Assembly (NCBI RefSeq): GCF_019801965.1
Contig: NZ_JAHVIA010000005.1
Location: forward strand, 124,001 to 188,000
DNA from: Salipiger bermudensis
Lineage (GTDB): Bacteria > Pseudomonadota > Alphaproteobacteria > Rhodobacterales > Rhodobacteraceae
Direction of reading: 5' to 3'
DNA: 64,000 nt
Made by a program: the position numbers and the translations under genes. Below the pieces are notes generated by a model. That model searched no databases and was not told the DNA's origin. It worked only from the letters and a program-made list of their open reading frames with translations. Shown here in pieces: positions 1 through 64,000 of the stretch. The number at the start of each line of letters is the position of its first letter. Position 1 is the stretch's first letter.

Positions 1-688
1 TGACCAGACGCTCGAGATCTTCCGAGGCCGAGGGCTTCGGCACGATCAGGTGGCGCCACAGGAAGAACCACGAGTAGAGCCACATCAGCGTCGCCATCGG
101 CATCATGAAGAACAGGCTGCCGAACATGTCGATGATCTTCTTGGTGCGGTACTTAACCGGCGAGTAGATCAGATCGACCCGCACGTGCCCGCCCTGGATG
201 AAGGTGTAGGCGAGGCAGAGCGTCACCACGATGGCGTTGTAGAGCTTCAGCTCTTCCGACCACCAGCTGACGTCGAAGGTGACCGGCACGCCGAAGCCGA
301 AGCTGATGTCGGGCCGGGCGAAGATGCGCTGCACGAAGATGATGATCACCTGCTGCAGCACCATGATCAGGCCCGCCCATGCGGCAATGCGGCCGACGCT
401 GTTGCCGAAGGCCTCGCAGCCGCGCACGAGGCCCCACATGAAGCTGTGGCGCCAGATGCCGATCGCGGTCAGCACGAGGAATGTGGTGAGAATGACGAAG
501 AAGAACTCGACCGATGCGCCGTAATAGACGAACCGCATGATCGCTTCGTTGTCCGACCAGCCCAGCCAGCTCGACGGGTGCGTCAGAGCGTAGCCGAGGT
601 TGTAGAAGGACATGGCTATATTGCCGAAAAACCAGCCCAAGCCGTTCAGGATTGCACTGAACGCTCCGCCGGTGGCCGCCTCTTCCAT
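1..688 (-). CDS. TRAP transporter small permease (DctQ-type), 3' end outside window
   Basis: The minus strand is open from an ATG at 688 to the left edge. The product begins MEEAATGGAFSAILNGLGWF and has four hydrophobic segments, including residues around FFFVILTTFLVLTAIGIW and WAGLIMVLQQVIIIFVQRIF, then the stretch FIQGGHVRVDLIY typical of DctQ-type small TRAP subunits. DctQ proteins are inner-membrane partners of the large DctM permease in sodium-driven uptake of organic acids. The gene for the matching periplasmic binding protein lies directly upstream (846-1931), which supports the call; DctM would be expected beyond the left edge. The gene is cut by the window, so its C-terminus cannot be seen. 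Only a weak ribosome site (ACAGG) precedes the start. Confidence 0.85.
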   Translation of the reverse strand, partial: MEEAATGGAFSAILNGLGWFFGNIAMSFYNLGYALTHPSSWLGWSDNEAIMRFVYYGASVEFFFVILTTFLVLTAIGIWRHSFMWGLVRGCEAFGNSVGRIAAWAGLIMVLQQVIIIFVQRIFARPDISFGFGVPVTFDVSWWSEELKLYNAIVVTLCLAYTFIQGGHVRVDLIYSPVKYRTKKIIDMFGSLFFMMPMATLMWLYSWFFLWRHLIVPKPSASEDLERLV

Positions 689-800
689 GACCTGTGCCCC
701 TGTTTATCTGCGGTGTGTCTTGCGGTGTGTTCCGTCCTGCGGGCCGCGGCTCCGTCCCGGGGGAGCGCTGCGGCGCAGGTGCTTTGCTAAAAAGCGATGA

Positions 801-823
801 CGCCCCCGCCGGAAGCGGGAGCG
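801..823 (-). promoter_or_regulatory. Intercistronic hairpin between TRAP binding protein and permease genes
   Basis: CGCCCCCGC (801-809) pairs with GCGGGAGCG (815-823) with one mismatch and a 5-nt loop. On the minus transcript a T5 run follows a few bases later (plus A789-A793). Such stem-loops after genes for abundant binding proteins often lower expression of the downstream permease genes by partial termination or by protecting the upstream mRNA. The role here is inferred. Confidence 0.4.
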
Positions 824-845
824 CCGATCATGCCTAAGCGTGGTC

Positions 846-1931
846 TCAGAGACCCATGACGCGGTTACGCTGGGCCGAGAACGCGCCTTCGGAGCGGCTG
901 CCCCAGTTGGCCGAGCTCTGCAGCGACGCCATGTAGCTGTCGTAGGTCTGCTTGTAGAGCTCGTCGCCCATCGGCTCTTCCATGACCTCTTTCGCGGCGG
1001 CGCCGAAGGCATCCCAGACGCTGTCGGGGAATTCCATCAGCTTCACGCCGCCGGACTGCAGGCGCTGCAGTGCGGCCGAGTTGTTGGCCATGAACAGCGA
1101 CATGCTCCAGAGGTTGGACGCGCGTGCGACCTGGCTCACGATGTTCTGCTGACCCGGAGTCAGGCTCTCGAAGACCTCGAGGTTCATCGTCAGGTTCAGG
1201 TTCGGACCCGGCTCGTGGAAGCCCGCGGTGTAGTAGATCTTGGTGATCTCCTGGAAGCCGGCCTTCTCGTCGGCCCACGGACCGATCCACTCGGTGCCGT
1301 CGATCGCGCCGGAGGACAGCGCCTGGTACACTTCCGCGCCCGGCAGGTTCTGCACCGAGGCGCCGAGCTTGCCCAGCACCTGGCCGCCCTGGCCCGGCAT
1401 GCGGAACTTGAGGCCCTGGAAATCTTCCGGTGAGCCGATCTCCTTGGAGAACCAGCCACCCGACTGCGGGCCGGTGTTGCCGGCCGGGAAGGCCTTGAGG
1501 CCGAAGATCGAGTAGAGCTCGTCGCAGAGCTCGCGGCCGCCATCGTGGTAGAACCAGTTGGCGTATTCCATGAAGTTCATGCCGAAGGGCACCTGGCTGA
1601 AGAAGCTCAGAGCCGGGTGCTGGCCGAGGAAGTAGTAGTCCACGCCGTGGTACATGTCGGCCTGACCGGCGGAGACCGCATCGAACACCTCGAAGGCGCC
1701 CACGAGTTCACCGGCGGCCTTCAGCTCGACGGTCAGCTCGCCATCGGTGGCGGCGGTGATCTGGTCGGCACAGTACTGTGCGCTGTCGTGAACACCGGCG
1801 AGGCCGCGGCCCCAGGTGGTCACGAGGGTGAGGGTGCGCTTGCCCTGGGCAACGGCCGGAGCGGCAAGTGCGGTCGCGGCAGCGGCAGCGCCACCGGCAG
1901 TGGTGGCCCTCAGAAAGGAACGACGATCCAT
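846..1931 (-). CDS. TRAP transporter substrate-binding protein (DctP family, 2-oxoacid/TakP-like group)
   Basis: A 361-residue periplasmic solute receptor for the TRAP system. The N-terminus MDRRSFLRATTAGG carries a twin-arginine (Tat) export signal, followed by an Ala-rich segment ending in a likely APAVAQ cleavage site. The segments KFRMPGQGGQVLGKLG and DGTEWIGPWADE match the ligand-binding region of the TakP-like subgroup, where an Arg, a Trp and a neighbouring Glu contact a 2-oxoacid and a cation; this assignment comes from memory of the family. The ATG at 1931 was chosen because GGGAGG lies just upstream, while the longer reading frame adds 72 residues without export features. The DctQ gene follows 157 bp downstream, and a sensor kinase gene starts divergently at 2163, likely controlling this transporter. 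Confidence 0.88.
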   Translation of the reverse strand: MDRRSFLRATTAGGAAAAATALAAPAVAQGKRTLTLVTTWGRGLAGVHDSAQYCADQITAATDGELTVELKAAGELVGAFEVFDAVSAGQADMYHGVDYYFLGQHPALSFFSQVPFGMNFMEYANWFYHDGGRELCDELYSIFGLKAFPAGNTGPQSGGWFSKEIGSPEDFQGLKFRMPGQGGQVLGKLGASVQNLPGAEVYQALSSGAIDGTEWIGPWADEKAGFQEITKIYYTAGFHEPGPNLNLTMNLEVFESLTPGQQNIVSQVARASNLWSMSLFMANNSAALQRLQSGGVKLMEFPDSVWDAFGAAAKEVMEEPMGDELYKQTYDSYMASLQSSANWGSRSEGAFSAQRNRVMGL

Positions 1932-2079
1932 GAATATCCTCCCATGGTATTGTTGCGCGCACCGCTCCTCCGGCACGCGCGGATCGTTTGAGTGGCGCCA
2001 CACTAGATCGTGAAAACCCCCGCGAAAATACCCATTGCTACGGAGAACGGCAGCATTCTTGCGCAAAAGCCCTGTAAAA

Positions 2080-2100
2080 CAGCGGGTTTGAAACCCGCTG
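2080..2100. promoter_or_regulatory. Perfect 21-bp palindrome, candidate operator
   Basis: CAGCGGGTTT (2080-2089), a single central G, then AAACCCGCTG (2091-2100) form a perfect 10+1+10 inverted repeat in the 231-bp gap between the divergent TRAP binding-protein gene and the histidine kinase gene. The position suits binding of the adjacent LuxR-type response regulator. No T-run follows on either strand, so a terminator is less likely. Confidence 0.55.
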
Positions 2101-2162
2101 CCGTTGGGGAAGCGGCTACTTTCGTGGTTTGATCCGGGGCGAATCACCGACTATCGGAAACC

Positions 2163-3584
2163 ATGCCCACGATTCTCGATCGCCTGCGCCCCAGCTACGG
2201 GCAGAAACTCTTCCTGCTGGCCTCGGTGCCGCTGATCCTCGCCGCGGCGGCGATCGCGGCGGTGGTGGCGTGGCAGTCGCGCGCCGTGGCCGAGCGCGAG
2301 ATCCGCGCCCTCGAGACCCAGCTGATCGAGACCAAGAAGCAGGAGCTGCGCAACTACGTCACGCAGGCGCGCAACGGCTTCTATTTCATCTACGGCGTCG
2401 CCCGCCCCGACGACGAGGAGGCCAAGACCCGCGTCGCGCAGATCCTCGCGGCGATGATCTACGGCGAGGACGGCTCGTTCTTCGTCTACGATTACGACGG
2501 CACCAACCTGGTCTCGCCGCGCCGCACCTCGATGATCGGCAAGGACTGGTCGGGCCTGACCGACAGCGAGGGCACCCCGATCACCGACCGGCTGATCGAG
2601 ATCGCCCGCCAGGGCTCGGGCTATCACACATATCTCTGGCCCAAGCCCTCGACCGGCGAGGAGGCACGGATGATCACCTTCGTGCTGGGCTTCCAGGACT
2701 GGCAATGGGCGGTGGGAACCGGCGTGTGGATCGACGACATTGTCGAGGAGGTGGCGCTGGCGCGCGCTGGGGTCGAGGCGCGGGTGCAGCGCACCTTCCT
2801 CTATATCGGGGCGATCACGCTGATCGCGCTGCTCACCGTGTTTCTCTCGGGGCTGATGATGAACCTGCGCGAGCGGCGGCTGGCGGATGCCAAGCTCAAG
2901 GAGCTGACGCAGCGGGTGTTCGACGCGCAGGAGGAAGAGCGCGGCCGGGTGGCGCGAGAGCTGCACGATGGCATCAGCCAGATCCTCGTGGGAGTGAAAT
3001 ACGCGCTCGATATCGCGCGCCGGCGGCTTGTCACGGGCGACGAGCGCGCCGAGCAGGCGCTGGAGCGCGGCCAGGAGAACCTCTCGGGCGCGATCCAGGA
3101 GGTGCGCCGGATCAGCCGCGACCTGCGGCCCGGCATGCTCGACGATCTTGGCCTCGGCCCTGCCCTGCGCGCGCTGACCGAGGATTTCCACGCCCGCACC
3201 GGCATCGAGACCAGCTTCGAGACGGTGGTGTTCCGCAACCGCATCGACCAGGAGGGCCGCATCGCGCTCTACCGCATCGCGCAGGAGGCGCTGACCAATA
3301 TCGAGCGCCATTCCGGCGCCACGCGGGTCGAGATGGACCTGCGCGGCCACCGCCGTGGCGCCACGCTGCGGGTCTCCGACAATGGCTGCGGGATTTCTCC
3401 CGAAAACACCGTCGGGCGCCCGGGAATCGGGCTGCGCAACATGCAGGAGCGCATGGATCAGCTCGGCGGCACCCTGCGCGTCTTGTCCTCGCGGGCGGGC
3501 ACGGTTATCGAAGCCCAGATCCCCCTGTCCCACCTGCTGCCGCCAGAAGAGGCCGCCGCCAATCCGCCGAGGGCACGCGCATGA
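2163..3584 (+). CDS. Sensor histidine kinase, cache domain plus HisKA_3 (NarL-type partner)
   Basis: A 473-residue membrane sensor. Transmembrane segments lie near residues 16-37 and 212-232 and enclose a periplasmic single-cache-like domain (around 60-205, with FFVYDYDGTNL and WQWAVGTGVWIDD). A linker leads to the dimerisation helix with the phosphoacceptor in RELHDG (His268) and then a HATPase domain with DNGCGI and GIGLRNMQER. HisKA_3 kinases pair with LuxR-type regulators, and exactly such a gene follows with a 4-bp ATGA overlap, so the two are translationally coupled. The gene is divergent from the TRAP transporter. Many cache-domain sensors detect small organic acids, so the inferred job is sensing the TRAP substrate. 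Confidence 0.9.
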   Translation: MPTILDRLRPSYGQKLFLLASVPLILAAAAIAAVVAWQSRAVAEREIRALETQLIETKKQELRNYVTQARNGFYFIYGVARPDDEEAKTRVAQILAAMIYGEDGSFFVYDYDGTNLVSPRRTSMIGKDWSGLTDSEGTPITDRLIEIARQGSGYHTYLWPKPSTGEEARMITFVLGFQDWQWAVGTGVWIDDIVEEVALARAGVEARVQRTFLYIGAITLIALLTVFLSGLMMNLRERRLADAKLKELTQRVFDAQEEERGRVARELHDGISQILVGVKYALDIARRRLVTGDERAEQALERGQENLSGAIQEVRRISRDLRPGMLDDLGLGPALRALTEDFHARTGIETSFETVVFRNRIDQEGRIALYRIAQEALTNIERHSGATRVEMDLRGHRRGATLRVSDNGCGISPENTVGRPGIGLRNMQERMDQLGGTLRVLSSRAGTVIEAQIPLSHLLPPEEAAANPPRARA

Positions 3585-4225
3585 CCCGTCCCACCCGTGT
3601 TGTCATCGTCGACGATCACCCGCTCGTGGCCGAAGGCATCGAGGCCATTCTCGAAAGCTACGACGATATCGAGGTCGCGGCGACGCTGTCGGGCGGTCAG
3701 GAGGTCATCGACCGTCTCGAGGCGCTGGCCCCCGATGTCATCCTGATGGATCTCAACATGCCGGGGCTGAACGGGCTGTCGGCCACCGAGATGATCCTCG
3801 AGCAGCGCCCCGAGACGCGGATCCTCGTTCTCTCGATGCATGACACCCCGGAATACATCTCGAACGCGCTCGGCCACGGTGCGATGGGCTACGTGCTGAA
3901 GGATGTCCCCACCGAGGAGATCAAGCGCGCCATCGATGCGGTGATGTCGGGTGAGCGCTATCTCTGCACCGGCGCCGAGGGCGCGCTGCGCCCGGTCATG
4001 TCGGGCGGGCGCGAGCAGCTCACCAACCGCGAGCAGACGGTTCTGCTGCAGCTGGCGCAGGGCAAGTCGAACAAGGAAGTGGCACAGGCACTGGATATCT
4101 CGGTGCGGACGGTCGAGACCCATCGCAAGAACATCAAGCGCAAGCTCGGGATCAGCTCGACCGCCGGGCTCACGCGCTACGCGCTGGAGCATGGCGTGCT
4201 GCAGGGCACTGGGGTGAATGTCTGA
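3581..4225 (+). CDS. Two-component response regulator, NarL/LuxR family
   Basis: A 214-residue DNA-binding regulator. The receiver domain starts MTRPTRVVIVDDHPL (acidic pair Asp11/Asp12) with the phosphoacceptor Asp57 in VILMDLNMPG and the conserved Lys near 107 in GYVLKD. The C-terminal LuxR-type helix-turn-helix includes LTNREQTVLLQLAQGKSN and SVRTVETHRKNIKRKL. The ATG at 3581 overlaps the kinase stop codon. It is expected to act on the divergent TRAP promoter; the palindrome at 2080-2100 is the best candidate site. An alternative frame through the kinase gene that reads into this one is not a real fusion. Confidence 0.92.
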   Translation: MTRPTRVVIVDDHPLVAEGIEAILESYDDIEVAATLSGGQEVIDRLEALAPDVILMDLNMPGLNGLSATEMILEQRPETRILVLSMHDTPEYISNALGHGAMGYVLKDVPTEEIKRAIDAVMSGERYLCTGAEGALRPVMSGGREQLTNREQTVLLQLAQGKSNKEVAQALDISVRTVETHRKNIKRKLGISSTAGLTRYALEHGVLQGTGVNV

Positions 4226-4276
4226 GACAGGACGGCGGGCCGGCCGGCTGCGGCCCGACGGATCATTGATCGCGGA

Positions 4277-4492
4277 TCAGATCAGCGGGCCGGCCTTTGT
4301 GTCGGCGGCGTCCGAGGTGGCGATCGCCGGGATCACTTGCGGGTGAGCCTGTACGTCGCGCGCGACCTCGCCCTCGTCGATCTTCAGGCTGCCCATCAGA
4401 TGCGCCAGCGCCAGCAGTGCCACCAGAACGCCGGCACGGATCATCGTGAAATCACGACCCGAGTTCAGGCGGTTAGCACAATAAAATGCCAT
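4277..4492 (-). CDS. Small membrane protein of unknown function
   Basis: A 71-residue protein starting MAFYCANRLN, with one hydrophobic helix (IRAGVLVALLALAHLMGSL, about residues 18-36) followed by an acidic, Ala-rich tail. The ATG at 4492 is chosen because AGGGAG precedes it at normal spacing; a start 14 codons further upstream lacks one. No family was recognised. It is convergent with the response regulator gene and has no operon partner. The good ribosome site and protein-like composition support a real gene. Confidence 0.6.
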   Translation of the reverse strand: MAFYCANRLNSGRDFTMIRAGVLVALLALAHLMGSLKIDEGEVARDVQAHPQVIPAIATSDAADTKAGPLI

Positions 4493-5048
4493 TTCACTCT
4501 CCCTTCGGCGAAATTGAACTGCTCCGTTCAGCATGCCGGGAAACTATGTTTCACGCAATTCACGAAGCCGCGCGGAGCGGTGAGCGCGACACTGGGTCAC
4601 GCTTGCGGCGACAGGGGCGAGCCCGGGCCCGACCGGACCGTTCCCCTCGCGCTGACGGTGATGCCCGCCCCGCCTCGTCGGGCCGCGGATCGGCTTGGCA
4701 ACTGCAGGGTCTCAGGGCGAGCCCGGCCAGATCCGAAGCCCCTCGAAGCAGCGCGCCCGGCATCGACTTCCCGCGCCACGCCATGTCTGAGCGGCCGTCT
4801 GCGGCCTTGCTTGGCGCCGTCGGCGGACAGCACTTCGGACAGACGAGAATCCCCGTCGCACCGGGCGTGGTTTCGGCCCCGGCCGCGCGGGACCGAGGCG
4901 CGCTCCCGGACCCGCAAAAAGGGTGAACCTTGCTGCCCCATTTCGTTCGGGCGCGAATTTCTTTCCGAAAATGTCCCAAAAACACCCCCGGAAGCAACTT
5001 ACGCAAAAACAATCTCGCCGGATCGTCGTTTTTTGCGGCTTTGCGTGG
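4493..5048. other. Gene-free stretch upstream of the ilv promoter
   Basis: About 550 bp. Frames of up to about 200 codons are open on the minus strand but are rich in Arg/Pro/Ala/Gly with no recognisable motif and no ribosome sites, as expected from G+C-rich non-coding DNA. From about 4930 the base composition becomes A+T-richer towards the ilv promoter. No supported gene was seen. Confidence 0.5.
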
Positions 5049-5077
5049 TTGACGCCCCCTCCCCATGCTCCTAAGGT
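5049..5077 (+). promoter_or_regulatory. Predicted sigma-70 promoter of the ilvBN operon
   Basis: A -35 box TTGACG (5049-5054) and a -10 box TAAGGT (5072-5077) are separated by 17 bp. Transcription would start near 5084, about 20 nt before the leader-peptide start codon. Confidence 0.65.
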
Positions 5078-5105
5078 CCCGCGGCGCAATGAAGGAGTCC
5101 ACAGC

Positions 5106-5153
5106 GTGGATCGTCTGGTACTTATTGTAGGAAAATGGCGCATGGGCCGGTAA
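5106..5153 (+). CDS. ilvBN leader peptide (attenuator peptide)
   Basis: A 15-codon reading frame, MDRLVLIVGKWRMGR, starts with GTG at 5106 behind a strong ribosome site (AAGGAG at 5092-5097) and ends with TAA at 5151-5153. Codons 4-8 read Leu-Val-Leu-Ile-Val, exactly the amino acids made by the downstream pathway. Ribosome stalling at these codons when branched-chain amino acids are scarce would control the downstream terminator at 5180-5206. The peptide is too short for ordinary gene callers. Function is inferred from position, codon content and RNA pairing; it fits classical ilv-type attenuation. Confidence 0.85.
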   Translation: MDRLVLIVGKWRMGR

Positions 5154-5182
5154 CTCGGAACCATAATGGTCCCCCATGCGCC
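5137..5182 (+). promoter_or_regulatory. Antiterminator pairing of the ilv attenuator
   Basis: GGCGCATGGG (5137-5146), inside the last codons of the leader peptide, is perfectly complementary to CCCATGCGCC (5173-5182). The second segment includes the first bases of the terminator 5' arm, so the two structures exclude each other. A ribosome finishing at the stop codon would cover the first segment and allow termination. A ribosome stalled at the Leu/Val/Ile codons leaves most of it free to pair. A smaller hairpin around ACCAT-A-ATGGT lies between the arms. Confidence 0.7.
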
Positions 5183-5206
5183 CCCGAAATCCTCGGGGGC
5201 TTTTTT
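5180..5206 (+). terminator. Rho-independent attenuator terminator upstream of ilvB
   Basis: GCCCCCGA (5180-5187) and TCGGGGGC (5193-5200) form a perfect 8-bp stem with a 5-nt loop, followed by TTTTTT (5201-5206). It lies 43 nt before the ilvB start, so it acts as the conditional terminator of the attenuator. Confidence 0.9.
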
Positions 5207-5248
5207 ATGCGCAAGACACATGAATGACGTCGTAAACGGAGACACGCG

Positions 5249-7003
5249 ATGACACGTCAGATGACCGGAGCGAAAATGGTGGTTCAGGCCCTCAAGGATC
5301 AGGGTGTGGACACGGTATTCGGCTATCCCGGCGGCGCCGTTCTACCGATTTATGACGAGATCTTTCAGCAGAACGACATCCAGCACATCCTCGTCCGCCA
5401 CGAGCAGGCCGCGGTGCACGCCGCCGAAGGCTATGCCCGCTCGACCGGCAAGGTCGGCGTGGCGCTGGTGACCTCGGGCCCCGGTGCGACCAATGCGGTC
5501 ACCGGACTCACCGATGCGCTGATGGACTCGATCCCGATCGTGGTTCTCTCGGGCCAGGTTCCGACCTTCATGATCGGCTCCGATGCCTTCCAGGAGGCCG
5601 ACACCGTCGGCATCACGCGCCCCTGCACCAAGCACAACTGGCTGGTGAAGGACACGGCGGACCTGTCCTCGGTGATCCACCAGGCGTTCCACGTCGCGGC
5701 CTCCGGCCGCCCCGGCCCGGTGCTGATCGACATCCCCAAGGACGTGCAGTTCGCCAGCAGCGAGTACACGCCGAAGCCCAAGGCGCCGGTCGGCCACTAC
5801 CAGCCGCAGGTCAAGGGCGACATGGAAACCATCACCGCGCTGGTCGAGGCCATCGAGACCGCCGAGCGTCCGATCTTCTACACCGGCGGCGGCGTGATCA
5901 ATTCCGGCCCGGCGGCAAGCCAGCTCCTGCGCGAGCTGGTCGAGGCCACCGGCATTCCGATCACCTCGACCCTGATGGGGCTCGGCGCCTACCCGGCCTC
6001 GGGCAAGAACTGGCTCGGCATGCTCGGCATGCACGGTCTCTACGAGGCCAATCTCGCGATGCATGGCTGCGACCTGATGATCAACATCGGCGCCCGCTTC
6101 GACGACCGCATCACCGGCCGGCTCGACGCGTTCTCGCCGAAGTCGAAGAAGGCGCATATCGACATCGATCCGTCCTCGATCAACAAGGTCATCAAGACCG
6201 ACCTGCCGATCGTCGGCGATGTCGGCCACGTGCTCGAGGACATGCTCAAGGTGTGGAAGGCGCGCGGCCGCAAGGTCAACCGCGAGGCGCTGGCCAAGTG
6301 GTGGCGCCAGATCGACGAGTGGAAGCAGGTCAAGTGCCTGACCTACAAGAACTCCGAGACCACGATCAAACCGCAATACGCGCTCGAGCGCCTCGAGGCG
6401 CTGACCAAGGGCCGGGATCGCTACATCACCACCGAGGTCGGCCAGCACCAGATGTGGGCGGCGCAGTTCCTCGGCTTCGAGGATCCCAACCGCTGGATGA
6501 CCTCCGGCGGCCTCGGCACCATGGGCTACGGCTTCCCCTCCTCGGTGGGCGTGCAGGTCGCGCACCCGGAGGCGCTGGTGATCAACGTCGCGGGTGAGGC
6601 CTCGTGGCTGATGAACATGCAGGAGATGGGCACCGCGGTGCAGTATCGCCTGCCGGTGAAGCAGTTCATCCTCAACAACGAGCGTCTGGGCATGGTGCGC
6701 CAGTGGCAGCAGCTGCTGCATGGCGAGCGCTATTCCTCGAGCTGGTCGGAGGCGCTTCCGGATTTCGTCAAGCTCGCCGAGGCCTTCGGGGCCAAGGGCA
6801 TCATCTGCAAGGATCCCGCCGATCTCGACGACGCGATCATGGAGATGCTGAACCATGACGGGCCGGTGATCTTCGACTGCCTCGTCGAGAAGCACGAGAA
6901 CTGCTTCCCGATGATCCCGTCGGGCGAGCCGCATAACAAGATGCTGCTGGGCGACGCCAAGGCCACCAACGCCATCGCCGGCAAGGGCGCCGTTCTGGTC
7001 TGA
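5249..7003 (+). CDS. ilvB: Acetolactate synthase large (catalytic) subunit
   Basis: A 584-residue thiamine-diphosphate enzyme that condenses two pyruvates to acetolactate, or pyruvate with 2-oxobutyrate, in the first common step of valine, leucine and isoleucine synthesis. The N-terminal domain carries FGYPGGAVLPIYD and the catalytic Glu in VRHEQAAVHAAEGYAR, with TSGPGATN behind it. A central FAD-binding-like domain follows, then the C-terminal cofactor domain with GLGTMGYGFP. One oddity is the segment INVAGEASWLMNMQE, where the cofactor metal motif usually reads GDGSF; here it reads GEASW. Length is normal. The start at 5249 has GGAGA upstream. The regulatory subunit gene follows. Expression is probably controlled by the attenuator at 5106-5206. 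Confidence 0.95.
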   Translation: MTRQMTGAKMVVQALKDQGVDTVFGYPGGAVLPIYDEIFQQNDIQHILVRHEQAAVHAAEGYARSTGKVGVALVTSGPGATNAVTGLTDALMDSIPIVVLSGQVPTFMIGSDAFQEADTVGITRPCTKHNWLVKDTADLSSVIHQAFHVAASGRPGPVLIDIPKDVQFASSEYTPKPKAPVGHYQPQVKGDMETITALVEAIETAERPIFYTGGGVINSGPAASQLLRELVEATGIPITSTLMGLGAYPASGKNWLGMLGMHGLYEANLAMHGCDLMINIGARFDDRITGRLDAFSPKSKKAHIDIDPSSINKVIKTDLPIVGDVGHVLEDMLKVWKARGRKVNREALAKWWRQIDEWKQVKCLTYKNSETTIKPQYALERLEALTKGRDRYITTEVGQHQMWAAQFLGFEDPNRWMTSGGLGTMGYGFPSSVGVQVAHPEALVINVAGEASWLMNMQEMGTAVQYRLPVKQFILNNERLGMVRQWQQLLHGERYSSSWSEALPDFVKLAEAFGAKGIICKDPADLDDAIMEMLNHDGPVIFDCLVEKHENCFPMIPSGEPHNKMLLGDAKATNAIAGKGAVLV

Positions 7004-7018
7004 CGACCGCTGCGACCG

Positions 7019-7090
7019 GGAAGAATTTTCCTCCGAAAATTCTTCCTGCTCCCCCCTGCTCTACCCGGAGGATTTTCGGACGAAAATTCT
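7019..7090. repeat. Two-hairpin A+T-rich palindromic repeat, copy A (between ilvB and ilvN)
   Basis: Hairpin 1: GGAAGAATTTTC (7019-7030), CTCC loop, GAAAATTCTTCC (7035-7046), a perfect 12-bp stem. Hairpin 2: AGGATTTTCG (7069-7078), 2-nt loop, CGAAAATTCT (7081-7090), one mismatch. The same arrangement recurs at 17139-17193. It lies inside the ilvBN operon, so it may affect relative expression of the two subunits. Confidence 0.75.
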
Positions 7091-7115
7091 CTGACCCGAC
7101 CGGAAAGGAAAGACC

Positions 7116-7679
7116 ATGTCCGCGCTACAGATCAAGAAGGGCTCGTCCAAGCACTCGGCCTACAACCTGCGCCCGACCTTCTCGGACGTGCAGGAAGCGC
7201 ACACCATCACCGTGCTGGTCGAGAACGAGCCGGGCGTGCTGGCGCGCGTCATCGGCCTGTTCTCGGGCCGCGGCTACAACATCGACAGCCTGACCGTGGC
7301 CGAGGTCGACCACGAAGGCCACCTGTCGCGGATCACCATCGTCACCACCGGCACGCCGCAGGTGATCGAGCAGATCAAGGCCCAGCTCGGCCGCATCGTC
7401 TCGGTGCGCGACGTGCATGACCTGACCGCCGAGGGCAGCTCGGTCGAGCGCGAACTGGCGCTGATGAAGGTCAATGGCAGCGGCGACAAGCGCGTCGAGG
7501 CGCTGCGCCTGGCCGACATCTTCCGCGCCCAGGTCGTCGACTCGACGCTCGAGAGCTTCATCTTCCAGCTCACCGGCGCCCCCGACAAGATCGACGCCTT
7601 CGCCGACCTGATGCGCCCGCTGGGGCTCGTCCAGGTGGCCCGCACCGGCGTCGCGGCGCTGTCGCGCGGCACCAGCTGA
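7116..7679 (+). CDS. ilvN: Acetolactate synthase small (regulatory) subunit
   Basis: A 187-residue regulatory subunit. An N-terminal extension of about 28 residues precedes the ACT domain (HTITVLVENEPGVLARVIGLF followed by GRGYNIDSLTVAEVD), which binds valine for feedback inhibition. The C-terminal half (VERELALMKV and following) activates the catalytic subunit. Length fits the longer bacterial ilvH/ilvN type. The start at 7116 has GGAAAGGAAAG upstream. It is co-transcribed with ilvB across a 112-bp gap that contains a palindromic repeat, and a strong terminator follows at 7712-7747. Confidence 0.95.
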   Translation: MSALQIKKGSSKHSAYNLRPTFSDVQEAHTITVLVENEPGVLARVIGLFSGRGYNIDSLTVAEVDHEGHLSRITIVTTGTPQVIEQIKAQLGRIVSVRDVHDLTAEGSSVERELALMKVNGSGDKRVEALRLADIFRAQVVDSTLESFIFQLTGAPDKIDAFADLMRPLGLVQVARTGVAALSRGTS

Positions 7680-7711
7680 GCCGCCCGCCCTTCAACGAGC
7701 AAGCCTGACAC

Positions 7712-7747
7712 GGCCCGGGACGCAGCACGCGCGTCCCGGGCCTTTTT
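7712..7747 (+). terminator. Rho-independent terminator of the ilvBN operon
   Basis: GGCCCGGGACGC and GCGTCCCGGGCC form a perfect 12-bp stem with a 7-nt loop, followed by TTTTT (7743-7747). Confidence 0.92.
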
Positions 7748-7780
7748 CTTGGCCCCTCGCCGAAGCACAGGGTGCCGAAA

Positions 7781-7815
7781 AGGAAAAACGCCCGATCTTC
7801 GGGGATCGGGCGTTT
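7781..7815 (-). terminator. Rho-independent terminator for the small gene at 7864-8235
   Basis: AAACGCCCGATC (7786-7797) and GATCGGGCGTTT (7804-7815) form a perfect 12-bp stem with a 6-nt loop. On the minus strand the stem ends in TTTTTCCTTTT, the expected U-rich tail. Confidence 0.9.
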
Positions 7816-7863
7816 CAGCGTGAGTGTGGGTGTAGTGTCGTGTGAGTGGTCGCCGCTTGTAAT

Positions 7864-8235
7864 TCAGCCTGCGTGGATCGCGGGAATGGCCCCGCGGGAA
7901 GAAGAGGCATTGCGACCCCTGAATGGGATCACATTCCCGGTCTCGTTGGGCACCGTCGGGCCGGTGTTTCGGGATGCATCAGCGTGGCGAAGCGCCTGTG
8001 CGAGACCGGGATAGTGATTCTGCGCCAGCCGTCGGGGATTGTGAGCCAGGCGCAGGTTCTCCTCCTGCTTGAGATCGAATTCGATGAGATCTCCCTCGTC
8101 GAGCGACACGCCGTCATGAACGCTCGCCTCGGTGTCGTGATAGAGGGCGAGGTCTCCGTGATCCTCGCACCAAATGACAGCTTTCTGATCAGTGTGATCG
8201 GCCCAGAGGACAACCCCGTACATCGTCTGCGACAT
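7864..8235 (-). CDS. Small conserved-looking protein of unknown function
   Basis: A 123-residue soluble protein starting MSQTMYGVVLWADHTDQKAV. Residues 1-75 alternate hydrophobic and charged positions (GVVLWADH, AVIWCEDHGDLALYHD, GDLIEFDLKQ), suggesting a small beta-barrel of cold-shock or OB type, but no family motif is complete. The tail is low-complexity and probably disordered. The start at 8235 is favoured over one 43 codons upstream because the extra N-terminus looks non-coding, although the ribosome site (GGGAACG) is weak. A strong terminator follows. The gene is divergent from an XRE regulator and shares a control region with a 15-bp inverted repeat, so it may be the regulator's target. 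Confidence 0.6.
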   Translation of the reverse strand: MSQTMYGVVLWADHTDQKAVIWCEDHGDLALYHDTEASVHDGVSLDEGDLIEFDLKQEENLRLAHNPRRLAQNHYPGLAQALRHADASRNTGPTVPNETGNVIPFRGRNASSSRGAIPAIHAG

Positions 8236-8376
8236 TTTCACGTTCCCAACAATTCGATGTGAAACAAGGTGAAGCATTTCCGTGTCACAGCACATTCCGC
8301 GAAACGTGTCTCTGGGTTGCATTTTGTGACGAATAATATAATTCTTGATGCGAAGCAGCGTCACCTCTGATGCTAC

Positions 8377-8425
8377 TTGGCGTCATTTGGGAATTTTGTG
8401 TGTGATTTCGCCCATTTGACGCCAA
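8377..8425. promoter_or_regulatory. Paired inverted repeat, candidate operator of the XRE regulator
   Basis: TTGGCGTCATTTGGG (8377-8391) and CCCATTTGACGCCAA (8411-8425) are inverted copies matching at 13 of 15 positions, 34 bp centre to centre. Both lie in the A+T-rich gap between the divergent small gene and the XRE regulator, 64 bp before the regulator start. The geometry suits a dimer pair controlling both genes. Confidence 0.55.
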
Positions 8426-8488
8426 GGTTTAGCCACAATCTCCCGGCCCTTGGCGACAATCCGGATACAAATTGAGTCACTTAGAGAC

Positions 8489-9286
8489 ATGAACCAGCGG
8501 AGTCCGGCCGAATTACGCAGTGTCTTTGGCGCGAATCTGCGTCAACTGGGTCAAACTGCAGAATCGGTCTCGCAACTATGCCGCGATTTGGGGATCAATA
8601 GAACTCAATTTAACCGGTATCTTGCCGGGGAGAGTTTCCCACGTCCAGATGTTCTTCACCGGATCTGCTCATTCTTTGGTGTCGATGCCAGAATACTGCT
8701 CGAACCGGTCGGTGACATCGGCAGCGACCCGAAGGGATTGCTGCATCATCCCTATATCGGAGACTTTGTCGGCGGCGGTTTGGTCATTCCAATTCCGGAA
8801 GAGGATTTTCCCTCCGGCTTCTATCGCTTCTCGCGCGCCGCCTTCACCGATCCCGACAGCTTCATCGTCGGGCTGGTGCAGATCACCCGGCGCGACAATT
8901 TCGCCTTCCTGCGCGGTTTCGAGCCCAAGGCCGCGATGGAGATGCACGGCATGTCCACCGACGCGCAGACCCGCGAATTCCGCGGGCTGGTGATGCCGCA
9001 AGCGGAGGGGCTCGCGATTCTCGTCAGCCGGCGCGACTCGGTGACCAGCTCGTTCAATTATCTCGCGCGGGTGCCGGCGCTGGCCAAGATCTACTGGGTC
9101 GGCTACACGCTGCGGACCACGCCCGAGAGCCCGACCACACGGCGCGCCGCCCGTCTGGTCTATGAATATCTCGGGCACGACACGCACCAGATCCTCGCCA
9201 CGGCCCGCTCCGCCGGCTATGTCACCGAGGACAAGCTCCCCACCTTCCACCGCAAGCAGCTGCGCATCGGCGAACCCTTCGTCTGA
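8489..9286 (+). CDS. XRE-family (Cro/C1-type HTH) transcriptional regulator
   Basis: A 265-residue protein. An N-terminal helix-turn-helix covers about residues 8-72 (SQLCRDLGINRTQFNRYLAG and VLHRICSFFGVD). A conserved-looking C-terminal domain of about 170 residues follows, of unrecognised type, with SGFYRFSRAAFTDPDSFI and VGYTLRTTPESPTTRRAARL; it may bind a ligand. The ATG at 8489 is taken as start; a TTG 13 codons upstream is possible, and neither has a good ribosome site. The first roughly 330 bp have about 50-52% G+C by hand count, against about 65% in the rest, so the two domains may have different histories. It is probably self-regulated through 8377-8425. Confidence 0.75.
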   Translation: MNQRSPAELRSVFGANLRQLGQTAESVSQLCRDLGINRTQFNRYLAGESFPRPDVLHRICSFFGVDARILLEPVGDIGSDPKGLLHHPYIGDFVGGGLVIPIPEEDFPSGFYRFSRAAFTDPDSFIVGLVQITRRDNFAFLRGFEPKAAMEMHGMSTDAQTREFRGLVMPQAEGLAILVSRRDSVTSSFNYLARVPALAKIYWVGYTLRTTPESPTTRRAARLVYEYLGHDTHQILATARSAGYVTEDKLPTFHRKQLRIGEPFV

Positions 9287-9314
9287 CATCGTGTGACTGC
9301 GACGCGGCTTCGCG

Positions 9315-10121
9315 TCAGGCCGCCACGATCCCCGACGCCGCCTCCGGCGCGGCGCCGGCCTTGATCAGGTCGTAGAGATGCCAGGTGGCATGCCCCAGCA
9401 GCGGCAGAACCAGGAACAGGCCCAGGAAGCCCGGCAGCATGGCGAGAAAGGTTGCCGCCGCGATGAAGGCCGCCCAGGCGAACATCACCACCGGGTGCGA
9501 CAGCACGTATTGGAAGGAGGTGATCATCGCGGTCACGAAATCCACCTCCCGGTCGAGCAGCAGCGGCAGCGCCAGCACGGTGATCATGTAAAGCAGCGCC
9601 GCGAAGCCCGCCCCCACCACCGAGCCCACACCCAGCATCGTCAGCCCTTCCGCGCTCAGGTAGATGTCGAAGCTCGACGAGACATTGGTCATCACCGACA
9701 GTCCGAGGAACAGCGCGAAGATCATGTGCGCGAGGAAGAACCAGAACAGGAAGACGATCACGATCACCGCGCAGATCGACGGCAGCTGGCGCTTCGACTG
9801 GCGCAGGATGACGCTGAAGATCTGCATCCAGTCCATCGGCAGACCGCGCTCGAGCCGGCGGCTGACCTCGTAGAAGCCGACCGCCGCGAAGGGCCCCAGC
9901 AGCGGAAAGCCGATCGCCGCCAGAACCAGCCAGTAGCTCTGCCCGGTGGCCCAGGTGATCCAGCTCATCAGCAGCCCGGCGAGCACGTAGAAGCCCGCGA
10001 ACACCAGCGCAAAGCCCGGCGCCCGCATCATGTCGCGCGCACCGCGCCGCAGCGCCTCGCCAAGCGTGGCGAAACTCACCTCTCCTAGCGGCGGCACGCC
10101 GTGCTCCGGTGTCTCGCTCAT
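9315..10121 (-). CDS. DUF2189 family integral membrane protein
   Basis: A 268-residue membrane protein with about six transmembrane helices (for example [59 protein letters not shown]). The early segment [20 protein letters not shown] and the first two helices match the DUF2189 family as recalled; its function is unknown. The start at 10121 ([15 protein letters not shown]) has a strong GGGGAGGAG site; a longer form adds 23 unlikely residues. It is a single-gene unit, convergent with the XRE regulator. Confidence 0.85.
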
Positions 10122-10217
10122 GACGCTCCTCCCCTGATGCGACCTCTCCTCCGGCTCGGAGTGTAACCCCGAACCCGCCGACGCGCGCAAGATCTTTGCG
10201 CGGAGTCGCTGCGTGCC

Positions 10218-11786
10218 TCAGAGCTGGCCGCCGATCGGCAGCAGCGTGTAGAGCCGGCTCAAGAGCGCCCGCCAGTGCGAGACGAAGGGCTCGCCGCGAT
10301 ACTCGACCAGCGTCTGCGCATCGCGCCGCTCCTGCCAGCGCAGCGTACCCTCGTCATCGAGCCTCACCCGGTAGGCGCTTTCCTGAAGGTGCTGCTGGAA
10401 CAGCGTCGCCGCCTCGCCGGCGAGCGGCGGGCTGTCGATCAGGATACCCATCTCGGTATTGATGAAGACCGAGCGCGGATCCCAGTTGAACGAGCCCACG
10501 AAGAGATAGCGGCGATCGACCACGAAGGCCTTGGTGTGCAGCGACGATTGCGTCTCCTCGAGCCCAAGCCGCAGGCGATCGGCGCGGGCGCTGTCGGCGC
10601 GCAGCTCCCAGAGGTCGACACCGCGCTGCAGGAGCGGCGTGCGCCAGAGCGCGTAATGGCCATAGACCGACAGCACGTCGGTGGAATCCATCGAGTTGGT
10701 CAGCACCGTCACGTCGACACCGCGTTGGGCGAGCCCCCCGAGCAGCGCCACCCCGCGATTGCGCGGCACGAAATAGGCCGATGAGACGAAGAGCTCGCGC
10801 TCCGCGCCGGTCAGGTAGGGCAGGATCTGCCCGCTGACCGTCTGGCTGCCACGGGCCTTGCGGCTGGATTTCTCCACCGGGTCGGCGATCAGCCGGGCCG
10901 GCACCCAGACGAGCTGCGCCCCGCCCTCCGGAAGCCAATCACGGCGACCTGCCGCGAGAGCCGCGCCGAAGGGCGTGCGCAGCGCCGCGTCCATGCGCGC
11001 CTCCAGCGCCTCGCGGGCCTCCGCAAGCGCGATGCCCCGGTCCGAAACCGCCCCCACCGGCACCGCCTTGGCGCTGTTCCAGTAGGCGTCGAACTGCGCC
11101 GAGACCTGCGCCGCCAGCGGCCCCGCCGCCAGCAGGTCGAGATCGGTGTAGTTGCTCTCGTCCTTGGCGGCGAAATACTCGTCGCCGATGTTGCGCCCGC
11201 CGACCAGCGTGACGACGTTGTCGAAGGTCATCGACTTGTTGTGCATGCGCCGGTTCACCCTGAGGAACTCGAGCGCGGTCACCACCGGGCGCGCCAGCCC
11301 GCGCGGGAACGGGTTGAACAGCCGGATCTGCACCTTGGGATGGCGCGCCAGCGCGGCGAGAGCATCGTCATAGGCCGCCGCGTCCATGTCATCGAGCAGC
11401 AGCCGCACCCGCACGCCACGATCCGCCGCCCGCATCAGCTGGCCGAGGAAGAGATGGCCGGAGGGGTCGTCATGCAAGAGGTAATACTGCGCATCGATGC
11501 TGCGCTCGGCGCGCTGCGTCAGACCGAGCCTGAGCGCCAACGCGGTGGGGCCATCGCTCACCAGCGCCACGCCCGAGCGCCCGTCGCCGGGATCGCCAAG
11601 CGCCCGCACCCGCCGTGCCAGCAGCGTGGTACCGGTGACGGCCTCCGCGAAGGCCACGCTGTCCTGTCTGGAATACTCGGAACGCCAGGGCGCGGCGCAA
11701 GCCGAGAGCAGCGTCAGGGCCAGAAGCCCGGCCGCGATGGCCTTGCGGCGCCCTGCCCCGCAACACTCCCTGTCTGCTGCCCGCAT
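10218..11786 (-). CDS. Phospholipase D-like lipoprotein (ClsC/cardiolipin-synthase type)
   Basis: A protein of about 522 residues with two HKD catalytic motifs: RRMHNKSMTFDNVVTLVGG in the first half and LHTKAFVVDRRYLFVGS in the second. This is the double-PLD layout of cardiolipin synthases and related phosphatidyltransferases. The N-terminus is a lipoprotein signal with lipobox LLSACAA, so the enzyme should be anchored to a membrane on the periplasmic side. ClsC-type enzymes make cardiolipin from phosphatidylglycerol and phosphatidylethanolamine; a secreted phospholipase is the alternative. The ATG at 11786 was chosen over a TTG nine codons upstream. No operon partner is seen; prfB ends 70 bp upstream on the same strand. 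Confidence 0.85.
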   Translation of the reverse strand: MRAADRECCGAGRRKAIAAGLLALTLLSACAAPWRSEYSRQDSVAFAEAVTGTTLLARRVRALGDPGDGRSGVALVSDGPTALALRLGLTQRAERSIDAQYYLLHDDPSGHLFLGQLMRAADRGVRVRLLLDDMDAAAYDDALAALARHPKVQIRLFNPFPRGLARPVVTALEFLRVNRRMHNKSMTFDNVVTLVGGRNIGDEYFAAKDESNYTDLDLLAAGPLAAQVSAQFDAYWNSAKAVPVGAVSDRGIALAEAREALEARMDAALRTPFGAALAAGRRDWLPEGGAQLVWVPARLIADPVEKSSRKARGSQTVSGQILPYLTGAERELFVSSAYFVPRNRGVALLGGLAQRGVDVTVLTNSMDSTDVLSVYGHYALWRTPLLQRGVDLWELRADSARADRLRLGLEETQSSLHTKAFVVDRRYLFVGSFNWDPRSVFINTEMGILIDSPPLAGEAATLFQQHLQESAYRVRLDDEGTLRWQERRDAQTLVEYRGEPFVSHWRALLSRLYTLLPIGGQL

Positions 11787-11856
11787 CGCCCTGCCCCCGG
11801 TGTTTTCCGGCAAGCCTAGCGGCGGGCCCGCGGGGCGGCAAGCGCCCCGCCTGGGC

Positions 11857-12978
11857 TCAGCCGGTCTGCGCGTCGGCGCGGCTCTTGCCCGCCGCCTTCT
11901 GCGCCAGCGTCGCCGCCATAAACGGATCGAGATCGCCGTCGAGCACCCCTTGGGTGTCGGAGGTCTCGTGGCTGGTACGCAGGTCCTTCACCATCTGGTA
12001 GGGCTGCAGCACGTAGGAGCGGATCTGGTTGCCCCAGCCGGCATCGCCCTTGGCCTCGTGCTGGGCGTTGATCTCGGCGTTGCGGCGGTCGAGCTCCATC
12101 TGGTAGAGCCGCGATTTCAGCGCCTTCATGGCGATGTCGCGGTTCTGGTGCTGCGATTTCTCCGAGCTGGTCACCACGATGCCGGTCGGCATGTGGGTGA
12201 TCCGCACCGCCGAGTCGGTGGTGTTGACGTGTTGGCCGCCGGCGCCCGAGGAACGGTAGGTGTCGACGCGGATGTCGGAGGGGTTCACGTCGATCTCGAT
12301 ATTGTCGTCGACCACCGGGTAGACCCAGACCGAGGCAAAGGAGGTCTCGCGCGTGCCCTTGCCGAAGGGCGAGATCCGCACCAACCGGTGCACGCCGCTC
12401 TCGGATTTCAGCCAGCCATAGGCATTGGGCCCGGAGATCTTGTAGGCCACCGACTTGATGCCCGCCTCGGCGCCCGCTTCCTCCGATTGCAGCTCGACCT
12501 CGTAGCCGCGCTTCTCGGCCCAGCGCACATACATGCGCTGCAGCATCTGCGCCCAGTCGCAGGCCTCGGTGCCGCCGGCGCCGGCATTGATCTCGAGGAA
12601 GGTGTCGTTGCCGTCGGCCTCGCCGTCGAGCAGCGCCTCGAGCTCCTTCTGACCGGCCTTCTCGGCCAGCGCCTTGAGCGCGGCCTCGGCCTCGCCCACG
12701 ACCTCGTCATCCTCTTCCATCTCGCCGAGCTCGATCAGCTCGACATTGTCCGACAGCTCCTGCTTGATCGAACTGTAGGTCTCCATCGCGTCGACGAGGA
12801 ACTGGCGGTCGCGCATCAGCTTCTGCGCCGCTTGCGGATCGTCCCAGAGGTTGGGATCCTCGACCCGGGCATTGAACTCCTCGAGCCGGTGCGGCGCGGT
12901 CTCCCAGTCAAGCCGCTGGCCCAACAGGTCGAGCGACTTCTCGATCTTGTCGACGGTCTTCTGGGTCTCGGCACGCAT
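11857..12978 (-). CDS. prfB: Peptide chain release factor 2
   Basis: A 373-residue class I release factor that reads UGA and UAA stop codons and triggers peptide release. The tripeptide anticodon SPF is at residues 203-205 ([10 protein letters not shown]) and the catalytic GGQ at 247-249 ([10 protein letters not shown]). Length is normal. The coding sequence is continuous from the ATG: the programmed +1 frameshift with early UGA that autoregulates prfB in Escherichia coli is absent, as in several alphaproteobacteria. It is the last gene of an apparent amiC-mrcA-prfB series on the minus strand, with a 243-bp gap to mrcA that contains a dispersed repeat. Confidence 0.97.
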
Positions 12979-13115
12979 GGCGATCTCACTTCGGGAAAAC
13001 TGTGGTCAGGGGGACATAGACCAGCGCCGCCTCCCCTTCAAGCGCCCGCCTCATCTCGGCCCGGCGCGCCTGCCGCCGCCCCGCGGTCAGATGGCCGCGA
13101 TCGCGCCACGCCCCG

Positions 13116-13181
13116 TCTTCTCTGGTTCGAAAATACCTCGGGGGAGTCGCGGCGCAGCCGCGGCGGGGGCGGCGCCCCCAA
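13116..13181 (+). repeat. Dispersed intergenic repeat, copy 1 (ATACTCC family)
   Basis: Lies between mrcA and prfB. The core TTCGAAAATACCTCGGGGGA is followed by a palindrome around GCGGC-GCA-GCCGC and then GGGGGCGGCGCCCCC. Order and sequence match the copies at 33376-33442 and 57316-57390. Confidence 0.75.
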
Positions 13182-13221
13182 AACGCGGCCCAACCGCGCC
13201 GGCGGTGCCGGAGCCCCGAGC

Positions 13222-15759
13222 TCAGTAGAGCCCGCCCGAGGACAGCGTGCCGAAGCTCGCCTTCGGCCCCACGGTCGCCTTGCGCCCGGTCGAGGTGGTG
13301 ACTTCGCGGGCCCGGGTGGTGCCATCGGGCTGGATCAGGTCGAAATTGCCCGACATCGCCCAGCCGCCATCGAGCTGGATGCCGAAGAGCGGTTCCTGGC
13401 CACGGCGGAAACACTCGGCCACGACGTTCGGACCCGAGGCGTCGGGGCCGAGACGGGCGCCGGAGAAGCGGTCGATATTGATGAACTCGCAGGCCTCCGG
13501 CACGTCGAAGGCGCCGCCGCCGTATTTCTGCACCGCCTCGGTCATGAAGCGCTGGAACACCGGCCCGCACATCGAAGCGCCATAGGCGCCGCGGCCCAGC
13601 GGGCTGGGGTTGTCGTAACCGATGTAGCAGCCGGCGACGATGTTCGAGGTGAAGCCGATGAACCACACGTCCTTGGCGTCGTTGGTGGTGCCGGTCTTGC
13701 CGGCGGTGGGCACGCCGAGATCGACGACGCTCGAGGCGGTGCCGCGCTGCACCACGCCCTGCATCATCGAGGTCAGCTGGTAGGCCGTCACCGCGTCCAT
13801 CACCCGCTCGCGGCTGTTGCGGATGGTCGGGCCGACGCCCGGCGGCAGGCTGTCCTCGGCACAGTCGATGCAGACCCGCTCGTTGCCCTTGGCGCTCTCG
13901 TGATTGTAGATCGTGCGACCGTAGCGGTCCTGCACCCGGTCGACCAGCGTCGGCTCGACGCGCTCGCCGCCATTGGCGAACATCGCGTAGGCCGAGATCA
14001 TCTTGTAGAGCGTGGTCTCGTCGGCGCCGAGCGCGTTCGACAGGAAGCGCCCCATGTGATCGTAGACGCCGAACTTCTCGGCGTAGCACGCCACCGTGTC
14101 CATGCCGATCTCCTGCGCCAGGCGGATGGTCATCAGGTTGCGCGATTGCTCGATGCCGGTGCGCAGCGGCGTCGGGCCGTAATAGGTGTTGGAGGCGTTC
14201 TTCGGCCGCCACACGCCCTGCGGCGTGTCGATCTCGATCGGCGCGTCGATGACGATGGTCGAGGGGGCGTAGCCCGAGTCGAGCGCCGAGGCGTAGACGA
14301 AGGGCTTGAAGGACGAGCCCGGCTGACGCTGCGCCTGGGTGGCGCGGTTGAACACCGAATCCTGGTAGGAGAAGCCGCCCTGCATGGCGATCACCCGGCC
14401 GGTATGCACGTCCATCGCCATGAAGGCGCCCTGCACCCGCGGCACCTGCCGCAGGGTCCAGCGGATGAAGCTGCCATCGTTGTCGGCGGTCATCTCGCGC
14501 ACATGCACAACGTCGCCGCGCTCGAAATTGTCGCGGAAGCTGCCGCGGATCCAGGAGATGTCGTCTCGCGGGACGGAGGTGCCGCGGGCATCGTCGCTCG
14601 CGATGCCCTCGATGCCGAGCCGCATCGACGCATCGCCGACCTCGAGCACCACCGCCGGACGCCACTCGCTCTCAAGATCGATGTCGCGTGCCACCGAGGT
14701 GTTGGCCAGCGCCTCGCGCCAGGCCTCTTCCGAGCCGAGCTGCTCCTCGGGGATGGTCTTGCCGGTGCCGCGCCAGCGGCCCAGGCTGCGGTCGTAGTTC
14801 TCGAGCGAGATGCGCAGCGATTCCGCCGCCTTGGTCTGCATCTCGGGATCGAGCGTGGCGCGCACGCTGAAGCCGCCGGAGAAGAACTCGCCCTCGCCGA
14901 AATCGCGGGTCAACTGGCGACGGATCTCGTCGGTGAAATAGTCCCGCGGCGGCAGCGAGCGCTGGTAGGGCTCGAAATCGCCGTTCTGCACCGAGCGCAG
15001 CGGCTGCGCGCGCTCCTGCTCGTAGAGCTCGTCGGAGAGGTAGCCGTTGTCATGCATCTCGCGCAGCACGTAGTTGCGGCGCTGCAGCAGGCGCTCCTTG
15101 TTGCGCACCGGATGGAAATCCGACGGCGCCTTCGGCATCGAGGCCAGGAAGGCCGCCTCGTGCGGCTCGAGCTCCGACAGGGTCTTGTTGAAATAGGTCT
15201 GGGCGGCGGCGGTGACGCCGTAGGAGTTCTGGCCGAGGAAGATTTCGTTGAGGTAGAGTTCGAGGATCTTCTCCTTGCTCAGCGCCTGCTCGACGCGGGT
15301 GGCGAGGATGATCTCCTTGACCTTGCGCTCGGCGCGGCGGCCACCGTCGAGCAGGAAGTTCTTCATCACCTGCTGGGTGATCGTCGAGGCGCCGCGCACG
15401 TCGCGGCCGCGGGATTTCACCGCATCGACCACCGCCGCGGCGATGCCGCGCGGGTCATAGCCCTGGTGGGTGTAAAAGTTCTTGTCCTCGGCCGAGATGA
15501 ACGCCTCTTTCACCAGGTCGGGGATCTGGTCAGCCGGGGTAAACAGGCGCCGCTCCTGGGCGAACTCGTCGATGATCCGGCCTTCCTGGCTGTAGATCCG
15601 GCTGATCGTCGGCGGCGTGTAGCGCGCCAGGCTCTCGTGGCTGGGCAGGTCCTGGCCGTAGATCCAGATCACCGCGCCCACGGTGAGCGCGAACATCATG
15701 ATCCCCAGCGTGATGATGCTGAAGATGCCGCCGAAGAAGGAAAGAATGAACCGAGTCAC
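13222..15759 (-). CDS. mrcA: Penicillin-binding protein 1A (bifunctional transglycosylase/transpeptidase)
   Basis: An 845-residue class A PBP that polymerises and crosslinks peptidoglycan. It has one N-terminal membrane anchor (residues 8-34), a glycosyltransferase domain with catalytic Glu91 in ISAEDKNFYTHQG and GASTITQQ, an OB-like insert around 375-440, and a transpeptidase domain with the active-site tetrad SSFK (Ser482), SRN (539-541) and KTG (688-690). Length and order fit PBP1A. The start is GTG at 15759 behind an AGAGG-like site. It lies 104 bp downstream of amiC on the same strand, so synthesis and splitting of the wall are probably co-expressed. Confidence 0.96.
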   Translation of the reverse strand: MTRFILSFFGGIFSIITLGIMMFALTVGAVIWIYGQDLPSHESLARYTPPTISRIYSQEGRIIDEFAQERRLFTPADQIPDLVKEAFISAEDKNFYTHQGYDPRGIAAAVVDAVKSRGRDVRGASTITQQVMKNFLLDGGRRAERKVKEIILATRVEQALSKEKILELYLNEIFLGQNSYGVTAAAQTYFNKTLSELEPHEAAFLASMPKAPSDFHPVRNKERLLQRRNYVLREMHDNGYLSDELYEQERAQPLRSVQNGDFEPYQRSLPPRDYFTDEIRRQLTRDFGEGEFFSGGFSVRATLDPEMQTKAAESLRISLENYDRSLGRWRGTGKTIPEEQLGSEEAWREALANTSVARDIDLESEWRPAVVLEVGDASMRLGIEGIASDDARGTSVPRDDISWIRGSFRDNFERGDVVHVREMTADNDGSFIRWTLRQVPRVQGAFMAMDVHTGRVIAMQGGFSYQDSVFNRATQAQRQPGSSFKPFVYASALDSGYAPSTIVIDAPIEIDTPQGVWRPKNASNTYYGPTPLRTGIEQSRNLMTIRLAQEIGMDTVACYAEKFGVYDHMGRFLSNALGADETTLYKMISAYAMFANGGERVEPTLVDRVQDRYGRTIYNHESAKGNERVCIDCAEDSLPPGVGPTIRNSRERVMDAVTAYQLTSMMQGVVQRGTASSVVDLGVPTAGKTGTTNDAKDVWFIGFTSNIVAGCYIGYDNPSPLGRGAYGASMCGPVFQRFMTEAVQKYGGGAFDVPEACEFINIDRFSGARLGPDASGPNVVAECFRRGQEPLFGIQLDGGWAMSGNFDLIQPDGTTRAREVTTSTGRKATVGPKASFGTLSSGGLY

Positions 15760-15863
15760 TGAGGGCCGCCTCTGAAGATTGCCGTGTCCTTATACCCTGC
15801 GCCGCCCGCGGTCAAAACACACGGGGGCGTGACGGCAGGGCTCTGCCAAGGGCGACGCGGCGT

Positions 15864-17066
15864 CTATTGCCGCCGCAGCCGTGCCAGCGCCGCGTCCTCG
15901 AGCGCCCAGGCGCTGATGCCGTCGCGGATGCCCGCGGCCATGCCGGCGCGCCAGAATTCGTCCTGCAGGTTCTCGAGGTCGCGCTCTGTCGACAGGAAAC
16001 CGACCTCGACAAGCACCGAGGGAATGTCAGCGGCCTTCAGGACCGAGAAGCCAGCGCGGCGCAGCGGACGCTTGTGCACCTCGCCCACCGCGTTGCGGAT
16101 GCGGTCCACCAGGTGTTTCGCCAGCGCCGTGCTGCGCGGGCCATTGTCGAGCCGGGCGAGCTCGAGCAGAACGTTGGCGACGCGGTCATCGGCGCCCGAG
16201 AGGTCGAGCCCGGCGAGGATATCGTCGCGGTCGTGGCGCTCGGCCAGCGCCGCCGAGGCGGCGTCCGTGGCGTCCTCCGACAAGGTGTAGACCGTCGCCC
16301 CGTGGGCGACGCCCTCGGCGATGGCATCGGCATGCAGCGACACGAAGAGATCGGCGCCGGCCTGGTGCGCCAGCGCCACCCGCGCCTCGAGCGAGACGAA
16401 GACATCGGCATCGCGGGTCATCTCGACCGAGTATCCGGCGCGGCGCAGCACGTCGCGCAGCTCGCGGGCGAAAGTGAGCATCAGCTCGGCCTCGCTGTGG
16501 CCGTCGCGCTGCGCGCCCGGGTCGATCCCGCCATGCCCGGGGTCGAGCATGATGCGCAATGGCGCCGCGGGATCGCGCGGTGGCACCGCGGTGGCGCGCG
16601 GCTCGGGCAGATCCCAGCGCGGATCGCGCGGCGCGCCGGAGGCGGCGGCCATCTCGTCAGGCGTGGCAGGCTCGAGCCGCAGCGAGAGCGTGGCCACCCC
16701 GGTCTCCTCGGCGACGCGCATCCCTGCCCGTGCGATCACCATCGGCCCGGAGAGCTCGGCCACCAGCCGCGACCAGCCCGACCGGATGCGCCCGACGCGC
16801 AGCGTCTCGACAGCGTCCGACTGGCCCAGCTCGGTGGGGTCGGTGCCCTGCCAGTCGACCTCGCGGAAATCCACCACCATCCGCGCCGGATCGGTGAGGG
16901 TGAAGGCGCGCCACGGCACACCCTGGCTCAGCCCGAGCGTCAGCTCGGTGCCGCCGCGCCGATCCTTGAGCGCGCCGCGCTCGTAGAGCGCCCGCCCGCC
17001 AAGCTCCTGCGCCACAGCCGCGGAGCCCAGAAGAAGCGCCGCCAGAAGAAGGAAGATCCTGCTCAT
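15864..17066 (-). CDS. amiC: N-acetylmuramoyl-L-alanine amidase with AMIN domain
   Basis: A 400-residue periplasmic cell-wall amidase. A signal peptide (MSRIFLLLAALLLGSAAVAQ) is followed by an AMIN domain (about 35-132) that targets the protein to the septum, a linker, and an Amidase_3 zinc domain. The zinc ligands are His178 in DPGHGGIDPG, Glu192 and His245 in SLHADA, and the catalytic Glu is in VLVEVGFLS. It cleaves stem peptides from glycan strands during daughter-cell separation. Position upstream of mrcA and prfB resembles other Rhodobacterales. The E. coli-style name is approximate because AmiA, AmiB and AmiC cannot be separated from sequence here. Confidence 0.93.
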   Translation of the reverse strand: MSRIFLLLAALLLGSAAVAQELGGRALYERGALKDRRGGTELTLGLSQGVPWRAFTLTDPARMVVDFREVDWQGTDPTELGQSDAVETLRVGRIRSGWSRLVAELSGPMVIARAGMRVAEETGVATLSLRLEPATPDEMAAASGAPRDPRWDLPEPRATAVPPRDPAAPLRIMLDPGHGGIDPGAQRDGHSEAELMLTFARELRDVLRRAGYSVEMTRDADVFVSLEARVALAHQAGADLFVSLHADAIAEGVAHGATVYTLSEDATDAASAALAERHDRDDILAGLDLSGADDRVANVLLELARLDNGPRSTALAKHLVDRIRNAVGEVHKRPLRRAGFSVLKAADIPSVLVEVGFLSTERDLENLQDEFWRAGMAAGIRDGISAWALEDAALARLRRQ

Positions 17067-17138
17067 CCGCCATCAGTCTTGTTGTTTTGCCCGACGCTAT
17101 CACGCCCGCGCCGGATTCGCAGCCCGCGCCGCCCGCGG

Positions 17139-17193
17139 CAAGAATTTTCCTGCGAAAATTCTTGAACTTGAAGATTTTTATCCAAAAAATCTT
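17139..17193. repeat. Two-hairpin A+T-rich palindromic repeat, copy B
   Basis: Hairpin 1: CAAGAATTTTC (17139-17149), CTGC loop, GAAAATTCTTG (17154-17164), perfect. Hairpin 2: AAGATTTTT (17171-17179), 5-nt loop, AAAAATCTT (17185-17193), perfect. It has the same order as copy A at 7019-7090. It lies just after the aminotransferase stop and may also end that transcript on the minus strand. Confidence 0.75.
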
Positions 17194-17197
17194 AGGC

Positions 17198-18343
17198 TTA
17201 CCCGCGGCACTTCATGAACTGCGCAAGCCGCGCCAGCCCCTCTTCGATATCGGCGCTGCTGCGCGCATAGGAAAACCGCAGCGTGCCGTGGCCGCGCTCG
17301 GGATCGAAATCGAGCCCCGGCGTCACCGCCACCCCGGCCTTGTCGAGGATCTCGGCCGCGAAGGCGCGGCTGTCGTCGGTCAGGTGGCTGACATCGGCGT
17401 AGACATAGAACGCCCCGTCGGGCGGCGCGATGCGGTCGAAGCCGGCCTTGGGCAACCCGTCGAGCATCAGCTGACGGTTCTTCGCATAGACCGCGAGGTT
17501 GTCCTGCAGCTCCTCGCCGCAATCCATCGCCGCCAGCGCCGCCACCTGCGCCGCGTGCGGCGGGCAGATGAACAGGTTCTGCGCCAGCCGTTCGACCTGC
17601 CGCACCATGCGCTCGGGCAGCACCAGCCAGCCGACGCGCCAGCCGGTCATCGAGAAATACTTCGAGAAGGAGTTGATCACGCAGACATCGTCCGACAGCT
17701 CGAGCGCCGTCACCGCGCGTTTGTCATACTCGATGCCGTGATAGATCTCGTCCGAAAGGAACGCCGCGCCGTTGGCCTGGCAGGTCTCGATCATCGCGCC
17801 GAGCTCGGCGCGGTCGAGCATCGTTCCGGTGGGGTTCGCCGGGGAGGCCATCATCAGGCCCTGGTAGTCGACGCCCGCGAGATCCCCGGGCACAAGCTGG
17901 TAGCCGTTCTCGGGCTTCGCCGGCACCTCCACGGGCACCAGGTCCAGCGCCTTGAGGATCTGACGGTAGGACGGGTATCCGGGCATCCCCAGCGCCACCC
18001 GGTCACCGGCGTCGAACATCGCGGTGAAGGCGAGGATGAAGCCGCCCGAGGAGCCCGGCGTAACCACCACGCGGGCCGGATCGAGATCGACGTCGTACCA
18101 CTCGCCGTAGAGCCGCGCGATGCGCTGGCGCAGCGCCGGCAGGCCGAGCGCCACCGTGTAGCCCAGCGGGTCGGACTTCATGGTCTCGGCCAGCACCGCG
18201 CGGGCATGGGCCGGCGCCGGCGACGAGGGCTGGCCCACTTCCATGTGGATGATGTGGCGCCCGGCCTCCTCGGCGGCCCGCGCCGCTTCCATGACATCCA
18301 TCACGATGAAGGGATCGACCGCCCCCCGGCTTGAGTTTCGCAT
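17198..18343 (-). CDS. Class I/II pyridoxal-phosphate aminotransferase
   Basis: A 381-residue fold-type I PLP enzyme. It has PGSSGGF and NPTGT in the cofactor pocket, SDEIYHGIEY, and the Schiff-base lysine in NSFSKYFSMTGWRVGW, with the carboxylate-binding Arg in LRFSYARS. This is the AspC-like subgroup of aminotransferases; the amino donor and product cannot be told from the sequence. The ATG at 18343 (MRNSSRGAVDP) has GGGAGAGCAGG upstream; a longer frame adds 25 residues that run into the divergent promoter. It is divergent from the M48 protease gene with a 56-bp gap. Confidence 0.9.
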   Translation of the reverse strand: MRNSSRGAVDPFIVMDVMEAARAAEEAGRHIIHMEVGQPSSPAPAHARAVLAETMKSDPLGYTVALGLPALRQRIARLYGEWYDVDLDPARVVVTPGSSGGFILAFTAMFDAGDRVALGMPGYPSYRQILKALDLVPVEVPAKPENGYQLVPGDLAGVDYQGLMMASPANPTGTMLDRAELGAMIETCQANGAAFLSDEIYHGIEYDKRAVTALELSDDVCVINSFSKYFSMTGWRVGWLVLPERMVRQVERLAQNLFICPPHAAQVAALAAMDCGEELQDNLAVYAKNRQLMLDGLPKAGFDRIAPPDGAFYVYADVSHLTDDSRAFAAEILDKAGVAVTPGLDFDPERGHGTLRFSYARSSADIEEGLARLAQFMKCRG

Positions 18344-18399
18344 CCTGCTCTCCCATGGTGGCTCGGGATTGGGAGTATTGAGGATACCGGGGAGGGTCA

Positions 18400-19740
18400 A
18401 TGTCCGCCGCTGTCGCAAGACCGATTGCCGCGCTGCTGCTCGTGGCCACGCTGCTCTTCGCGGCCCTGCCCGCCCGCGCCGTCACCCTGCTGCGCGATGC
18501 CGATATCGAACACGCGCTGGCGATGGTTGCCGCGCCGGTACTGCGCGGCGCCGGGCTGAGCCCGTCGCAGGTGCAGGTGATGGTGGTCAAGGATGACAAG
18601 CTCAACGCCTTCATCATCGACAGCAAGGCGATCTACATCAATTCCGGGCTGATCATGAAGCTCGAGACCCCGGCGCAGCTGCAGGCGGTGATCGCGCATG
18701 AGGCGGCGCATATCACCAACGGCCATATCGCCCGGCGTCTCGGCAACATGCGCAACGCCCGCACCGCGACGCTGCTCGGCATGGCGCTGGCGGCGGCGGC
18801 CGGGGCGGGCACCGGCAGCGGCGACGCCGCGGCGGCGATCATGCTGGGGTCCTCGGCCTCGGCGATGAACAATTTCATGTCGCACACGCGGGCGGAGGAA
18901 AGCGCCGCCGATATCAGCTCGGTGCGCAGCATGGTGAATGCCGGGCTCGACCCGAGCGGCGCCGTCGAGGTGCAGGAGATCTTCCGCGGCCAGGAGCTGC
19001 TCTCGGCGCCGCGGCAGGACCCCTACGTGCGCACCCATCCGCTGACCCGCGATCGTCTGCGCGCCCTGCAGGGGCTTGTCGCCGCCGCGCCCGGCCAGGG
19101 CACCGCCGCCGATCCCGCGACGGCCTACTGGTTCGCCCGCGCCCGCGCCAAGCTCGCGGGCTTCCTGCGGGCGCCGAGCTGGACACTGAGGCGGCTCGAC
19201 CGGCTGCCCAGCAAGGATATCGCTTTGATGGCCGAGGCGGTGGCGCAGCACCGGCAATCCGACCTGAAACGCGCCCTGCGTGCCATCGACGGCGCCATCG
19301 CGATGCGCCCGAACGATCCGTTCCTGCGCGACCTAAAGGGAGAGATCCTGCTCGAGAGCCGCCAGGCCGGACCGGCGGTGCAGGTCTACGGACAGGCCCG
19401 CCAGCTGGCCCCGCGCAACGCCCAGATCCTCGGCGGGCTCGGTCGGGCGCAGCTCGCCGCCGGCCAATATGGTGCCGCGCTGCGCACGCTCGAAGAAGCC
19501 CGCGACCGTGACTGGCGCGATGGCCGCGTGCTGCGCGATCTCGCGGTGGCCTATGCCAAGACCGGCAATACCGGCATGGCCTCGGAGGCCACGGCGCAGC
19601 GCTACGCGCTGCAGGGCCGTCTGCACGATGCCGGCATCCACGCCAAGCGCGCGCTGGGTCTGCTGCCCCGCGGCTCCGCCCCCTATCGCCGGGCGCAGGA
19701 CGTGGCCGACGCCGCGGCCCGCGCCGAAAAGAAACGCTGA
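18400..19740 (+). CDS. M48-family metalloprotease with C-terminal TPR repeats (BepA-like)
   Basis: A 446-residue protein with a signal peptide (ending ALPARA), a zinc protease domain with the metal motif HEAAH and the third ligand in AEESAAD, and TPR-like helices after about residue 280 (LKGEILLESRQAGPAVQVYGQ and following). This matches periplasmic BepA/YfgC proteins, which act as chaperone-protease for outer-membrane protein assembly; that role is known for E. coli and inferred here. GGGGAGGG precedes the start. The DsbA-like gene follows 54 bp downstream, so both probably form an envelope-quality-control operon. Confidence 0.92.
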   Translation: MSAAVARPIAALLLVATLLFAALPARAVTLLRDADIEHALAMVAAPVLRGAGLSPSQVQVMVVKDDKLNAFIIDSKAIYINSGLIMKLETPAQLQAVIAHEAAHITNGHIARRLGNMRNARTATLLGMALAAAAGAGTGSGDAAAAIMLGSSASAMNNFMSHTRAEESAADISSVRSMVNAGLDPSGAVEVQEIFRGQELLSAPRQDPYVRTHPLTRDRLRALQGLVAAAPGQGTAADPATAYWFARARAKLAGFLRAPSWTLRRLDRLPSKDIALMAEAVAQHRQSDLKRALRAIDGAIAMRPNDPFLRDLKGEILLESRQAGPAVQVYGQARQLAPRNAQILGGLGRAQLAAGQYGAALRTLEEARDRDWRDGRVLRDLAVAYAKTGNTGMASEATAQRYALQGRLHDAGIHAKRALGLLPRGSAPYRRAQDVADAAARAEKKR

Positions 19741-19794
19741 CACCCGACACCGCGACCGATACAGGTCACCCAACGAACCAAGACAGGAGCTTCC

Positions 19795-20568
19795 ATGCTG
19801 ACCCGACTGACCCGCCCCGCCGCCGCGCTGACCCTCGCTGCCGGTCTCGCCGCAGCGCTGCCGGCCACGGCACAGGAGATGGATTTCTCCGCCATGACGC
19901 CCGAGCAGCGCGCCGCCTTCGGGGCGCAGGTGCGTGAATACCTCCTGGAAAACCCGGAGGTCATCATGGAGGCCGTCAACGCGCTCGAGAGCCGCCAGGC
20001 CGAGCAGCAGGCGGTGGCCGACCAGCAGATCGTCGCCGACAACGCCGACGCGCTGTTCCGCGACGGCTATTCCTATGTCGGCGGCAACCCCGATGGCGAC
20101 ATCACCATCGTCGAATTCTCCGATTATCGCTGCGGCTATTGCCGCCGCGCCTTTCCCGAGGTCGAGGAGCTGATCGAGAGCGACGGCAACATCCGTTTCA
20201 TCATGAAGGAGTTCCCGATCCTCGGCGAGGCCTCGGTCACCTCCTCGCGCTTTGCCATCGCGACGCTGATGGAAGCGGGCGACGAGGCCTACAAGTCGGT
20301 GCATGACGCGCTGATCACCCTCGAGGGCGAGCCCTCCGAGCCGGTCCTGCGCCGGCTGGCGGAGACGCTGGGGCTCGATGCCGAGGCGATCATCGCCCGG
20401 ATGTCGGACGAGGAAGTCACCCGCCGCATCCAGGAGACCCGCGCGCTGGCGACGCGGCTGCAGATCAACGGCACGCCGAGCTTCGTCTTCGGCGACCAGA
20501 TGCTGCGCGGCTACGTGCCGCTCGACGGCATGCGCCAGATGGTCGAGCAGATCCGCTCGGAAGGATGA
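19795..20568 (+). CDS. DsbA-family thiol-disulfide oxidoreductase (ScsC/Com1-like)
   Basis: A 257-residue exported protein. After the signal peptide (ending ALPATAQ) come an N-terminal helical segment (about 30-85, MTPEQRAAFGAQVREYLLENP), as in oligomerising ScsC-type proteins, and a thioredoxin domain with active site CGYC (EFSDYRCGYCRRAFPEV) and cis-proline in NGTPSFVFG. It probably forms or isomerises disulfides in periplasmic proteins. It sits behind the M48 protease gene on the same strand. The start is preceded by ACAGGAGC. Confidence 0.92.
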   Translation: MLTRLTRPAAALTLAAGLAAALPATAQEMDFSAMTPEQRAAFGAQVREYLLENPEVIMEAVNALESRQAEQQAVADQQIVADNADALFRDGYSYVGGNPDGDITIVEFSDYRCGYCRRAFPEVEELIESDGNIRFIMKEFPILGEASVTSSRFAIATLMEAGDEAYKSVHDALITLEGEPSEPVLRRLAETLGLDAEAIIARMSDEEVTRRIQETRALATRLQINGTPSFVFGDQMLRGYVPLDGMRQMVEQIRSEG

Positions 20569-20570
20569 GC

Positions 20571-20604
20571 AAAAGCCCGCCCCCGGCGCGGCTCGGGGCG
20601 GGCT
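20571..20604 (-). terminator. Rho-independent terminator of ispG
   Basis: AGCCCGCCCC (20574-20583) and GGGGCGGGCT (20595-20604) form a perfect 10-bp stem; the minus strand reads TTTT directly after. The convergent DsbA-like gene ends only a few bases away, so the hairpin may serve both genes, although the plus strand has no T-run. Confidence 0.8.
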
Positions 20605-20684
20605 TCGAGATGGTTTGCGGGCCGTCGTCCTGCCGTCGTCTCCGGGGCTGATCCCGCGCGAGCGCCGCGCGGAGACCCGGCGCC

Positions 20685-21830
20685 CTATTCGGCTGCTTCC
20701 GATGCGGCCTCGGCTTCGGCTGCGTTCTGGGCCTCGATCTGCGCGGCCTTCTTCTCGACCTCCTCGACGATGTGATCGATCATCTGGTCGTTGTTCATCT
20801 TGTGGCTGGCCTTGCCCGCCAGATAGACCATGCCGCTGCCGGCGCCGCCGCCGGTGAAGCCGACATCGGTCATCAGCGCCTCGCCGGGGCCGTTCACCAC
20901 GCAGCCGATGATCGACAGCGACATCGGCGTCTTGATGTGCTCGAGCCGCTCTTCCAGCGCCTCGACGGTCTTGATCACGTCAAAGCCCTGACGGGCGCAG
21001 GACGGGCAGGAGATGATATTGACGCCGCGGTGGCGCAGGCCGAGCGACTTGAGGATCTCGTAGCCGACCTTGACCTCCTCGACCGGGTCCGCCGAGAGCG
21101 AGACGCGCAACGTGTCGCCGATGCCCATCCACAGCAACTGGCCGAGGCCGATCGCGCTCTTGATGGTGCCCGAGGTCAGCCCGCCGGCCTCGGTGATGCC
21201 GAGATGGATCGGCTTGTCGGTGACCTCGGCCAGCCCCATGTAGGCGGCGGAGGAGAGGAAGACGTCGGACGCCTTCACCGAGATCTTGAACTCGTGGAAA
21301 TCGTTGTCCTCGAGGATACGGATGTGATCCAGCGCGCTCTCGACCATCGCGTCGGGGCATGGCTCGCCGTATTTCTCCAGCAGGTGCTTCTCGAGCGAGC
21401 CGCCATTCACGCCGATGCGCATTGAGCAGCCATGATCGCGGGCGGCGGCGATGACCTCGCGCACCCGCGCCTCGCTGCCGATATTGCCGGGATTGATGCG
21501 CAGGCAGGCGGCGCCGGCCTCTGCGGCCTCAATGCCGCGCTTGTAGTGGAAATGGATGTCGGCGACGATCGGCACCGGGCTCTCGCGAACGATCTCCTTC
21601 AGCGCTTTCGCGCTGTCCTCGTCAGGCACCGAGACCCGCACGATATCGGCCCCGGCTTCGGCGGCGCGCTGGACCTGATCCACCGTCGCCTTGACGTCGG
21701 TGGTGATGGTGTTGGTCATGGTCTGGACCGAGATCGGCGCATCGCCGCCCACGGGAACGTTGCCGACCATGATCCGGCGCGACTTGCGCCGCTCGATGTT
21801 GCGCCAGGGACGGATCGGGTTGTGGCTCAT
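20685..21830 (-). CDS. ispG: 4-hydroxy-3-methylbut-2-enyl diphosphate synthase (GcpE)
   Basis: A 381-residue [4Fe-4S] enzyme of the MEP isoprenoid pathway that reductively converts MEcPP to HMBPP. The opening [21 protein letters not shown] and the TIM-barrel segments [13 protein letters not shown] and LRINPGNIG are family hallmarks. The cluster ligands are in ISCPSCARQ and [14 protein letters not shown] Glu/Ala-rich tail of about 20 residues follows. A GAGGAG site precedes the ATG at 21830. It lies downstream of the RodZ-like gene on the same strand across a 262-bp gap that contains a tandem repeat. Confidence 0.97.
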
Positions 21831-21968
21831 GCCGCAAGGCTCCTCGGGAAAGGTGGGTCGCGTGCGGCCATACCTAATGCCGTGAGCGCCTTGAGGCCAG
21901 AGACGATTGCGTGAAACCGCCGAAGCGCCCCTGCCCCCGCCTGCCGGAGCAGCCGCGGAGAGGCTCAG

Positions 21969-22116
21969 TCGGCAACGGGCGCTGTCAGTTAGAGACGCCG
22001 TCGGTGGCCGGGTCCGTCAGTTGCGGGCTCAGTCGCTGACCGGGTCGATCAGCTACGGACGAAATCGGTGAGCGGATCAACCGGCTCCGGGCTCAGTCGG
22101 TGACTGTCACGGCGCT
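21969..22116. repeat. Degenerate 32-bp tandem repeat array overlapping the 3' end of the RodZ-like gene
   Basis: Related segments start every 32 bp at 21969, 22001, 22033, 22065 and 22097: TCGGTGGCCGGGTCCGTCAG and TCGCTGACCGGGTCGATCAG are the clearest pair. GGCTCAGTCG recurs exactly every 64 bp (21962, 22026, 22090). The last unit contains the stop codon of the RodZ-like gene, so the array looks like expansion of the gene's 3' end. Confidence 0.75.
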
Positions 22117-23715
22117 GTTGAGCTCGGCCACGACGCGCTCGAGATCGGCATCGCGGCTGATATCGGCGACCTGGTAGCTCGAGGTCAGGTTGTCGACCGA
22201 GAGCGCGAGGTTCGAAGTCACCGCGCCGGTATCGCCGGCCGGGCCGTAGGTCTGGCCGTTGACGGCGAAATAGACCGCGCCGGATTCGCCCACCCGCAGG
22301 GTGGCCGGATCCTCGGTGTTGGGCAGTTCGAACGTGTCGCCGGCGCGCATCGTCGCCTCGTAGATCACCGAGCCGTCGGCGGCGCGCACCCGCACCCAGG
22401 CGGTGCGCACGGCGATCATCGTCACGCCGGGGGCGCTGTCTTCCAGAACCTTGGGCTGTCCGGGCTCGCCCTGCGGCTCCGCCACGGCAAACTGGGTCAG
22501 GTCGTCGATCACACGCTGCAGGTCGCCATCGCGGGAAGCGTCTGCGGGGCTGTAGGCGGCGGCGATCAGCTCGGGCTGCAGCGAAAGATCCCGGGTCACG
22601 GTGCCGGTGGGGCCGGCGGGCCCGTAGGTCTGGCCGTTCATCGCGAAGTAGACCGCGCCGGATTCACCGACATTGAGCTTCGGATCGGTCTGGTCGGCGG
22701 GCACCGCCCAGGTATCGCCGGCATCCATCACCCGCTCGAACAGCACGCTGCCGTCATCGCCGCGCACCCGCACCCAGGCCGGGCGCACCGCGACCAGCGT
22801 CATCTGGCCGGGCGTGGCAAGCTGCGGCGCCCGCGGCGTGGCCTCGGCGAACTGTCGCTCGGAGCCATCGGGGGCGGCGACCGGCGCCGGCGGCACGGTG
22901 CCGCGCTGCGCGAAGACACCGACCGTGGCCGGATCGAGCGAGGAAATCGGGGCATCGCGGGCCACCAGCACCGGCACGTCGAGCGCCTGCGGGCGGTAGA
23001 GACGATCCAGCGCCTCGGCCCCGGGGGGCGAGAAGGCGCCGACGCCATCGACTTGCGCCAGCACGTCTTCACCATCTTCCTCGGCAATCGGTGCAACGGC
23101 GCCGTCGAGCGGGTCCAGCTCGCTCAGCACCACCGGGGTCTGATCCACCGGTGCGAGCTGCACGCGCTGCACCTCGCGCAGGACCGCCCAGCCGCCATAG
23201 CCGATGCCGCCGATCAGCGCGACCAGCACCAGCATCGAGGCCACGGCCCCCGGCTCGATCCGCGACAGGAAGCTGTCGCCGGCGGGCACGAAGGGCATCC
23301 GCGGCTCGGCGAAGGGATCGCGCGCGGCGGGGCGCGGCGCCTCGGACTTGGTGTAGTTCGGCTTGCGGATGGTCGAGGCGTTTTCCGACATGCCGTGAGC
23401 GACGGAGAAGCCGCTCTCGGTGCAGAATTCCTGGAAGCACTCGTCGGGATCCATGCCGAGATAACGGGCGTAGGAGCGCACATAGCCGGCGATGAAACCG
23501 GGGGTATCGAAGGCGGAGGGATCGCAATTCTCGATCGCGGCGATGTAGCTCGCCTTGATCCTCAGCTCGCGCTGGACGTCGAGCAGGGATTTGCCCATCG
23601 TCGCGCGTTCACCGCGCATGACATCTCCCAGCCGCAATGTGAAATCATCGAAGCCGCGGGGGCCATCATCTTCGACAACCTCGTCCGGCCTACGTGAGGA
23701 TTTCCGCCCGATCAT
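22093..23715 (-). CDS. RodZ-like protein: HTH domain, membrane helix and two DUF4115 domains
   Basis: A 540-residue protein. A cytoplasmic Cro-type HTH (about 30-95, with LLDVQRELRIKASYIAAIEN and PGFIAGYVRSYARYLG) is typical of RodZ, followed by one membrane helix (157-180), a Pro/Ala-rich periplasmic linker, and two copies of the C-terminal DUF4115 domain at about 305-380 and 432-505. RodZ links MreB filaments to the elongation machinery and sets rod shape. Usual relatives have one such domain; here it is duplicated with very similar cores (VRVRGDDGSVLFERVMDAGD and VRVRAADGSVIYEATMRAGD). ispG lies downstream. The ribosome site is weak (AGG 9 nt before the ATG). Confidence 0.85.
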   Translation of the reverse strand: MIGRKSSRRPDEVVEDDGPRGFDDFTLRLGDVMRGERATMGKSLLDVQRELRIKASYIAAIENCDPSAFDTPGFIAGYVRSYARYLGMDPDECFQEFCTESGFSVAHGMSENASTIRKPNYTKSEAPRPAARDPFAEPRMPFVPAGDSFLSRIEPGAVASMLVLVALIGGIGYGGWAVLREVQRVQLAPVDQTPVVLSELDPLDGAVAPIAEEDGEDVLAQVDGVGAFSPPGAEALDRLYRPQALDVPVLVARDAPISSLDPATVGVFAQRGTVPPAPVAAPDGSERQFAEATPRAPQLATPGQMTLVAVRPAWVRVRGDDGSVLFERVMDAGDTWAVPADQTDPKLNVGESGAVYFAMNGQTYGPAGPTGTVTRDLSLQPELIAAAYSPADASRDGDLQRVIDDLTQFAVAEPQGEPGQPKVLEDSAPGVTMIAVRTAWVRVRAADGSVIYEATMRAGDTFELPNTEDPATLRVGESGAVYFAVNGQTYGPAGDTGAVTSNLALSVDNLTSSYQVADISRDADLERVVAELNSAVTVTD

Positions 23716-23787
23716 GCGTTCAACCTAAAAATGGTGCTGTCCCAGCTCGCCTGCCCAATCACGCTTTCGCGATTCGCTTCGCGTGTT

Positions 23788-23815
23788 TTATTAGGACTAC
23801 GTTAGCACATCACAA
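23788..23815 (-). promoter_or_regulatory. Predicted promoter of the RodZ-like gene
   Basis: Read on the minus strand, TTGTGA (23815-23810) and TAATAA (23793-23788) are separated by 16 bp, placing the transcript start about 65 nt before the gene. Confidence 0.5.
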
Positions 23816-23995
23816 CTGCTTTTACAGAGATTCGAGGGGTCATGAGCGTGGTTCTGCGCAACCCCGCCCGTGCATCGTGCACTCGGCCCAACGATATGCG
23901 CCGCGCCGAAGTTCCTCTATCTGCTCACGAATCCCGATCGAGGGATTCTCGTTCGACGCGCAAGCATCTTCGGACAGAATGGTAAATGATAGATA

Positions 23996-24028
23996 AAACC
24001 CTCCCGCTCGATTTGAGCGGAAGGGTTT
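23996..24028 (-). terminator. Rho-independent terminator of hemA
   Basis: AAACCCTCCCGCTC (23996-24009) pairs with GAGCGGAAGGGTTT (24015-24028) with one mismatch and a 5-nt loop; the minus strand continues into TTTT. It lies 60 bp after the hemA stop codon. Confidence 0.85.
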
Positions 24029-24087
24029 CAATCGATGTTACAGTCGCGGCGTCGGCAACGGTCTCCGGGCCGCGGATCCGGTCCGGA

Positions 24088-25317
24088 TCAGGCGCTGAGC
24101 TCCTGCCGGTTCAGCGCGCAATGCGACCACAGCGCGTCGAGCGCGCGCACCAGCTTGTCCATCTCGTCGGGGCCATGCACCGGCGAGGGGGTGAAGCGCA
24201 GGCGCTCGGTGCCGCGGGGCACGGTGGGGAAGTTGATCGGCTGGACATAGATGCCGTAGCCGTCAAGCAGCATGTCGGAGAGCTGCTTGGTGTGCACCGG
24301 ATCGCCGACGATCACCGGAACGATATGGCTGCCGTGATCGATGATCGGCAGGCCCATGCCCTTGAGGCGGGTCTTGAGGATTCGCGCCTGGGTCTGGTGT
24401 GCGTCGCGCAGGGCCTGATCCTGCTTGAGATGGGCGATCGAGGCCGCCGCCCCGGCTGCCACCGCCGGCGGGATCGAGGTGGTGAAGATGAAGCCCGGCG
24501 CGTAGGAGCGCACCGCGTCGCACATCTTCTCGCTCGCCGCGATATAGCCGCCGAACACGCCGAAGGCCTTGCCGAGCGTGCCGTTGATGATGTCGATGCG
24601 ATGCGCCAGCCGGTCGCGCTCGGCGACGCCGCCGCCGCGCGGGCCGTACATGCCCACCGCGTGCACCTCGTCGAGATAGGTCAGCGCGCCAACCTCCTCA
24701 GCGAGATCGCAGATCTCCCCGATCGGACCGAAATCGCCGTCCATCGAGTAGACCGATTCAAAGGCGATGAGCTTCGGCGCGCGCGGGTCGTCTGCGGCGA
24801 TCAGCTCTCGCAGGTGGTCGACGTCGTTGTGGCGGAAGATCCGCTTGGCGCCGCCATTGCGCTTGATGCCCTCGATCATCGAGGCGTGGTTGAGCTCGTC
24901 GGAATAGATGATCAGGCCGGGGAACAGCTTGGGCAGGGTCGAGAGCGTGGCGTCATTGGCGATGTAGGCGGAGGAGAAGACCAGCGCCGCCTCCTTGCCG
25001 TGCAGGTCCGCCAGCTCGGCTTCGAGCCGCTTGTGATAGACCGTGGTGCCGGAGATGTTGCGCGTGCCGCCGGAGCCCGCGCCGGTGGCGTCGATCGCCT
25101 CATGCATCGCGGCGAGCACCGCCGGGTGCTGGCCCATGCCGAGATAATCGTTGCCGCACCACACGGTGATCGCCTGCTCCGAGCCGTCTGCCTTGCGCCA
25201 GGTGGCGTGCGGGAACTGGCCCTTCTTGCGCTCGATGTCGATGAAGGTGCGGTAGCGGCCTTCCTCGTGCAGGCGGTTCAGGGCTTCGTCGAGCTTCGCG
25301 GTGTAATCCACCGGCAT
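24088..25317 (-). CDS. hemA: 5-aminolevulinate synthase
   Basis: A 409-residue PLP enzyme that condenses glycine with succinyl-CoA to 5-aminolevulinate, the first step of tetrapyrrole synthesis by the alphaproteobacterial C4 route. Motifs include [49 protein letters not shown] and the Schiff-base lysine in [14 protein letters not shown]. Length equals that of Rhodobacter HemA. The ATG at 25317 has a strong GAAGGAGG site just upstream; the longer frame adds 33 residues that cover the leader. An FNR-type box and a -10 element lie upstream (25419-25459), so expression probably rises when oxygen is low. It is divergent from a small exported protein. Confidence 0.96.
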
Positions 25318-25370
25318 CTCCTCCTTCGCTTTGGCCACGTCGTTGCGTGTCTCGTCGGCGGTTCTGGCCG

Positions 25371-25388
25371 CATTCACATTCGTGAATG
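25371..25388. promoter_or_regulatory. 18-bp inverted repeat in the hemA leader
   Basis: CATTCAC (25371-25377), ATTC, GTGAATG (25382-25388) form a perfect 7+4+7 repeat 54 bp before the hemA start codon. It lies downstream of the predicted transcript start, so it could be an operator or a leader hairpin. The binding factor is unknown. Confidence 0.45.
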
Positions 25389-25418
25389 GATAACGCTCAC
25401 AGGGCATCCTGTCCACGG

Positions 25419-25459
25419 TTTAGAAAGAGACTAAGAGTCGCGGCCTTGATTTGCATCAA
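25419..25459 (-). promoter_or_regulatory. FnrL-type class II promoter of hemA
   Basis: TTGATTTGCATCAA (25446-25459) is an exact FNR/FnrL box (TTGAT-N4-ATCAA). On the minus strand a -10-like TCTAAA lies at 25424-25419. If transcription starts near 25411, the box is centred at -41.5, the standard position for a class II FNR activator. FnrL control of hemA is known in Rhodobacter sphaeroides. Confidence 0.8.
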
Positions 25460-25678
25460 GACTTTCGGATCGTGTTCCGGCGTCGTCTCTCGGGGGCGCA
25501 TCGGAATCTGGCGCATAGATACCGCCCGAATACAGCAATTCAAGCGCCTTCCTCCCCGCTCCCGCAAGCGTGAGGCGGAGCGGGACACCATGCCGCGGCG
25601 ACATCACATTCAATAAATGTTATATTACAGGCGCACCGTGGGACCCTCGCATGCATCACCAAGAGGAGACCAAGCCAC

Positions 25679-25972
25679 ATGAAGCACATCACGCCACTCG
25701 CACTTGCCGTCATCGCGCTGAGCGGCAGCATCAGCGCGCTCGAGGCGGGCCACGCCAACCCGTGGACCGATGACCTGAGCGAGGTTCTGGAGAAGAACCA
25801 CGACAGCAATCAGGCCAGGAGCGCCGACACGCCCGGCGAAGACGAGATGCGTGGGGTCATGACCCGCAACGCCCATGGCAAGACCGGCGGCAGCGCCGCC
25901 GGGACCGACAGTGGCAAAAGCGGCAGCGGCAATCAGGGCGGATCCCGAGGCCAGGGATCCCACAAGCGCTGA
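25679..25972 (+). CDS. Small exported hydrophilic protein of unknown function
   Basis: A 97-residue protein. A signal peptide (MKHITPLALAVIALSGSISA, cleavage near residue 24-26) precedes a short acidic segment (PWTDDLSEVLEKNHDSNQ) and a Gly/Ser/Lys-rich tail (GKTGGSAAGTDSGKSGSGNQ) that should be disordered. No Cys and no known motif. AAGAGGAG precedes the start at slightly long spacing. It is divergent from hemA and shares its control region, so oxygen-linked expression is possible but not shown. Confidence 0.65.
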   Translation: MKHITPLALAVIALSGSISALEAGHANPWTDDLSEVLEKNHDSNQARSADTPGEDEMRGVMTRNAHGKTGGSAAGTDSGKSGSGNQGGSRGQGSHKR

Positions 25973-25980
25973 GCCCTGCC

Positions 25981-26009
25981 GGCCGGGGCGCGCCCCTTGC
26001 GCCCCGGCC
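25981..26009 (+). terminator. Strong G+C hairpin after the small exported protein gene
   Basis: GGCCGGGGCGC (25981-25991) and GCGCCCCGGCC (25999-26009) form a perfect 11-bp stem with a 7-nt loop. There is no U-tract, so it may be a weak terminator or mRNA end-stabiliser. Confidence 0.5.
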
Positions 26010-26202
26010 CTCTCCCGGGCGTCGCCCGGGTCCACGGCCTGTTCCGAGGCAGAGTTACGAAAGGTAAGGTTTTGCTTACTCGCCAGACCACCCGGACGCG
26101 TGCATCCTGATGAAATTAGAGACACTCGTGGACGACGCCCCCGGCGCTGTTCCGATTTTACGCGTTGTTGATTTTTCAAAGGTCTTTTTCGAAGGTCATT
26201 TC

Positions 26203-26535
26203 ATGTGGAGCCTTTCCCTCCCGCCCTTGCCGGCCCCGACGCTCGTGCTCGGCACCGCGGCCGGCTACGCGATTGCCACCATCGGCATGAAGCTTTCCGC
26301 CCAGGGCCACCTGCCCGCCGGTCTCAGCCTCGCGATCGCGGGCTTTCTCGGCGCCTTCCTCGCCGAGATCCTGTTGATGCGGCGGGCCGAGCTTTCGGTT
26401 GTCTATCTCGCCATCATCGCCGCCGAGACACTGCTGGTACTCGGCTATGCCAGCTGGATCGGCGAGGGGCTGAGCCTGCGGCAGACCCTCGGCGCGGCGA
26501 TGGTGCTGGCCGGGCTGGCGGTGGTCTCGGTCTGA
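26203..26535 (+). CDS. Small four-helix membrane protein, SMR/DMT-transporter-like
   Basis: A 110-residue protein with four hydrophobic helices (PTLVLGTAAGYAIATIGMKL, LSLAIAGFLGAFLAEILLM, VVYLAIIAAETLLVLGYASW, LGAAMVLAGLAVVSV). Size, helix count and the final pattern GEGLSLRQTLGAAMVLAGLA resemble small multidrug resistance proteins and half-size EamA transporters. The membrane glutamates here (AEILL, AAETL) are not in the usual first-helix position, so drug export should not be assumed. The ATG at 26203 is chosen because the 31 upstream residues of the longer frame look non-coding; GAAGG precedes it. It stands alone before the M20 peptidase gene. Confidence 0.6.
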   Translation: MWSLSLPPLPAPTLVLGTAAGYAIATIGMKLSAQGHLPAGLSLAIAGFLGAFLAEILLMRRAELSVVYLAIIAAETLLVLGYASWIGEGLSLRQTLGAAMVLAGLAVVSV

Positions 26536-26648
26536 CACGGGCGCAGGTCTGACACGGGCCTTGGTCCAGGCGCCGGCTCTGGACAGTGCGGAAGGCGCTG
26601 CTAGGGTCGCGGCCATCTGATCTCCCCAACGCCACAGGAGCACAAGGC

Positions 26649-28022
26649 ATGTCCCTCGACGCCGTTCTCGCCCGCATCGACAGCGATCTCCCCGCCGCAA
26701 CCGATCGTCTGCTCGAGCTTCTCCGCATCCAGTCGATCTCGACCGACCCGGCCTACAAGGCGGAGTGCGACAAGGCCGCCGACTGGCTGGTGGCCGACCT
26801 CCGGTCGATCGGCGTGAGCGCCGAGAAGCGCCCGACCCCGGGCCACCCGATGGTGGTGGGCCATGTGGACGGCCCCGGCCCGCACGTGCTGTTCTACGGC
26901 CATTATGATGTGCAGCCGGTCGACCCGCTCAATCTCTGGGACCGGGACCCGTTCGATCCGGCCATCGAGGAGACGCCCAAGGGCAAGGTGATCCGCGGCC
27001 GTGGCGCCTCGGACGACAAGGGCCAGCTGATGACCTTCATCGAGGCCTGCCGCGCCTACAAGGCCGAGCACGGCGCCCTGCCCTGCAAGATCACCTTCTT
27101 CCTCGAGGGCGAGGAAGAGAGCGGCTCGCCGTCGCTGGTGCCGTTCATGAAGGAGAACGCCGAGGAGCTGAAGGCCGAGATCGCGCTGATCTGCGACACC
27201 GGCCTGTTCCAGTCCAAGACCCCGGCAATCATGACCATGCTGCGCGGCCTGCTGGGCGAGGAACTGACCATCACCGGCCCCGACAAGGATCTGCACTCGG
27301 GCATGTATGGCGGCATCGCGATGAACCCCGCCCGCGTGCTCACCAAGATCCTTGGCGGGCTCTTCGACGAGAACGGCGTGATCCAGGTGCCCGAGCTTTA
27401 TGAAGGTGTGCCGGAGTTGTCGGACGAGTTGAAGGCGCAGTGGGAGGGGCTGGGCTTCGACGCCGAGGGCTTCCTCGGCGATGTCGGGCTGTCGATCCCG
27501 GCGGGCGAGCGCAGCGTCAGCCCGCTCGAGATGATCTGGGCCCGCCCCACCGCCGAGATCAATGGCATCTGGTCGGGCTATACCGGCGACGGCTTCAAGA
27601 CCGTGCTGCCCTCCGAGGCCCATGCCAAGATCAGCTTCCGCCTCGTCGGCACGCAGGACCCGGAGGCGATCCGCAAGAACTTCCGCGCCTGGGTGGAGGC
27701 GCAGATCCCGGCCGACTGCAAGATCGCCTGGAAGGACCACAGCTGCTCGCCCGCCTCTCAGATGTCGACCGAGCATCCGGGCTTCGAGGCGGCACGCAAG
27801 GCGCTGTCCGACGAATGGCCCGATCCGGCTGCCTATGCGGGCTGCGGCGGCTCGATCCCGATCGCCGGCTACTTCAAGACCATCCTAGACATGGACGCCA
27901 TGCTGGTGGGCTGGGGCAAGGATGACGACCAGATCCACTCGCCCAACGAGAAGTACGACCTCGAAAGCTATCACAAGGGTATTCGCAGCTGGGCGCGCAT
28001 CCTCGATGCAATGTCGGCCTGA
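26649..28022 (+). CDS. M20-family metallopeptidase (dipeptidase/carboxypeptidase type)
   Basis: A 457-residue cytosolic di-zinc peptidase. Metal-site motifs are FYGHYDVQPVDPLNLW, GRGASDDKGQ and the catalytic pair in EGEEESGSPSL; the dimerisation (lid) domain lies in the middle (SGMYGGIAMNPARVL and following). These features place it with ArgE/DapE-related dipeptidases such as CNDP-type enzymes, hydrolysing short peptides. The substrate cannot be told. The ATG at 26649 is preceded by CAGGAGCACAAGGC. A structured hairpin region follows at 28037-28075. Confidence 0.93.
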   Translation: MSLDAVLARIDSDLPAATDRLLELLRIQSISTDPAYKAECDKAADWLVADLRSIGVSAEKRPTPGHPMVVGHVDGPGPHVLFYGHYDVQPVDPLNLWDRDPFDPAIEETPKGKVIRGRGASDDKGQLMTFIEACRAYKAEHGALPCKITFFLEGEEESGSPSLVPFMKENAEELKAEIALICDTGLFQSKTPAIMTMLRGLLGEELTITGPDKDLHSGMYGGIAMNPARVLTKILGGLFDENGVIQVPELYEGVPELSDELKAQWEGLGFDAEGFLGDVGLSIPAGERSVSPLEMIWARPTAEINGIWSGYTGDGFKTVLPSEAHAKISFRLVGTQDPEAIRKNFRAWVEAQIPADCKIAWKDHSCSPASQMSTEHPGFEAARKALSDEWPDPAAYAGCGGSIPIAGYFKTILDMDAMLVGWGKDDDQIHSPNEKYDLESYHKGIRSWARILDAMSA

Positions 28023-28036
28023 CGACAGATGAACAA

Positions 28037-28075
28037 CCTGAAGGGGATTCGTCAGAATCGCGTTTCCCCTTCAGG
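28037..28075 (+). terminator. Hairpin terminator of the M20 peptidase gene
   Basis: CCTGAAGGGGA (28037-28047) pairs perfectly with TCCCCTTCAGG (28065-28075), and an inner GATTC/GAATC stem folds within the loop. No clear U-tract follows. Confidence 0.55.
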
Positions 28076-28145
28076 GCCCTCCAACGCGCCGATTTGCCGC
28101 CGTTGGGACCACTTGCGGCCCAGTTTCGCCACAATGTCGCCCCGA

Positions 28146-28173
28146 TTGACCAGATTCCGCGAAAAACTATCTA
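28146..28173 (+). promoter_or_regulatory. Predicted promoter of the membrane protein gene at 28334
   Basis: TTGACC (28146-28151) and TATCTA (28168-28173) with a 16-bp spacer. The transcript would have a leader of about 150 nt. Confidence 0.6.
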
Positions 28174-28251
28174 AACGTGTGCGAAAATCTTCTTCCTCAA
28201 AACGTCTTCAAGCCAAAATCGCCCCAAGAAAATGCCATGATTGGTTTCTAG

Positions 28252-28269
28252 CCTACCCTTAAGGATAGG
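28252..28269. promoter_or_regulatory. 18-bp near-perfect palindrome in the leader of the 28334 gene
   Basis: CCTACCCTT (28252-28260) and AAGGATAGG (28261-28269) are inverted copies with one mismatched pair and no spacer. It could be an operator or a leader hairpin. Confidence 0.4.
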
Positions 28270-28333
28270 GGAGACCGCCCAACAGGACGGGCCGCCTCGC
28301 AAGAAGAAGAGCTTAAGGGTCAAGGTCTCGGAC

Positions 28334-28864
28334 ATGAGAAACTACACGTTTCGCAAGCAGACGCAGCAGGACTTCCAGCAACGCGTTCAGCGCATCGATC
28401 CGTATTACTTCAAGCATGGCGATACCAAGCGCACTTGCTCGCGCCCTGCCCGCCCGCTTCTGTCGCTGGTGATGGGCTTCGGCTGGGCCTACCTGATCTT
28501 CACCGTGGCGCGCAATCGCACCCAGATCGAGGAAAGCCTCCTCCAGGGCGCTCTGCCGGCCCAGTATCATGACTACATCTTCTTCATGCTCGCGGGTCTG
28601 CTGTCGATCTCGGCGGTCATGCTGGGCGGCCACCTGCTCCGCTTCCTGATGTCGCGCCGCGCCAGCAACGGCAAGCGCAACTCCGGCGGTCTGCTGGTCG
28701 GTGCCCTCGCCGCCGGCGCGCTGGCCTATACCCCCGCCGATGTGTTCGACAACGGCCTCGGCCTTCTGCACGAGAATTCCAACGCGCTGATCCTCGCGGC
28801 CTCCGAGGGCGTCAATGTCGACCTTGCCTCGATCTCCTTCGTGTCGTCGAACGGCCTGAACTGA
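28334..28864 (+). CDS. Membrane protein of unknown function
   Basis: A 176-residue protein starting MRNYTFRKQTQQDFQQRVQR. A charged N-terminal segment (1-40) with the motif RIDPYYFKHG is followed by two clear membrane helices (LLSLVMGFGWAYLIFTV and YIFFMLAGLLSISAVMLGG) and a weaker Gly/Ala-rich segment (SGGLLVGALAAGALAYTPAD). No family was recognised. The ATG at 28334 was chosen because the upstream 31 codons overlap the leader palindrome; AAGG lies at 9 nt. A strong promoter and long leader suggest it is well expressed. Confidence 0.65.
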   Translation: MRNYTFRKQTQQDFQQRVQRIDPYYFKHGDTKRTCSRPARPLLSLVMGFGWAYLIFTVARNRTQIEESLLQGALPAQYHDYIFFMLAGLLSISAVMLGGHLLRFLMSRRASNGKRNSGGLLVGALAAGALAYTPADVFDNGLGLLHENSNALILAASEGVNVDLASISFVSSNGLN

Positions 28865-28907
28865 GCCGCCGCTTGACGCGGCCCCGCTGCCGCGCTTCCC
28901 TGCGGCC

Positions 28908-29795
28908 ATGAGCACGCAGCCTCCGACGCCGACCGAGACCCGCGCAGCCGAGATCGGCGACCACACGATCACCTATGACATTGCCGGAAACGGACCACCG
29001 CTGCTCCTGCTGCACGGCTATCCGCAATGCCGCGCCCTCTGGCGCCCGCTGCTCCCCCACCTCACCGATGCCTTCACCGTGATCGCCGCAGATCTGCGCG
29101 GCTATGGTGACAGCTGGATGCCCGACAGCATGGAGGCGATGAGCTTCCGCAACATGGGCAGCGACATGCTGGCGCTGATGACGACGCTCGACTTCGAGCG
29201 CTTCCACCTCGCCGGCCACGATCGCGGCGCGCGGGTCAGCCACCGCATGGCGCTCGACGCGCCCGGGCGCCTGGCTTCGGTCTCGCTGCTCGACATCGTG
29301 CCGACCCATCACCTGCTGAGCCACTGCACGCAGGAGGTGGCGCGCGCCTATTACCACTGGTTCTTCCTCGCCCAGCCCGCGCCCTTCCCCGAAACCCTGA
29401 TCGGCCACGATCCCGAGACCTATTTCGAGCGCTGCCTGCTGGGCTTCGGCAAGGCGCAGCTGTCGGATTTCGCCCCCGAGCTCCTGGCCGAATACCGACG
29501 CGCCTGGGCGCAATCGGGCGCCATCCGCGCCGGCTGCAACGACTATCGCGCTGCCATCGAGATCGATTTCCACCACGACGCCGCCGACCTGGGCCGCAAG
29601 GTCGCGGTGCCGACGCAGGTTCTCTACGGCGCCGAAGGCGCCATGGCCCGGCTGATGGACGTGCCCGCCACATGGGCCGACCGGCTGGAGAGGATGGAGG
29701 CGCAGGCAATCGCCGGGGGCCACTTCTTCCCCGATCAATCTCCCGCGGAGACCGCCGCAGCGCTGCGCGCCTTTCACCTCCGGCACGTGGCCTAG
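28908..29795 (+). CDS. Alpha/beta hydrolase, predicted fluoroacetate/haloacetate dehalogenase
   Basis: A 295-residue alpha/beta hydrolase in which the nucleophile is Asp, not Ser: GHDRGARVSHR gives Asp105 with Arg106 and Arg109. With a constant offset, the full active site of the Rhodopseudomonas palustris fluoroacetate dehalogenase appears: acid Asp129 (LLDIVP), His150-Trp151 (YYHWFF) and Tyr213 lining the halide pocket, and His272 (GGHFFPD) as base. Such enzymes hydrolyse fluoroacetate to glycolate and fluoride; epoxide hydrolase is the nearest alternative. The comparison is from memory of the published enzyme. The ribosome site is weak. The gene converges on the glycosyltransferase gene with a 4-bp overlap of ends. 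Confidence 0.8.
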   Translation: MSTQPPTPTETRAAEIGDHTITYDIAGNGPPLLLLHGYPQCRALWRPLLPHLTDAFTVIAADLRGYGDSWMPDSMEAMSFRNMGSDMLALMTTLDFERFHLAGHDRGARVSHRMALDAPGRLASVSLLDIVPTHHLLSHCTQEVARAYYHWFFLAQPAPFPETLIGHDPETYFERCLLGFGKAQLSDFAPELLAEYRRAWAQSGAIRAGCNDYRAAIEIDFHHDAADLGRKVAVPTQVLYGAEGAMARLMDVPATWADRLERMEAQAIAGGHFFPDQSPAETAAALRAFHLRHVA

Positions 29796-30667
29796 AAGAT
29801 CCCGCTGAAGCGCTCCGGCAGCAGGTATTGCTGGTCGTAATCCGGCCGGTCGAACTGCCAGAAGCCGGTCTCGCCCCGCGGCTTCCAGCTCCGCTTCATG
29901 CGCTTGCGCACCCAGCCAAGATCGAACCCCTCCTGCATCGGCAGCGCCGCGAAGCCCTCGAAGACCGCGCGGTCCTCCCCCCGCGCCTCGGCGAACCAGT
30001 GCCGCCCGATCGCCGCCTCCTTCACCCCCACGCCGACCTCCTCCGTCACCGCGTTGCGGCGGTTCATCGTCTCGACATAGGTGCCGAAATCGCAGAACTT
30101 CAGGTGGAAGAGATAGAGCGGGTCCGGCGTGAACAGCTTCGAGGCCTGGGTGAAATGCCCGCCCCGCGCAATCTTGGTGCCAAGCGAGAGCACGCAGGGC
30201 TTGGAGTAATGCGGTGCCAGCCGCGCGTGCCGACGCGGCCCGAGGATGGCACCCTCGACGGGCTGCTCCTCGAGATCGATGCGGTGGATCACCTCGAGCC
30301 CCAGCGGCGTCAGAACCCGCCGCAGCGGCTGCTCGGCGAGATAGTCGACGAGGCCGCGCCCCTCGGCGGGGTCCAGCACCACCAACTCGTCCACATCGCC
30401 GACGATGACATGGCTGTAATAGCTGCGCAGCCCGGCCACGAGGCCGTTCAAGAGCCGCCAGCGCTTCATGTCGAAATTCGGATGCGGATCGCCGGGGATG
30501 CCGATCACGTTGCAGCCCTCGGCAAGCCGCGCCACCTCTGCGCCGCGCCCGTGATTAACGACGTAGCAATTCTCGCGCCCCAGCATCTCGCCGTAATGAC
30601 GCAGCCACGCCTTCAGGAAGAAGGCGTCGTCCCGCACCATCGTCACCGCCGCCACGACCGATTGCAT
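29792..30667 (-). CDS. Glycosyltransferase family 2/92-like protein
   Basis: A protein of about 291 residues with no membrane segment. The N-terminus SVVAAVTMVRDDAFFLKAWLRHYGE and the metal/nucleotide-sugar motif GDVDELVVLDP match the Glyco_tranf_2_4 type often found in polysaccharide and glycoprotein loci. Later motifs include KFCDFGTYVETMN. Sugar donor and acceptor are unknown. Two in-frame ATGs (30676 and 30667) both follow purine-rich AAGGAAGGG, so the exact start is uncertain. A predicted sulfotransferase is encoded divergently, suggesting a shared role in modifying a surface glycan. Confidence 0.8.
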   Translation of the reverse strand: MQSVVAAVTMVRDDAFFLKAWLRHYGEMLGRENCYVVNHGRGAEVARLAEGCNVIGIPGDPHPNFDMKRWRLLNGLVAGLRSYYSHVIVGDVDELVVLDPAEGRGLVDYLAEQPLRRVLTPLGLEVIHRIDLEEQPVEGAILGPRRHARLAPHYSKPCVLSLGTKIARGGHFTQASKLFTPDPLYLFHLKFCDFGTYVETMNRRNAVTEEVGVGVKEAAIGRHWFAEARGEDRAVFEGFAALPMQEGFDLGWVRKRMKRSWKPRGETGFWQFDRPDYDQQYLLPERFSGIF

Positions 30668-30790
30668 CCGCCCCATCCCTTCCTTGCCAGCTGCCCCCTC
30701 GATACCCTATCGCCGTGTCACGCTGAAGAGAATCGACATTGCCAGCCCGGCCCGCCAGCGTTGCGGGCATATCACGCGAGGCCCGCCCGC

Positions 30791-31540
30791 ATGCTCCCCG
30801 ATACCTTCCCCGAGACCGGCCTGCATTTTGCCCAGACCGGCGCCAGGATCACCCGCTACCAGACCTTCGGCGAGCGCTCCTCGGGCACCAACTACGTCAA
30901 GCGGCTGATCGGGCGGAACACCGCGCTGGCCCCGAGCGACGATTTCGGCTGGAAGCACGGATTCCCGCACATGACCGCGATCCCCGCCGATCTCGCGGTG
31001 ATCTGCGTTCTCCGCCACGCCGCCGAATGGGCCCTCTCGATGCACGCGAAGCCCTGGCACTGCCCGCCCGAGATGCAGCGCCTTCCCTTCCCCGACTTCC
31101 TGCGCGCCGAGTGGGCCACCATTGCCGATCGCCCGCGCTATTTCCCGGACGTGAAGGCCCATGGCGGCACCGGCGAGCCACTGCAGCTCGACCGCCACCC
31201 GCTGACCGGCGCGCCCTTCGCCAATCTTTTCGCCCTGCGCCGCGCCAAGCTCGAGGGGCTGCTGGGCTTCCTCAACCGCGACTGTTCCGTGATCTTCTGC
31301 CGGCTCGAAACCGTCCAGAGCGACCCACAGGGCTTCCTGAAGACCCTCGAGACGCGCCTCGCGCTGCCACCGGCGCCGCAACCCTACCGGCCGGTGGTCA
31401 AACGCCTCGGATCGCGCTTCCTGCCGTCTGTCGACGACCGCCCCGAGACCCCGTCGGTGCTGGCGCCGGAGGATCTCACCTTCCTGCAAAGCCAGCTCGA
31501 TCTCGGGCGCGAAGCGGATCTCGGCTACCGCTATTCGTGA
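30791..31540 (+). CDS. Sulfotransferase-like P-loop protein
   Basis: A 249-residue protein. The segment YQTFGERSSGTNYVKRLI near residues 23-40 is the phosphosulfate-binding loop of sulfotransferase-fold proteins (GERSSGTN), followed by WKHGFPH and the core CVLRHAAEWALSMH, where the Arg would contact PAPS. It probably transfers sulfate to a surface sugar; kinase-like relatives of the fold are possible. The ATG at 30791 follows GCGAGG. Its end overlaps the convergent DUF3422 gene by 10 bp. Confidence 0.7.
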   Translation: MLPDTFPETGLHFAQTGARITRYQTFGERSSGTNYVKRLIGRNTALAPSDDFGWKHGFPHMTAIPADLAVICVLRHAAEWALSMHAKPWHCPPEMQRLPFPDFLRAEWATIADRPRYFPDVKAHGGTGEPLQLDRHPLTGAPFANLFALRRAKLEGLLGFLNRDCSVIFCRLETVQSDPQGFLKTLETRLALPPAPQPYRPVVKRLGSRFLPSVDDRPETPSVLAPEDLTFLQSQLDLGREADLGYRYS

Positions 31541-32832
31541 GTCTCCCCGCCCTCGACCTTGGCGCGGATGCGCCTGAGCCCGAGCCACACCGCCAGAACC
31601 ACCGGCGGCACCACCAGCGCCGTCATCATGCCCTTGCTGAGCCCCGCCATGCCCGCCACCGGGTAGAGCAGGTAGGCCACCAGAGAGACGGCGTAATAGC
31701 TGATCGCCACGACCGAAAGCCCCTCGACCGTGTGCTGCAGCCGCAGCTGCAGCCCGGCGCGCCGATCCATGCTCTCAAGCAGGTCTTGGTTCTGCGCCGA
31801 GCGCTTGACCTCGACCCGGGTGCGCAGCAGATCGCCCGCCCGCATCGCCCGGGCCGACATCGCCTCGAGCCGCTTCTCGGCACTCTTCACCGTGCGCATC
31901 GCAGGATCGAAGCGCCGCGCCATGAACTCGCGGAAGGTCTGCCGCCCCTCGAAGCGCTCCTCGCGCAGCACCGCGATGCGCTGCGTCACCAGCGCCTCGT
32001 AGGCGCCGGTGGCCGAGAGCCGGAACGCGGTCTGCGCCGCCAGGGTCTCGAGCTCGGAAGACACCCGCAGGAGCGCCTGCAGCGTGTCCTCCTCCGGCGC
32101 ATCGCCATGGGTCATGGCGGTCATCAGCTCGGTCAGCTCCTCGTCGATCTCGGTCATCCGCGGCTGGATCGCCCGCACCCGCGTGAAGCCCAGCATCGAC
32201 AGCGCCTTGTAGGTCTCGATCTCGCAGAGCCGCTGCACGATGCGCCCGACCCGCCGCACCCCCACATCGCCGCGCGGGAACACCGCGAAACGCAGGTGGC
32301 CGCCGGAATCGATGCGGAAATCGCCGGCCACCACGACGGCATCGTCGATCACCCGGCTCACCGCGAGGCTGTCGGCCACCATCCACGAGGCGGTCAGATC
32401 GTTGATCTGGCTCTCATCCTCGGGCCGCGCACAGATCCGCAGCATCGCCGAGGTCACCCGCACGCCGGGCGCATCGCGCAGCCAGTCATCGGGAAAGACC
32501 TCGAAATCCGCCGGGTCGTAGGGCCGCTCCCCGAGCCCGTTCAGGAACACCGTGTAGGTGACGAACTCGGTGTGCTGCTCCCATTTCAGCACGTGCTTGC
32601 CGATCGGCGCGGTGAAATGCGTGGCGCCGGGCTGCGGATGCTGGGTGCCGTAGCGGTCGAGCAGGTCGATCAGGTGCGCGAGATCCTCCGAGCGGTCGCG
32701 CGAGGCCGCGTCCTGCGCCTTCTTGATGGCGAGGTAGACCGCCCTCGCGGGCGCCTGCAGCGCGGGAAACGGGCGGGCGTGCAGCTCGTTGGCGAGCTGG
32801 TAGCGCAGCGGGTGGTCCTCGATCGGGGGCAT
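31531..32832 (-). CDS. DUF3422 family membrane-anchored protein
   Basis: A 433-residue protein. The opening DHPLRYQLANELHARPFPAL and segments such as WEQHTEFVTYTVF match DUF3422, a proteobacterial family of unknown function. The middle contains long helices (RSAQNQDLLESMDRRAGLQL), and the C-terminus has two membrane helices (VVAISYYAVSLVAYLLYPVA and MTALVVPPVVLAVWLGLR), so a large cytoplasmic domain is tethered to the inner membrane. AAGGACGACAG precedes the start. DUF6314 lies upstream on the same strand with a 127-bp gap. Confidence 0.88.
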   Translation of the reverse strand: MPPIEDHPLRYQLANELHARPFPALQAPARAVYLAIKKAQDAASRDRSEDLAHLIDLLDRYGTQHPQPGATHFTAPIGKHVLKWEQHTEFVTYTVFLNGLGERPYDPADFEVFPDDWLRDAPGVRVTSAMLRICARPEDESQINDLTASWMVADSLAVSRVIDDAVVVAGDFRIDSGGHLRFAVFPRGDVGVRRVGRIVQRLCEIETYKALSMLGFTRVRAIQPRMTEIDEELTELMTAMTHGDAPEEDTLQALLRVSSELETLAAQTAFRLSATGAYEALVTQRIAVLREERFEGRQTFREFMARRFDPAMRTVKSAEKRLEAMSARAMRAGDLLRTRVEVKRSAQNQDLLESMDRRAGLQLRLQHTVEGLSVVAISYYAVSLVAYLLYPVAGMAGLSKGMMTALVVPPVVLAVWLGLRRIRAKVEGGETHE

Positions 32833-32959
32833 CTGTCGTCCTTGGGCAATTCCTTGCCGAAACCTACAAGGCCCTTGCCCGAAGTAAAGATAATTTCACC
32901 AGCCCTTTCAGAGCCTTAGCGGGATACCAGCGTATACCCGCCCGCAAGCCCCGGAAATC

Positions 32960-33367
32960 TCAGAGCTTTGCCTGCCCCAGCGGCAGGTAGCGCGAGACCA
33001 TGACATAGTCCTTGCGCGGCCCCCGCACCTGCCAGCGCGCCTGCCACTCCGGCCAGCGGCTGAAATCGTAGCTCACGTCATACTGGTCGGGATCGCACCA
33101 ATGCGCGGCCTCGCCGCCCTCGGCCGGCACCTGGTGAAAGAACCGCCCGTCGCCGAAGAACACCCGCAGCTCGCGGTCCCATCGATAGCGCCGCTCCGCG
33201 GCGAAGCGCCCCTGGCCCATCACCAGCTCACCGCGTTCGACATAGTCCGCGCCCTCACCCGCCGCGCGCCATTCCGCGATCCCCTCGAACCGCGCAGAGC
33301 TGCCATCGCCGTGCAAGATCTCCCGCTCGATCCGCCACGTTCCGAGAAACCCCTCCAACCCACGCAT
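32960..33367 (-). CDS. DUF6314 family protein
   Basis: A 135-residue soluble protein. The pattern LEGFLGTWRIEREILH, then ERRYRWDRELRVFFGDGRFFHQV, HWCDPDQYDVSYDF and RWQVRGPRKDYVMVSRY is that of a small lipocalin-like beta-barrel family known as DUF6314; function is unknown. The ATG at 33367 has AAGAAGGG upstream; the longer frame would run through a dispersed repeat and is rejected. Confidence 0.8.
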   Translation of the reverse strand: MRGLEGFLGTWRIEREILHGDGSSARFEGIAEWRAAGEGADYVERGELVMGQGRFAAERRYRWDRELRVFFGDGRFFHQVPAEGGEAAHWCDPDQYDVSYDFSRWPEWQARWQVRGPRKDYVMVSRYLPLGQAKL

Positions 33368-33375
33368 CGCCAAGC

Positions 33376-33442
33376 CCTTCTTTACGTCCAAAATACTCCG
33401 GGGGAGTCGCAGCTCCGCTGCGGCGGGGGCAGCGCCCCCTCT
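33376..33442 (+). repeat. Dispersed intergenic repeat, copy 2 (ATACTCC family)
   Basis: CTTCTTTACGTCCAAAATAC and CTCCGGGGGAGTCGCAG, then a short palindrome (GCAG-CTCC-GCTGC) and GGGGGCAGCGCCCCC. It lies directly before the DUF6314 gene, between it and purB. Confidence 0.8.
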
Positions 33443-33584
33443 TCTCCCGAGCCTGCCACCCCTCGCGCCCCAGGGGTACCGCCCAGGCCAACCCACCGCC
33501 TGCCGCGAAGGCAGCCAACCCTTGCCGCCCAGCCCCGCACGGCCTATGACGCGCGCAATCCGCACGCAACCCCGAGGACAGCCG

Positions 33585-34889
33585 ATGATCCCCCGTTATG
33601 CCCGCCCCGAGATGACCGCGATCTGGGAGCCCGCCACCAAGTTCCGCATCTGGTACGAGATCGAGGCCCATGCCTGCGACGCGCAGGCCAAGCTTGGCGT
33701 GATCCCGCAGGAAAACGCCGACGCCGTGTGGAAGGCCAAGGATGTCGAGTTCGACGTCGCCCGCATCGACGAGATCGAGGCCGTCACCAAGCATGATGTC
33801 ATCGCCTTCCTGACCCATCTCGCCGAGCACGTGGGCTCCGACGAGGCCCGCTTCGTGCACCAGGGCATGACCAGCTCCGACGTGCTCGACACCTGCCTCA
33901 ACGTGCAGCTGGTGCGCGCCGCCGACATCCTGCTCGAGGGCGTCGACAAGGTGCTCGCGGCGCTGAAGAAGCGCGCGCTAGAGCACAAGATGACGGTGCG
34001 CGTCGGCCGCTCCCACGGCATCCATGCCGAACCCACCACCATGGGCCTGACCTTCGCCCGCTTCTACGCCGAGATGGACCGCAACAAGAACCGTCTCGAG
34101 AAGGCCAAGTGGGAGATCGCCACTGGCGCGATCTCGGGCGCAGTTGGCACCTTCGCCAATATCGACCCGGCGGTCGAGGAGCATGTCTGCGACAAGCTCG
34201 GCCTGCGCCCGGAACCGATCTCGACGCAGGTGATCCCGCGCGACCGTCACGCGATGTTCTTTGCCACGCTCGGCGTCATCGCCTCCTCGATCGAGAACAT
34301 CGCCATCGAGATCCGTCACATGCAGCGCACCGAGGTGCTGGAGGGCGCCGAATTCTTCTCGATGGGCCAGAAGGGCTCCTCGGCGATGCCGCACAAGAAG
34401 AACCCGGTGCTGACCGAGAACCTCACCGGCCTCGCACGCCTGGTGCGCATGACGGTGATCCCGGCGATGGAGAACGTCGCCCTCTGGCACGAGCGCGACA
34501 TCTCGCACAGCTCGGTCGAGCGCGGCATCGGCCCCGATGCCACCATCACCCTCGACTTCGCGCTGAACCGCCTCGCCGGCGTCGTCGACAAGATGATCAT
34601 CTACCCGCAGAACATGCTCGACAACATGAACAAGTTCCCGGGTCTGGTGATGTCGCAGCGCGTGCTGCTGGCGCTGACCCAGGCCGGCGTGAGCCGCGAG
34701 GATGCCTATTCCATGGTGCAGCGCAACGCGCTCAAGGTCTGGGAAGAGCGCCTCGATTTCCGTGAGCTGCTGCTGGCGGATGAAGAGGTCGTGGCCGCGC
34801 TCGGCGTCGACGGCATCAACGAGAAGTTCGACATGGGCTACCACACCAAGCATGTCGACACGATCTTCAAGCGGGTCTTCGGCGAGTGA
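33585..34889 (+). CDS. purB: Adenylosuccinate lyase
   Basis: A 434-residue member of the fumarase/aspartase superfamily that removes fumarate from SAICAR and from adenylosuccinate in purine synthesis. It starts MIPRYARPEMTAIW as in most bacterial PurB. Catalytic segments include GMTSSDVLDTCLN, VGRSHGIHAEPTT and the signature loop KGSSAMPHKKNP. Length is normal. GAGGAC precedes the ATG. No other purine gene is nearby. A dispersed repeat lies upstream. Confidence 0.97.
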   Translation: MIPRYARPEMTAIWEPATKFRIWYEIEAHACDAQAKLGVIPQENADAVWKAKDVEFDVARIDEIEAVTKHDVIAFLTHLAEHVGSDEARFVHQGMTSSDVLDTCLNVQLVRAADILLEGVDKVLAALKKRALEHKMTVRVGRSHGIHAEPTTMGLTFARFYAEMDRNKNRLEKAKWEIATGAISGAVGTFANIDPAVEEHVCDKLGLRPEPISTQVIPRDRHAMFFATLGVIASSIENIAIEIRHMQRTEVLEGAEFFSMGQKGSSAMPHKKNPVLTENLTGLARLVRMTVIPAMENVALWHERDISHSSVERGIGPDATITLDFALNRLAGVVDKMIIYPQNMLDNMNKFPGLVMSQRVLLALTQAGVSREDAYSMVQRNALKVWEERLDFRELLLADEEVVAALGVDGINEKFDMGYHTKHVDTIFKRVFGE

Positions 34890-35041
34890 CCTCCCGACCA
34901 ATGGCGGGGACGGCACGACCGTCCTCGCCCCAGCCGCCGCAAGCGTCAACCCAGGGTTGACGCAGCGGCAACTTCCGGGCTCCACTGGTTTCGCCAGCGG
35001 TGCCCGACGCCCCGGCGCCGCGCCCAGCGAGGAGCCGCGCC

Positions 35042-37015
35042 ATGACCCCCGAACAGATCATCGCCGCCATCGGCCTTCTGGTCTCCGAACCGGATCCGGC
35101 CTTCGACACATTGCGCGATGGCGGTTTCGACGCGCGCTACCCGGTCAGCGTCGAGGCCTGCCCTGAAACCACCTCACCGCTTGACATCGAGGGCCACACG
35201 CTAATCTGCGGCACGGTCAGCGTGCCCGAGAATTACGACGCTCCCGACGGCCGCCGTATTCCGCTCGAATTCGCCCTTGGCCGGGCGCACACCACGCAAC
35301 CCTTTCCCGATGCCGTGGTGTACCTGCATGGCGGTCCTGCGAGCGGCGCGCTCGGCTCCATCGCCGCGATGACCGACGTGATCCTCGGCAGCCAGCGGGC
35401 GCATCGCGACGTGGTCAGCTTCGACCAGCGCGCTGCCATGCTGTCTTCGACCACGGTGCGCTGCAGTGGCGTGATGGCTGAGAACATCGTCGGCCTTGTC
35501 CGCAGCGGCGCAGGCAAGCCCGCCATCGAGGGCGAGGAGGTCAGCGACGAGACCGTGTTCGGCCCCTGCATCGAGGAGCTTTACGCGAGCGAAGCCGACC
35601 TGACCGCCTACAACACCGCCAACAATGCGCGCGACGTACGCGCGGTGATGTCGGCGCTCGGCTACCCGGAGTATAACATCTTCGGCATCTCTTATGGCAC
35701 CCGGCTGGCGCTCGAGGTGCTGCGCACCGCCCCCGACGGCGTGCGGGCGGTGATCATCGACGGCGTCGCGCCGACCGGCGTGAAGCTCTACGACGATCTC
35801 TTCGGTCCGCATGGCGACGCGTTGGAGGCGATGTTCGACCAATGCGCGGCACAGCCCGCCTGCGCCGAGGCCTATCCCGACCTGCGCCAGAAAACGGCGG
35901 ATCTCGGCGGCAAACTGACCCAGACCCCGATCCCGGCCGCACGCGGCCAGATCGAGATTGATGCCACCCGTTTCTACAACCTCATCAACCAGCGCACCCA
36001 TCACAGCGCCCTCTGGGCCCGCGACCTGACAGCCTACCTTCCGCGCATGATCTACGAGTTGAGCGACGGCAACGCCGCCACTCTCGACTGGTATCTCGAC
36101 ACCCATATCGACCCCCGGTCAAAAGAGCCCGCCGACCTGCTGGGGGCGGGTGCCGAGCGCCTGAGCGACGACGAGCGGGCGCTGGCACTGGCGGCGCTCG
36201 CCACCGCGCAATCCATGCAGGCACAGAGGAAGACCGTGGCGGCGGCGATGGAGCAGCTCAAGCACGACCTCGTGACCGGCGTCACCGCCGTCTCGGTGGC
36301 CGAGGCCTTCGATCAGCGCGTCACCGAGGCGGGGCGCGACCTCACCCGGGAGGCGCTGTTCGCCGCCGCGAAGGATTATGCCCGCATGCTGGCCGGGCCA
36401 CGCAGCAAGGAGGCCATTGCCGCCTGGATCGACAGCCACTTCATCGGCCCCGACCAGCAGGCACTCAGCGCGCATGTTGCCGCGATGAACGATGCCGATG
36501 TCGAGCGGGTCTTCGAGATGGGCGCCACCGAGATTGCGCCCTTCGAGGCCGCAGTGGAGAGCGTCATGGGGCTCTACATCTACGCCTGTCAGGAGGACTT
36601 TCCCTACAACTCACAGGACGGGTTCGAGGCCGCGCTCGAGGCCTTCCCCTACGCGCTGGCGGCCACCGAGCCGATGCAGACCGAGCTGCGCAACATGTAC
36701 GCCACATGCGCCCTCTTCGAGCCGGCCCCGCGCGCGGAGTTTCACGAACCGGTGCGCTCGGAGGTGCCGGTGCTGGTCGCGGGCGGTACCAACGACACGC
36801 AGACCTCCTGGAAATGGTCGCAGCTTGCGGCCGAGACCCTACCCCACGCGCAGCTGGTGATCTTCCCCAATGCCGGGCATGGCGCCAGCCTCTACTCCGA
36901 CTGCGGCCTCGATATGAACGACCGCTTCATTCTCGACCCATCGGCCGAGCTCGATCTGAGCTGTGTCGACGCGCTGACACCGGAGTTCGTTCTTCCGGAC
37001 GTGCCATTGCGCTGA
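35042..37015 (+). CDS. Large alpha/beta hydrolase with TAP-like C-terminal domain
   Basis: A 657-residue alpha/beta hydrolase. It has the oxyanion motif HGGP (96-99), the Ser nucleophile 217 in FGISYGTRLALEV, and a C-terminal module (VPVLVAGGTNDTQTSW to NAGHGASLYSDCG) as in tripeptidyl/prolyl aminopeptidase relatives. Between them is a long insert of about 300 residues. FDQRAAMLSS replaces the usual DQRGTGRS. No signal peptide is visible from the ATG at 35042, unusual for TAP-like enzymes, which are mostly exported. The substrate (peptide or ester) is unknown. GGAG precedes the start. Confidence 0.8.
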   Translation: MTPEQIIAAIGLLVSEPDPAFDTLRDGGFDARYPVSVEACPETTSPLDIEGHTLICGTVSVPENYDAPDGRRIPLEFALGRAHTTQPFPDAVVYLHGGPASGALGSIAAMTDVILGSQRAHRDVVSFDQRAAMLSSTTVRCSGVMAENIVGLVRSGAGKPAIEGEEVSDETVFGPCIEELYASEADLTAYNTANNARDVRAVMSALGYPEYNIFGISYGTRLALEVLRTAPDGVRAVIIDGVAPTGVKLYDDLFGPHGDALEAMFDQCAAQPACAEAYPDLRQKTADLGGKLTQTPIPAARGQIEIDATRFYNLINQRTHHSALWARDLTAYLPRMIYELSDGNAATLDWYLDTHIDPRSKEPADLLGAGAERLSDDERALALAALATAQSMQAQRKTVAAAMEQLKHDLVTGVTAVSVAEAFDQRVTEAGRDLTREALFAAAKDYARMLAGPRSKEAIAAWIDSHFIGPDQQALSAHVAAMNDADVERVFEMGATEIAPFEAAVESVMGLYIYACQEDFPYNSQDGFEAALEAFPYALAATEPMQTELRNMYATCALFEPAPRAEFHEPVRSEVPVLVAGGTNDTQTSWKWSQLAAETLPHAQLVIFPNAGHGASLYSDCGLDMNDRFILDPSAELDLSCVDALTPEFVLPDVPLR

Positions 37016-37120
37016 CACCGCACCCGTCACGGCGATGTGAAACCGGCATCCGCGCGGTTTCTTTTTGCCGTAGCGTCAACCCGTGCTAGCCTTCCTGCCA
37101 TTCCAACAGGAGGACGCAAG

Positions 37121-37276
37121 ATGACGATCAAGACCCTGCTGACCGCCGCCGCCCTCGCCGTGGCCCCCTTTGCCGCCACCGCCGCCTGCACCGGACACAG
37201 CGAAGCCAAGGTGAGCTGCGCCGAGGGCATGCAGTTCGACGCGGCCACTGGCACCTGCAAGACCGTCTCGGGCTGA
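37121..37276 (+). CDS. Small exported Cys-containing protein
   Basis: A 51-residue protein: a signal peptide (MTIKTLLTAAALAVAPFAATA) and a mature peptide of about 30 residues with three cysteines (ACTGHSEAKVSCAEGMQFDA, then TGTCKTV). The spacing resembles small chitin-binding-like domains. Similar tiny Rhodobacterales proteins carry the name adenylosuccinate lyase in databases, as I recall; that cannot be right for 51 residues. AGGAGGACGCAAG is an excellent ribosome site and a clear terminator follows. Confidence 0.75.
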   Translation: MTIKTLLTAAALAVAPFAATAACTGHSEAKVSCAEGMQFDAATGTCKTVSG

Positions 37277-37299
37277 GCCACCCGCGACACGAGATCGGG

Positions 37300-37323
37300 A
37301 AGGCGGCCCCTCGGCCGCCTTTT
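37300..37323 (+). terminator. Rho-independent terminator after the small Cys protein
   Basis: AAGGCGGCC (37300-37308) and GGCCGCCTT (37313-37321) form a perfect 9-bp stem with a 4-nt loop, and the T-run continues to 37323. Confidence 0.85.
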
Positions 37324-37415
37324 CCGTCTGCGCGGGCCTCTCCACACGCCGCTGGTGAGGCTTCGTTAACCCCGCCGCGCTACCTCTTCGGGTGTCCCAT
37401 CCGCAGCGGTGTCCG

Positions 37416-38468
37416 ATGTCCCAAGCCTCCTCTCTCGCCGCCCTTCCGGGCCCCTCCTCCGGCCGCAGCCCGCTGACCCGTCGCGCCAAGGCCGCCATCG
37501 TGGTGCAGTTCCTGCTCAACGAGGGCGCCGACGTGCCGCTATCCGCCCTGCCCGACGATCTGCAGGCCGAGCTCACGACCCAGCTCGGCCGCATGCGCTA
37601 TATCGACCGCGAGACCCTGAACAGCGTGATCGAGGAATTCGCCAACGAGCTCGAGCAGATCGGCATGTCCTTCCCCGGCGACATGGCCGGCGCGCTCTCG
37701 GCGCTCGACGGGCGCATCAGCCACCGCACCGCGGCGCGCCTGCGCAAGGAGGCCGGGGTGCGCCAGACCGGCGATCCCTGGGAGCGCATCAACGGGCTCG
37801 ACGAGGAGCGGCTGGAGAAGCTCGTGCTCGGCGAGTCGACCGAGATCGCGGCGGTGATGATGTCGAAGATCGAGACCGCGAAGGCCGCCAAGGTGCTGGC
37901 CCGCCTGCCCGGCGACCGCGCCCGCCGCATCAGCTATGCCATCTCGATGACCGCCGGGGTCAGCCCGGAGGCGGTCGACCGGATCGGCCTCAGCATCGCC
38001 GCCCAGCTCGATGCCGAGCCGCCCCGCGCCTTCGAGAAGAAGCCCAATGAGCGGGTCGGCGCGATCCTCAACTATGCCGCCAGCGCCAAGCGCGACGAGG
38101 TGCTCGAAGGGCTCGAGGAGACCGACAAGGAGTTTGCCGAAGCGGTGCGCAAGGCGATCTTCACCTTCGCCAACATCCCCGAGCGCATGAAGGCCTCGGA
38201 TGTCCCCAAGATCACCCGCGATGTCCCGGGCGACGTGCTGACCATGGCCATCGCCGCGGCCAGCGGCGAAGACGATCTCAAGGCGGTGGAGTTCATTCTC
38301 GAAAACGTCTCCAAGCGCATGTCGGGCTCGCTGCGAGAGGATGCCGCCGGCATGAGCGTCAACGCCAAGAAGGGCGAGGCCGCGATGAACGAGGTGGTCT
38401 CGGCGATCCGCGAGCTGGTCGCCACCGGCGAGATCGAGCTGCGCGATCCCGATAGCGATGACGAGTGA
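37416..38468 (+). CDS. fliG: Flagellar motor switch protein FliG
   Basis: A 350-residue protein with the three-domain FliG layout. The N-terminal part starts around LTRRAKAAIVVQFLLNEGAD, the middle domain has ERVGAILNYAASAKRDEVLE, and the C-terminal torque domain has DDLKAVEFILENVSKRMSGS. FliG sits in the rotor, binds FliF and FliM, and contacts the stator. The start is uncertain: ATG at 37416 or GTG at 37392, neither with a ribosome site. No other flagellar gene lies in the window, so this is an isolated copy. Sequence drift from the usual motifs is noticeable at the N-terminus. Confidence 0.85.
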   Translation: MSQASSLAALPGPSSGRSPLTRRAKAAIVVQFLLNEGADVPLSALPDDLQAELTTQLGRMRYIDRETLNSVIEEFANELEQIGMSFPGDMAGALSALDGRISHRTAARLRKEAGVRQTGDPWERINGLDEERLEKLVLGESTEIAAVMMSKIETAKAAKVLARLPGDRARRISYAISMTAGVSPEAVDRIGLSIAAQLDAEPPRAFEKKPNERVGAILNYAASAKRDEVLEGLEETDKEFAEAVRKAIFTFANIPERMKASDVPKITRDVPGDVLTMAIAAASGEDDLKAVEFILENVSKRMSGSLREDAAGMSVNAKKGEAAMNEVVSAIRELVATGEIELRDPDSDDE

Positions 38469-38604
38469 TCGCGGCGTTCAGGGCTGAGGAGCGAGAGCCC
38501 GGCCGATGCGCGGAAGCCCCGCGCACCCCCGCGGTCCGGACCGGGCGCTTGTGCCGCGCCGCCGCCCGGCCTATCTCTTCGCCCGCAACCACGGGAGCGA
38601 GCGC

Positions 38605-39537
38605 TTGGGCAAGAGCGAAGACAAACCACGCGGCGGATGGGCCGACTGGATGGCCGACCGCGCGCTGCGCGGGCTGATCGCGATGGCGCTCGCCCTGCCG
38701 CTGCGCACCCGGCTCCGGGTCATGGGCTGGGCCGTGCGTCGGGTCATCGCTCCGCTCGCCGGCTATCGGGCCCGCGTGCTCGACAACCTCGCCCATGTCT
38801 GGCCCGACCTGCCAGAGCCCGAGCGCCAGCGCATTGCCGACGAGGTGACGGAAAATGCCGGTCGCACGATGATCGAGAATTACGACGTCGCCGGCCTGCT
38901 CGAGCGCATGACGGACGCAAAGGTCTCCGGCGAAGGTCTGCCCGAGATCGAGCGCGCCCGGGCCGAGGGCCGCCCGGTGCTCTTCGTCACCGGCCATTAC
39001 GGCAATTTCGAAGCCCCGCGCGCGGCGCTGGTGGCGCGCGGCTGGCGCATCGGCGGGCTCTACCGCCCGATGGCCAACCCGTTCTTCAACGAGCACTATG
39101 CCGCCAACATGCACGCGCTCTCGGACCCGGTCTTCGAGCAGGGACGGCGCGGCACCATGGGGCTGCTGAAACATATCCGCGACGGCGGCATGGGCGTGCT
39201 GCTCTTCGATGTCTATAGCAGCGACGGCACACCGATCGATTTCCTCGGCCAGCCCGCCCCCACCCTGACCTCGAGCGCCGAGATCGCGGTCAAGACCGGG
39301 GCGCTCTTCGTGCCCTTCTTCGGCATCCGCCAGCCCGACGGCATCTCCTTCGAGGCGGTGTTCGAGGCGCCGATCCCGCATGGCGAGCCGGTCGAGATGA
39401 TGCGCGCGGCGACACGCCGGCTCGAGGCGCGCATCGAGGCGGATCCCGGTCAGTGGTTCTGGATTCACCGTCGCTGGAAACCGCGGCGGCAGGCCAAGCG
39501 TCAGCGCAAGCGCGCCGCCGCGACGATGGGGCCGTAA
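38605..39537 (+). CDS. LpxL/HtrB-family lysophospholipid or lipid A acyltransferase
   Basis: A protein of about 310 residues. The HX4E catalytic motif is in VTGHYGNFEAPR, followed by YRPMANPFFNEHY and FLGQPAPTLTSSAEIAVKTGA, all typical of lipid A late acyltransferases; the end WFWIHRRWKPR is also conserved. The product probably adds a secondary acyl chain to lipid A at the inner membrane. The start is taken as TTG at 38605 with GGGAGCGAG upstream; longer forms read through low-complexity Arg/Pro sequence. It overlaps the end of the convergent DUF1223 gene by 37 bp. Confidence 0.87.
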   Translation: MGKSEDKPRGGWADWMADRALRGLIAMALALPLRTRLRVMGWAVRRVIAPLAGYRARVLDNLAHVWPDLPEPERQRIADEVTENAGRTMIENYDVAGLLERMTDAKVSGEGLPEIERARAEGRPVLFVTGHYGNFEAPRAALVARGWRIGGLYRPMANPFFNEHYAANMHALSDPVFEQGRRGTMGLLKHIRDGGMGVLLFDVYSSDGTPIDFLGQPAPTLTSSAEIAVKTGALFVPFFGIRQPDGISFEAVFEAPIPHGEPVEMMRAATRRLEARIEADPGQWFWIHRRWKPRRQAKRQRKRAAATMGP

Positions 39538-40199
39538 TCCTTCTCCTGAAGCATCACGACCACCGGATCGCTGCCCTCTACGGGCACCTTCATCTCGAGC
39601 GCGGCATCGCCGTTCCAGACGCCCAGCACCTGCCAGCCATGGGCGACATGGGTGTAGGTGATCGCGCGCCCGGCATTCTCGCCATCAAGGATGTCGACCC
39701 GCTCGCGCGGCGTATAGCGCACAAGATGCACCGTGGTCTCGGGAAGCGCTGCCAGCGGCTCGGCAGTGATTGTCAGATCATCGCCCTCTCGGCTCAGAAC
39801 CAACCGAGCCAATGCCGGCTTCTCGCTGGCATGGCGGATCGCGTCGACCACCTTCATCGGGCGGGAGCCCACCACGTCATAGCTGCCGCCGATCATCATC
39901 TGCGGCGTGTAGATCGAGCGCCGGCCGGCGGCCCGGGCATAGCCTTTCTGACGCTTGGTGAAGGCCGGGTCGGCGAAATCGTCCTTCCAGCCGATGTAAT
40001 CCCAGTAATCCACGTGCAGCGCCAGCGGGATGACATTGTCCTGCTCGCCAAGCTCGGCCAGCACGGCATCCGCCGCCGGGCACGAGGCACAGCCCTGCGA
40101 GGTGAACAGCTCGACCACCACGGGATGCTCTTCGGCCACTGCAGCGCTTGCCGAAACGGCGAGGCAGGCGGCGGCAATCCATTGGCTGAGTCGATGCAT
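39501..40199 (-). CDS. DUF1223 family exported thioredoxin-like protein
   Basis: A 232-residue protein with a signal peptide (MHRLSQWIAAACLAVSASAA VA split here). The mature start VVELFTSQGCASCPAADAVL carries a CxxC motif (CASC), and ALHVDYWDYIGWKDDFADP and YTPQMMIGG are DUF1223 hallmarks. The family has a thioredoxin-like fold and unknown function; a redox role in the periplasm is likely. The ATG at 40199 was chosen because it gives a clean signal peptide. It is divergent from acnA with a 232-bp shared control region. Confidence 0.87.
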   Translation of the reverse strand: MHRLSQWIAAACLAVSASAAVAEEHPVVVELFTSQGCASCPAADAVLAELGEQDNVIPLALHVDYWDYIGWKDDFADPAFTKRQKGYARAAGRRSIYTPQMMIGGSYDVVGSRPMKVVDAIRHASEKPALARLVLSREGDDLTITAEPLAALPETTVHLVRYTPRERVDILDGENAGRAITYTHVAHGWQVLGVWNGDAALEMKVPVEGSDPVVVMLQEKDYGPIVAAARLR

Positions 40200-40318
40200 C
40201 AAAAGTCTTTTCCCTGGTTTTCCCCTCGAATGGGGTATCCAAAGGTGGTTGAAATAACCAATCAAGGTTTTGCGAGAGCGGGTGAAGCCCGCGCAGCCGT
40301 GGCGAATGCGACATAATC

Positions 40319-40338
40319 TTGTATTCCACGGTATACAA
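40319..40338. promoter_or_regulatory. 20-bp inverted repeat upstream of acnA
   Basis: TTGTAT (40319-40324) and ATACAA (40333-40338) are perfect inverted arms with an 8-bp spacer, about 95 bp before the acnA start. The spacing suits a GntR-type or similar dimeric regulator, but no regulator gene is adjacent. Confidence 0.4.
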
Positions 40339-40431
40339 TTTGGCCAAACGGACTTGAACGCTACCTGTCCTGCGCCAGATATATTGGAAAGCGAAGAGTT
40401 TTTCTCCAGCCTTCATGCAAGGGAGCCAGAT

Positions 40432-43203
<2,772 letters not shown>

Positions 43204-43255
43204 TTTCGGATTAGGCCACCCGTGCTCCGGTGCGAGTGGCCCGATCCCGAAAGAC

Positions 43256-43288
43256 AGAAAGCCCGCCGGTCTCGCCGGCGGGCTTTCT
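43256..43288 (+). terminator. Rho-independent terminator of acnA
   Basis: AGAAAGCCCGCCGG (43256-43269) and CCGGCGGGCTTTCT (43275-43288) form a perfect 14-bp stem with a 5-nt loop. It can work on both strands and so may also end the convergent hyuB transcript. Confidence 0.9.
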
Positions 43289-43312
43289 CATTGGGTCGTG
43301 CGATGAATGTCA

Positions 43313-43454
43313 GCCGCGCAAGCGCCGGACCGTGGTTTGGCGCGCCTTGTATCGAACCTCTCGATTTATCTTGGCCACGTCCGAAGGACCTCGACACGTC
43401 GCGCCAACGTCACAAGAGCGCCAGACCGCGGGGACGGTCCGGCGCTTGCGCGGC
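43313..43454. repeat. 142-bp element bounded by a perfect 21-bp inverted repeat
   Basis: The arms are 43313-43333 and 43434-43454, perfect reverse complements over 21 bp. Inside are a second pair, TTGGCGCG (43337-43344) with CGCGCCAA (43400-43407), and two small hairpins (ATCGA/TCGAT at 43351-43365; GTCC/GGAC at 43379-43389). The whole could fold as a branched RNA or be a miniature transposon-like remnant. No target-site duplication was seen. Confidence 0.7.
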
Positions 43455-43488
43455 GGCCTTCGGCCTTGATTCCGCGCGAGGGAAGCGA

Positions 43489-45165
43489 TCACCCGAAGAG
43501 CAGCTTCGCCTCCTCCGCCGTATACCGCCCAAGCCGCACGTCCTCTTCCACCAACGCCCGGTCCCGCATCGCGGGATCTCCGTAGCCGCCGCCACCCGGC
43601 GTCTTGACCCGCACCCGGTCTCCCGCGACCAGCGAGATGTCCTGCGCCTTCGACAGGTGCTCCGGCGTGAAGCTCTCGCCGCCGCGCGTCACCGCCACCT
43701 CGTTCACCGCGCCATCACCGCCGCCGAGCGCCCCCTGCGGGCCGAAGCGGCCGTGATCCATGACGAAGCTCGCCCGTGCCTGGCCCTTCAGGATCTCGAC
43801 CTCGTAGTCGAGCCCGAAGCCGCCGCGTTGCGCCCCCGCCCCGCCCGAGCCCTCGCGCAGGGCGTAGCGGTGGTAGAGCACCGGGAATTGCTGCTCCATG
43901 ATCTCGACCGGAGGCGCCTTCGAGATGCCGATGGTCGAGCAGCCGTTGGAGATGCCGTCGCCCCCCGCGTAGCCGCCGTAGCCGCCGCCCGAGATCTGGT
44001 ACATGACGTAGCTCTGGCCGGTTTCCGGCACCTCGCCGCCGAGCGCGAAATTGCCCGAAGAGCCCGCAGGTGCCGCGCTGACCTTGCCCGGCAGCGCCTC
44101 GACCAGCGCCGCGAACACCGCCTCGGCGATACGCTGGCTGACCTCTGCCGCGCAGCCCGAAACGGGGCGCGGGTATTGCGCGTCGAGGAAGGTGCCCTCC
44201 GGGCGTTTGACGGTGAGCGGCTCGAAGGCGCCGGCGCTGATCGGCACGTCGGGAAAGATGTGCCGCATGGCGAGATAGACCGAGCTCAGCGTGGTGGCGA
44301 TGACCGAGTTCATCGGCCCCTGGCAGGGCGGGCTGGAGCCGGCGAAATCGAAGGTCAGGCCTTCGCCGTCGGCGGTCACCGCGAGCTTGATCTCGAGCGG
44401 CTCGTTCACCACGCCGTCGCTGTCGATATAGGCGGTGGAGCGATAGGTGCCCGGCGGGATCTGGGCGATCTGCGCCCGCATCTGCTCGGCGGCGCGGCTG
44501 CGCAGCTCGCCGATGGCCTCGCGCACGGTGTCGTCGCCGTAGCGGTCGAGCAGCCGGGTGAGCCGCGCCTCGCCGACGTAGAGCGCCGCGGCCTGCGCCT
44601 TGACGTCGCCGATGCGCTGGTCGGCGACGCGGATGTTGGAGCAGATGATGGCGTAGATCTCAGGGTCGAGTTCGCCGTTCTTGAACAGGCGCACGGGCGG
44701 CAGCCGCAGCCCCTCCTGCTCGACCGCCGTGGCTGAGGCCGAGAACCCGCCGGGCACCGCGCCGCCGGTATCGGGCCAGTGGCCGGTATTGGAGAGCCAG
44801 CAGAAGATCTCGCCGTTGCGCCAGACCGGCATGGCGAAGCGCACGTCCATCAGGTGGGTGCCACCGAGATAGGGATCGTTCACGATGTAGATGTCGCCGG
44901 GCTTGGGCGCCACGACCTTGCCCTCCGCGATCATCCTGATCAGCGTCGCGGTGGAATACTGCATCACGCCCACGAAGACCGGCAGCCCCTGCGAGCCTTG
45001 CGCGATGAGGCTGCCATCCTCGGCGGAATAGATACCGTCGGAGCGATCGTTGGCCTCGGCGATGACCGGCGAGAAGGCGGCGCGGGAGAAGGAGAGATCC
45101 ATCTCGTCACAGACCTGCTGCAGCCCGGACTGGATGACGGTGAGGGTGATGGGATCGAGCGTCAT
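43489..45165 (-). CDS. Hydantoinase/oxoprolinase B-type subunit (HyuB)
   Basis: A 558-residue subunit of an ATP-dependent amide/lactam hydrolase. Family segments are DLSFSRAAFSPVIAEANDRSDG, GDIYIVNDPYLGGTHLMDV, FDFAGSSPPCQGPMNSV and the C-terminal GGGGYGDPAMRD. HyuB partners HyuA to open hydantoin, 5-oxoproline, acetone-carboxylase-like or other lactam rings with ATP. It is the last gene of the minus-strand operon; a 235-bp gap with two dispersed repeats separates it from hyuA. CGGAGG is a strong ribosome site. The exact substrate cannot be read from sequence; the neighbours point to an N-heterocycle breakdown product. Confidence 0.9.
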   Translation of the reverse strand: MTLDPITLTVIQSGLQQVCDEMDLSFSRAAFSPVIAEANDRSDGIYSAEDGSLIAQGSQGLPVFVGVMQYSTATLIRMIAEGKVVAPKPGDIYIVNDPYLGGTHLMDVRFAMPVWRNGEIFCWLSNTGHWPDTGGAVPGGFSASATAVEQEGLRLPPVRLFKNGELDPEIYAIICSNIRVADQRIGDVKAQAAALYVGEARLTRLLDRYGDDTVREAIGELRSRAAEQMRAQIAQIPPGTYRSTAYIDSDGVVNEPLEIKLAVTADGEGLTFDFAGSSPPCQGPMNSVIATTLSSVYLAMRHIFPDVPISAGAFEPLTVKRPEGTFLDAQYPRPVSGCAAEVSQRIAEAVFAALVEALPGKVSAAPAGSSGNFALGGEVPETGQSYVMYQISGGGYGGYAGGDGISNGCSTIGISKAPPVEIMEQQFPVLYHRYALREGSGGAGAQRGGFGLDYEVEILKGQARASFVMDHGRFGPQGALGGGDGAVNEVAVTRGGESFTPEHLSKAQDISLVAGDRVRVKTPGGGGYGDPAMRDRALVEEDVRLGRYTAEEAKLLFG

Positions 45166-45200
45166 GTCAGACCTCCGAAGACAGCAAGGGCGGAGAGGGC

Positions 45201-45238
45201 GGATGCCTCCGGCGGGAGTATTTTTGACGAAGAGAAGA
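45201..45238 (-). repeat. Dispersed intergenic repeat, copy 3 (inverted orientation)
   Basis: GCCTCCGGCGGGAGTATTTT followed by TGACGAAGAGAAGA; its reverse complement matches the TTCTTTACGTC-AAATACTCC core of the other copies. It faces copy 4 with a short spacer, inside the hyuA-hyuB gap. Confidence 0.7.
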
Positions 45239-45255
45239 CAGGGGCGCCGCTCCCG

Positions 45256-45290
45256 GCTTCTTTACGTTGCAAATACTCCACGGAGGGTGG
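45256..45290 (+). repeat. Dispersed intergenic repeat, copy 4
   Basis: GCTTCTTTACGTTGCAAATA followed by CTCCACGGAGGGTGG. It forms an inverted pair with copy 3, so the hyuA-hyuB mRNA can fold a large hairpin between the two genes. Confidence 0.7.
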
Positions 45291-45400
45291 ATGGGCGTCC
45301 CGGAAAGCGTCCGGGGGATAGTTTCGCCCAGACGCGGGCGGAGCCCAGGGTGCGGGGTGTGCCCCCCCCACTCCGGCGCCGGAGCGCGTGATGCCGCACG

Positions 45401-47461
45401 TCATGCGCGCGGCCCCACGGTCACGATGAGATTGCCGTCGGCATCCTGCGTGGCCACATCGCCGGGCTCGAGCACCAGGGTGCAGTCCATCTGCTCGACG
45501 ATGGCGGGACCGGAGAGCGTTGCGTCCGCCGGCAGGTGATCGCGCCAGTAGATCGGGGTGTCGATCCAGGCGTCGAAGAAGACCGGGCGGGTGCCGGTGC
45601 GAGCCTCCTCCAGCGTGGCCTTGCGGCCCGCCGGGTCGATCAGCGCCGAGAGGTCGATCTCGGGGCGGCGGCCGATGACGGAGGTGTTGACGTTGACCAG
45701 CGCTGGGCGGATTTCCGGCAGCTTGACCTGGAAGCGCTTGAAATAGGCCTCCTCGAACAGCGCCTGCAATTCTTCGCGCGTGGGCGTCGCGGAGGGCAGC
45801 GGCACGCGCAGCAGGTGGGTCTGGCCGATGAAGCGCATCTCCACCGAGAAGGAGATCTTCTCCTCCGCGATCTCCACCCGCTCGCGGCCGATGGCGGCGC
45901 GGCCCTCCTCGACCTGGCGGTCGAAGAGCGCGTGGACCTCGTCCATGTCGCAGGCATCCAAGGGCTGGTTCACCGTGGCGACGTAATCGTGGCGCAGGTC
46001 GGCCACCACGCAGCCCAGCGCGTTGGTGATGCCGGGCCGCGCCGGCACCAGCACCCGCGGTACGCCGAGCTCGCGAGCGATGGCACAGGCGTGCAGCGGC
46101 CCGGCCCCGCCGAAGGCGAAGAGGGCGAAATCACGCGGATCCTCGCCGAGCGAGATCGACACCATGCGCACCGCGTCGGCCATCTTGGCCGTGGCGATGC
46201 GCAGCACCGCCGCTGCCGACTCGGTGGCGTCCAGCCCCAGCGCGTCGCCGAGGCGCGACTGGAAGGCGGCGCGGATGGTCTCGAGCGAGACATCGCCGGA
46301 GATCGTGTTGAGCTTGCCCGGGTCCATCCGGCCCAGCGCCATGTTGGCATCCGAGATGGTGGGCTCGAGGCCCCCCTTGCCATAGCAGATCGGCCCCGGC
46401 ACCGAGCCGGCGCTCTCGGGGCCCACCTGCAGCAGCCCCGCCGCGTCGACCCGCGCGATCGAGCCGCCGCCCGCTCCCACGGTGCGCACGTCGACCATCG
46501 GCACGTGGATCGGCATGGCATACTCGATCTCGATCTCGTGCGAGACCGCCGGATCGGCGCCGCGGATCATCGCCACATCCGTCGAGGTGCCGCCCATGTC
46601 ATAGGTCAGAAGGTCGGGGATGCCGGCGCGGCGCCCGGTATAGGCGGCGGCCATGACGCCGGAGGCCGGGCCCGACATCACCGTCTTGGCGGCCTCCTCG
46701 GCGACCACCCGGGCCGAGACCATGCCGCCATTGCCGTTCATCACCAGCAGATCGCGATCGTAGCCGCGCTCCGACAGCCGGTCGGCCAGCCGTTCGACAT
46801 AGCGCCGCAGCAGCGGCTGCACCGAGGCGTTGACCGCCGCGGTCACGCCGCGCTCGAACTCGCGGCTCTCCGAGATCAGCGCGTGGCCCAGCGTGATGTT
46901 GCCATTGGGCCAGACCTCGCGGGCGATCTCGCCGGCGCGGATCTCGTGGGCCGGGTTGGCATAGGCGTGCAGGAAATGGATCACCAGCGCCTCGCAGCCC
47001 TTCTCGAGAAGCTCTTGAAGCGCGGCGCGCAGAGCGCCTTCGTCGAGGGGGGCGTATTCCGAGCCGTCCGCCAGCATGCGCTCGGGGATCTCGAGGCGCA
47101 GGTCGCGCGGGATGATCGGGCGGAACTGGCCGGTCATGCCGTAGGCATGCGGGCGGGTGCGGCGGCCGAGCTCGAGCACGTCTCGGAAGCCCAGCGTGGT
47201 GACGAGCCCGGTCTTGCAGAGCTGACGCTCGAGCACTGCGTTGGTGGTGGTGGTGGTGCCGTGCACGATGAGATCGAGCGCCGCGGCATCGACCTCCGCC
47301 GCATCGAGCGCCGCCAGCACCCCCTTCGACTGGTTGTCGAGCGTGGTCGGCACCTTGGCGAGCTTCACGGCTTTCGCCTTGCTGTCGTAAAACACCAGGT
47401 CGGTGAAGGTGCCGCCCACGTCGATCCCGGCGAAGCTGCCGGTGAGGGTCTTGTCGGTCAT
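45401..47461 (-). CDS. Hydantoinase/oxoprolinase A-type subunit (HyuA), ATP-binding
   Basis: A 686-residue protein with the N-terminal phosphate motif GIDVGGTFTDLVFYD, the second ATP-site segment DMGGTSTDVAMI and the segments GAGGGSIARVD and FAFGGAGPLHACAIA, all of the ASKHA-fold HyuA/5-oxoprolinase family. It phosphorylates the lactam and, with HyuB, hydrolyses it. The ATG at 47461 has CAGGAAAGG upstream; an alternative GTG at 47512 overlaps the stop of the preceding gene by 4 bp and would add 17 residues, so translational coupling is possible. It lies between the molybdenum hydroxylase and hyuB in one operon. Confidence 0.9.
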   Translation of the reverse strand: MTDKTLTGSFAGIDVGGTFTDLVFYDSKAKAVKLAKVPTTLDNQSKGVLAALDAAEVDAAALDLIVHGTTTTTNAVLERQLCKTGLVTTLGFRDVLELGRRTRPHAYGMTGQFRPIIPRDLRLEIPERMLADGSEYAPLDEGALRAALQELLEKGCEALVIHFLHAYANPAHEIRAGEIAREVWPNGNITLGHALISESREFERGVTAAVNASVQPLLRRYVERLADRLSERGYDRDLLVMNGNGGMVSARVVAEEAAKTVMSGPASGVMAAAYTGRRAGIPDLLTYDMGGTSTDVAMIRGADPAVSHEIEIEYAMPIHVPMVDVRTVGAGGGSIARVDAAGLLQVGPESAGSVPGPICYGKGGLEPTISDANMALGRMDPGKLNTISGDVSLETIRAAFQSRLGDALGLDATESAAAVLRIATAKMADAVRMVSISLGEDPRDFALFAFGGAGPLHACAIARELGVPRVLVPARPGITNALGCVVADLRHDYVATVNQPLDACDMDEVHALFDRQVEEGRAAIGRERVEIAEEKISFSVEMRFIGQTHLLRVPLPSATPTREELQALFEEAYFKRFQVKLPEIRPALVNVNTSVIGRRPEIDLSALIDPAGRKATLEEARTGTRPVFFDAWIDTPIYWRDHLPADATLSGPAIVEQMDCTLVLEPGDVATQDADGNLIVTVGPRA

Positions 47462-47508
47462 CTCGGGGGCCTTTCCTGCGGCGGCTGCCGGGGTCTTGTG
47501 GTCGAGCA

Positions 47509-50226
47509 TCACGCGCCCGTCCCGGCGGCGAGGATCGCCGCGCGCACCGTGTCGGGCGTGGCGGGGAGGTGGTGGACGCGGGCGCCGGTGGCATGCGCGA
47601 TGGCGTTGAGCACCGCCGGCGCGGTGGGGATCAGGCAGTGCTCGCCCAGCCCCTTGGCGCCGTAGGGGCCGTGGGCGTCGCCGCTCTCGATGATCAGGCT
47701 CTCGATCGGGGGCACGTCGCCGATGGTGGGGATGAGGTAATCGTGCAGGTTCTCGGTGCGGCCGGGCAGGAACTCCTCCATCAGCGCAAGCCCGATGCCC
47801 TGCGCCACGCCGCCCTCGATCTGGCCCTCGACCAGCAGCGGGTTGATGGCGCGGCCGACATCATGGGCGGCGACGAAGCGCAGCAGCTGGACGGTGCCGA
47901 GCGCGGTGTCGACCTCAAGCTCGCAGAGCTGGGCGGCCGTTCCGAAGACGGCGTAGGGATCGCCCTGCCCGTTCTCATCCAGCGGCGAGGTCGGCGGGTC
48001 GTAGCTCTCGACCGCCTCGATGGCGTAGCCCACGTCGGGCTCGAGCTCGACACGCACCTGCGTCCCTGCATCCGAGAGCGTGATGCCGCCTTCCTCGAGC
48101 GTGATGGTCGCCGCCTCGGAGACGTTGCCGAGCCGCAGGATCTGCGCTCGCAGCGCCGCGCCGCAGAGCCGGGCCGCATTGCCCGAGATATAGGTCTGGC
48201 GGCTGGCCGAGGTCTTGCCGGCATCGGGGGTGATGTCGGTATCGGGGCCGAGGATGGTGATCTGACCGACCGGCACGCCGAGCGCCTCGGCGAAGATCTG
48301 GGTGATGACGGTGTTGGCGCCCTGCCCGATATCCACCGCGCCCTGATGCAGGCACAGCTCTCCCTCGGGCGTGATGCCGGCGCGGATCGTCGAGGGGTTC
48401 GACATTGAGGTGTTGCCGCAGCCATACCAGCCCGCCGCGATGCCGACGCCGCGTTTCTTCGTCTGGCTCGTGGCGTTGAAGGCCTCGGCCTCGGCCAGCG
48501 CGGTGTCCCAGTGGGGCTTCAGCGCGTCGAAGCAGGCGTCGATGCCCATGCCGGTCTCGAAGACCTGCCCGGTCACGGTCGGATCGCCATTGCAGAGGCA
48601 ATTCAGGCGCCGGAAGGCGAGACGGTCCATGCCGAGCTTCTCGGCCAGCAGGTCGTAGAGCTGCTCCTGCGCCACCGCCGATTGCGGCACGCCGAAGCCG
48701 CGGAAGGCGCCGGCGGGGGCGGTGTTGGTGTGGATGCCGGCGCTTCTCGCCTCGTAATTCGGGGTCTTGTAGGGGCCGGAGGCGTGGATCGGCACGCGGT
48801 TGGCCACCGTGGGCCCCCAGCTGGCATAGGCGCCGGTGTTGAAAGTGCCGTCGAAGCGCACCGCGGTGACGCGCCCCTCGGCATCGGTGCCGATCTCCAT
48901 GCGCACCTCGGAGGGGTGCCGTTTGGTCGAGGTCGTGATGGATTCGGCGCGGGTATAGGCGATGCGGACCGGGCGCTTGAGAACCCACGCCGCCAGCGCC
49001 ACGTAGGGCTGCGCGGTGAGGTCGAGCTTGGAGCCGAAGCCGCCGCCGGTCGCGGTGGGCAGGATGCGCACCTGTTCCGGCGCCAGCCCCATGATGCCGG
49101 CGATGCCGTCGCGGTTCATGAACGGCGCCTGCGTGCAGCACTGGATCTCGATGCGGTCGCCGACGCGCCGGGCCGAGGCGGCCTCGGGCTCGATATAGCC
49201 ATGCTCGATGAAGCCGGTGGAGAACGCCCCCGAGACCACATGCGCGGCCTTGCTCATCGCCTCGGCCGCATCGCCGCGCGCCACGTAGCCGCGGCACATG
49301 ACGTTGTCGGCGCGGTCCTCATGCAGCAGCGCCGCCTTGTCGGCGCCCTCCGGGGTCAGAACAGACGCCAGCTCTTCCCACGCGACGGGAAACGGCTCCA
49401 TCCCCGCCAGCGCCTCGGGCAGGCCCACCACGGCGGCCACCGCCTCGCCCTTGAAGCGGGTTTCACCTTCGGCAAAGACCGGCTGGTCCTCGAATCCGGG
49501 GATCACGCCGAAACGGTTCTCGCCGGGGATATCGGCGGCGGTGAGGACCAGGGCGAGGCCGTTCTCCTCCCGGAAGGTCTCGAGATCGCCAAAGCGGAAC
49601 CCCGCGCGGTGGAACGGCGAGCGGATCACCTGCACGGTGAGCGCATCCGCCGGCGCCACGTCATCGCCGAAGCGCTCGGTGCCGTTGACCTTCGGCCAGC
49701 CGTCGAGCCTTGCGATGGGCGCACCGACGCCGCCTTCCGCAAGCGGCTGGGCGGTGGAGGCGTCGAGCACCGCGGCGATGATCTTGCGATAGCCGGTGCA
49801 GCGGCAGAGCACGCCGCCCAGCGCGTCCGACACGCTCTCTTCGGTGAGCTGTTCGCCCGAGCGCAGCAGCGCCACCGCCGAGACCATCATGCCCGGCGTG
49901 CAGATGCCGCATTGCGCCGCCTGATGGCGCTGGAAGCTCTGCGCCAGCCGCTCGGCATCGCGGTCGCCTGAGACGAGCCCCGCCTGCGTCTCGATCTCGC
50001 AGCCCTGCGCCTGCCCGGCGGCGATCATGCAGGCGCAGACCGGCGCGCCGTCGAGCAGCACGGTGCAGGCGCCGCAATCGCCGGCATTGCAGCCGACCTT
50101 GACGTCGCGCGCGCCTGCCACCTCGCGCAGCACCTCGGAAAGGCGCGCGGTCGCGTCGGCGGGCACAGTGATCTCGGAGCCGTTGAGGGTGAAGCCGATA
50201 TGGCCCTGCGGCGCATCAAGCGACAT
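47509..50226 (-). CDS. Xanthine-dehydrogenase-family hydroxylase, fused [2Fe-2S] and molybdopterin subunit
   Basis: A 905-residue fusion. Residues 1-150 form the small ferredoxin-like part: plant-type cluster ligands Cys46, Cys51, Cys54 and Cys64 or Cys66, and the second cluster with Cys106-Cys109 and Cys141-Cys143 (QCGICTPGMM, GVLCRCTGYRK). The rest is the molybdopterin part with GGGFGSKLDL, APAGAFRGFG and the catalytic Glu in GAKGLGEHC. Such enzymes hydroxylate N-heterocycles or aldehydes with water as oxygen source. The fused order resembles Desulfovibrio aldehyde oxidoreductase, but a separate FAD subunit is encoded just upstream, as in nicotinate and purine dehydrogenases. AAGGAGGTGA is a near-perfect ribosome site. 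Confidence 0.92.
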   Translation of the reverse strand: MSLDAPQGHIGFTLNGSEITVPADATARLSEVLREVAGARDVKVGCNAGDCGACTVLLDGAPVCACMIAAGQAQGCEIETQAGLVSGDRDAERLAQSFQRHQAAQCGICTPGMMVSAVALLRSGEQLTEESVSDALGGVLCRCTGYRKIIAAVLDASTAQPLAEGGVGAPIARLDGWPKVNGTERFGDDVAPADALTVQVIRSPFHRAGFRFGDLETFREENGLALVLTAADIPGENRFGVIPGFEDQPVFAEGETRFKGEAVAAVVGLPEALAGMEPFPVAWEELASVLTPEGADKAALLHEDRADNVMCRGYVARGDAAEAMSKAAHVVSGAFSTGFIEHGYIEPEAASARRVGDRIEIQCCTQAPFMNRDGIAGIMGLAPEQVRILPTATGGGFGSKLDLTAQPYVALAAWVLKRPVRIAYTRAESITTSTKRHPSEVRMEIGTDAEGRVTAVRFDGTFNTGAYASWGPTVANRVPIHASGPYKTPNYEARSAGIHTNTAPAGAFRGFGVPQSAVAQEQLYDLLAEKLGMDRLAFRRLNCLCNGDPTVTGQVFETGMGIDACFDALKPHWDTALAEAEAFNATSQTKKRGVGIAAGWYGCGNTSMSNPSTIRAGITPEGELCLHQGAVDIGQGANTVITQIFAEALGVPVGQITILGPDTDITPDAGKTSASRQTYISGNAARLCGAALRAQILRLGNVSEAATITLEEGGITLSDAGTQVRVELEPDVGYAIEAVESYDPPTSPLDENGQGDPYAVFGTAAQLCELEVDTALGTVQLLRFVAAHDVGRAINPLLVEGQIEGGVAQGIGLALMEEFLPGRTENLHDYLIPTIGDVPPIESLIIESGDAHGPYGAKGLGEHCLIPTAPAVLNAIAHATGARVHHLPATPDTVRAAILAAGTGA

Positions 50227-51064
50227 GGGTCACCTCCTTCTTGGGCGTGGCCGCCTCGGCGATGGCGCGGGCGACCAGCGTGGCCACCGCCTCGCGGCGG
50301 TAGGTTGCGCGGGCGCGCACATCGTCGATGGGGCTGAGTTCGGGGAAATCATAGCTGAGTACGTTCTGCTCGGCGGCCTCGAGGGTCGCCCCCGCAAGCG
50401 CGGCCTCCAGCGCGGTGAGCCGCCGCGCTACCGGGGAGCAGGCCCCGACGGCGACGCGGGCACTCTTGATCCGGTCGCCCTCCATCTCGACCACGGCGGC
50501 GACCATGGCGATGGAGATCACCAGATAGCGCCGCGCGCCGAGCTTGAGAAAGGCACCACGGCCCGGAGCCTCGGGGATGAAGAGCGCCGAGAGGATCTCG
50601 CCTTGCTTCAGCGCCGTCGCGCGCGGGCCGGTGATGAACTCGCCCAGAGCCATCCGGCGGGTGCCGCCCTGCCCCGCAAGCTCGACCTGCGCCTCGAGCG
50701 CCAGCAGCGCCGGCACGCCATCCGCCGCCGGAGAGGCGTTGCAGAGATTGCCCGCCACGGTACCGGCATTCTGGATCTGCACCGAGCCGACCTCGCGCGC
50801 CGCGGCCTTCAGCCCGTCGAAGAGCGGCGGCAGCTCGGCCTTCACGACCTGCGTCCAGGTCGTTGCGCCGCCGATGCGCCAGCCGCCCTCGACCGCGGTG
50901 ATGCCGCGCAGCCCGGCGATTCGGGTCAGGTCGACCATCTCCGGCGGCGGCGCGCCATCCCGCAGCGCCGGGTAGAGATCGGTGCCGCCACCTAGGGCGA
51001 CCGCCCGTCCGCCCTGCAGAAGCTCGAGCGCGGCGTCGAGCGATTCGGGGCGATGCAGTGGCAT
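50216..51064 (-). CDS. Xanthine-dehydrogenase-family FAD-binding subunit
   Basis: A 282-residue CoxM/XdhA-type subunit that passes electrons from the iron-sulfur clusters to NAD or another acceptor. FAD motifs are AVALGGGTDLYP and NAGTVAGNLCNASPAADGVP, and the C-terminal CO_deh_flav_C part has ARVAVGACSPVARRLTALE. First gene of the minus-strand operon; its end overlaps the fused FeS/Mo subunit by 11 bp. AAGGAG precedes the start. A -35/-10 pair and an operator-like motif lie upstream (51128-51182). Confidence 0.92.
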   Translation of the reverse strand: MPLHRPESLDAALELLQGGRAVALGGGTDLYPALRDGAPPPEMVDLTRIAGLRGITAVEGGWRIGGATTWTQVVKAELPPLFDGLKAAAREVGSVQIQNAGTVAGNLCNASPAADGVPALLALEAQVELAGQGGTRRMALGEFITGPRATALKQGEILSALFIPEAPGRGAFLKLGARRYLVISIAMVAAVVEMEGDRIKSARVAVGACSPVARRLTALEAALAGATLEAAEQNVLSYDFPELSPIDDVRARATYRREAVATLVARAIAEAATPKKEVTHVA

Positions 51065-51127
51065 TGGGCTTTCTCCTTGCTGGTCGCTGGGTTGGTCGGT
51101 CTGCGCCGCCTTCTCCGCCGCACTTCA

Positions 51128-51143
51128 TTCGTATGCGAACGAT
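51128..51143. promoter_or_regulatory. Operator-like motif 1 of the catabolic island
   Basis: TTCGTATGCGAACGAT: a TTCGT-N6-ACGA dyad 64 bp before the FAD-subunit gene, just downstream of its predicted transcript start. It shares 13 of 16 positions with motif 2 at 51299-51314. Binding by the MarR regulator at 60890 is inferred. Confidence 0.6.
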
Positions 51144-51152
51144 TTGAGAGCG

Positions 51153-51182
51153 AGCGTAGGGGCGGTTTCGGAAGTCTGTCAA
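51153..51182 (-). promoter_or_regulatory. Predicted promoter of the molybdenum hydroxylase-hyu operon
   Basis: On the minus strand TTGACA (51182-51177) and TACGCT (51158-51153) are separated by 18 bp. The start would be near 51146, so motif 1 overlaps the first transcribed bases, a typical repressor position. Confidence 0.55.
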
Positions 51183-51298
51183 TCGCCATCATCGCGCCGG
51201 TTGCCCGCATCTGGCAGAATGCTGAAAAACGCGACACAGGTCCATCTCGGCCTGCGCTGCCACACCAAGCCGCTTGACAGACCGGCCGGGGCCATGCG

Positions 51299-51314
51299 TT
51301 CGTATACAAACGAA
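51299..51314. promoter_or_regulatory. Operator-like motif 2 of the catabolic island
   Basis: TTCGTATACAAACGAA: a TTCGT-N6-ACGAA dyad 44 bp before the 6-hydroxynicotinate-reductase-like gene. It matches motif 1 (51128-51143) and faces the divergent operon, so both operons may share one repressor. Confidence 0.6.
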
Positions 51315-51357
51315 TTACCCCCGACAGACGCCACCAGGCCAGCCAAGGAGCCCGCAC

Positions 51358-52866
51358 GTGACGGTTGAGACGCCCCCGGTAAAACGCGGCAGCGCGGACA
51401 AGCCCGAGAAGATTCGCTGCGATGCCTGCCCGGTGATGTGCTACATCGCCGAGGGCCGCGCCGGGGCCTGCGACCGCTACGCCAACGAGGGCGGCGAGCT
51501 GGTGCGGCTCGACCCGCTGACCATCCTGGAAAACCGCGAGGACGTGGCGCTGGTGCCCTTCCTAGAGCGCGAGTGGGATGGCGACATCGTCTCGGGCGAC
51601 GAGGCCTTCCTGACCGCCGTCGGCTCCGGCACCACCTATCCCGATTACAAACCCGCGCCGTTCATCGTCGCCTCCAAGGCCGCCGATGCCGACATGATCA
51701 CCGTGGTGACCGAGGGGATCTTTTCCTATTGCGGCGCCAAGGTGAAGATCGACACCGACCGCCACCTTGGCTCCGAATGCGCCTGGGTGCGCGCCGAGGG
51801 TGAGATCATCGGCCACGTGACGACCTCGGAATACGGCTCGCAGATGCTCTCGCTCGGCGGCGTGAACCACCTCACCGGCGGCTCGAAAAAGGAGGGCCGC
51901 GCCACCTGCTCCGCCCTGCTGGCGCTCTGCAATGGCGAAAGCGTGCAGCTCTCGATCGACGATGGCGCCGAGCTCGAGATCACCGCCGGCCAGGCCCCGG
52001 TGGTCAACGGTCAGGCCGAGGAGCGCATGCGCGTCGGCTGCGGCTCGGCCACGGTCGGCATGTTCGCGGCGCAGTGGAAGGGGCTGGTCGACGAGGTGGT
52101 GGTGGTCGACGACCACATCACCGGCGTCATGTCGGAGCACCAGGCCGGCAAGGTCATCGGCTGGAAGCCCACCGGCATCAAGATCAAGGGCCGCCGCTCG
52201 ACCCCGGGGCGCTATTTCCAGGTCGCCGAGCCGGGCACCGGCTGGGGCGGCACCGATCTCAGCGATCCGCTGGCGATCCTTGACAAATGGAAGCCCGAGG
52301 CCTGGTCAGGCCTCTCGATCCTCATGGTCTCGACCACCGGAGAACACGCCGCCTATTACGAGCTCAACGACGATCTCGTGCCGGTGCAGAAGGAGATGCC
52401 GGAGCGCCTGCTGCCCTCCGTCCAGCGCATCGAGGAAAACTGCGAGCCCTCGATGGCCTCGGTGCTTTTCATGGCCGGTGCCGGCGGCTCGCTGCGCTCG
52501 GGCGTGACCGAGAACCCGGTCTCGCTGACCCGCTCGGTGCAATCGCGGCTGACCCGCGTGACCTGCGGCGGCGCGCCGGTCATGATGTGGCCGGGTGGCG
52601 GCATCACCTTCATGTCGGACGTGACGCAGATGCCGAAGAACGCCTTCGGCTACGTGCCGACCCCCGCGCTGGTCGCACCCATCGAGTTCACCATGTCGCG
52701 CGCCGATTACCAGGCGCTTGGCGGCCACATGGACTACGTCATGCCGCTCGAGGATGCGCTCAAGGGCATCCACCCGCGCCAGAGCGATCACCGCCTGTCG
52801 GGTCAGCGCTCCGAGGGCCGCAAGAGCGGCGCACCCTGGCCGGTCGGCAAGGAGCCCTTGAAATGA
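51358..52866 (+). CDS. 6-hydroxynicotinate-reductase-like iron-sulfur protein
   Basis: A 502-residue protein of about 53 kDa. The N-terminus has a cluster motif, Cys21-x2-Cys24-x3-Cys28-x9-Cys38 (IRCDACPVMCYIAEGRAGAC). The body has GGSKKEGRATCSALLALCNG, VGCGSATVGMFA and WPGGGITFMSDV. I recognise it as the family named after the Eubacterium barkeri enzyme that reduces 6-hydroxynicotinate to its tetrahydro-oxo form in nicotinate fermentation; this is from memory and the real substrate may differ. The GTG start at 51358 has AAGGAG at 7 nt. It is the first gene of the plus-strand operon and overlaps the UPF0280 gene by 4 bp. Confidence 0.75.
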   Translation: MTVETPPVKRGSADKPEKIRCDACPVMCYIAEGRAGACDRYANEGGELVRLDPLTILENREDVALVPFLEREWDGDIVSGDEAFLTAVGSGTTYPDYKPAPFIVASKAADADMITVVTEGIFSYCGAKVKIDTDRHLGSECAWVRAEGEIIGHVTTSEYGSQMLSLGGVNHLTGGSKKEGRATCSALLALCNGESVQLSIDDGAELEITAGQAPVVNGQAEERMRVGCGSATVGMFAAQWKGLVDEVVVVDDHITGVMSEHQAGKVIGWKPTGIKIKGRRSTPGRYFQVAEPGTGWGGTDLSDPLAILDKWKPEAWSGLSILMVSTTGEHAAYYELNDDLVPVQKEMPERLLPSVQRIEENCEPSMASVLFMAGAGGSLRSGVTENPVSLTRSVQSRLTRVTCGGAPVMMWPGGGITFMSDVTQMPKNAFGYVPTPALVAPIEFTMSRADYQALGGHMDYVMPLEDALKGIHPRQSDHRLSGQRSEGRKSGAPWPVGKEPLK

Positions 52867-53726
52867 GTTTTCGCGAGGGACCCGGCATGCAGATGGCCCG
52901 CGACGGGCGGATGCGGCTGACCCACGGCCCTATCGACCTGATCGTGACCGCGAAGGGCCCAGCCGAGGCGCGGGAGGCCGCGCTGCGCCGCGCCCACGAC
53001 GCCTTCGCGCCGGTGCTCTCCACGCTCTGCGAAGAGCTGCCCCGCCTGCGCGCCGCGCAGGGCGCCCTACCCGCCGGTCCGGTGGCGCGGCGCATGGTGG
53101 CCGCCAGCGCACCGTTCGCGGAGAACTTCGTCACGCCGATGGCGGCGGTGGCGGGCGCGGTCGCCGATCACGTGCTGGCCGCGATGCTGACGCCGGGCCA
53201 CGGGCTCGACAGTGCCCATGTGAACAACGGTGGCGATATCGCGCTCTGGACACGGCAGACCCCGCTGCGGCTGGCGATCTGCGAAGACCCGATCATCCGC
53301 GCCCCCGGCGGTCGCGCCATCATCGGCCCCGCCGACGACATCGGCGGCGTCGCCACCAGCGGCTGGCGCGGGCGCTCGCAGTCGCTTGGCATCGCCGACG
53401 CGGTCACCGTGCTGGCCCGCGACGCGGCATCCGCCGATGTCGCCGCCACGCTCATCGCCAATGCCGTCGACCTGCCCGGCCACCCCGCCATCTCGCGCGC
53501 GCCTGCCCAGGATCTCGCCCCCGACAGCGATCTCGGCCCGCGCCTCGTCACCACCGATGTCGGCCCGCTCACGCCCCAGGACGCCCGCCAAGCGCTGGAC
53601 GCCGGGCACGCGCTGGCCCAAGACTACATCCGCCGCGGCCTGATCCGCGCCGCCTGCCTCGCGCTGGCCGGCGAGCGCACGGCCCTCGGCGATGCCATTT
53701 CCCAGGAGGAGCCTGAATATGCCTGA
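52863..53726 (+). CDS. UPF0280 family protein (ApbE-like fold)
   Basis: A 287-residue soluble protein. The segments AASAPFAENFVTPMAAVAGA, AHVNNGGDIALWT and GVATSGWRGRSQSLGIADAV match UPF0280, distantly related to ApbE flavin transferases, where VNNGGDI and ATSG resemble the FAD/metal site. It could attach or handle a flavin for the neighbouring reductase; that is inference. The ATG overlaps the stop of the preceding gene (ATGA) and its own end overlaps the first DUF1185 gene by 8 bp, so all are tightly coupled. Confidence 0.8.
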   Translation: MSFREGPGMQMARDGRMRLTHGPIDLIVTAKGPAEAREAALRRAHDAFAPVLSTLCEELPRLRAAQGALPAGPVARRMVAASAPFAENFVTPMAAVAGAVADHVLAAMLTPGHGLDSAHVNNGGDIALWTRQTPLRLAICEDPIIRAPGGRAIIGPADDIGGVATSGWRGRSQSLGIADAVTVLARDAASADVAATLIANAVDLPGHPAISRAPAQDLAPDSDLGPRLVTTDVGPLTPQDARQALDAGHALAQDYIRRGLIRAACLALAGERTALGDAISQEEPEYA

Positions 53727-54303
53727 GGTGAAGGTCCGCAAGACGCTGGTCCAGGTCGAAACCATCTTCCACGAGGGCGGCCCCGCCCCCGAGGCGCCGC
53801 AGAAGCGCGCCGCCGCCATCGCGGTGATCGAGAACCCCTATGCCGGCGGCTATGTCGAAGACATCCTGCCCTTCATGAAGGATCTCGAGCCGCTCGGCGC
53901 CGAGATGGCCAAGATGTGCATCGACGCGCTCGGCGGTGACGCGAGCGCGGTGGAAGGCTACGGCAAGGGCGCCATCGTCGGCGTCAACGGCGAGATCGAG
54001 CACGGCGCGCTCTGGCACGTGCCCGGCGGCTACGCCATGCGCGACGCCATCGAGAAGAGCATGGCCATCGTGCCCTCGACCAAGAAGGTCGGCGCGGCAG
54101 GCACCCGGCTCGACGTGCCGGTGACCCACACCAATGCCTCCTACGTCCGCACCCACTATGACGCCGTCGAAGTGGGCGTGCCTGACGCGCCGCGGCCCAA
54201 CGAGATCGCGCTGGTGCTGGTGATGACCACCGCGGGCCGCATCCACGCCCGCATCGGCGGCCTCACCAAGGATCAGGTCAAGGGCGAGGACGGTCTCCGT
54301 TGA
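53719..54303 (+). CDS. DUF1185 (amino acid synthesis) family protein, paralogue 1
   Basis: A 194-residue protein with IAVIENPYAGGYVEDILPFM, VEGYGKGAIVGVNGEIEHG, NASYVRTHYDAVEV and PDAPRPNEIALVL. DUF1185 (PF06684) members have a chorismate-mutase-like fold and no proven reaction, as I recall; the conserved Tyr, Arg and His suggest an enzyme. CAGGAGGAG precedes the ATG. It sits between UPF0280 and a second paralogue with end overlaps, so the two DUF1185 proteins are probably made together and may form a hetero-oligomer. Confidence 0.85.
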   Translation: MPEVKVRKTLVQVETIFHEGGPAPEAPQKRAAAIAVIENPYAGGYVEDILPFMKDLEPLGAEMAKMCIDALGGDASAVEGYGKGAIVGVNGEIEHGALWHVPGGYAMRDAIEKSMAIVPSTKKVGAAGTRLDVPVTHTNASYVRTHYDAVEVGVPDAPRPNEIALVLVMTTAGRIHARIGGLTKDQVKGEDGLR

Positions 54304-54878
54304 AGCTGCGCAAGATCATCACGCTGGTCGAGGAGACCCGCTCCGAGATGGGCCAGGCGGTCGCGCCGCCTGCCCGCCGGGCGCTCGCCGCCGCGGTGAT
54401 CGAGAACCCCTTCGCTGGGGCCTATGCCGAGGATCTCTCCGAGCTGATCGAGACCGGCGCGGAGCTGGGCACACTCCTGGGCGAAGAGGCGCTCTCCGCG
54501 CTCGGCTGCGCCGCGGGCGAGATCGAGGGCTATGGCAAGGCCGCGCTGGTGGGCGAGCTCGGTGAGCTCGAACACGCCGCCGCGCTGCTGCACCCGAAGC
54601 TCGGCGCGCCTTTGCGCGCGGTGATCGGCGGCGGCAAGGCGCTGGTGCCGTCCTCCAAGGCCATCGGCCGCGCCGGCGAGATCCTCGACGTGCCGCTCGG
54701 CCACAAGGATGCCGCCTATGTGCGCAGCCATTTCGACGCCATGCGCCTGCGGCTGCCCGACGCCCCGCGCCCGCGCGAGATCGTGGTGGCGGTGGCGCTG
54801 CAACAGACCGGACGACCGCTGCCGCGCGTCGGCGGGTTGAGACACGACGAGATCGAGGGCGGCGACGGGCTGCGCTGA
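54300..54878 (+). CDS. DUF1185 (amino acid synthesis) family protein, paralogue 2
   Basis: A 192-residue protein related to the preceding gene product: AAAVIENPFAGAYAEDLSEL, IEGYGKAALVGELGELEHAA, AAYVRSHFDAMRL and PDAPRPREIVVAV align without gaps in the main blocks, while the first 25 residues and the central loop differ. The start is TTG at 54300, overlapping the previous stop (TTGA). Retention of two diverged copies side by side suggests different subunits or successive steps of one pathway. The Rieske oxygenase gene follows after 53 bp. Confidence 0.85.
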   Translation: MKLRKIITLVEETRSEMGQAVAPPARRALAAAVIENPFAGAYAEDLSELIETGAELGTLLGEEALSALGCAAGEIEGYGKAALVGELGELEHAAALLHPKLGAPLRAVIGGGKALVPSSKAIGRAGEILDVPLGHKDAAYVRSHFDAMRLRLPDAPRPREIVVAVALQQTGRPLPRVGGLRHDEIEGGDGLR

Positions 54879-54931
54879 ACGAAACCGAGAATTCGCTGAC
54901 GAACCAAGCGAGGCTGCAAGGGAGAACGACG

Positions 54932-56002
54932 ATGACGAATTTCGTGAAGAACGCCTGGTATGTCGCTGGCTGGTCGACGGAAATCGACGACGCGCTTCGC
55001 CGCTTCACGATCCTCGGCGAGCACGTGGTGATGTTTCGCAAATCCGACGGCACCGTCGCCGCGCTCGAGGATCGCTGCCCGCACCGCCTGCTGCCGCTCT
55101 CCAAGGGCAAGCGCATCGGTGACACGGTGCAATGCGGCTACCACGGCCTGACCTTCGACTGCTCCGGCGCCTGCGTGCGCGTCCCCGGCCAGACCAACCT
55201 GCCGAAATCGGCCTATGTCGAGGCCTACCCCATCGCCGAGAAGCATGGCATCGTCTGGATCTGGATGGGCGACGCCGAGAAGGCCGACGAGAGCAAGGTC
55301 TTCGACATGCCCGAGTTCTCCGACCCGGCCTGGGCCGCCCATCACGGCGACGCGCTGCACCTCAAGTCGAACTATCTTAACGTGGCCGAAAACCTCGTCG
55401 ACCCGGCGCATGTGAGCTTCGTGCACCCGACCACGCTGGGCAATGCGGCCTCCGAGAACGTGCCGGTGCATGTCCAGACCGAGGGCGAGGCCATCGTCGC
55501 CTGGCGCTGGATCCGCGATGCCGAGCCGATCGGCTTCTTCAAGGCCTTCGGCGGCTTCACCGGCAATGTCGACCGCTGGCATTACTACTATCTCTACACG
55601 CCGTGCACCGCCGTCATCGATTTCGGCTCCATCGAGACCGAGAAGAAATGCGCCGAGGAAGACCGTGGCCAGGGCGTGCGCATTTTCGCACTGCACTTCA
55701 TGACCCCGGTCACCGAGACCTACACGATCGACCGCTGGATGCACCTGCGCAACACCGCCACCGACGATCCTGAGGCGGCCGAGCGCATGGACGCGATGTT
55801 CCGCAAGGCCTTCGACGAGGACAAGGAAATCCTCGAGGCGGTGCAGGAAGAGGAGATGCGCCCGCAGAAGCGCCGCCCGATCCGCATCGCCATCGACAAG
55901 GGCCCCCTTGTCTATCGCAAGCGCATCAACGAACTTCTGGAACTGGAACGCACGGAAGACCTTGCCGCCGATCCCTCACCGGCGTTTGTTTACCACGATT
56001 AA
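54932..56002 (+). CDS. Rieske non-heme iron oxygenase, oxygenase component (VanA-like)
   Basis: A 356-residue oxygenase. The Rieske [2Fe-2S] ligands are Cys49-x-His51 and Cys68-x2-His71 (DRCPHRLLPL, VQCGYHGLTF), and the mononuclear iron ligands His160 and His165 lie in NLVDPAHVSFVH. It begins FVKNAWYVAGWSTEI as in vanillate O-demethylase and related demethylases, so N- or O-demethylation or ring hydroxylation are the likely reactions. No reductase or ferredoxin partner gene lies in the window, so electrons must come from elsewhere. GGGAGAACG precedes the start. It is followed by the transporter genes on the same strand. Confidence 0.92.
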   Translation: MTNFVKNAWYVAGWSTEIDDALRRFTILGEHVVMFRKSDGTVAALEDRCPHRLLPLSKGKRIGDTVQCGYHGLTFDCSGACVRVPGQTNLPKSAYVEAYPIAEKHGIVWIWMGDAEKADESKVFDMPEFSDPAWAAHHGDALHLKSNYLNVAENLVDPAHVSFVHPTTLGNAASENVPVHVQTEGEAIVAWRWIRDAEPIGFFKAFGGFTGNVDRWHYYYLYTPCTAVIDFGSIETEKKCAEEDRGQGVRIFALHFMTPVTETYTIDRWMHLRNTATDDPEAAERMDAMFRKAFDEDKEILEAVQEEEMRPQKRRPIRIAIDKGPLVYRKRINELLELERTEDLAADPSPAFVYHD

Positions 56003-56027
56003 CCGGCGTAAGACCGGGATACCAAAA

Positions 56028-56044
56028 GTTGCCGCTAGGGCAAC
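56028..56044 (+). promoter_or_regulatory. Intercistronic hairpin before the ABC binding-protein gene
   Basis: GTTGCC (56028-56033), 5-nt loop, GGCAAC (56039-56044), a perfect 6-bp stem 26 bp before the start codon. It may stabilise or help process the mRNA of the abundant binding protein. No operator-like copy of the TTCGT motif was seen here. Confidence 0.35.
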
Positions 56045-56069
56045 ACCACCAACAGGAGAGTATATCCCC

Positions 56070-57278
56070 ATGAACTTTCTGAGACGCACCGTGCTCGCCA
56101 CGGCCGCCGCCATGGCCCTGGCGCCCGCCGCGGGCTTCGCGCAAGAGACCATCAAGGTCGGCGAGATCAACCACTACAAGCGCATGGCCGCCTTCGCCGA
56201 GCCCTACAAGATGGGCATCGAGCTGGCGCTGTCGGAGATCAACGAAGACGGCGGCGTGCTGGGCAAGGATCTCGAGTTCATCTTCCGCGATGACCAGGGC
56301 GACCCGGCCGAGGCGGTGAAGATCGCCGAGGAGCTGATGACCCGCGACGGCGCGGTGATGCTGACCGGCACGATCCTCAGCCACGTGGGCCTGGCGCTGT
56401 CGAGCTTCGCCGCCGAGAAGGGCTACCTCTACCTCGCCGCCGAACCGCTGGCCGACAGCCTGGTGTGGAAGTCGGGCAACCCCTACACCTTCCGCCTGCG
56501 CGCCTCGACCTGGGTCCAGGCCGCGATGCTGGCCGAGGAGGCCGCCAAGACCGACGCGATCAAATATGCCACCATCGCGCCCAACTACGCCTACGGGCAG
56601 GACGCGGTCGAGGCCTTCAAGGAAAACCTCAAGCGCCTGAAGCCCGAGGTCGAGTTCGTCGCCGAGCAATGGCCGGCGCTGTTCAAGATCGACGCCGGCG
56701 CCGAGGTGCAGGCCATCGAGCGCGCCAAGCCCGACGCGATCTATAACGTCACCTTCGGCACCGACCTTGCCAAGCTGGTGCGGGAAGGCGGCGACCGTGG
56801 CCTGTTCGACGGCCGCAACGTTTACGGCCTGCTGACCGGCGAGCCGGAATATCTCGAGCCGCTCGGCGACGAGGCTCCCGAGGGCTGGTTCGTCACCGGC
56901 TTCCCCTGGTACGCGCTCGAAGATGGCACCCCGGGCAAGACCTTCGTCGACGCCTATACCGAGGCCACCGGCGAGACCCCGAAGATCGGCAGCCTCGTGG
57001 GCTACATGACCGCGCAGTCGATCGCCGCCGCCATCGAGGCCGCCGGCGCCACCGACACCGAGGCGCTGGTCGCAGCCTTCGAGGGGCTCACCATCGAAGA
57101 CACCCCCATCGGCGCGCTGACCTACCGCGAGATCGACAACCAGTCGACGCTCGGCGCCTGGGTCGGCACCACGGCGCTCGAGGATGGCAAGGGCGTGATG
57201 GTGGACTGGGAATACAAGGACCCGGCCCCCTACATGCCCTCGGACGAAGAGATCACCGCCATGCGTCCGGCCGAGTGA
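56070..57278 (+). CDS. ABC transporter substrate-binding protein, branched-chain-amino-acid/aromatic type
   Basis: A 402-residue periplasmic receptor of the Liv (PBP1, peripla_BP_6) family. A signal peptide (MNFLRRTVLATAAAMALAPA, then AGFAQ) is followed by IKVGEINHYKRMAAFAEPYKMG, INEDGGVLGKDLEFIFRDDQ and YATIAPNYAYGQDAVEAF. Members of this family take up amino acids, urea, short amides or aromatic acids; here the catabolic neighbours suggest an N-heterocyclic or aromatic carboxylate. AGGAGAG precedes the ATG at 10 nt. The permease and ATPase genes follow, separated by a dispersed repeat. Confidence 0.92.
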   Translation: MNFLRRTVLATAAAMALAPAAGFAQETIKVGEINHYKRMAAFAEPYKMGIELALSEINEDGGVLGKDLEFIFRDDQGDPAEAVKIAEELMTRDGAVMLTGTILSHVGLALSSFAAEKGYLYLAAEPLADSLVWKSGNPYTFRLRASTWVQAAMLAEEAAKTDAIKYATIAPNYAYGQDAVEAFKENLKRLKPEVEFVAEQWPALFKIDAGAEVQAIERAKPDAIYNVTFGTDLAKLVREGGDRGLFDGRNVYGLLTGEPEYLEPLGDEAPEGWFVTGFPWYALEDGTPGKTFVDAYTEATGETPKIGSLVGYMTAQSIAAAIEAAGATDTEALVAAFEGLTIEDTPIGALTYREIDNQSTLGAWVGTTALEDGKGVMVDWEYKDPAPYMPSDEEITAMRPAE

Positions 57279-57315
57279 CCGGGCCGGGGGCGCCCGCCTC
57301 GCCGCGCGCCCCCTG

Positions 57316-57390
57316 CTTCTTTACGTCGACAAATACTCCGGGGTGAATTGGCCCTACGGGCCAAGAGGGGCAGCGCCCCTCCCCCCTGCC
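57316..57390 (+). repeat. Dispersed intergenic repeat, copy 5 (ATACTCC family)
   Basis: CTTCTTTACGTCGACAAATA and CTCCGGGGTGAATT, then palindrome GGCCC-TAC-GGGCC and GAGGGGCAGCGCCCCTC. It lies between the binding-protein gene and the permease gene of one transport operon. Confidence 0.8.
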
Positions 57391-57482
57391 TCATCCGCAC
57401 CCGACCGCGGGGCAGCGCACGGCTTCCATGCGCCCGCCACGAACGGCCCCCGCACGCCTGACAGGAAAGCACCACCCGGACC

Positions 57483-59339
57483 ATGGCCTTCTTCCTCGCC
57501 CAGTTCCTGACGGGTCTCGCCAACGCGGCGGCCCTGTTCCTCGTCGCCTCCGGGCTGTCGCTGATCTTCGGCGTCACCCGGATCGTCAACTTCGCGCATG
57601 GCTCGTTCTACATGCTCGGCGCCTTCATCGGCATCTACCTGATGGAGATCCTGCCCGGCGCGGTGGGCTTCTGGGGCGCCATCCTGCTCACCGGCATCGC
57701 CGTCGGGCTGATCGGCGCCATCGTCGAGATGGTGGTGCTGCGGCCGATCTACAGGGCGCCGGAGCTGTTCCAGCTCGTCGCCACCTTCGGCGTGATCCTC
57801 GTGATCCAGGACCTGGCGCTGATGATCTGGGGCGCCGAAGACCGGCTCGGACCGCGCGCCCCCGGCCTGCGCGGCGTCTGGCGGATCTTCGGCGAGCCGG
57901 TGCCGAAATACGACATCATCCTGATCGCCATCACCCCCTTCATCCTCTTCGCGCTCTGGTATCTCATCACCAAGACCCGGCTCGGCGTGCTGGTCCGCGC
58001 CGCCACGCAGGACCGCGAGATGGTCGGCGCGCTCGGCGTCAACCAGGCCTGGCTCTTCACCGGCGTCTTCGCGCTCGGCTCGGCGCTGGCCGGCTGGGGC
58101 GGCGCGCTGCAGCTGCCCAAGGGCGGCGCCGACCTCCTGATGGATTTCAACATCATCGGCGCGGTCTTCGTGGTGGTGGTGATCGGCGGCATGGGCTCGC
58201 TGCCCGGCGCCTTCATTGCCTCGGTGCTGATCTCGGTGCTCAACGTCTTCGGCGTCACCTACCTGCCGCAATCGACTCTGGTGCTGATGTTCGTGGTCAT
58301 GGCCGTGGTGCTGATCATCCGCCCCTACGGCCTTCTGGGCCGCGAAGAAGTCGCCGGCGAGCACGGACAGGTCGGCGCACCGGAGACGCCCATCCGCCCC
58401 TATGGCCCCGTGGGTCAGGCGCTGGTCGCGGCGCTGCTGCTGGGCCTCGCGCTGCTGCCGCTCTTCGTCGACCAGTTCATGCTGATCCTGACCATCGACA
58501 TGGTGATCTTCGCGCTCTTCGCCGCCTCGCTGCATTTCATCCTCGGCTCCGGCGGGCTGGTGAGCTTTGGCCACGCCGCCTTCTTCGGCGGCGGTGCCTA
58601 TGCCGCGGCGCTGCTGGTGTTCCATACCGACACCCCGATGGAGCTGGCGTTCCTCTTCGCGCCGCTCGCGGCGGGCCTCTTGGCGCTCGGCATCGGCTGG
58701 TTCTGCATCCGCCTCACCGGGGTCTATTTCGCCATGCTGACGCTGGCCTTCAGCCAGCTGGTCTGGAGCCTCGCCTTCCAGTGGCGCGCCGTGACCCGCG
58801 GCGATGACGGCCTCGTCAATATCTGGCCCTCCGACTGGCTCTCGGGCACCGAGACCTATTACTACTTCGCCCTGATCCTCGGCGTCGGCGGCATTCTGTT
58901 CCTGCGCCATGTCATCCATTCCCCCTTCGGCTACGCCCTGCGCGCCGGACGCGACAGCGCACGGCAAGCCGAGGCCACCGGCATCGACGTCAAGCGCGTG
59001 CAATTCGCGGCCTTCGCACTCGCCGGCGCCATGGCCGGTCTCGCGGGCGGCATCTTCGTCTTCGCCAAGGGCTCGGTCTTCCCCACCGAGCTCGAGATCG
59101 CCAAGAGTTTCGACGCGCTGATCGTGGTTTTCCTCGGCGGCGTGAAGACGCTTGCCGGCGGCGTTGTCGGCGCGGGCTTCATGACCGTGGTCGAAGACTG
59201 GCTCACCCGCCTCGAATACTGGCGCCTGCTGCTGGGTCTGGTGATCATCGCCGTGGTGATCGTGATGCCGGAAGGCATCGTCGGCACCCTGCGCACCCTC
59301 TGGCGCCGCATCCGCCACACCGATGAGGAGACGGTCTGA
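57483..59339 (+). CDS. Fused LivH-LivM ABC permease
   Basis: A 618-residue membrane protein joining both permeases of a Liv-type importer. Residues 1-285 are LivH-like (ASGLSLIFGVTRIVNFAHGS, LGVLVRAATQDREMVGALGV); a linker of about 40 residues leads to the LivM-like half (LHFILGSGGLVSFGHAAFFG, FCIRLTGVYFAMLTLAFSQL, GYALRAGRDSARQAEATGID). Most relatives encode the halves separately, although fusions occur in this transporter family. Its stop codon overlaps the LivG start by 1 bp (TGATG). The ribosome site is GGACC-like and weak. With the other genes it forms a complete importer. Confidence 0.92.
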   Translation: MAFFLAQFLTGLANAAALFLVASGLSLIFGVTRIVNFAHGSFYMLGAFIGIYLMEILPGAVGFWGAILLTGIAVGLIGAIVEMVVLRPIYRAPELFQLVATFGVILVIQDLALMIWGAEDRLGPRAPGLRGVWRIFGEPVPKYDIILIAITPFILFALWYLITKTRLGVLVRAATQDREMVGALGVNQAWLFTGVFALGSALAGWGGALQLPKGGADLLMDFNIIGAVFVVVVIGGMGSLPGAFIASVLISVLNVFGVTYLPQSTLVLMFVVMAVVLIIRPYGLLGREEVAGEHGQVGAPETPIRPYGPVGQALVAALLLGLALLPLFVDQFMLILTIDMVIFALFAASLHFILGSGGLVSFGHAAFFGGGAYAAALLVFHTDTPMELAFLFAPLAAGLLALGIGWFCIRLTGVYFAMLTLAFSQLVWSLAFQWRAVTRGDDGLVNIWPSDWLSGTETYYYFALILGVGGILFLRHVIHSPFGYALRAGRDSARQAEATGIDVKRVQFAAFALAGAMAGLAGGIFVFAKGSVFPTELEIAKSFDALIVVFLGGVKTLAGGVVGAGFMTVVEDWLTRLEYWRLLLGLVIIAVVIVMPEGIVGTLRTLWRRIRHTDEETV

Positions 59340-60109
59340 TGTCCGAGATCCTGCGAGTCGAAAACCTGAAGAAAAGCTATGACGGCTTTCTCGCGGTCAA
59401 CGGCGTGTCCTTCAGCGTCGCCAAGGGCGAGCTGAAGGCGCTGATCGGCCCCAACGGCGCCGGCAAGTCGACCTGCTTCAACATGCTGATGGGGCAGCTC
59501 AAGCCGACCGAGGGCGACGTGTTCTTCGAGGGCGAGAAGATCACCGGCCACAAACCGCGCGACATCTGGCGCCGCGGCGTCGGCCGGACCTTCCAGATCA
59601 CCGGCACCTACCAGTCGATGACGGTGATCGAGAACGTGCAGATGGCGCTGATGAGCCACCATCGCAAGATCTTCTCGATCGGGCCGCGGGCGTGGAAGCT
59701 CTACCGCGAGGAGGCCTTCGAGTTCCTCGAGACCGTGTCGATGCAGGATCAGGCCGACCGGCCCTGCTCGATCCTCGCCTATGGCGATCTCAAGCGGCTC
59801 GAGCTGGCCATCGCGCTCTGCCACCGCCCGCGCCTTCTCTTGATGGACGAGCCCACCGCCGGCATGGCCCCCACCGCCCGCGTCGAGCTGATGCAGCTGG
59901 TGGCCGATATCGTCCGCGATCAGGGCGTCTCGGTGCTGTTCACCGAGCACGACATGGACGTGGTCTTTGCCCATTCCCACCACATCATGGTGCTGAACCG
60001 CGGCGAGCTGATCGCCGATGGCGACGCCACCGCGGTGCGCAACAACCCGCAGGTCCAGGAGGTCTATCTGGGCGGCGGGACGCTCTTCAAGGAGGAGTCC
60101 CATGCTTAG
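59339..60109 (+). CDS. ABC transporter ATP-binding protein (LivG-like)
   Basis: A 256-residue ATPase. Walker A is GPNGAGKST, the Q-loop region is VGRTFQITGTYQSM, Walker B is LLLMDEPTAGMAP and the switch His is in FTEHDMDVVF. The usual LSGG-type signature reads LAYGDLKRLE, typical of the LivG branch, which lacks the canonical LSGGQ. It energises the fused permease together with the LivF-like ATPase, whose start codon lies 8 bp inside this gene. Confidence 0.94.
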   Translation: MSEILRVENLKKSYDGFLAVNGVSFSVAKGELKALIGPNGAGKSTCFNMLMGQLKPTEGDVFFEGEKITGHKPRDIWRRGVGRTFQITGTYQSMTVIENVQMALMSHHRKIFSIGPRAWKLYREEAFEFLETVSMQDQADRPCSILAYGDLKRLELAIALCHRPRLLLMDEPTAGMAPTARVELMQLVADIVRDQGVSVLFTEHDMDVVFAHSHHIMVLNRGELIADGDATAVRNNPQVQEVYLGGGTLFKEESHA

Positions 60110-60803
60110 CGTCGAGCGCATCCACAGCTATTACGGCAAGGCCCATATCCTCAACGACCTCAGCTTTGAGGTCCGGCGCGGCGAGGTGGTGGCGCTTCTG
60201 GGCCGCAACGGCGCCGGCAAGTCCACTACGATGAAATCGGTGATGCAGCTGGTGCGCCCGAAGCAGGGACATGTTGTGTTCCAGGGCGAGAACCTCGTCG
60301 GCGCCCCCGCCTTCCGGGTCGCCAAGGACGGCATCGGCTACGTGCCCGAGGATCGGCGCATCTTCACCGACCTGACGGTGCTCGAGAACCTCGAGGTCGG
60401 GCGCCAGCCCAGGCGCCACGACGCGCCGCACTGGACCATCGAACAGCTCTTCGAGATCTTCCCCAACCTCGAAGAGCGCCGCGCCAACCGCGGCAAGCAC
60501 ATGTCGGGCGGAGAGCAGCAGATGCTGACCATCGCGCGCACGCTGATGGGCAATCCCTCGCTGCTCTTGCTCGATGAGCCCTCCGAGGGCATCGCCCCGG
60601 TGATCGTCGAGCAGATGGCGGCGACGATCCTCAAGCTCAAGGCCGAGGGGCTGACGGTGATGATCTCTGAGCAGAACCTGCACTTCGCCCGCGCGGTGGC
60701 CGACCGGGCCATCATCATCGAGGGCGGCGAGAAGAAGTTTGACGGCAGTTTCAAGGAGTTGGAAGCCCATCCCGAGATCCGCGACGCCTATCTTTCCGTC
60801 TGA
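60102..60803 (+). CDS. ABC transporter ATP-binding protein (LivF-like)
   Basis: A 233-residue ATPase. Walker A is GRNGAGKST, the LivF-specific Q-loop segment is IGYVPEDRRIFTDLTVLENL, the signature MSGGEQQML, Walker B LLLLDEPSEGIAP and the switch region ISEQNLHFA with Gln in place of the usual His, as is normal for LivF. The ATG at 60102 has AAGGAGGAG upstream and overlaps livG by 8 bp. It closes the transport operon; the MarR regulator follows after 86 bp. Confidence 0.94.
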   Translation: MLSVERIHSYYGKAHILNDLSFEVRRGEVVALLGRNGAGKSTTMKSVMQLVRPKQGHVVFQGENLVGAPAFRVAKDGIGYVPEDRRIFTDLTVLENLEVGRQPRRHDAPHWTIEQLFEIFPNLEERRANRGKHMSGGEQQMLTIARTLMGNPSLLLLDEPSEGIAPVIVEQMAATILKLKAEGLTVMISEQNLHFARAVADRAIIIEGGEKKFDGSFKELEAHPEIRDAYLSV

Positions 60804-60815
60804 GCCACAAGCGCC

Positions 60816-60821
60816 TATACT
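60816..60821 (+). promoter_or_regulatory. Candidate -10 element of the MarR regulator gene
   Basis: TATACT in the gap after livF would give the regulator its own promoter; the matching -35 (TTTCCG at 60793-60798, 17-bp spacer) is poor. Confidence 0.35.
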
Positions 60822-60889
60822 GCACTGCAGCATTGGCAGAAGGGCGCGTGTTTCGTAAGGTTGGGGCGCCCGACAGGAGGTCCGAGTTC

Positions 60890-61342
60890 TTGCAAGACAC
60901 GCCCAAAGCCCGCACCAGCGCCGAACATGGCTACGTGCTCGACGAACAGATCGGCTTCCTGCTCCGCAAGGCCTATCAGCGCAACTCCACCATCTTCGCC
61001 GAGAGCGTGCCCGGCAAGCTGACGCCGACGCAGTTCTCGGTGATGCACCGGTTGGCCGAGGACGGTCCGACCTCGCAGAACCTGCTGGGGCGCTCGGTGG
61101 CGATGGACGGCGCGACGACCAAGGGCGTGGTCGACCGGCTGATCGCGCGTGGCCTGCTCCAGACCGCGCCCGACCCGGTGGACCGCCGCCGCCATCTCGT
61201 CTCGCTGACCGCCGATGGCGTGGCGCTGATCGACGAGGCGGTGGATGCCGCCATCGCGGTGAGCGCCGAGACGCTGGCGCCGCTGCGCGAGCGCGAGAAG
61301 GAGACGCTGCTGCGGCTGCTGAAGAAGCTCGGCGGGGAGTGA
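60890..61342 (+). CDS. MarR-family transcriptional regulator
   Basis: A 150-residue winged-helix repressor: YVLDEQIGFLLRKAYQRNST (dimer helix), LTPTQFSVMHRLAEDGPTSQ, GRSVAMDGATTKGVVDRLIA (recognition helix) and the wing PDPVDRRRHLVSLT. It starts with TTG at 60890 behind AGGAGG; longer starts (GTG 60848, TTG 60833) are less likely. MarR proteins in catabolic clusters usually release DNA on binding an aromatic acid or its CoA ester. It is the natural candidate to bind the two TTCGT-N6-ACGA motifs at 51128 and 51299. Confidence 0.9.
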   Translation: MQDTPKARTSAEHGYVLDEQIGFLLRKAYQRNSTIFAESVPGKLTPTQFSVMHRLAEDGPTSQNLLGRSVAMDGATTKGVVDRLIARGLLQTAPDPVDRRRHLVSLTADGVALIDEAVDAAIAVSAETLAPLREREKETLLRLLKKLGGE

Positions 61343-61385
61343 CGGGCGAACCTGCGCGCCGGGCCCCGGCCCCGGAAAGCGCCGC

Positions 61386-62153
61386 TCAGACCTTTGCCAG
61401 CTTGACCTCGACCTCGCCCGCCACCAGCGCCCGGCGCAGCGGCCCTTGCGGGCGGGCATCGCTCACCAGCACGTCGATCTCGCCCCAGTCGGCGTAGCGC
61501 GCGGTGGCCATGCGGTCGAATTTCGAGTGATCCGCCACCACCATGTGCCGCGCGCTCTGGCGCAGCATCGTGGCGTAGACGTCCGCCGCGTCGATCAGCG
61601 CATCCGACGGCCCGAGGGGCGACATGGCGCTGGCCCCGGTCACCGACCAGTCGGCGCTGTAATCCGACAGGAAGCGCACCGCCTGCGCGCCGTGCATCGC
61701 GCCCTCGCCCGCATGGTAGATACCGGGCGCCATCACCACCTGGATCGTCGGGTTGAGGCTCAGCGCCGAGGCCACGCTGACGCTGTGCGCGATCACCGTG
61801 ATGCCGTGCATCTCAATGGCGATGAACTTGGCGAGCTGGGTCGTGGTTGCCCCCGAGCCCAGCATGATCACCCGCGCCTCGGCGAGGTAGGACAGCGCCG
61901 CCTGCGCGATCGCGCCGCGCTCCTCCACCAGCTCGAGATGGCGCTCCGACAGCGCCGGCTCCACCGGCTGGCGCAGCATCGCGCCGCCATAGGTGCGCGC
62001 GATCATGCCCTGTGCGGCGAGCTCCTCGAGATCGCGGCGAATGGTTTCGGTGGTGACGTCGAGGGTCTCGGCCAGCCGCCCCACCCGCATCGTCGGCGAG
62101 ATCGCCAACTGATCGAGGATCGCCCTCTGGCGCGTATCCTTCTTGCGAGACAT
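61386..62153 (-). CDS. DeoR/GlpR-family transcriptional regulator
   Basis: A 255-residue regulator. The N-terminal HTH is DeoR type (RQRAILDQLAISPTMRVGRL, LDVTTETIRRDLEELAAQGM), and the C-terminal sugar-phosphate sensor domain (DeoRC) has MLGSGATTTQLAKFI and DHSKFDRMATAR. These usually sense phosphorylated sugars or glycerol-3-phosphate. The ATG at 62153 follows AAGG at 10 nt; the longer frame adds 39 residues that look non-coding. It lies downstream of metal-transport permease genes on the same strand across a 309-bp gap; a functional link is not evident. Confidence 0.9.
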   Translation of the reverse strand: MSRKKDTRQRAILDQLAISPTMRVGRLAETLDVTTETIRRDLEELAAQGMIARTYGGAMLRQPVEPALSERHLELVEERGAIAQAALSYLAEARVIMLGSGATTTQLAKFIAIEMHGITVIAHSVSVASALSLNPTIQVVMAPGIYHAGEGAMHGAQAVRFLSDYSADWSVTGASAMSPLGPSDALIDAADVYATMLRQSARHMVVADHSKFDRMATARYADWGEIDVLVSDARPQGPLRRALVAGEVEVKLAKV

Positions 62154-62462
62154 GCGGTTCTGGCCTTGTGTGGCGCCGCACCGCGCGGCGCCGATTGGTG
62201 CCGCAATCCAAGCAGAGCGGCGCGCGTCATTCAACCCTGACCGGCGCGGCACCCGGTCGCGCCGGGCCATGCATCTTTGGCAGCCCCCCCCTGTCTGTGG
62301 GTCCCGGATCCCTGTCGTTGGTCGCGCGCCTCAGTGCCATACCCGCACCCGTGCGTCGCAGATCCCGGTCCCGGATCAGCGCCCCGGAGCCCGACCCTCC
62401 CTCGCGCGTCCCGGATCGCCGAGCTTGGTCGTGCTCCTCAGCCCCTGCCCCGCTCTGCCCGC
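62154..62462. other. G+C-rich spacer with imperfect direct repeats
   Basis: About 309 bp between the DeoR gene and the metal permease gene. GTCCCGGATC occurs at 62301, 62368 and 62408; around the first and third copies a stretch of about 45 bp is similar (both contain TTGGTCG and CCTCAG at equal offsets). No gene or clear terminator was seen. Confidence 0.5.
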
Positions 62463-63296
62463 TCAGCCGCCGGCCCGCGAGGCCCGGCGGGTCAGCAGGC
62501 TGCGGCGCAGGAAGGCCACCACGAAGAGCGTCGTGAGGATCAGGATGATGGTCGGCGCCGGAGCGCTGTCGAGGAAGAAGCTGGCATAGGTGCCCGCCAG
62601 CATCGACAGCAGGCAGGCGAGGCTCGCCACCAGCATCATCGTCGGGAAGCGCCGACTGACGAGGAAGCCGATGGCCCCCGGCGCGATCAGCAACCCCACC
62701 GCGAGGATCAGCCCGGTGGCGGTCAGCGTGGCCACGATGGTCAGCGACAGCGCGGTCAGCAGCCCGTAATGCAGCCAACCCACGCGCAGCCCCGAGGCCC
62801 GCGCCTGCGCCGGATCGAAGGCGTGCAGAACGAGGTCCTTCCAGCTCAGCAGCAGCCCCAGCGTGACCAGCAGCGAGATGCTGCCGGCGGTCCAGAGATC
62901 GGCCGGGCCCACGCCCAGCATGTTGCCGAAGAGGATGTGATCGAGATGCACGTCGGTCGAGACCTGCGTGTAGAGAACGATGCCCAGCCCGAACATGCCC
63001 GAGAACACCACGCCCATCACCGTGTCCTGCTTGACCCGGCTGTTCTGGGCCAGAAAGCCAGTCGCGGTGGCGGTCAGCATCCCCGCCCCAAAGGCCCCGA
63101 CGATGAGCGGCAACCCGGCGATATAGGCCAGCACCACCCCGGGCAGGATGGCGTGGCTGATGGCGTCGCCCATCAACGCCCAGCCCTTGAGCACGAGAAA
63201 GCACGACAGCAGCGCCGTGGGGATCGCGACGAGGACGCAGATCAGGAAGGCGTTCTGCATGAAGGGGAACTGGAAGGGCAGCAGCAGCTCGCTCAT
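62463..63296 (-). CDS. Metal-ion ABC transporter permease (Sit/Mnt/Znu type), second permease
   Basis: A 277-residue ABC-3 family permease with about eight hydrophobic helices. Family segments include LKGWALMGDAISHAILPGVVLAY, QNSRVKQDTVMGVVFSGMFG and GLILAVGLLIAPGAIGFLVS. It moves Mn, Fe or Zn ions across the inner membrane with a second, homologous permease. Its start overlaps the stop of the upstream permease by 4 bp (ATGA). Metal specificity cannot be read from the permease alone; the ATPase and binding protein would lie right of the window. Confidence 0.92.
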   Translation of the reverse strand: MSELLLPFQFPFMQNAFLICVLVAIPTALLSCFLVLKGWALMGDAISHAILPGVVLAYIAGLPLIVGAFGAGMLTATATGFLAQNSRVKQDTVMGVVFSGMFGLGIVLYTQVSTDVHLDHILFGNMLGVGPADLWTAGSISLLVTLGLLLSWKDLVLHAFDPAQARASGLRVGWLHYGLLTALSLTIVATLTATGLILAVGLLIAPGAIGFLVSRRFPTMMLVASLACLLSMLAGTYASFFLDSAPAPTIILILTTLFVVAFLRRSLLTRRASRAGG

Positions 63297-64000
63297 GCCG
63301 CGCCCTCCCCGACCCCGTCCTCGCGCAGGGCCAGCCGCGCCTTGCGGCGGGCGGCGAGCAGGCCGTGCTTGGGGGCGAAGACGAAGGCCGCGAGGAAGAT
63401 CAGCGTCTGCAGCACCACGATGACGCCGCCGGTCGCACCGTCGAGGAAATAGCTCAGGTAGGCTCCGATGAAGCTGGTGAGCGCGCCGATGCTGACCGAG
63501 AGCAGGATGAGCCGCGGGAAGCGGTCACAGAGCAGATAGGCGGTCGCCCCCGGCGTCACCACCATGGCGATGACGAGGAAGGCCCCCACGGTCTGCATCG
63601 CCGCCACCACCGAGGCCGAGAGCAGGGTGAAGAACACCGCCTTCAGGAGCCCCGGCCGCAGGCCGATGCTCTGGGCGTGGTTCTCGTCGAAGAACACGAC
63701 CATCAGGTCCTTCCACTTTGCCAGCAGCACAGCGAGCGAGATCGCCCCGATCAGCACCAGCTGCAGCGTATCGCCCGGCGTGATGGCGAGGATGTTGCCC
63801 ATGGTGATGGTCTGGATCGAGACAGCCACCGGGTTGACCGAGACCATGAATAGCCCGAGCCCGAAGAAGCTCGTGAAGATCAGCCCTATCACCACGTCGA
63901 TCTTCAGCCCCGAGCGCCCCGATAGGAACAACATCGCCCCGGCCGCGAGCCCGCCGGAGAGGAAGGCGCCCAGCGCGAAGGGCAGCCCCAGCATGTAGGC
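63293..64000 (-). CDS. Metal-ion ABC transporter permease, 5' end outside window
   Basis: The reading frame runs from the right edge to a stop at 63293, giving 235 residues of an ABC-3 permease that lacks its first roughly 50 residues. Visible segments are DVVIGLIFTSFFGLGLFMVS, ENHAQSIGLRPGLLKAVFFT and VGAFLVIAMVVTPGATAYLL. It is a paralogue of the next gene and overlaps it by 4 bp, the usual SitC-SitD arrangement. The true start lies beyond 64000. Confidence 0.9.
   Translation of the reverse strand, partial: AYMLGLPFALGAFLSGGLAAGAMLFLSGRSGLKIDVVIGLIFTSFFGLGLFMVSVNPVAVSIQTITMGNILAITPGDTLQLVLIGAISLAVLLAKWKDLMVVFFDENHAQSIGLRPGLLKAVFFTLLSASVVAAMQTVGAFLVIAMVVTPGATAYLLCDRFPRLILLSVSIGALTSFIGAYLSYFLDGATGGVIVVLQTLIFLAAFVFAPKHGLLAARRKARLALREDGVGEGAA

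Follow-up and report, generated by a model that had tools for sequence, protein, structure and literature searches.

A probable variant of the reductive nicotinate cluster type in Salipiger bermudensis with HyuAB as the candidate replacement for enamidase

Fourteen genes in a 64,000-nucleotide stretch of the Salipiger bermudensis genome (the window) form, in what we judge the better-supported reading, a catabolic cluster under MarR control that breaks down a pyridine carboxylate, which would follow the hydroxylate-reduce-open logic of the reductive nicotinate pathway with HyuAB replacing enamidase, and for which nicotinate or trigonelline is the likeliest substrate. It appears to be a variant form of a widespread, known cluster type, from which it departs at the third step, with HyuAB in place of enamidase. 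Whereas an earlier note on this DNA had described an isolated system for an unidentified substrate, this cluster type has been tied in print to nicotinate, according to the available excerpt of PMC3511419. The same excerpt describes reductive nicotinate clusters in Azorhizobium caulinodans (AZC_2804-AZC_2790) and Bradyrhizobiaceae SG-6C, located by BLAST with the Eubacterium barkeri gene set, in which the substrate is hydroxylated, reduced to a lactam and hydrolysed; it also reports 6-hydroxynicotinate reduction in the aerobe Azorhizobium.

With these reductive (THON) nicotinate clusters the window shares an in-cluster ABC importer. It also has hydroxylase genes of the right family, candidates for the C6-hydroxylating Mo enzyme, and in hnr a candidate 6-hydroxynicotinate reductase, a name that its relatives bear in public records. 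However, the window has HyuAB and no enamidase, and it differs from the Azorhizobium and SG-6C clusters further in its Rieske oxygenase and in the fusion of its FeS and Mo subunits. Nicotinate fermentation in E. barkeri follows the same oxidise-reduce-open order, and orthologues of enamidase (2vun; E 6e-107 for the enamidase-like neighbour) adjoin related clusters; but E. barkeri is an anaerobe, a search of the whole window genome at E 1e-60 gave no enamidase orthologue, and the later steps were not seen in the window cluster.

Gene content and control region

All of the genes named earlier were present between 43489 and 61342 as frames without internal stops (Table 1). Ten proteins were scanned against Pfam and NCBIfam; for the FAD, LivHM, LivG and LivF proteins the names come from an annotated twin cluster, L118, of the culturable relative Sagittula stellata E-37, which has the cluster in full. 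The claim of tight overlaps held for fad-mo, hnr-UPF0280-DUF1185-DUF1185 and LivHM-LivG-LivF, which overlap by 1 to 11 bases, but not for hyuA-hyuB or livK-livHM, which are separated by 235 and 204 bases. The gene order is conserved in the nearest relatives of the cluster. The GC content of the cluster is 68.8%, against 66.6% in the left flank and 69.1% in the right, and a repeat scan for the ends of a mobile island gave short partial matches, none of them resembling insertion ends; relatives of hnr occur on 26 plasmids. No ferredoxin or ferredoxin reductase gene is found among the fourteen genes, and the description of the cluster as self-contained was too strong, as neither the source of electrons for hnr nor the steps that follow ring opening are encoded in it.

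Table 1. Features of the cluster, with positions in the window
Feature	Position	Strand	Basis
HyuB, metal subunit of ATP-dependent lactamase (CapB-like)	43489-45165	-	PF02538 E 2.9e-159
HyuA, ATP-binding subunit (CapA / N-methylhydantoinase-like)	45401-47461 (or GTG at 47512)	-	PF01968, PF05378, PF19278
Fused 2Fe-2S + molybdopterin subunit, xanthine-oxidase-family hydroxylase	47509-50226	-	PF00111, PF01799, PF01315, PF02738, PF20256
FAD subunit of Mo hydroxylase	50216-51064	-	same-place L118 homologue annotated FAD binding domain-containing protein
Divergent control region, 293 bases	51065-51357	.	operator-like sites 51128-51142 and 51299-51313 (TTCGTATNCNAACGA)
hnr, 6-hydroxynicotinate-reductase-like	51358-52866 (GTG)	+	annotation of relatives
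UPF0280 protein	52863-53726	+	NF003322 328.9 bits, cut-off 290
DUF1185 paralogue 1	53719-54303	+	PF06684 E 2.1e-70
DUF1185 paralogue 2	54300-54878	+	PF06684 E 3.7e-67
VanA-type Rieske oxygenase, oxygenase part only	54932-56002	+	PF00355 and PF19112
Liv-type periplasmic substrate-binding protein (LivK-type)	56070-57278	+	PF13458 E 1.8e-60
Fused LivH-LivM permease	57483-59339	+	L118 orthologue annotated ABC transporter permease
LivG-type ATPase	59339-60109	+	L118 orthologue annotated ABC transporter ATP-binding protein
LivF-type ATPase	60102-60803	+	L118 orthologue annotated ABC transporter ATP-binding protein
MarR-family regulator	60833-61342	+	PF01047 E 3.4e-10

Of 145 loci assembled (80 named loci, 5 from plasmids, 59 from further genomes and the window), 138 were kept after 5 duplicates and 2 loci without a recovered hnr frame had been removed. 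The 59 were hand-picked from the 201 hnr genomes other than that of the window (67 from the class survey and 134 from the family survey) and include every family-survey match at 74% identity or more. In one locus, L154 (G028), hnr is split in two pieces, one of which forms a long branch on the tree.

The control region shared by the two operons holds two copies of one site, where 0.02 would be expected by shuffling. With the motif derived from the window itself and at most one mismatch allowed, all 26 sites in the 138 loci sit within 350 bp of the start of a pathway gene, 10 of them in loci outside the window's own clade, and the genes preceded by the motif comprise fad, hnr, FNR, enamidase, hyuA, marR and AOR-like genes. 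At two mismatches, the motif gave 23 sites in the whole genome and its reversed control 17, which is no clear enrichment. In the scan of the loci, a few palindrome-like sites are counted twice at two mismatches. The MarR-family regulator is presumed to bind these operator-like sites.

No Pfam or NCBIfam model matched hnr. Among its 26 plasmid relatives, 17 are annotated as 6-hydroxynicotinate reductase and 3 as hypothetical, and 6 have no annotation at that place. Four N-terminal cysteines (C21, C24, C28 and C38) were invariant in alignments of 18 and 37 sequences, and the structure model of hnr reached a pLDDT of 74.6. The gene was found in 68/385 class genomes and 135/394 family genomes, where its usual neighbours are genes for the FAD/Mo hydroxylase, UPF0280 and DUF1185; this frequent presence says that UPF0280 and DUF1185 matter. 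The same cluster type was found in 80 named loci as well. The two DUF1185 paralogues are identical in 87 of 195 aligned columns, and the second is close to Ruegeria pomeroyi SPO0826 (2qtp; E 1.4e-79). UPF0280, whose AlphaFold2 model has a pLDDT of 93.1, presumably resembles ApbE. Flavinylation of hnr by UPF0280 was considered and set aside: the GSAT stretch of hnr ends in A in several sequences, its last residue being T in 90% or more of the second alignment.

The fused 2Fe-2S/Mo subunit contains GAKGLGE, a motif with a role in the active site. The FAD subunit was found in 65 of the 80 named loci; in L035 and L121, both of the window's own clade, fad/mo are replaced by NicAB-like hydroxylase genes, whose products fall below every NCBIfam cut-off. 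The fused LivHM permease is present in 20/80 named loci. The Rieske oxygenase matched 7qwt and dicamba O-demethylase (E about 1e-43 to 1e-42) and carries the CxH-CxxH and D..H...H motifs; no cognate reductase is encoded among the fourteen genes, and an FNR gene lies inside the cluster of some relatives.

Distribution of HyuAB and enamidase

HyuA was most similar to the N-methylhydantoinase 7hk5 (E 2.7e-136) and also matched CapA (6yra_A; E 7.3e-116), and it carries the motifs DVGGTFTD and DMGGTSTD. HyuB matched chain B of 6yra (E 2.5e-74), and its top NCBIfam model was caprolactamase beta. The CapB ligands Asp41, His99, Asp102 and His124, which are essential metal ligands in caprolactamase according to the available parts of PMC8453981 and PMC11033972, correspond to D40, H104, D107 and H129 in HyuB. 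HyuAB thus keeps the ATP motifs in A and all four metal ligands in B. The same sources state that the CapAB/OplAB family opens 6- and 7-membered lactams, and PMC11033972 that OplAB hydrolyses delta-valerolactam. However, HyuAB scored 302.8 (HyuB) and 493.1 bits against NCBIfam caprolactamase equivalog cut-offs of 1000, and its genes stand in a cluster for a ring-reducing pathway.

Thirty of the 385 class genomes hold an orthologue of enamidase (68-86% identity). Of these 30, 29 also carry hnr, against 68/385 overall, and they make up 29 of the 68 hnr genomes. HyuB was then searched for in the 39 enamidase-free hnr genomes and in 9 of the 29 with enamidase, all of which carry hnr. An orthologue (66-100% identity) was present in 39/39 of the former and in 0/9 of the latter (p 6e-10 by genome, although the 39 share descent and are therefore not independent). 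Among the 39, HyuB is truncated in two genomes, G064 and G226, and interrupted by an in-frame stop in a third, G380, and G104 and G289 carry a distant enamidase relative (39% and 37%). Of the 138 distinct hnr loci, 42 have enamidase, 32 hyuAB, none both, where 9.7 would be expected, and 64 neither within the stretch of DNA examined per locus. Exclusive distributions would also arise if the enamidase and HyuAB types served different substrates.

From the exclusive distribution of the two openers and their shared operator, the most likely role of HyuAB is ATP-driven opening of the reduced ring, the step for which other members use enamidase. No paper joining HyuAB to 6-hydroxynicotinate was recognised among the matches listed, which is weak evidence of absence.

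Proposed pathway and competing explanations

The substrate, which is probably nicotinate or a methylated relative such as trigonelline, would be taken up by the Liv-type importer; a methylated compound is considered because a Rieske oxygenase is present, and this enzyme, where it occurs, would most likely remove the methyl group. The FAD/FeS/Mo hydroxylase is predicted from its family to add a 6-oxo group, and reduction by the hnr protein, with electrons that may come from ferredoxin and a ferredoxin reductase encoded elsewhere in this genome, would yield a partly saturated lactam. HyuAB would then open the lactam with ATP, a role played by enamidase in other members, and the product may proceed through glutarate to glutaryl-CoA. 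AOR-like (aldehyde:ferredoxin-oxidoreductase-like), FNR, ferredoxin, acyl-CoA dehydrogenase and succinate-glutarate-CoA-transferase-like genes adjoin some relatives and match the needs of such a glutarate route, only the ferredoxin FdxA among them reaching its NCBIfam cut-off. The order of import, Mo-dependent hydroxylation, ring reduction and ATP-dependent lactam opening put forward in the note agrees with what is seen in the relatives, with the pattern of operators and with the mutual exclusion of HyuAB and enamidase.

A different substrate, homarine (N-methylpicolinate) or picolinate, is a less probable choice. The Mo hydroxylase would add the 6-oxo group, hnr would reduce the ring, and HyuAB would open an N-methyl lactam, giving methylamine (or N-methylglutamate) and 2-oxoadipate, which would enter the N-methylglutamate and glutaryl-CoA routes. 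The N-methylglutamate gene set that this route would use is present in the window genome, where a GmaS gene (TIGR03105 above cut-off) stands beside genes read as MgsABC and Mgd; the closest PDB match of HyuA is an N-methylhydantoinase, and GmaS is commoner in hnr genomes (26/68) than overall (66/385). In the available excerpts, Mgd is cited as part of homarine catabolism in a 2026 paper (PMC13390433), and R. pomeroyi, which has an hnr cluster, consumes homarine (PMC12817926). However, GmaS was absent at the cut-off used from 42/68 hnr genomes and no commoner in HyuAB genomes (14/39) than in enamidase genomes (12/29), and the AOR-like genes beside some relatives would be in keeping with an aldehyde as product, to be expected from a 3-carboxylate but not from a 2-carboxylate. 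As a test of the N-methylglutamate linkage, GmaS co-occurrence did not separate the two types. A homarine operon of six genes, homABCDER, has reportedly been described in marine Rhodobacterales (Nat Microbiol 2026); the window cluster likewise comes from Rhodobacterales and is possibly for a pyridine acid. That the genes at 51358-56002 plus MarR are exactly this set, as the note had suggested, is argued against by the presence of a Rieske gene in only 23/138 related loci and by the R. pomeroyi cluster, which has enamidase and no Rieske gene in the 19.9 kb examined.

It is unlikely that the enamidase and HyuAB types, instead of being one pathway with openers that can replace each other, represent separate though related pathways, in which each opener acts on a ring acid of its own. 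In favour of this, only 4 changes between types occur on the hnr tree, and in 9 loci of the HyuAB type that lack a Rieske gene there is one DUF1185 form rather than two. Yet orthologous LivK proteins go with both types, with 4 type changes on a tree of 43 rows (14 enamidase, 20 HyuAB, 9 unknown; unknown rows are excluded from change counts on both trees), related Rieske proteins occur with both (10 enamidase and 11 HyuAB of 24), and NicAB-like hydroxylases and the same operator are found in both. Still more improbable, to the point that we give it little weight, is that HyuAB and the Mo enzyme make up a salvage unit of their own, for hydantoin, oxoproline or a lactam, which merely happens to adjoin the hnr operon. 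HyuAB families do act on many cyclic amides and the two operons are divergent, but they have the operator in common, and the enamidase-free hnr genomes in which HyuB was present (39/39) belong to 20 family codes. HyuB was not within 30 kb of hnr in 19/39 of these (in some because a contig ends), so the association cannot be put down to neighbourhood alone.

Meaning for HyuAB and its partner families

Under the preferred reading, with HyuAB as the ring opener, a vague hydantoinase annotation becomes a testable step of one pathway, two protein families, UPF0280 and DUF1185, gain a context, and the operator supplied here serves as a marker for the regulon. The family of the window genome is rich in marine bacteria. 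A broader proposal, for and against which we see the case as evenly poised, is that this group of HyuAB orthologues represents a lactamase not yet described, ATP-dependent and dedicated to opening a partly reduced pyridone acid, which stands in for enamidase in 39/68 sampled alphaproteobacterial hnr genomes, that UPF0280 and DUF1185 ('amino acid synthesis') belong to the same pathway without having been recognised as such, and that the pathway, found in about a third of the sampled family genera (134/393), serves the use of pyridine betaines from plankton, for example trigonelline or homarine. Should a pyridine betaine prove to be the substrate, common marine bacteria would be tied to a share of plankton nitrogen that has been poorly traced. 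A further suggestion is that, among aerobes, low-potential ring reduction occurs more often than the few strains studied would lead one to expect.

Gene content and occurrence of the cluster

An earlier note had listed fourteen genes in two divergent operons, and all of them were found in place, in frames free of internal stops. The family assignments held for the ten proteins scanned except the 6-hydroxynicotinate-reductase-like protein (hnr), for which the Pfam and NCBIfam scans returned zero matching models. Among 26 plasmid records of hnr relatives, 17 were annotated as 6-hydroxynicotinate reductase and 3 as hypothetical, while 6 had no annotation. The most evident public twin was found in Sagittula stellata E-37, on a conjugative-type plasmid that carries the same fourteen genes in identical order and a ferredoxin-NADP reductase gene directly before hnr. 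The putative reaction of the Rieske protein is read from its family.

Features of the window cluster and related loci (L, locus around an hnr relative; G000, the window's genome)
Feature	Position	Strand	Remark
hyuB	43489-45165	-	candidate lactamase subunit
hyuA	45401-47461	-	candidate lactamase subunit
Control region	51065-51357		between the divergent operons
Operator-like sites	51128, 51299
hnr	51358-52866	+
DUF1185 (PF06684)	53719-54878
MarR gene	60833-61342
Third exact operator copy	G000:C5:63939-63953		outside the window, same contig
Operon at third copy	L206:4184-8958		separate from the cluster
Conserved membrane-like protein	L080:266-1642		~459 aa; family near the cluster in 13/80 loci; no NCBIfam match
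457-aa protein	L120:14933-16303		between DUF1185 and second-type Liv importer; no Pfam/NCBIfam match

The hnr gene was present in 68 of the 385 genomes of the class and in 135 of the 394 of the family, and was absent from all 4 other window-family genomes within the 385-genome class draw. Among the best 80 of at least 591 loci, with neighbors assigned by blastp, we observed the Mo hydroxylase subunit (mo) in 70, UPF0280 in 68, the FAD subunit (fad) in 65, two DUF1185 forms in 56 and 54, MarR in 37, an enamidase-like protein in 31, FNR in 14, Rieske in 12, hyuA in 7 and hyuB in 6. The cluster also occurs outside Alphaproteobacteria, in Acidobacteria-type MAGs (L076, L095, L098), in Granulosicoccus (L065, L073, L086) and on a Comamonadaceae plasmid (L122); its presence outside the class and on plasmids points to horizontal spread. 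In L063 and L125, Rieske-like frames lie straight after UPF0280, where DUF1185 would be expected; those of L063 were two in one reading and one after overlap removal, and may be a single split gene. An aldehyde:ferredoxin-oxidoreductase-like gene adjoins the cluster in L039, L044, L048, L105, L123 and L124, and in L039 it occupies the usual fad/mo place, with an operator site before it.

The 'amino acid synthesis' label of DUF1185 was argued from the fold and from branched-chain amino-acid transport neighbors in the paper on the structures of BB2672 and SPO0826 (PMC2954203). The structure 2qtp is that of SPO0826, whose neighbors SPO0822-SPO0825 in that paper agree with the R. pomeroyi hnr cluster found here, so that a catabolic role of DUF1185 seems likelier. 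This solved member appears to be located in a ring-degradation cluster type, and the PF06684 name looks misleading.

Distribution and regulation of the two putative ring openers

The nicotinate cluster of Azorhizobium and Bradyrhizobiaceae is described as encoding the enzymes for steps one to three of the pathway together with an ABC transporter and two conserved proteins of unknown function, with a cited Azorhizobium route via 1,4,5,6-tetrahydro-6-oxonicotinate and glutarate (PMC3511419). The window cluster is of the same kind, with one clear departure, the ring opener. The enamidase-like protein of related loci is a homolog of the E. barkeri enamidase 2vun (E 6e-107), whereas the window genome has HyuAB and, in a whole-genome search at E 1e-60, no enamidase ortholog.

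Across 138 distinct hnr loci, enamidase was found in 42, hyuAB in 32 and neither in 64 in the stretch seen, while both occurred together in 0 against 9.7 expected. At E 1e-60, enamidase matched in 35 of the 385 genomes; identity reached at least 68% in 30, of which 29 possess hnr. The window HyuB had an ortholog (at least 66% identity) in all 39 hnr genomes outside those 29, which are not independent events because the enamidase (E) and HyuAB (H) types require only 4 changes on the hnr tree. This ortholog was partial in genomes G064 and G226 and carried one in-frame stop in G380. In 20 of the 39 genomes no more than 30 kb separates it from hnr, and in the remainder it is farther away or on a different contig. 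HyuB was sought in 9 of the 29 enamidase genomes, the first nine in handle order, and no ortholog was found in any of them, six giving no match at E 1e-100 and three only 41-44% identity. Both types are represented in families f34 and f104. There is no exception to opener exclusivity in the sample.

The window control region holds two copies of TTCGTATNCNAACGA. We scanned the 138 loci (2.66 Mb) for TTCGTATNCAAACGAA and took a site as near when no more than 350 bp separated it from the start of a pathway gene. At zero or one mismatch there were 26 sites, all of them near such starts, an area holding at most a third of the bases; 10 of the 26 fell outside the window's own clade. The genes marked were hnr, fad, FNR, enamidase, AOR-like, marR and hyuA; allowing two mismatches (39/48 sites near starts; 101/118 at three) added nicA, ferredoxin, the Rieske gene, the binding protein of a second importer and the acyl-CoA dehydrogenase. 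Judged by sequence, the pattern ties putative enamidase and HyuAB genes to one kind of regulon. The window genome contains three exact sites, and only near-exact sites are informative genome-wide, because up to two mismatches gave 23 sites versus 17 for the reversed pattern. The third copy heads an operon for an FAD/NAD(P) oxidoreductase, a 174-aa protein that matches no Pfam model, a CMD protein, an octopine-dehydrogenase-family protein and a solute-binding protein; this operon may be part of that regulon or be controlled by a paralogous MarR.

In HyuB aligned to CapB (6yra) the four metal ligands are kept, as are both phosphate motifs in HyuA; mutation of such residues is reported to abolish or strongly lower caprolactamase activity (PMC8453981), and OplAB is reported to open delta-valerolactam (PMC11033972). 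From its distribution and regulation, HyuAB would open the reduced pyridone, which is chemically reasonable because this compound is a six-membered lactam.

Candidate substrates

We rank nicotinate or trigonelline above homarine as the substrate, without certainty. In addition to the published nicotinate cluster of the same kind (PMC3511419), NicAB-like hydroxylase genes (Mo part and cytochrome c part) replace fad/mo in two loci of the window's clade (L035, L121) and, judged by the top blastp match, in three loci of the enamidase type (L097, L122, L130). The aldehyde:ferredoxin-oxidoreductase-like gene adjoining some clusters (score 65 bits, cut-off 868) also favors this ranking; its product could oxidize a semialdehyde, giving ferredoxin electrons back. 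Further, a CoA-transferase adjoins enamidase (the L191 copy scores 537 bits to the succinate-glutarate CoA-transferase model, cut-off 750), and 4 of the best 80 of at least 591 loci have an acyl-CoA dehydrogenase, which falls below every NCBIfam cut-off and is labelled glutaryl-CoA-dehydrogenase-like.

In favor of homarine, ranked behind these two, are the N-methylglutamate genes carried by the window genome, the more frequent occurrence of GmaS in genomes with hnr, and R. pomeroyi, which consumes homarine (PMC12817926) and has a cluster of the order mo-hnr-UPF0280-DUF1185-DUF1185-Liv-MarR that also includes a CoA-transferase, an enamidase and, as read from its frames, fad. However, GmaS was found in 14 of the 39 HyuAB genomes versus 12 of the 29 enamidase genomes, which makes a particular link between HyuAB and N-methyl rings less likely. 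The LivK-type binding protein is common to the E and H types, a point in favor of a single kind of substrate for both.
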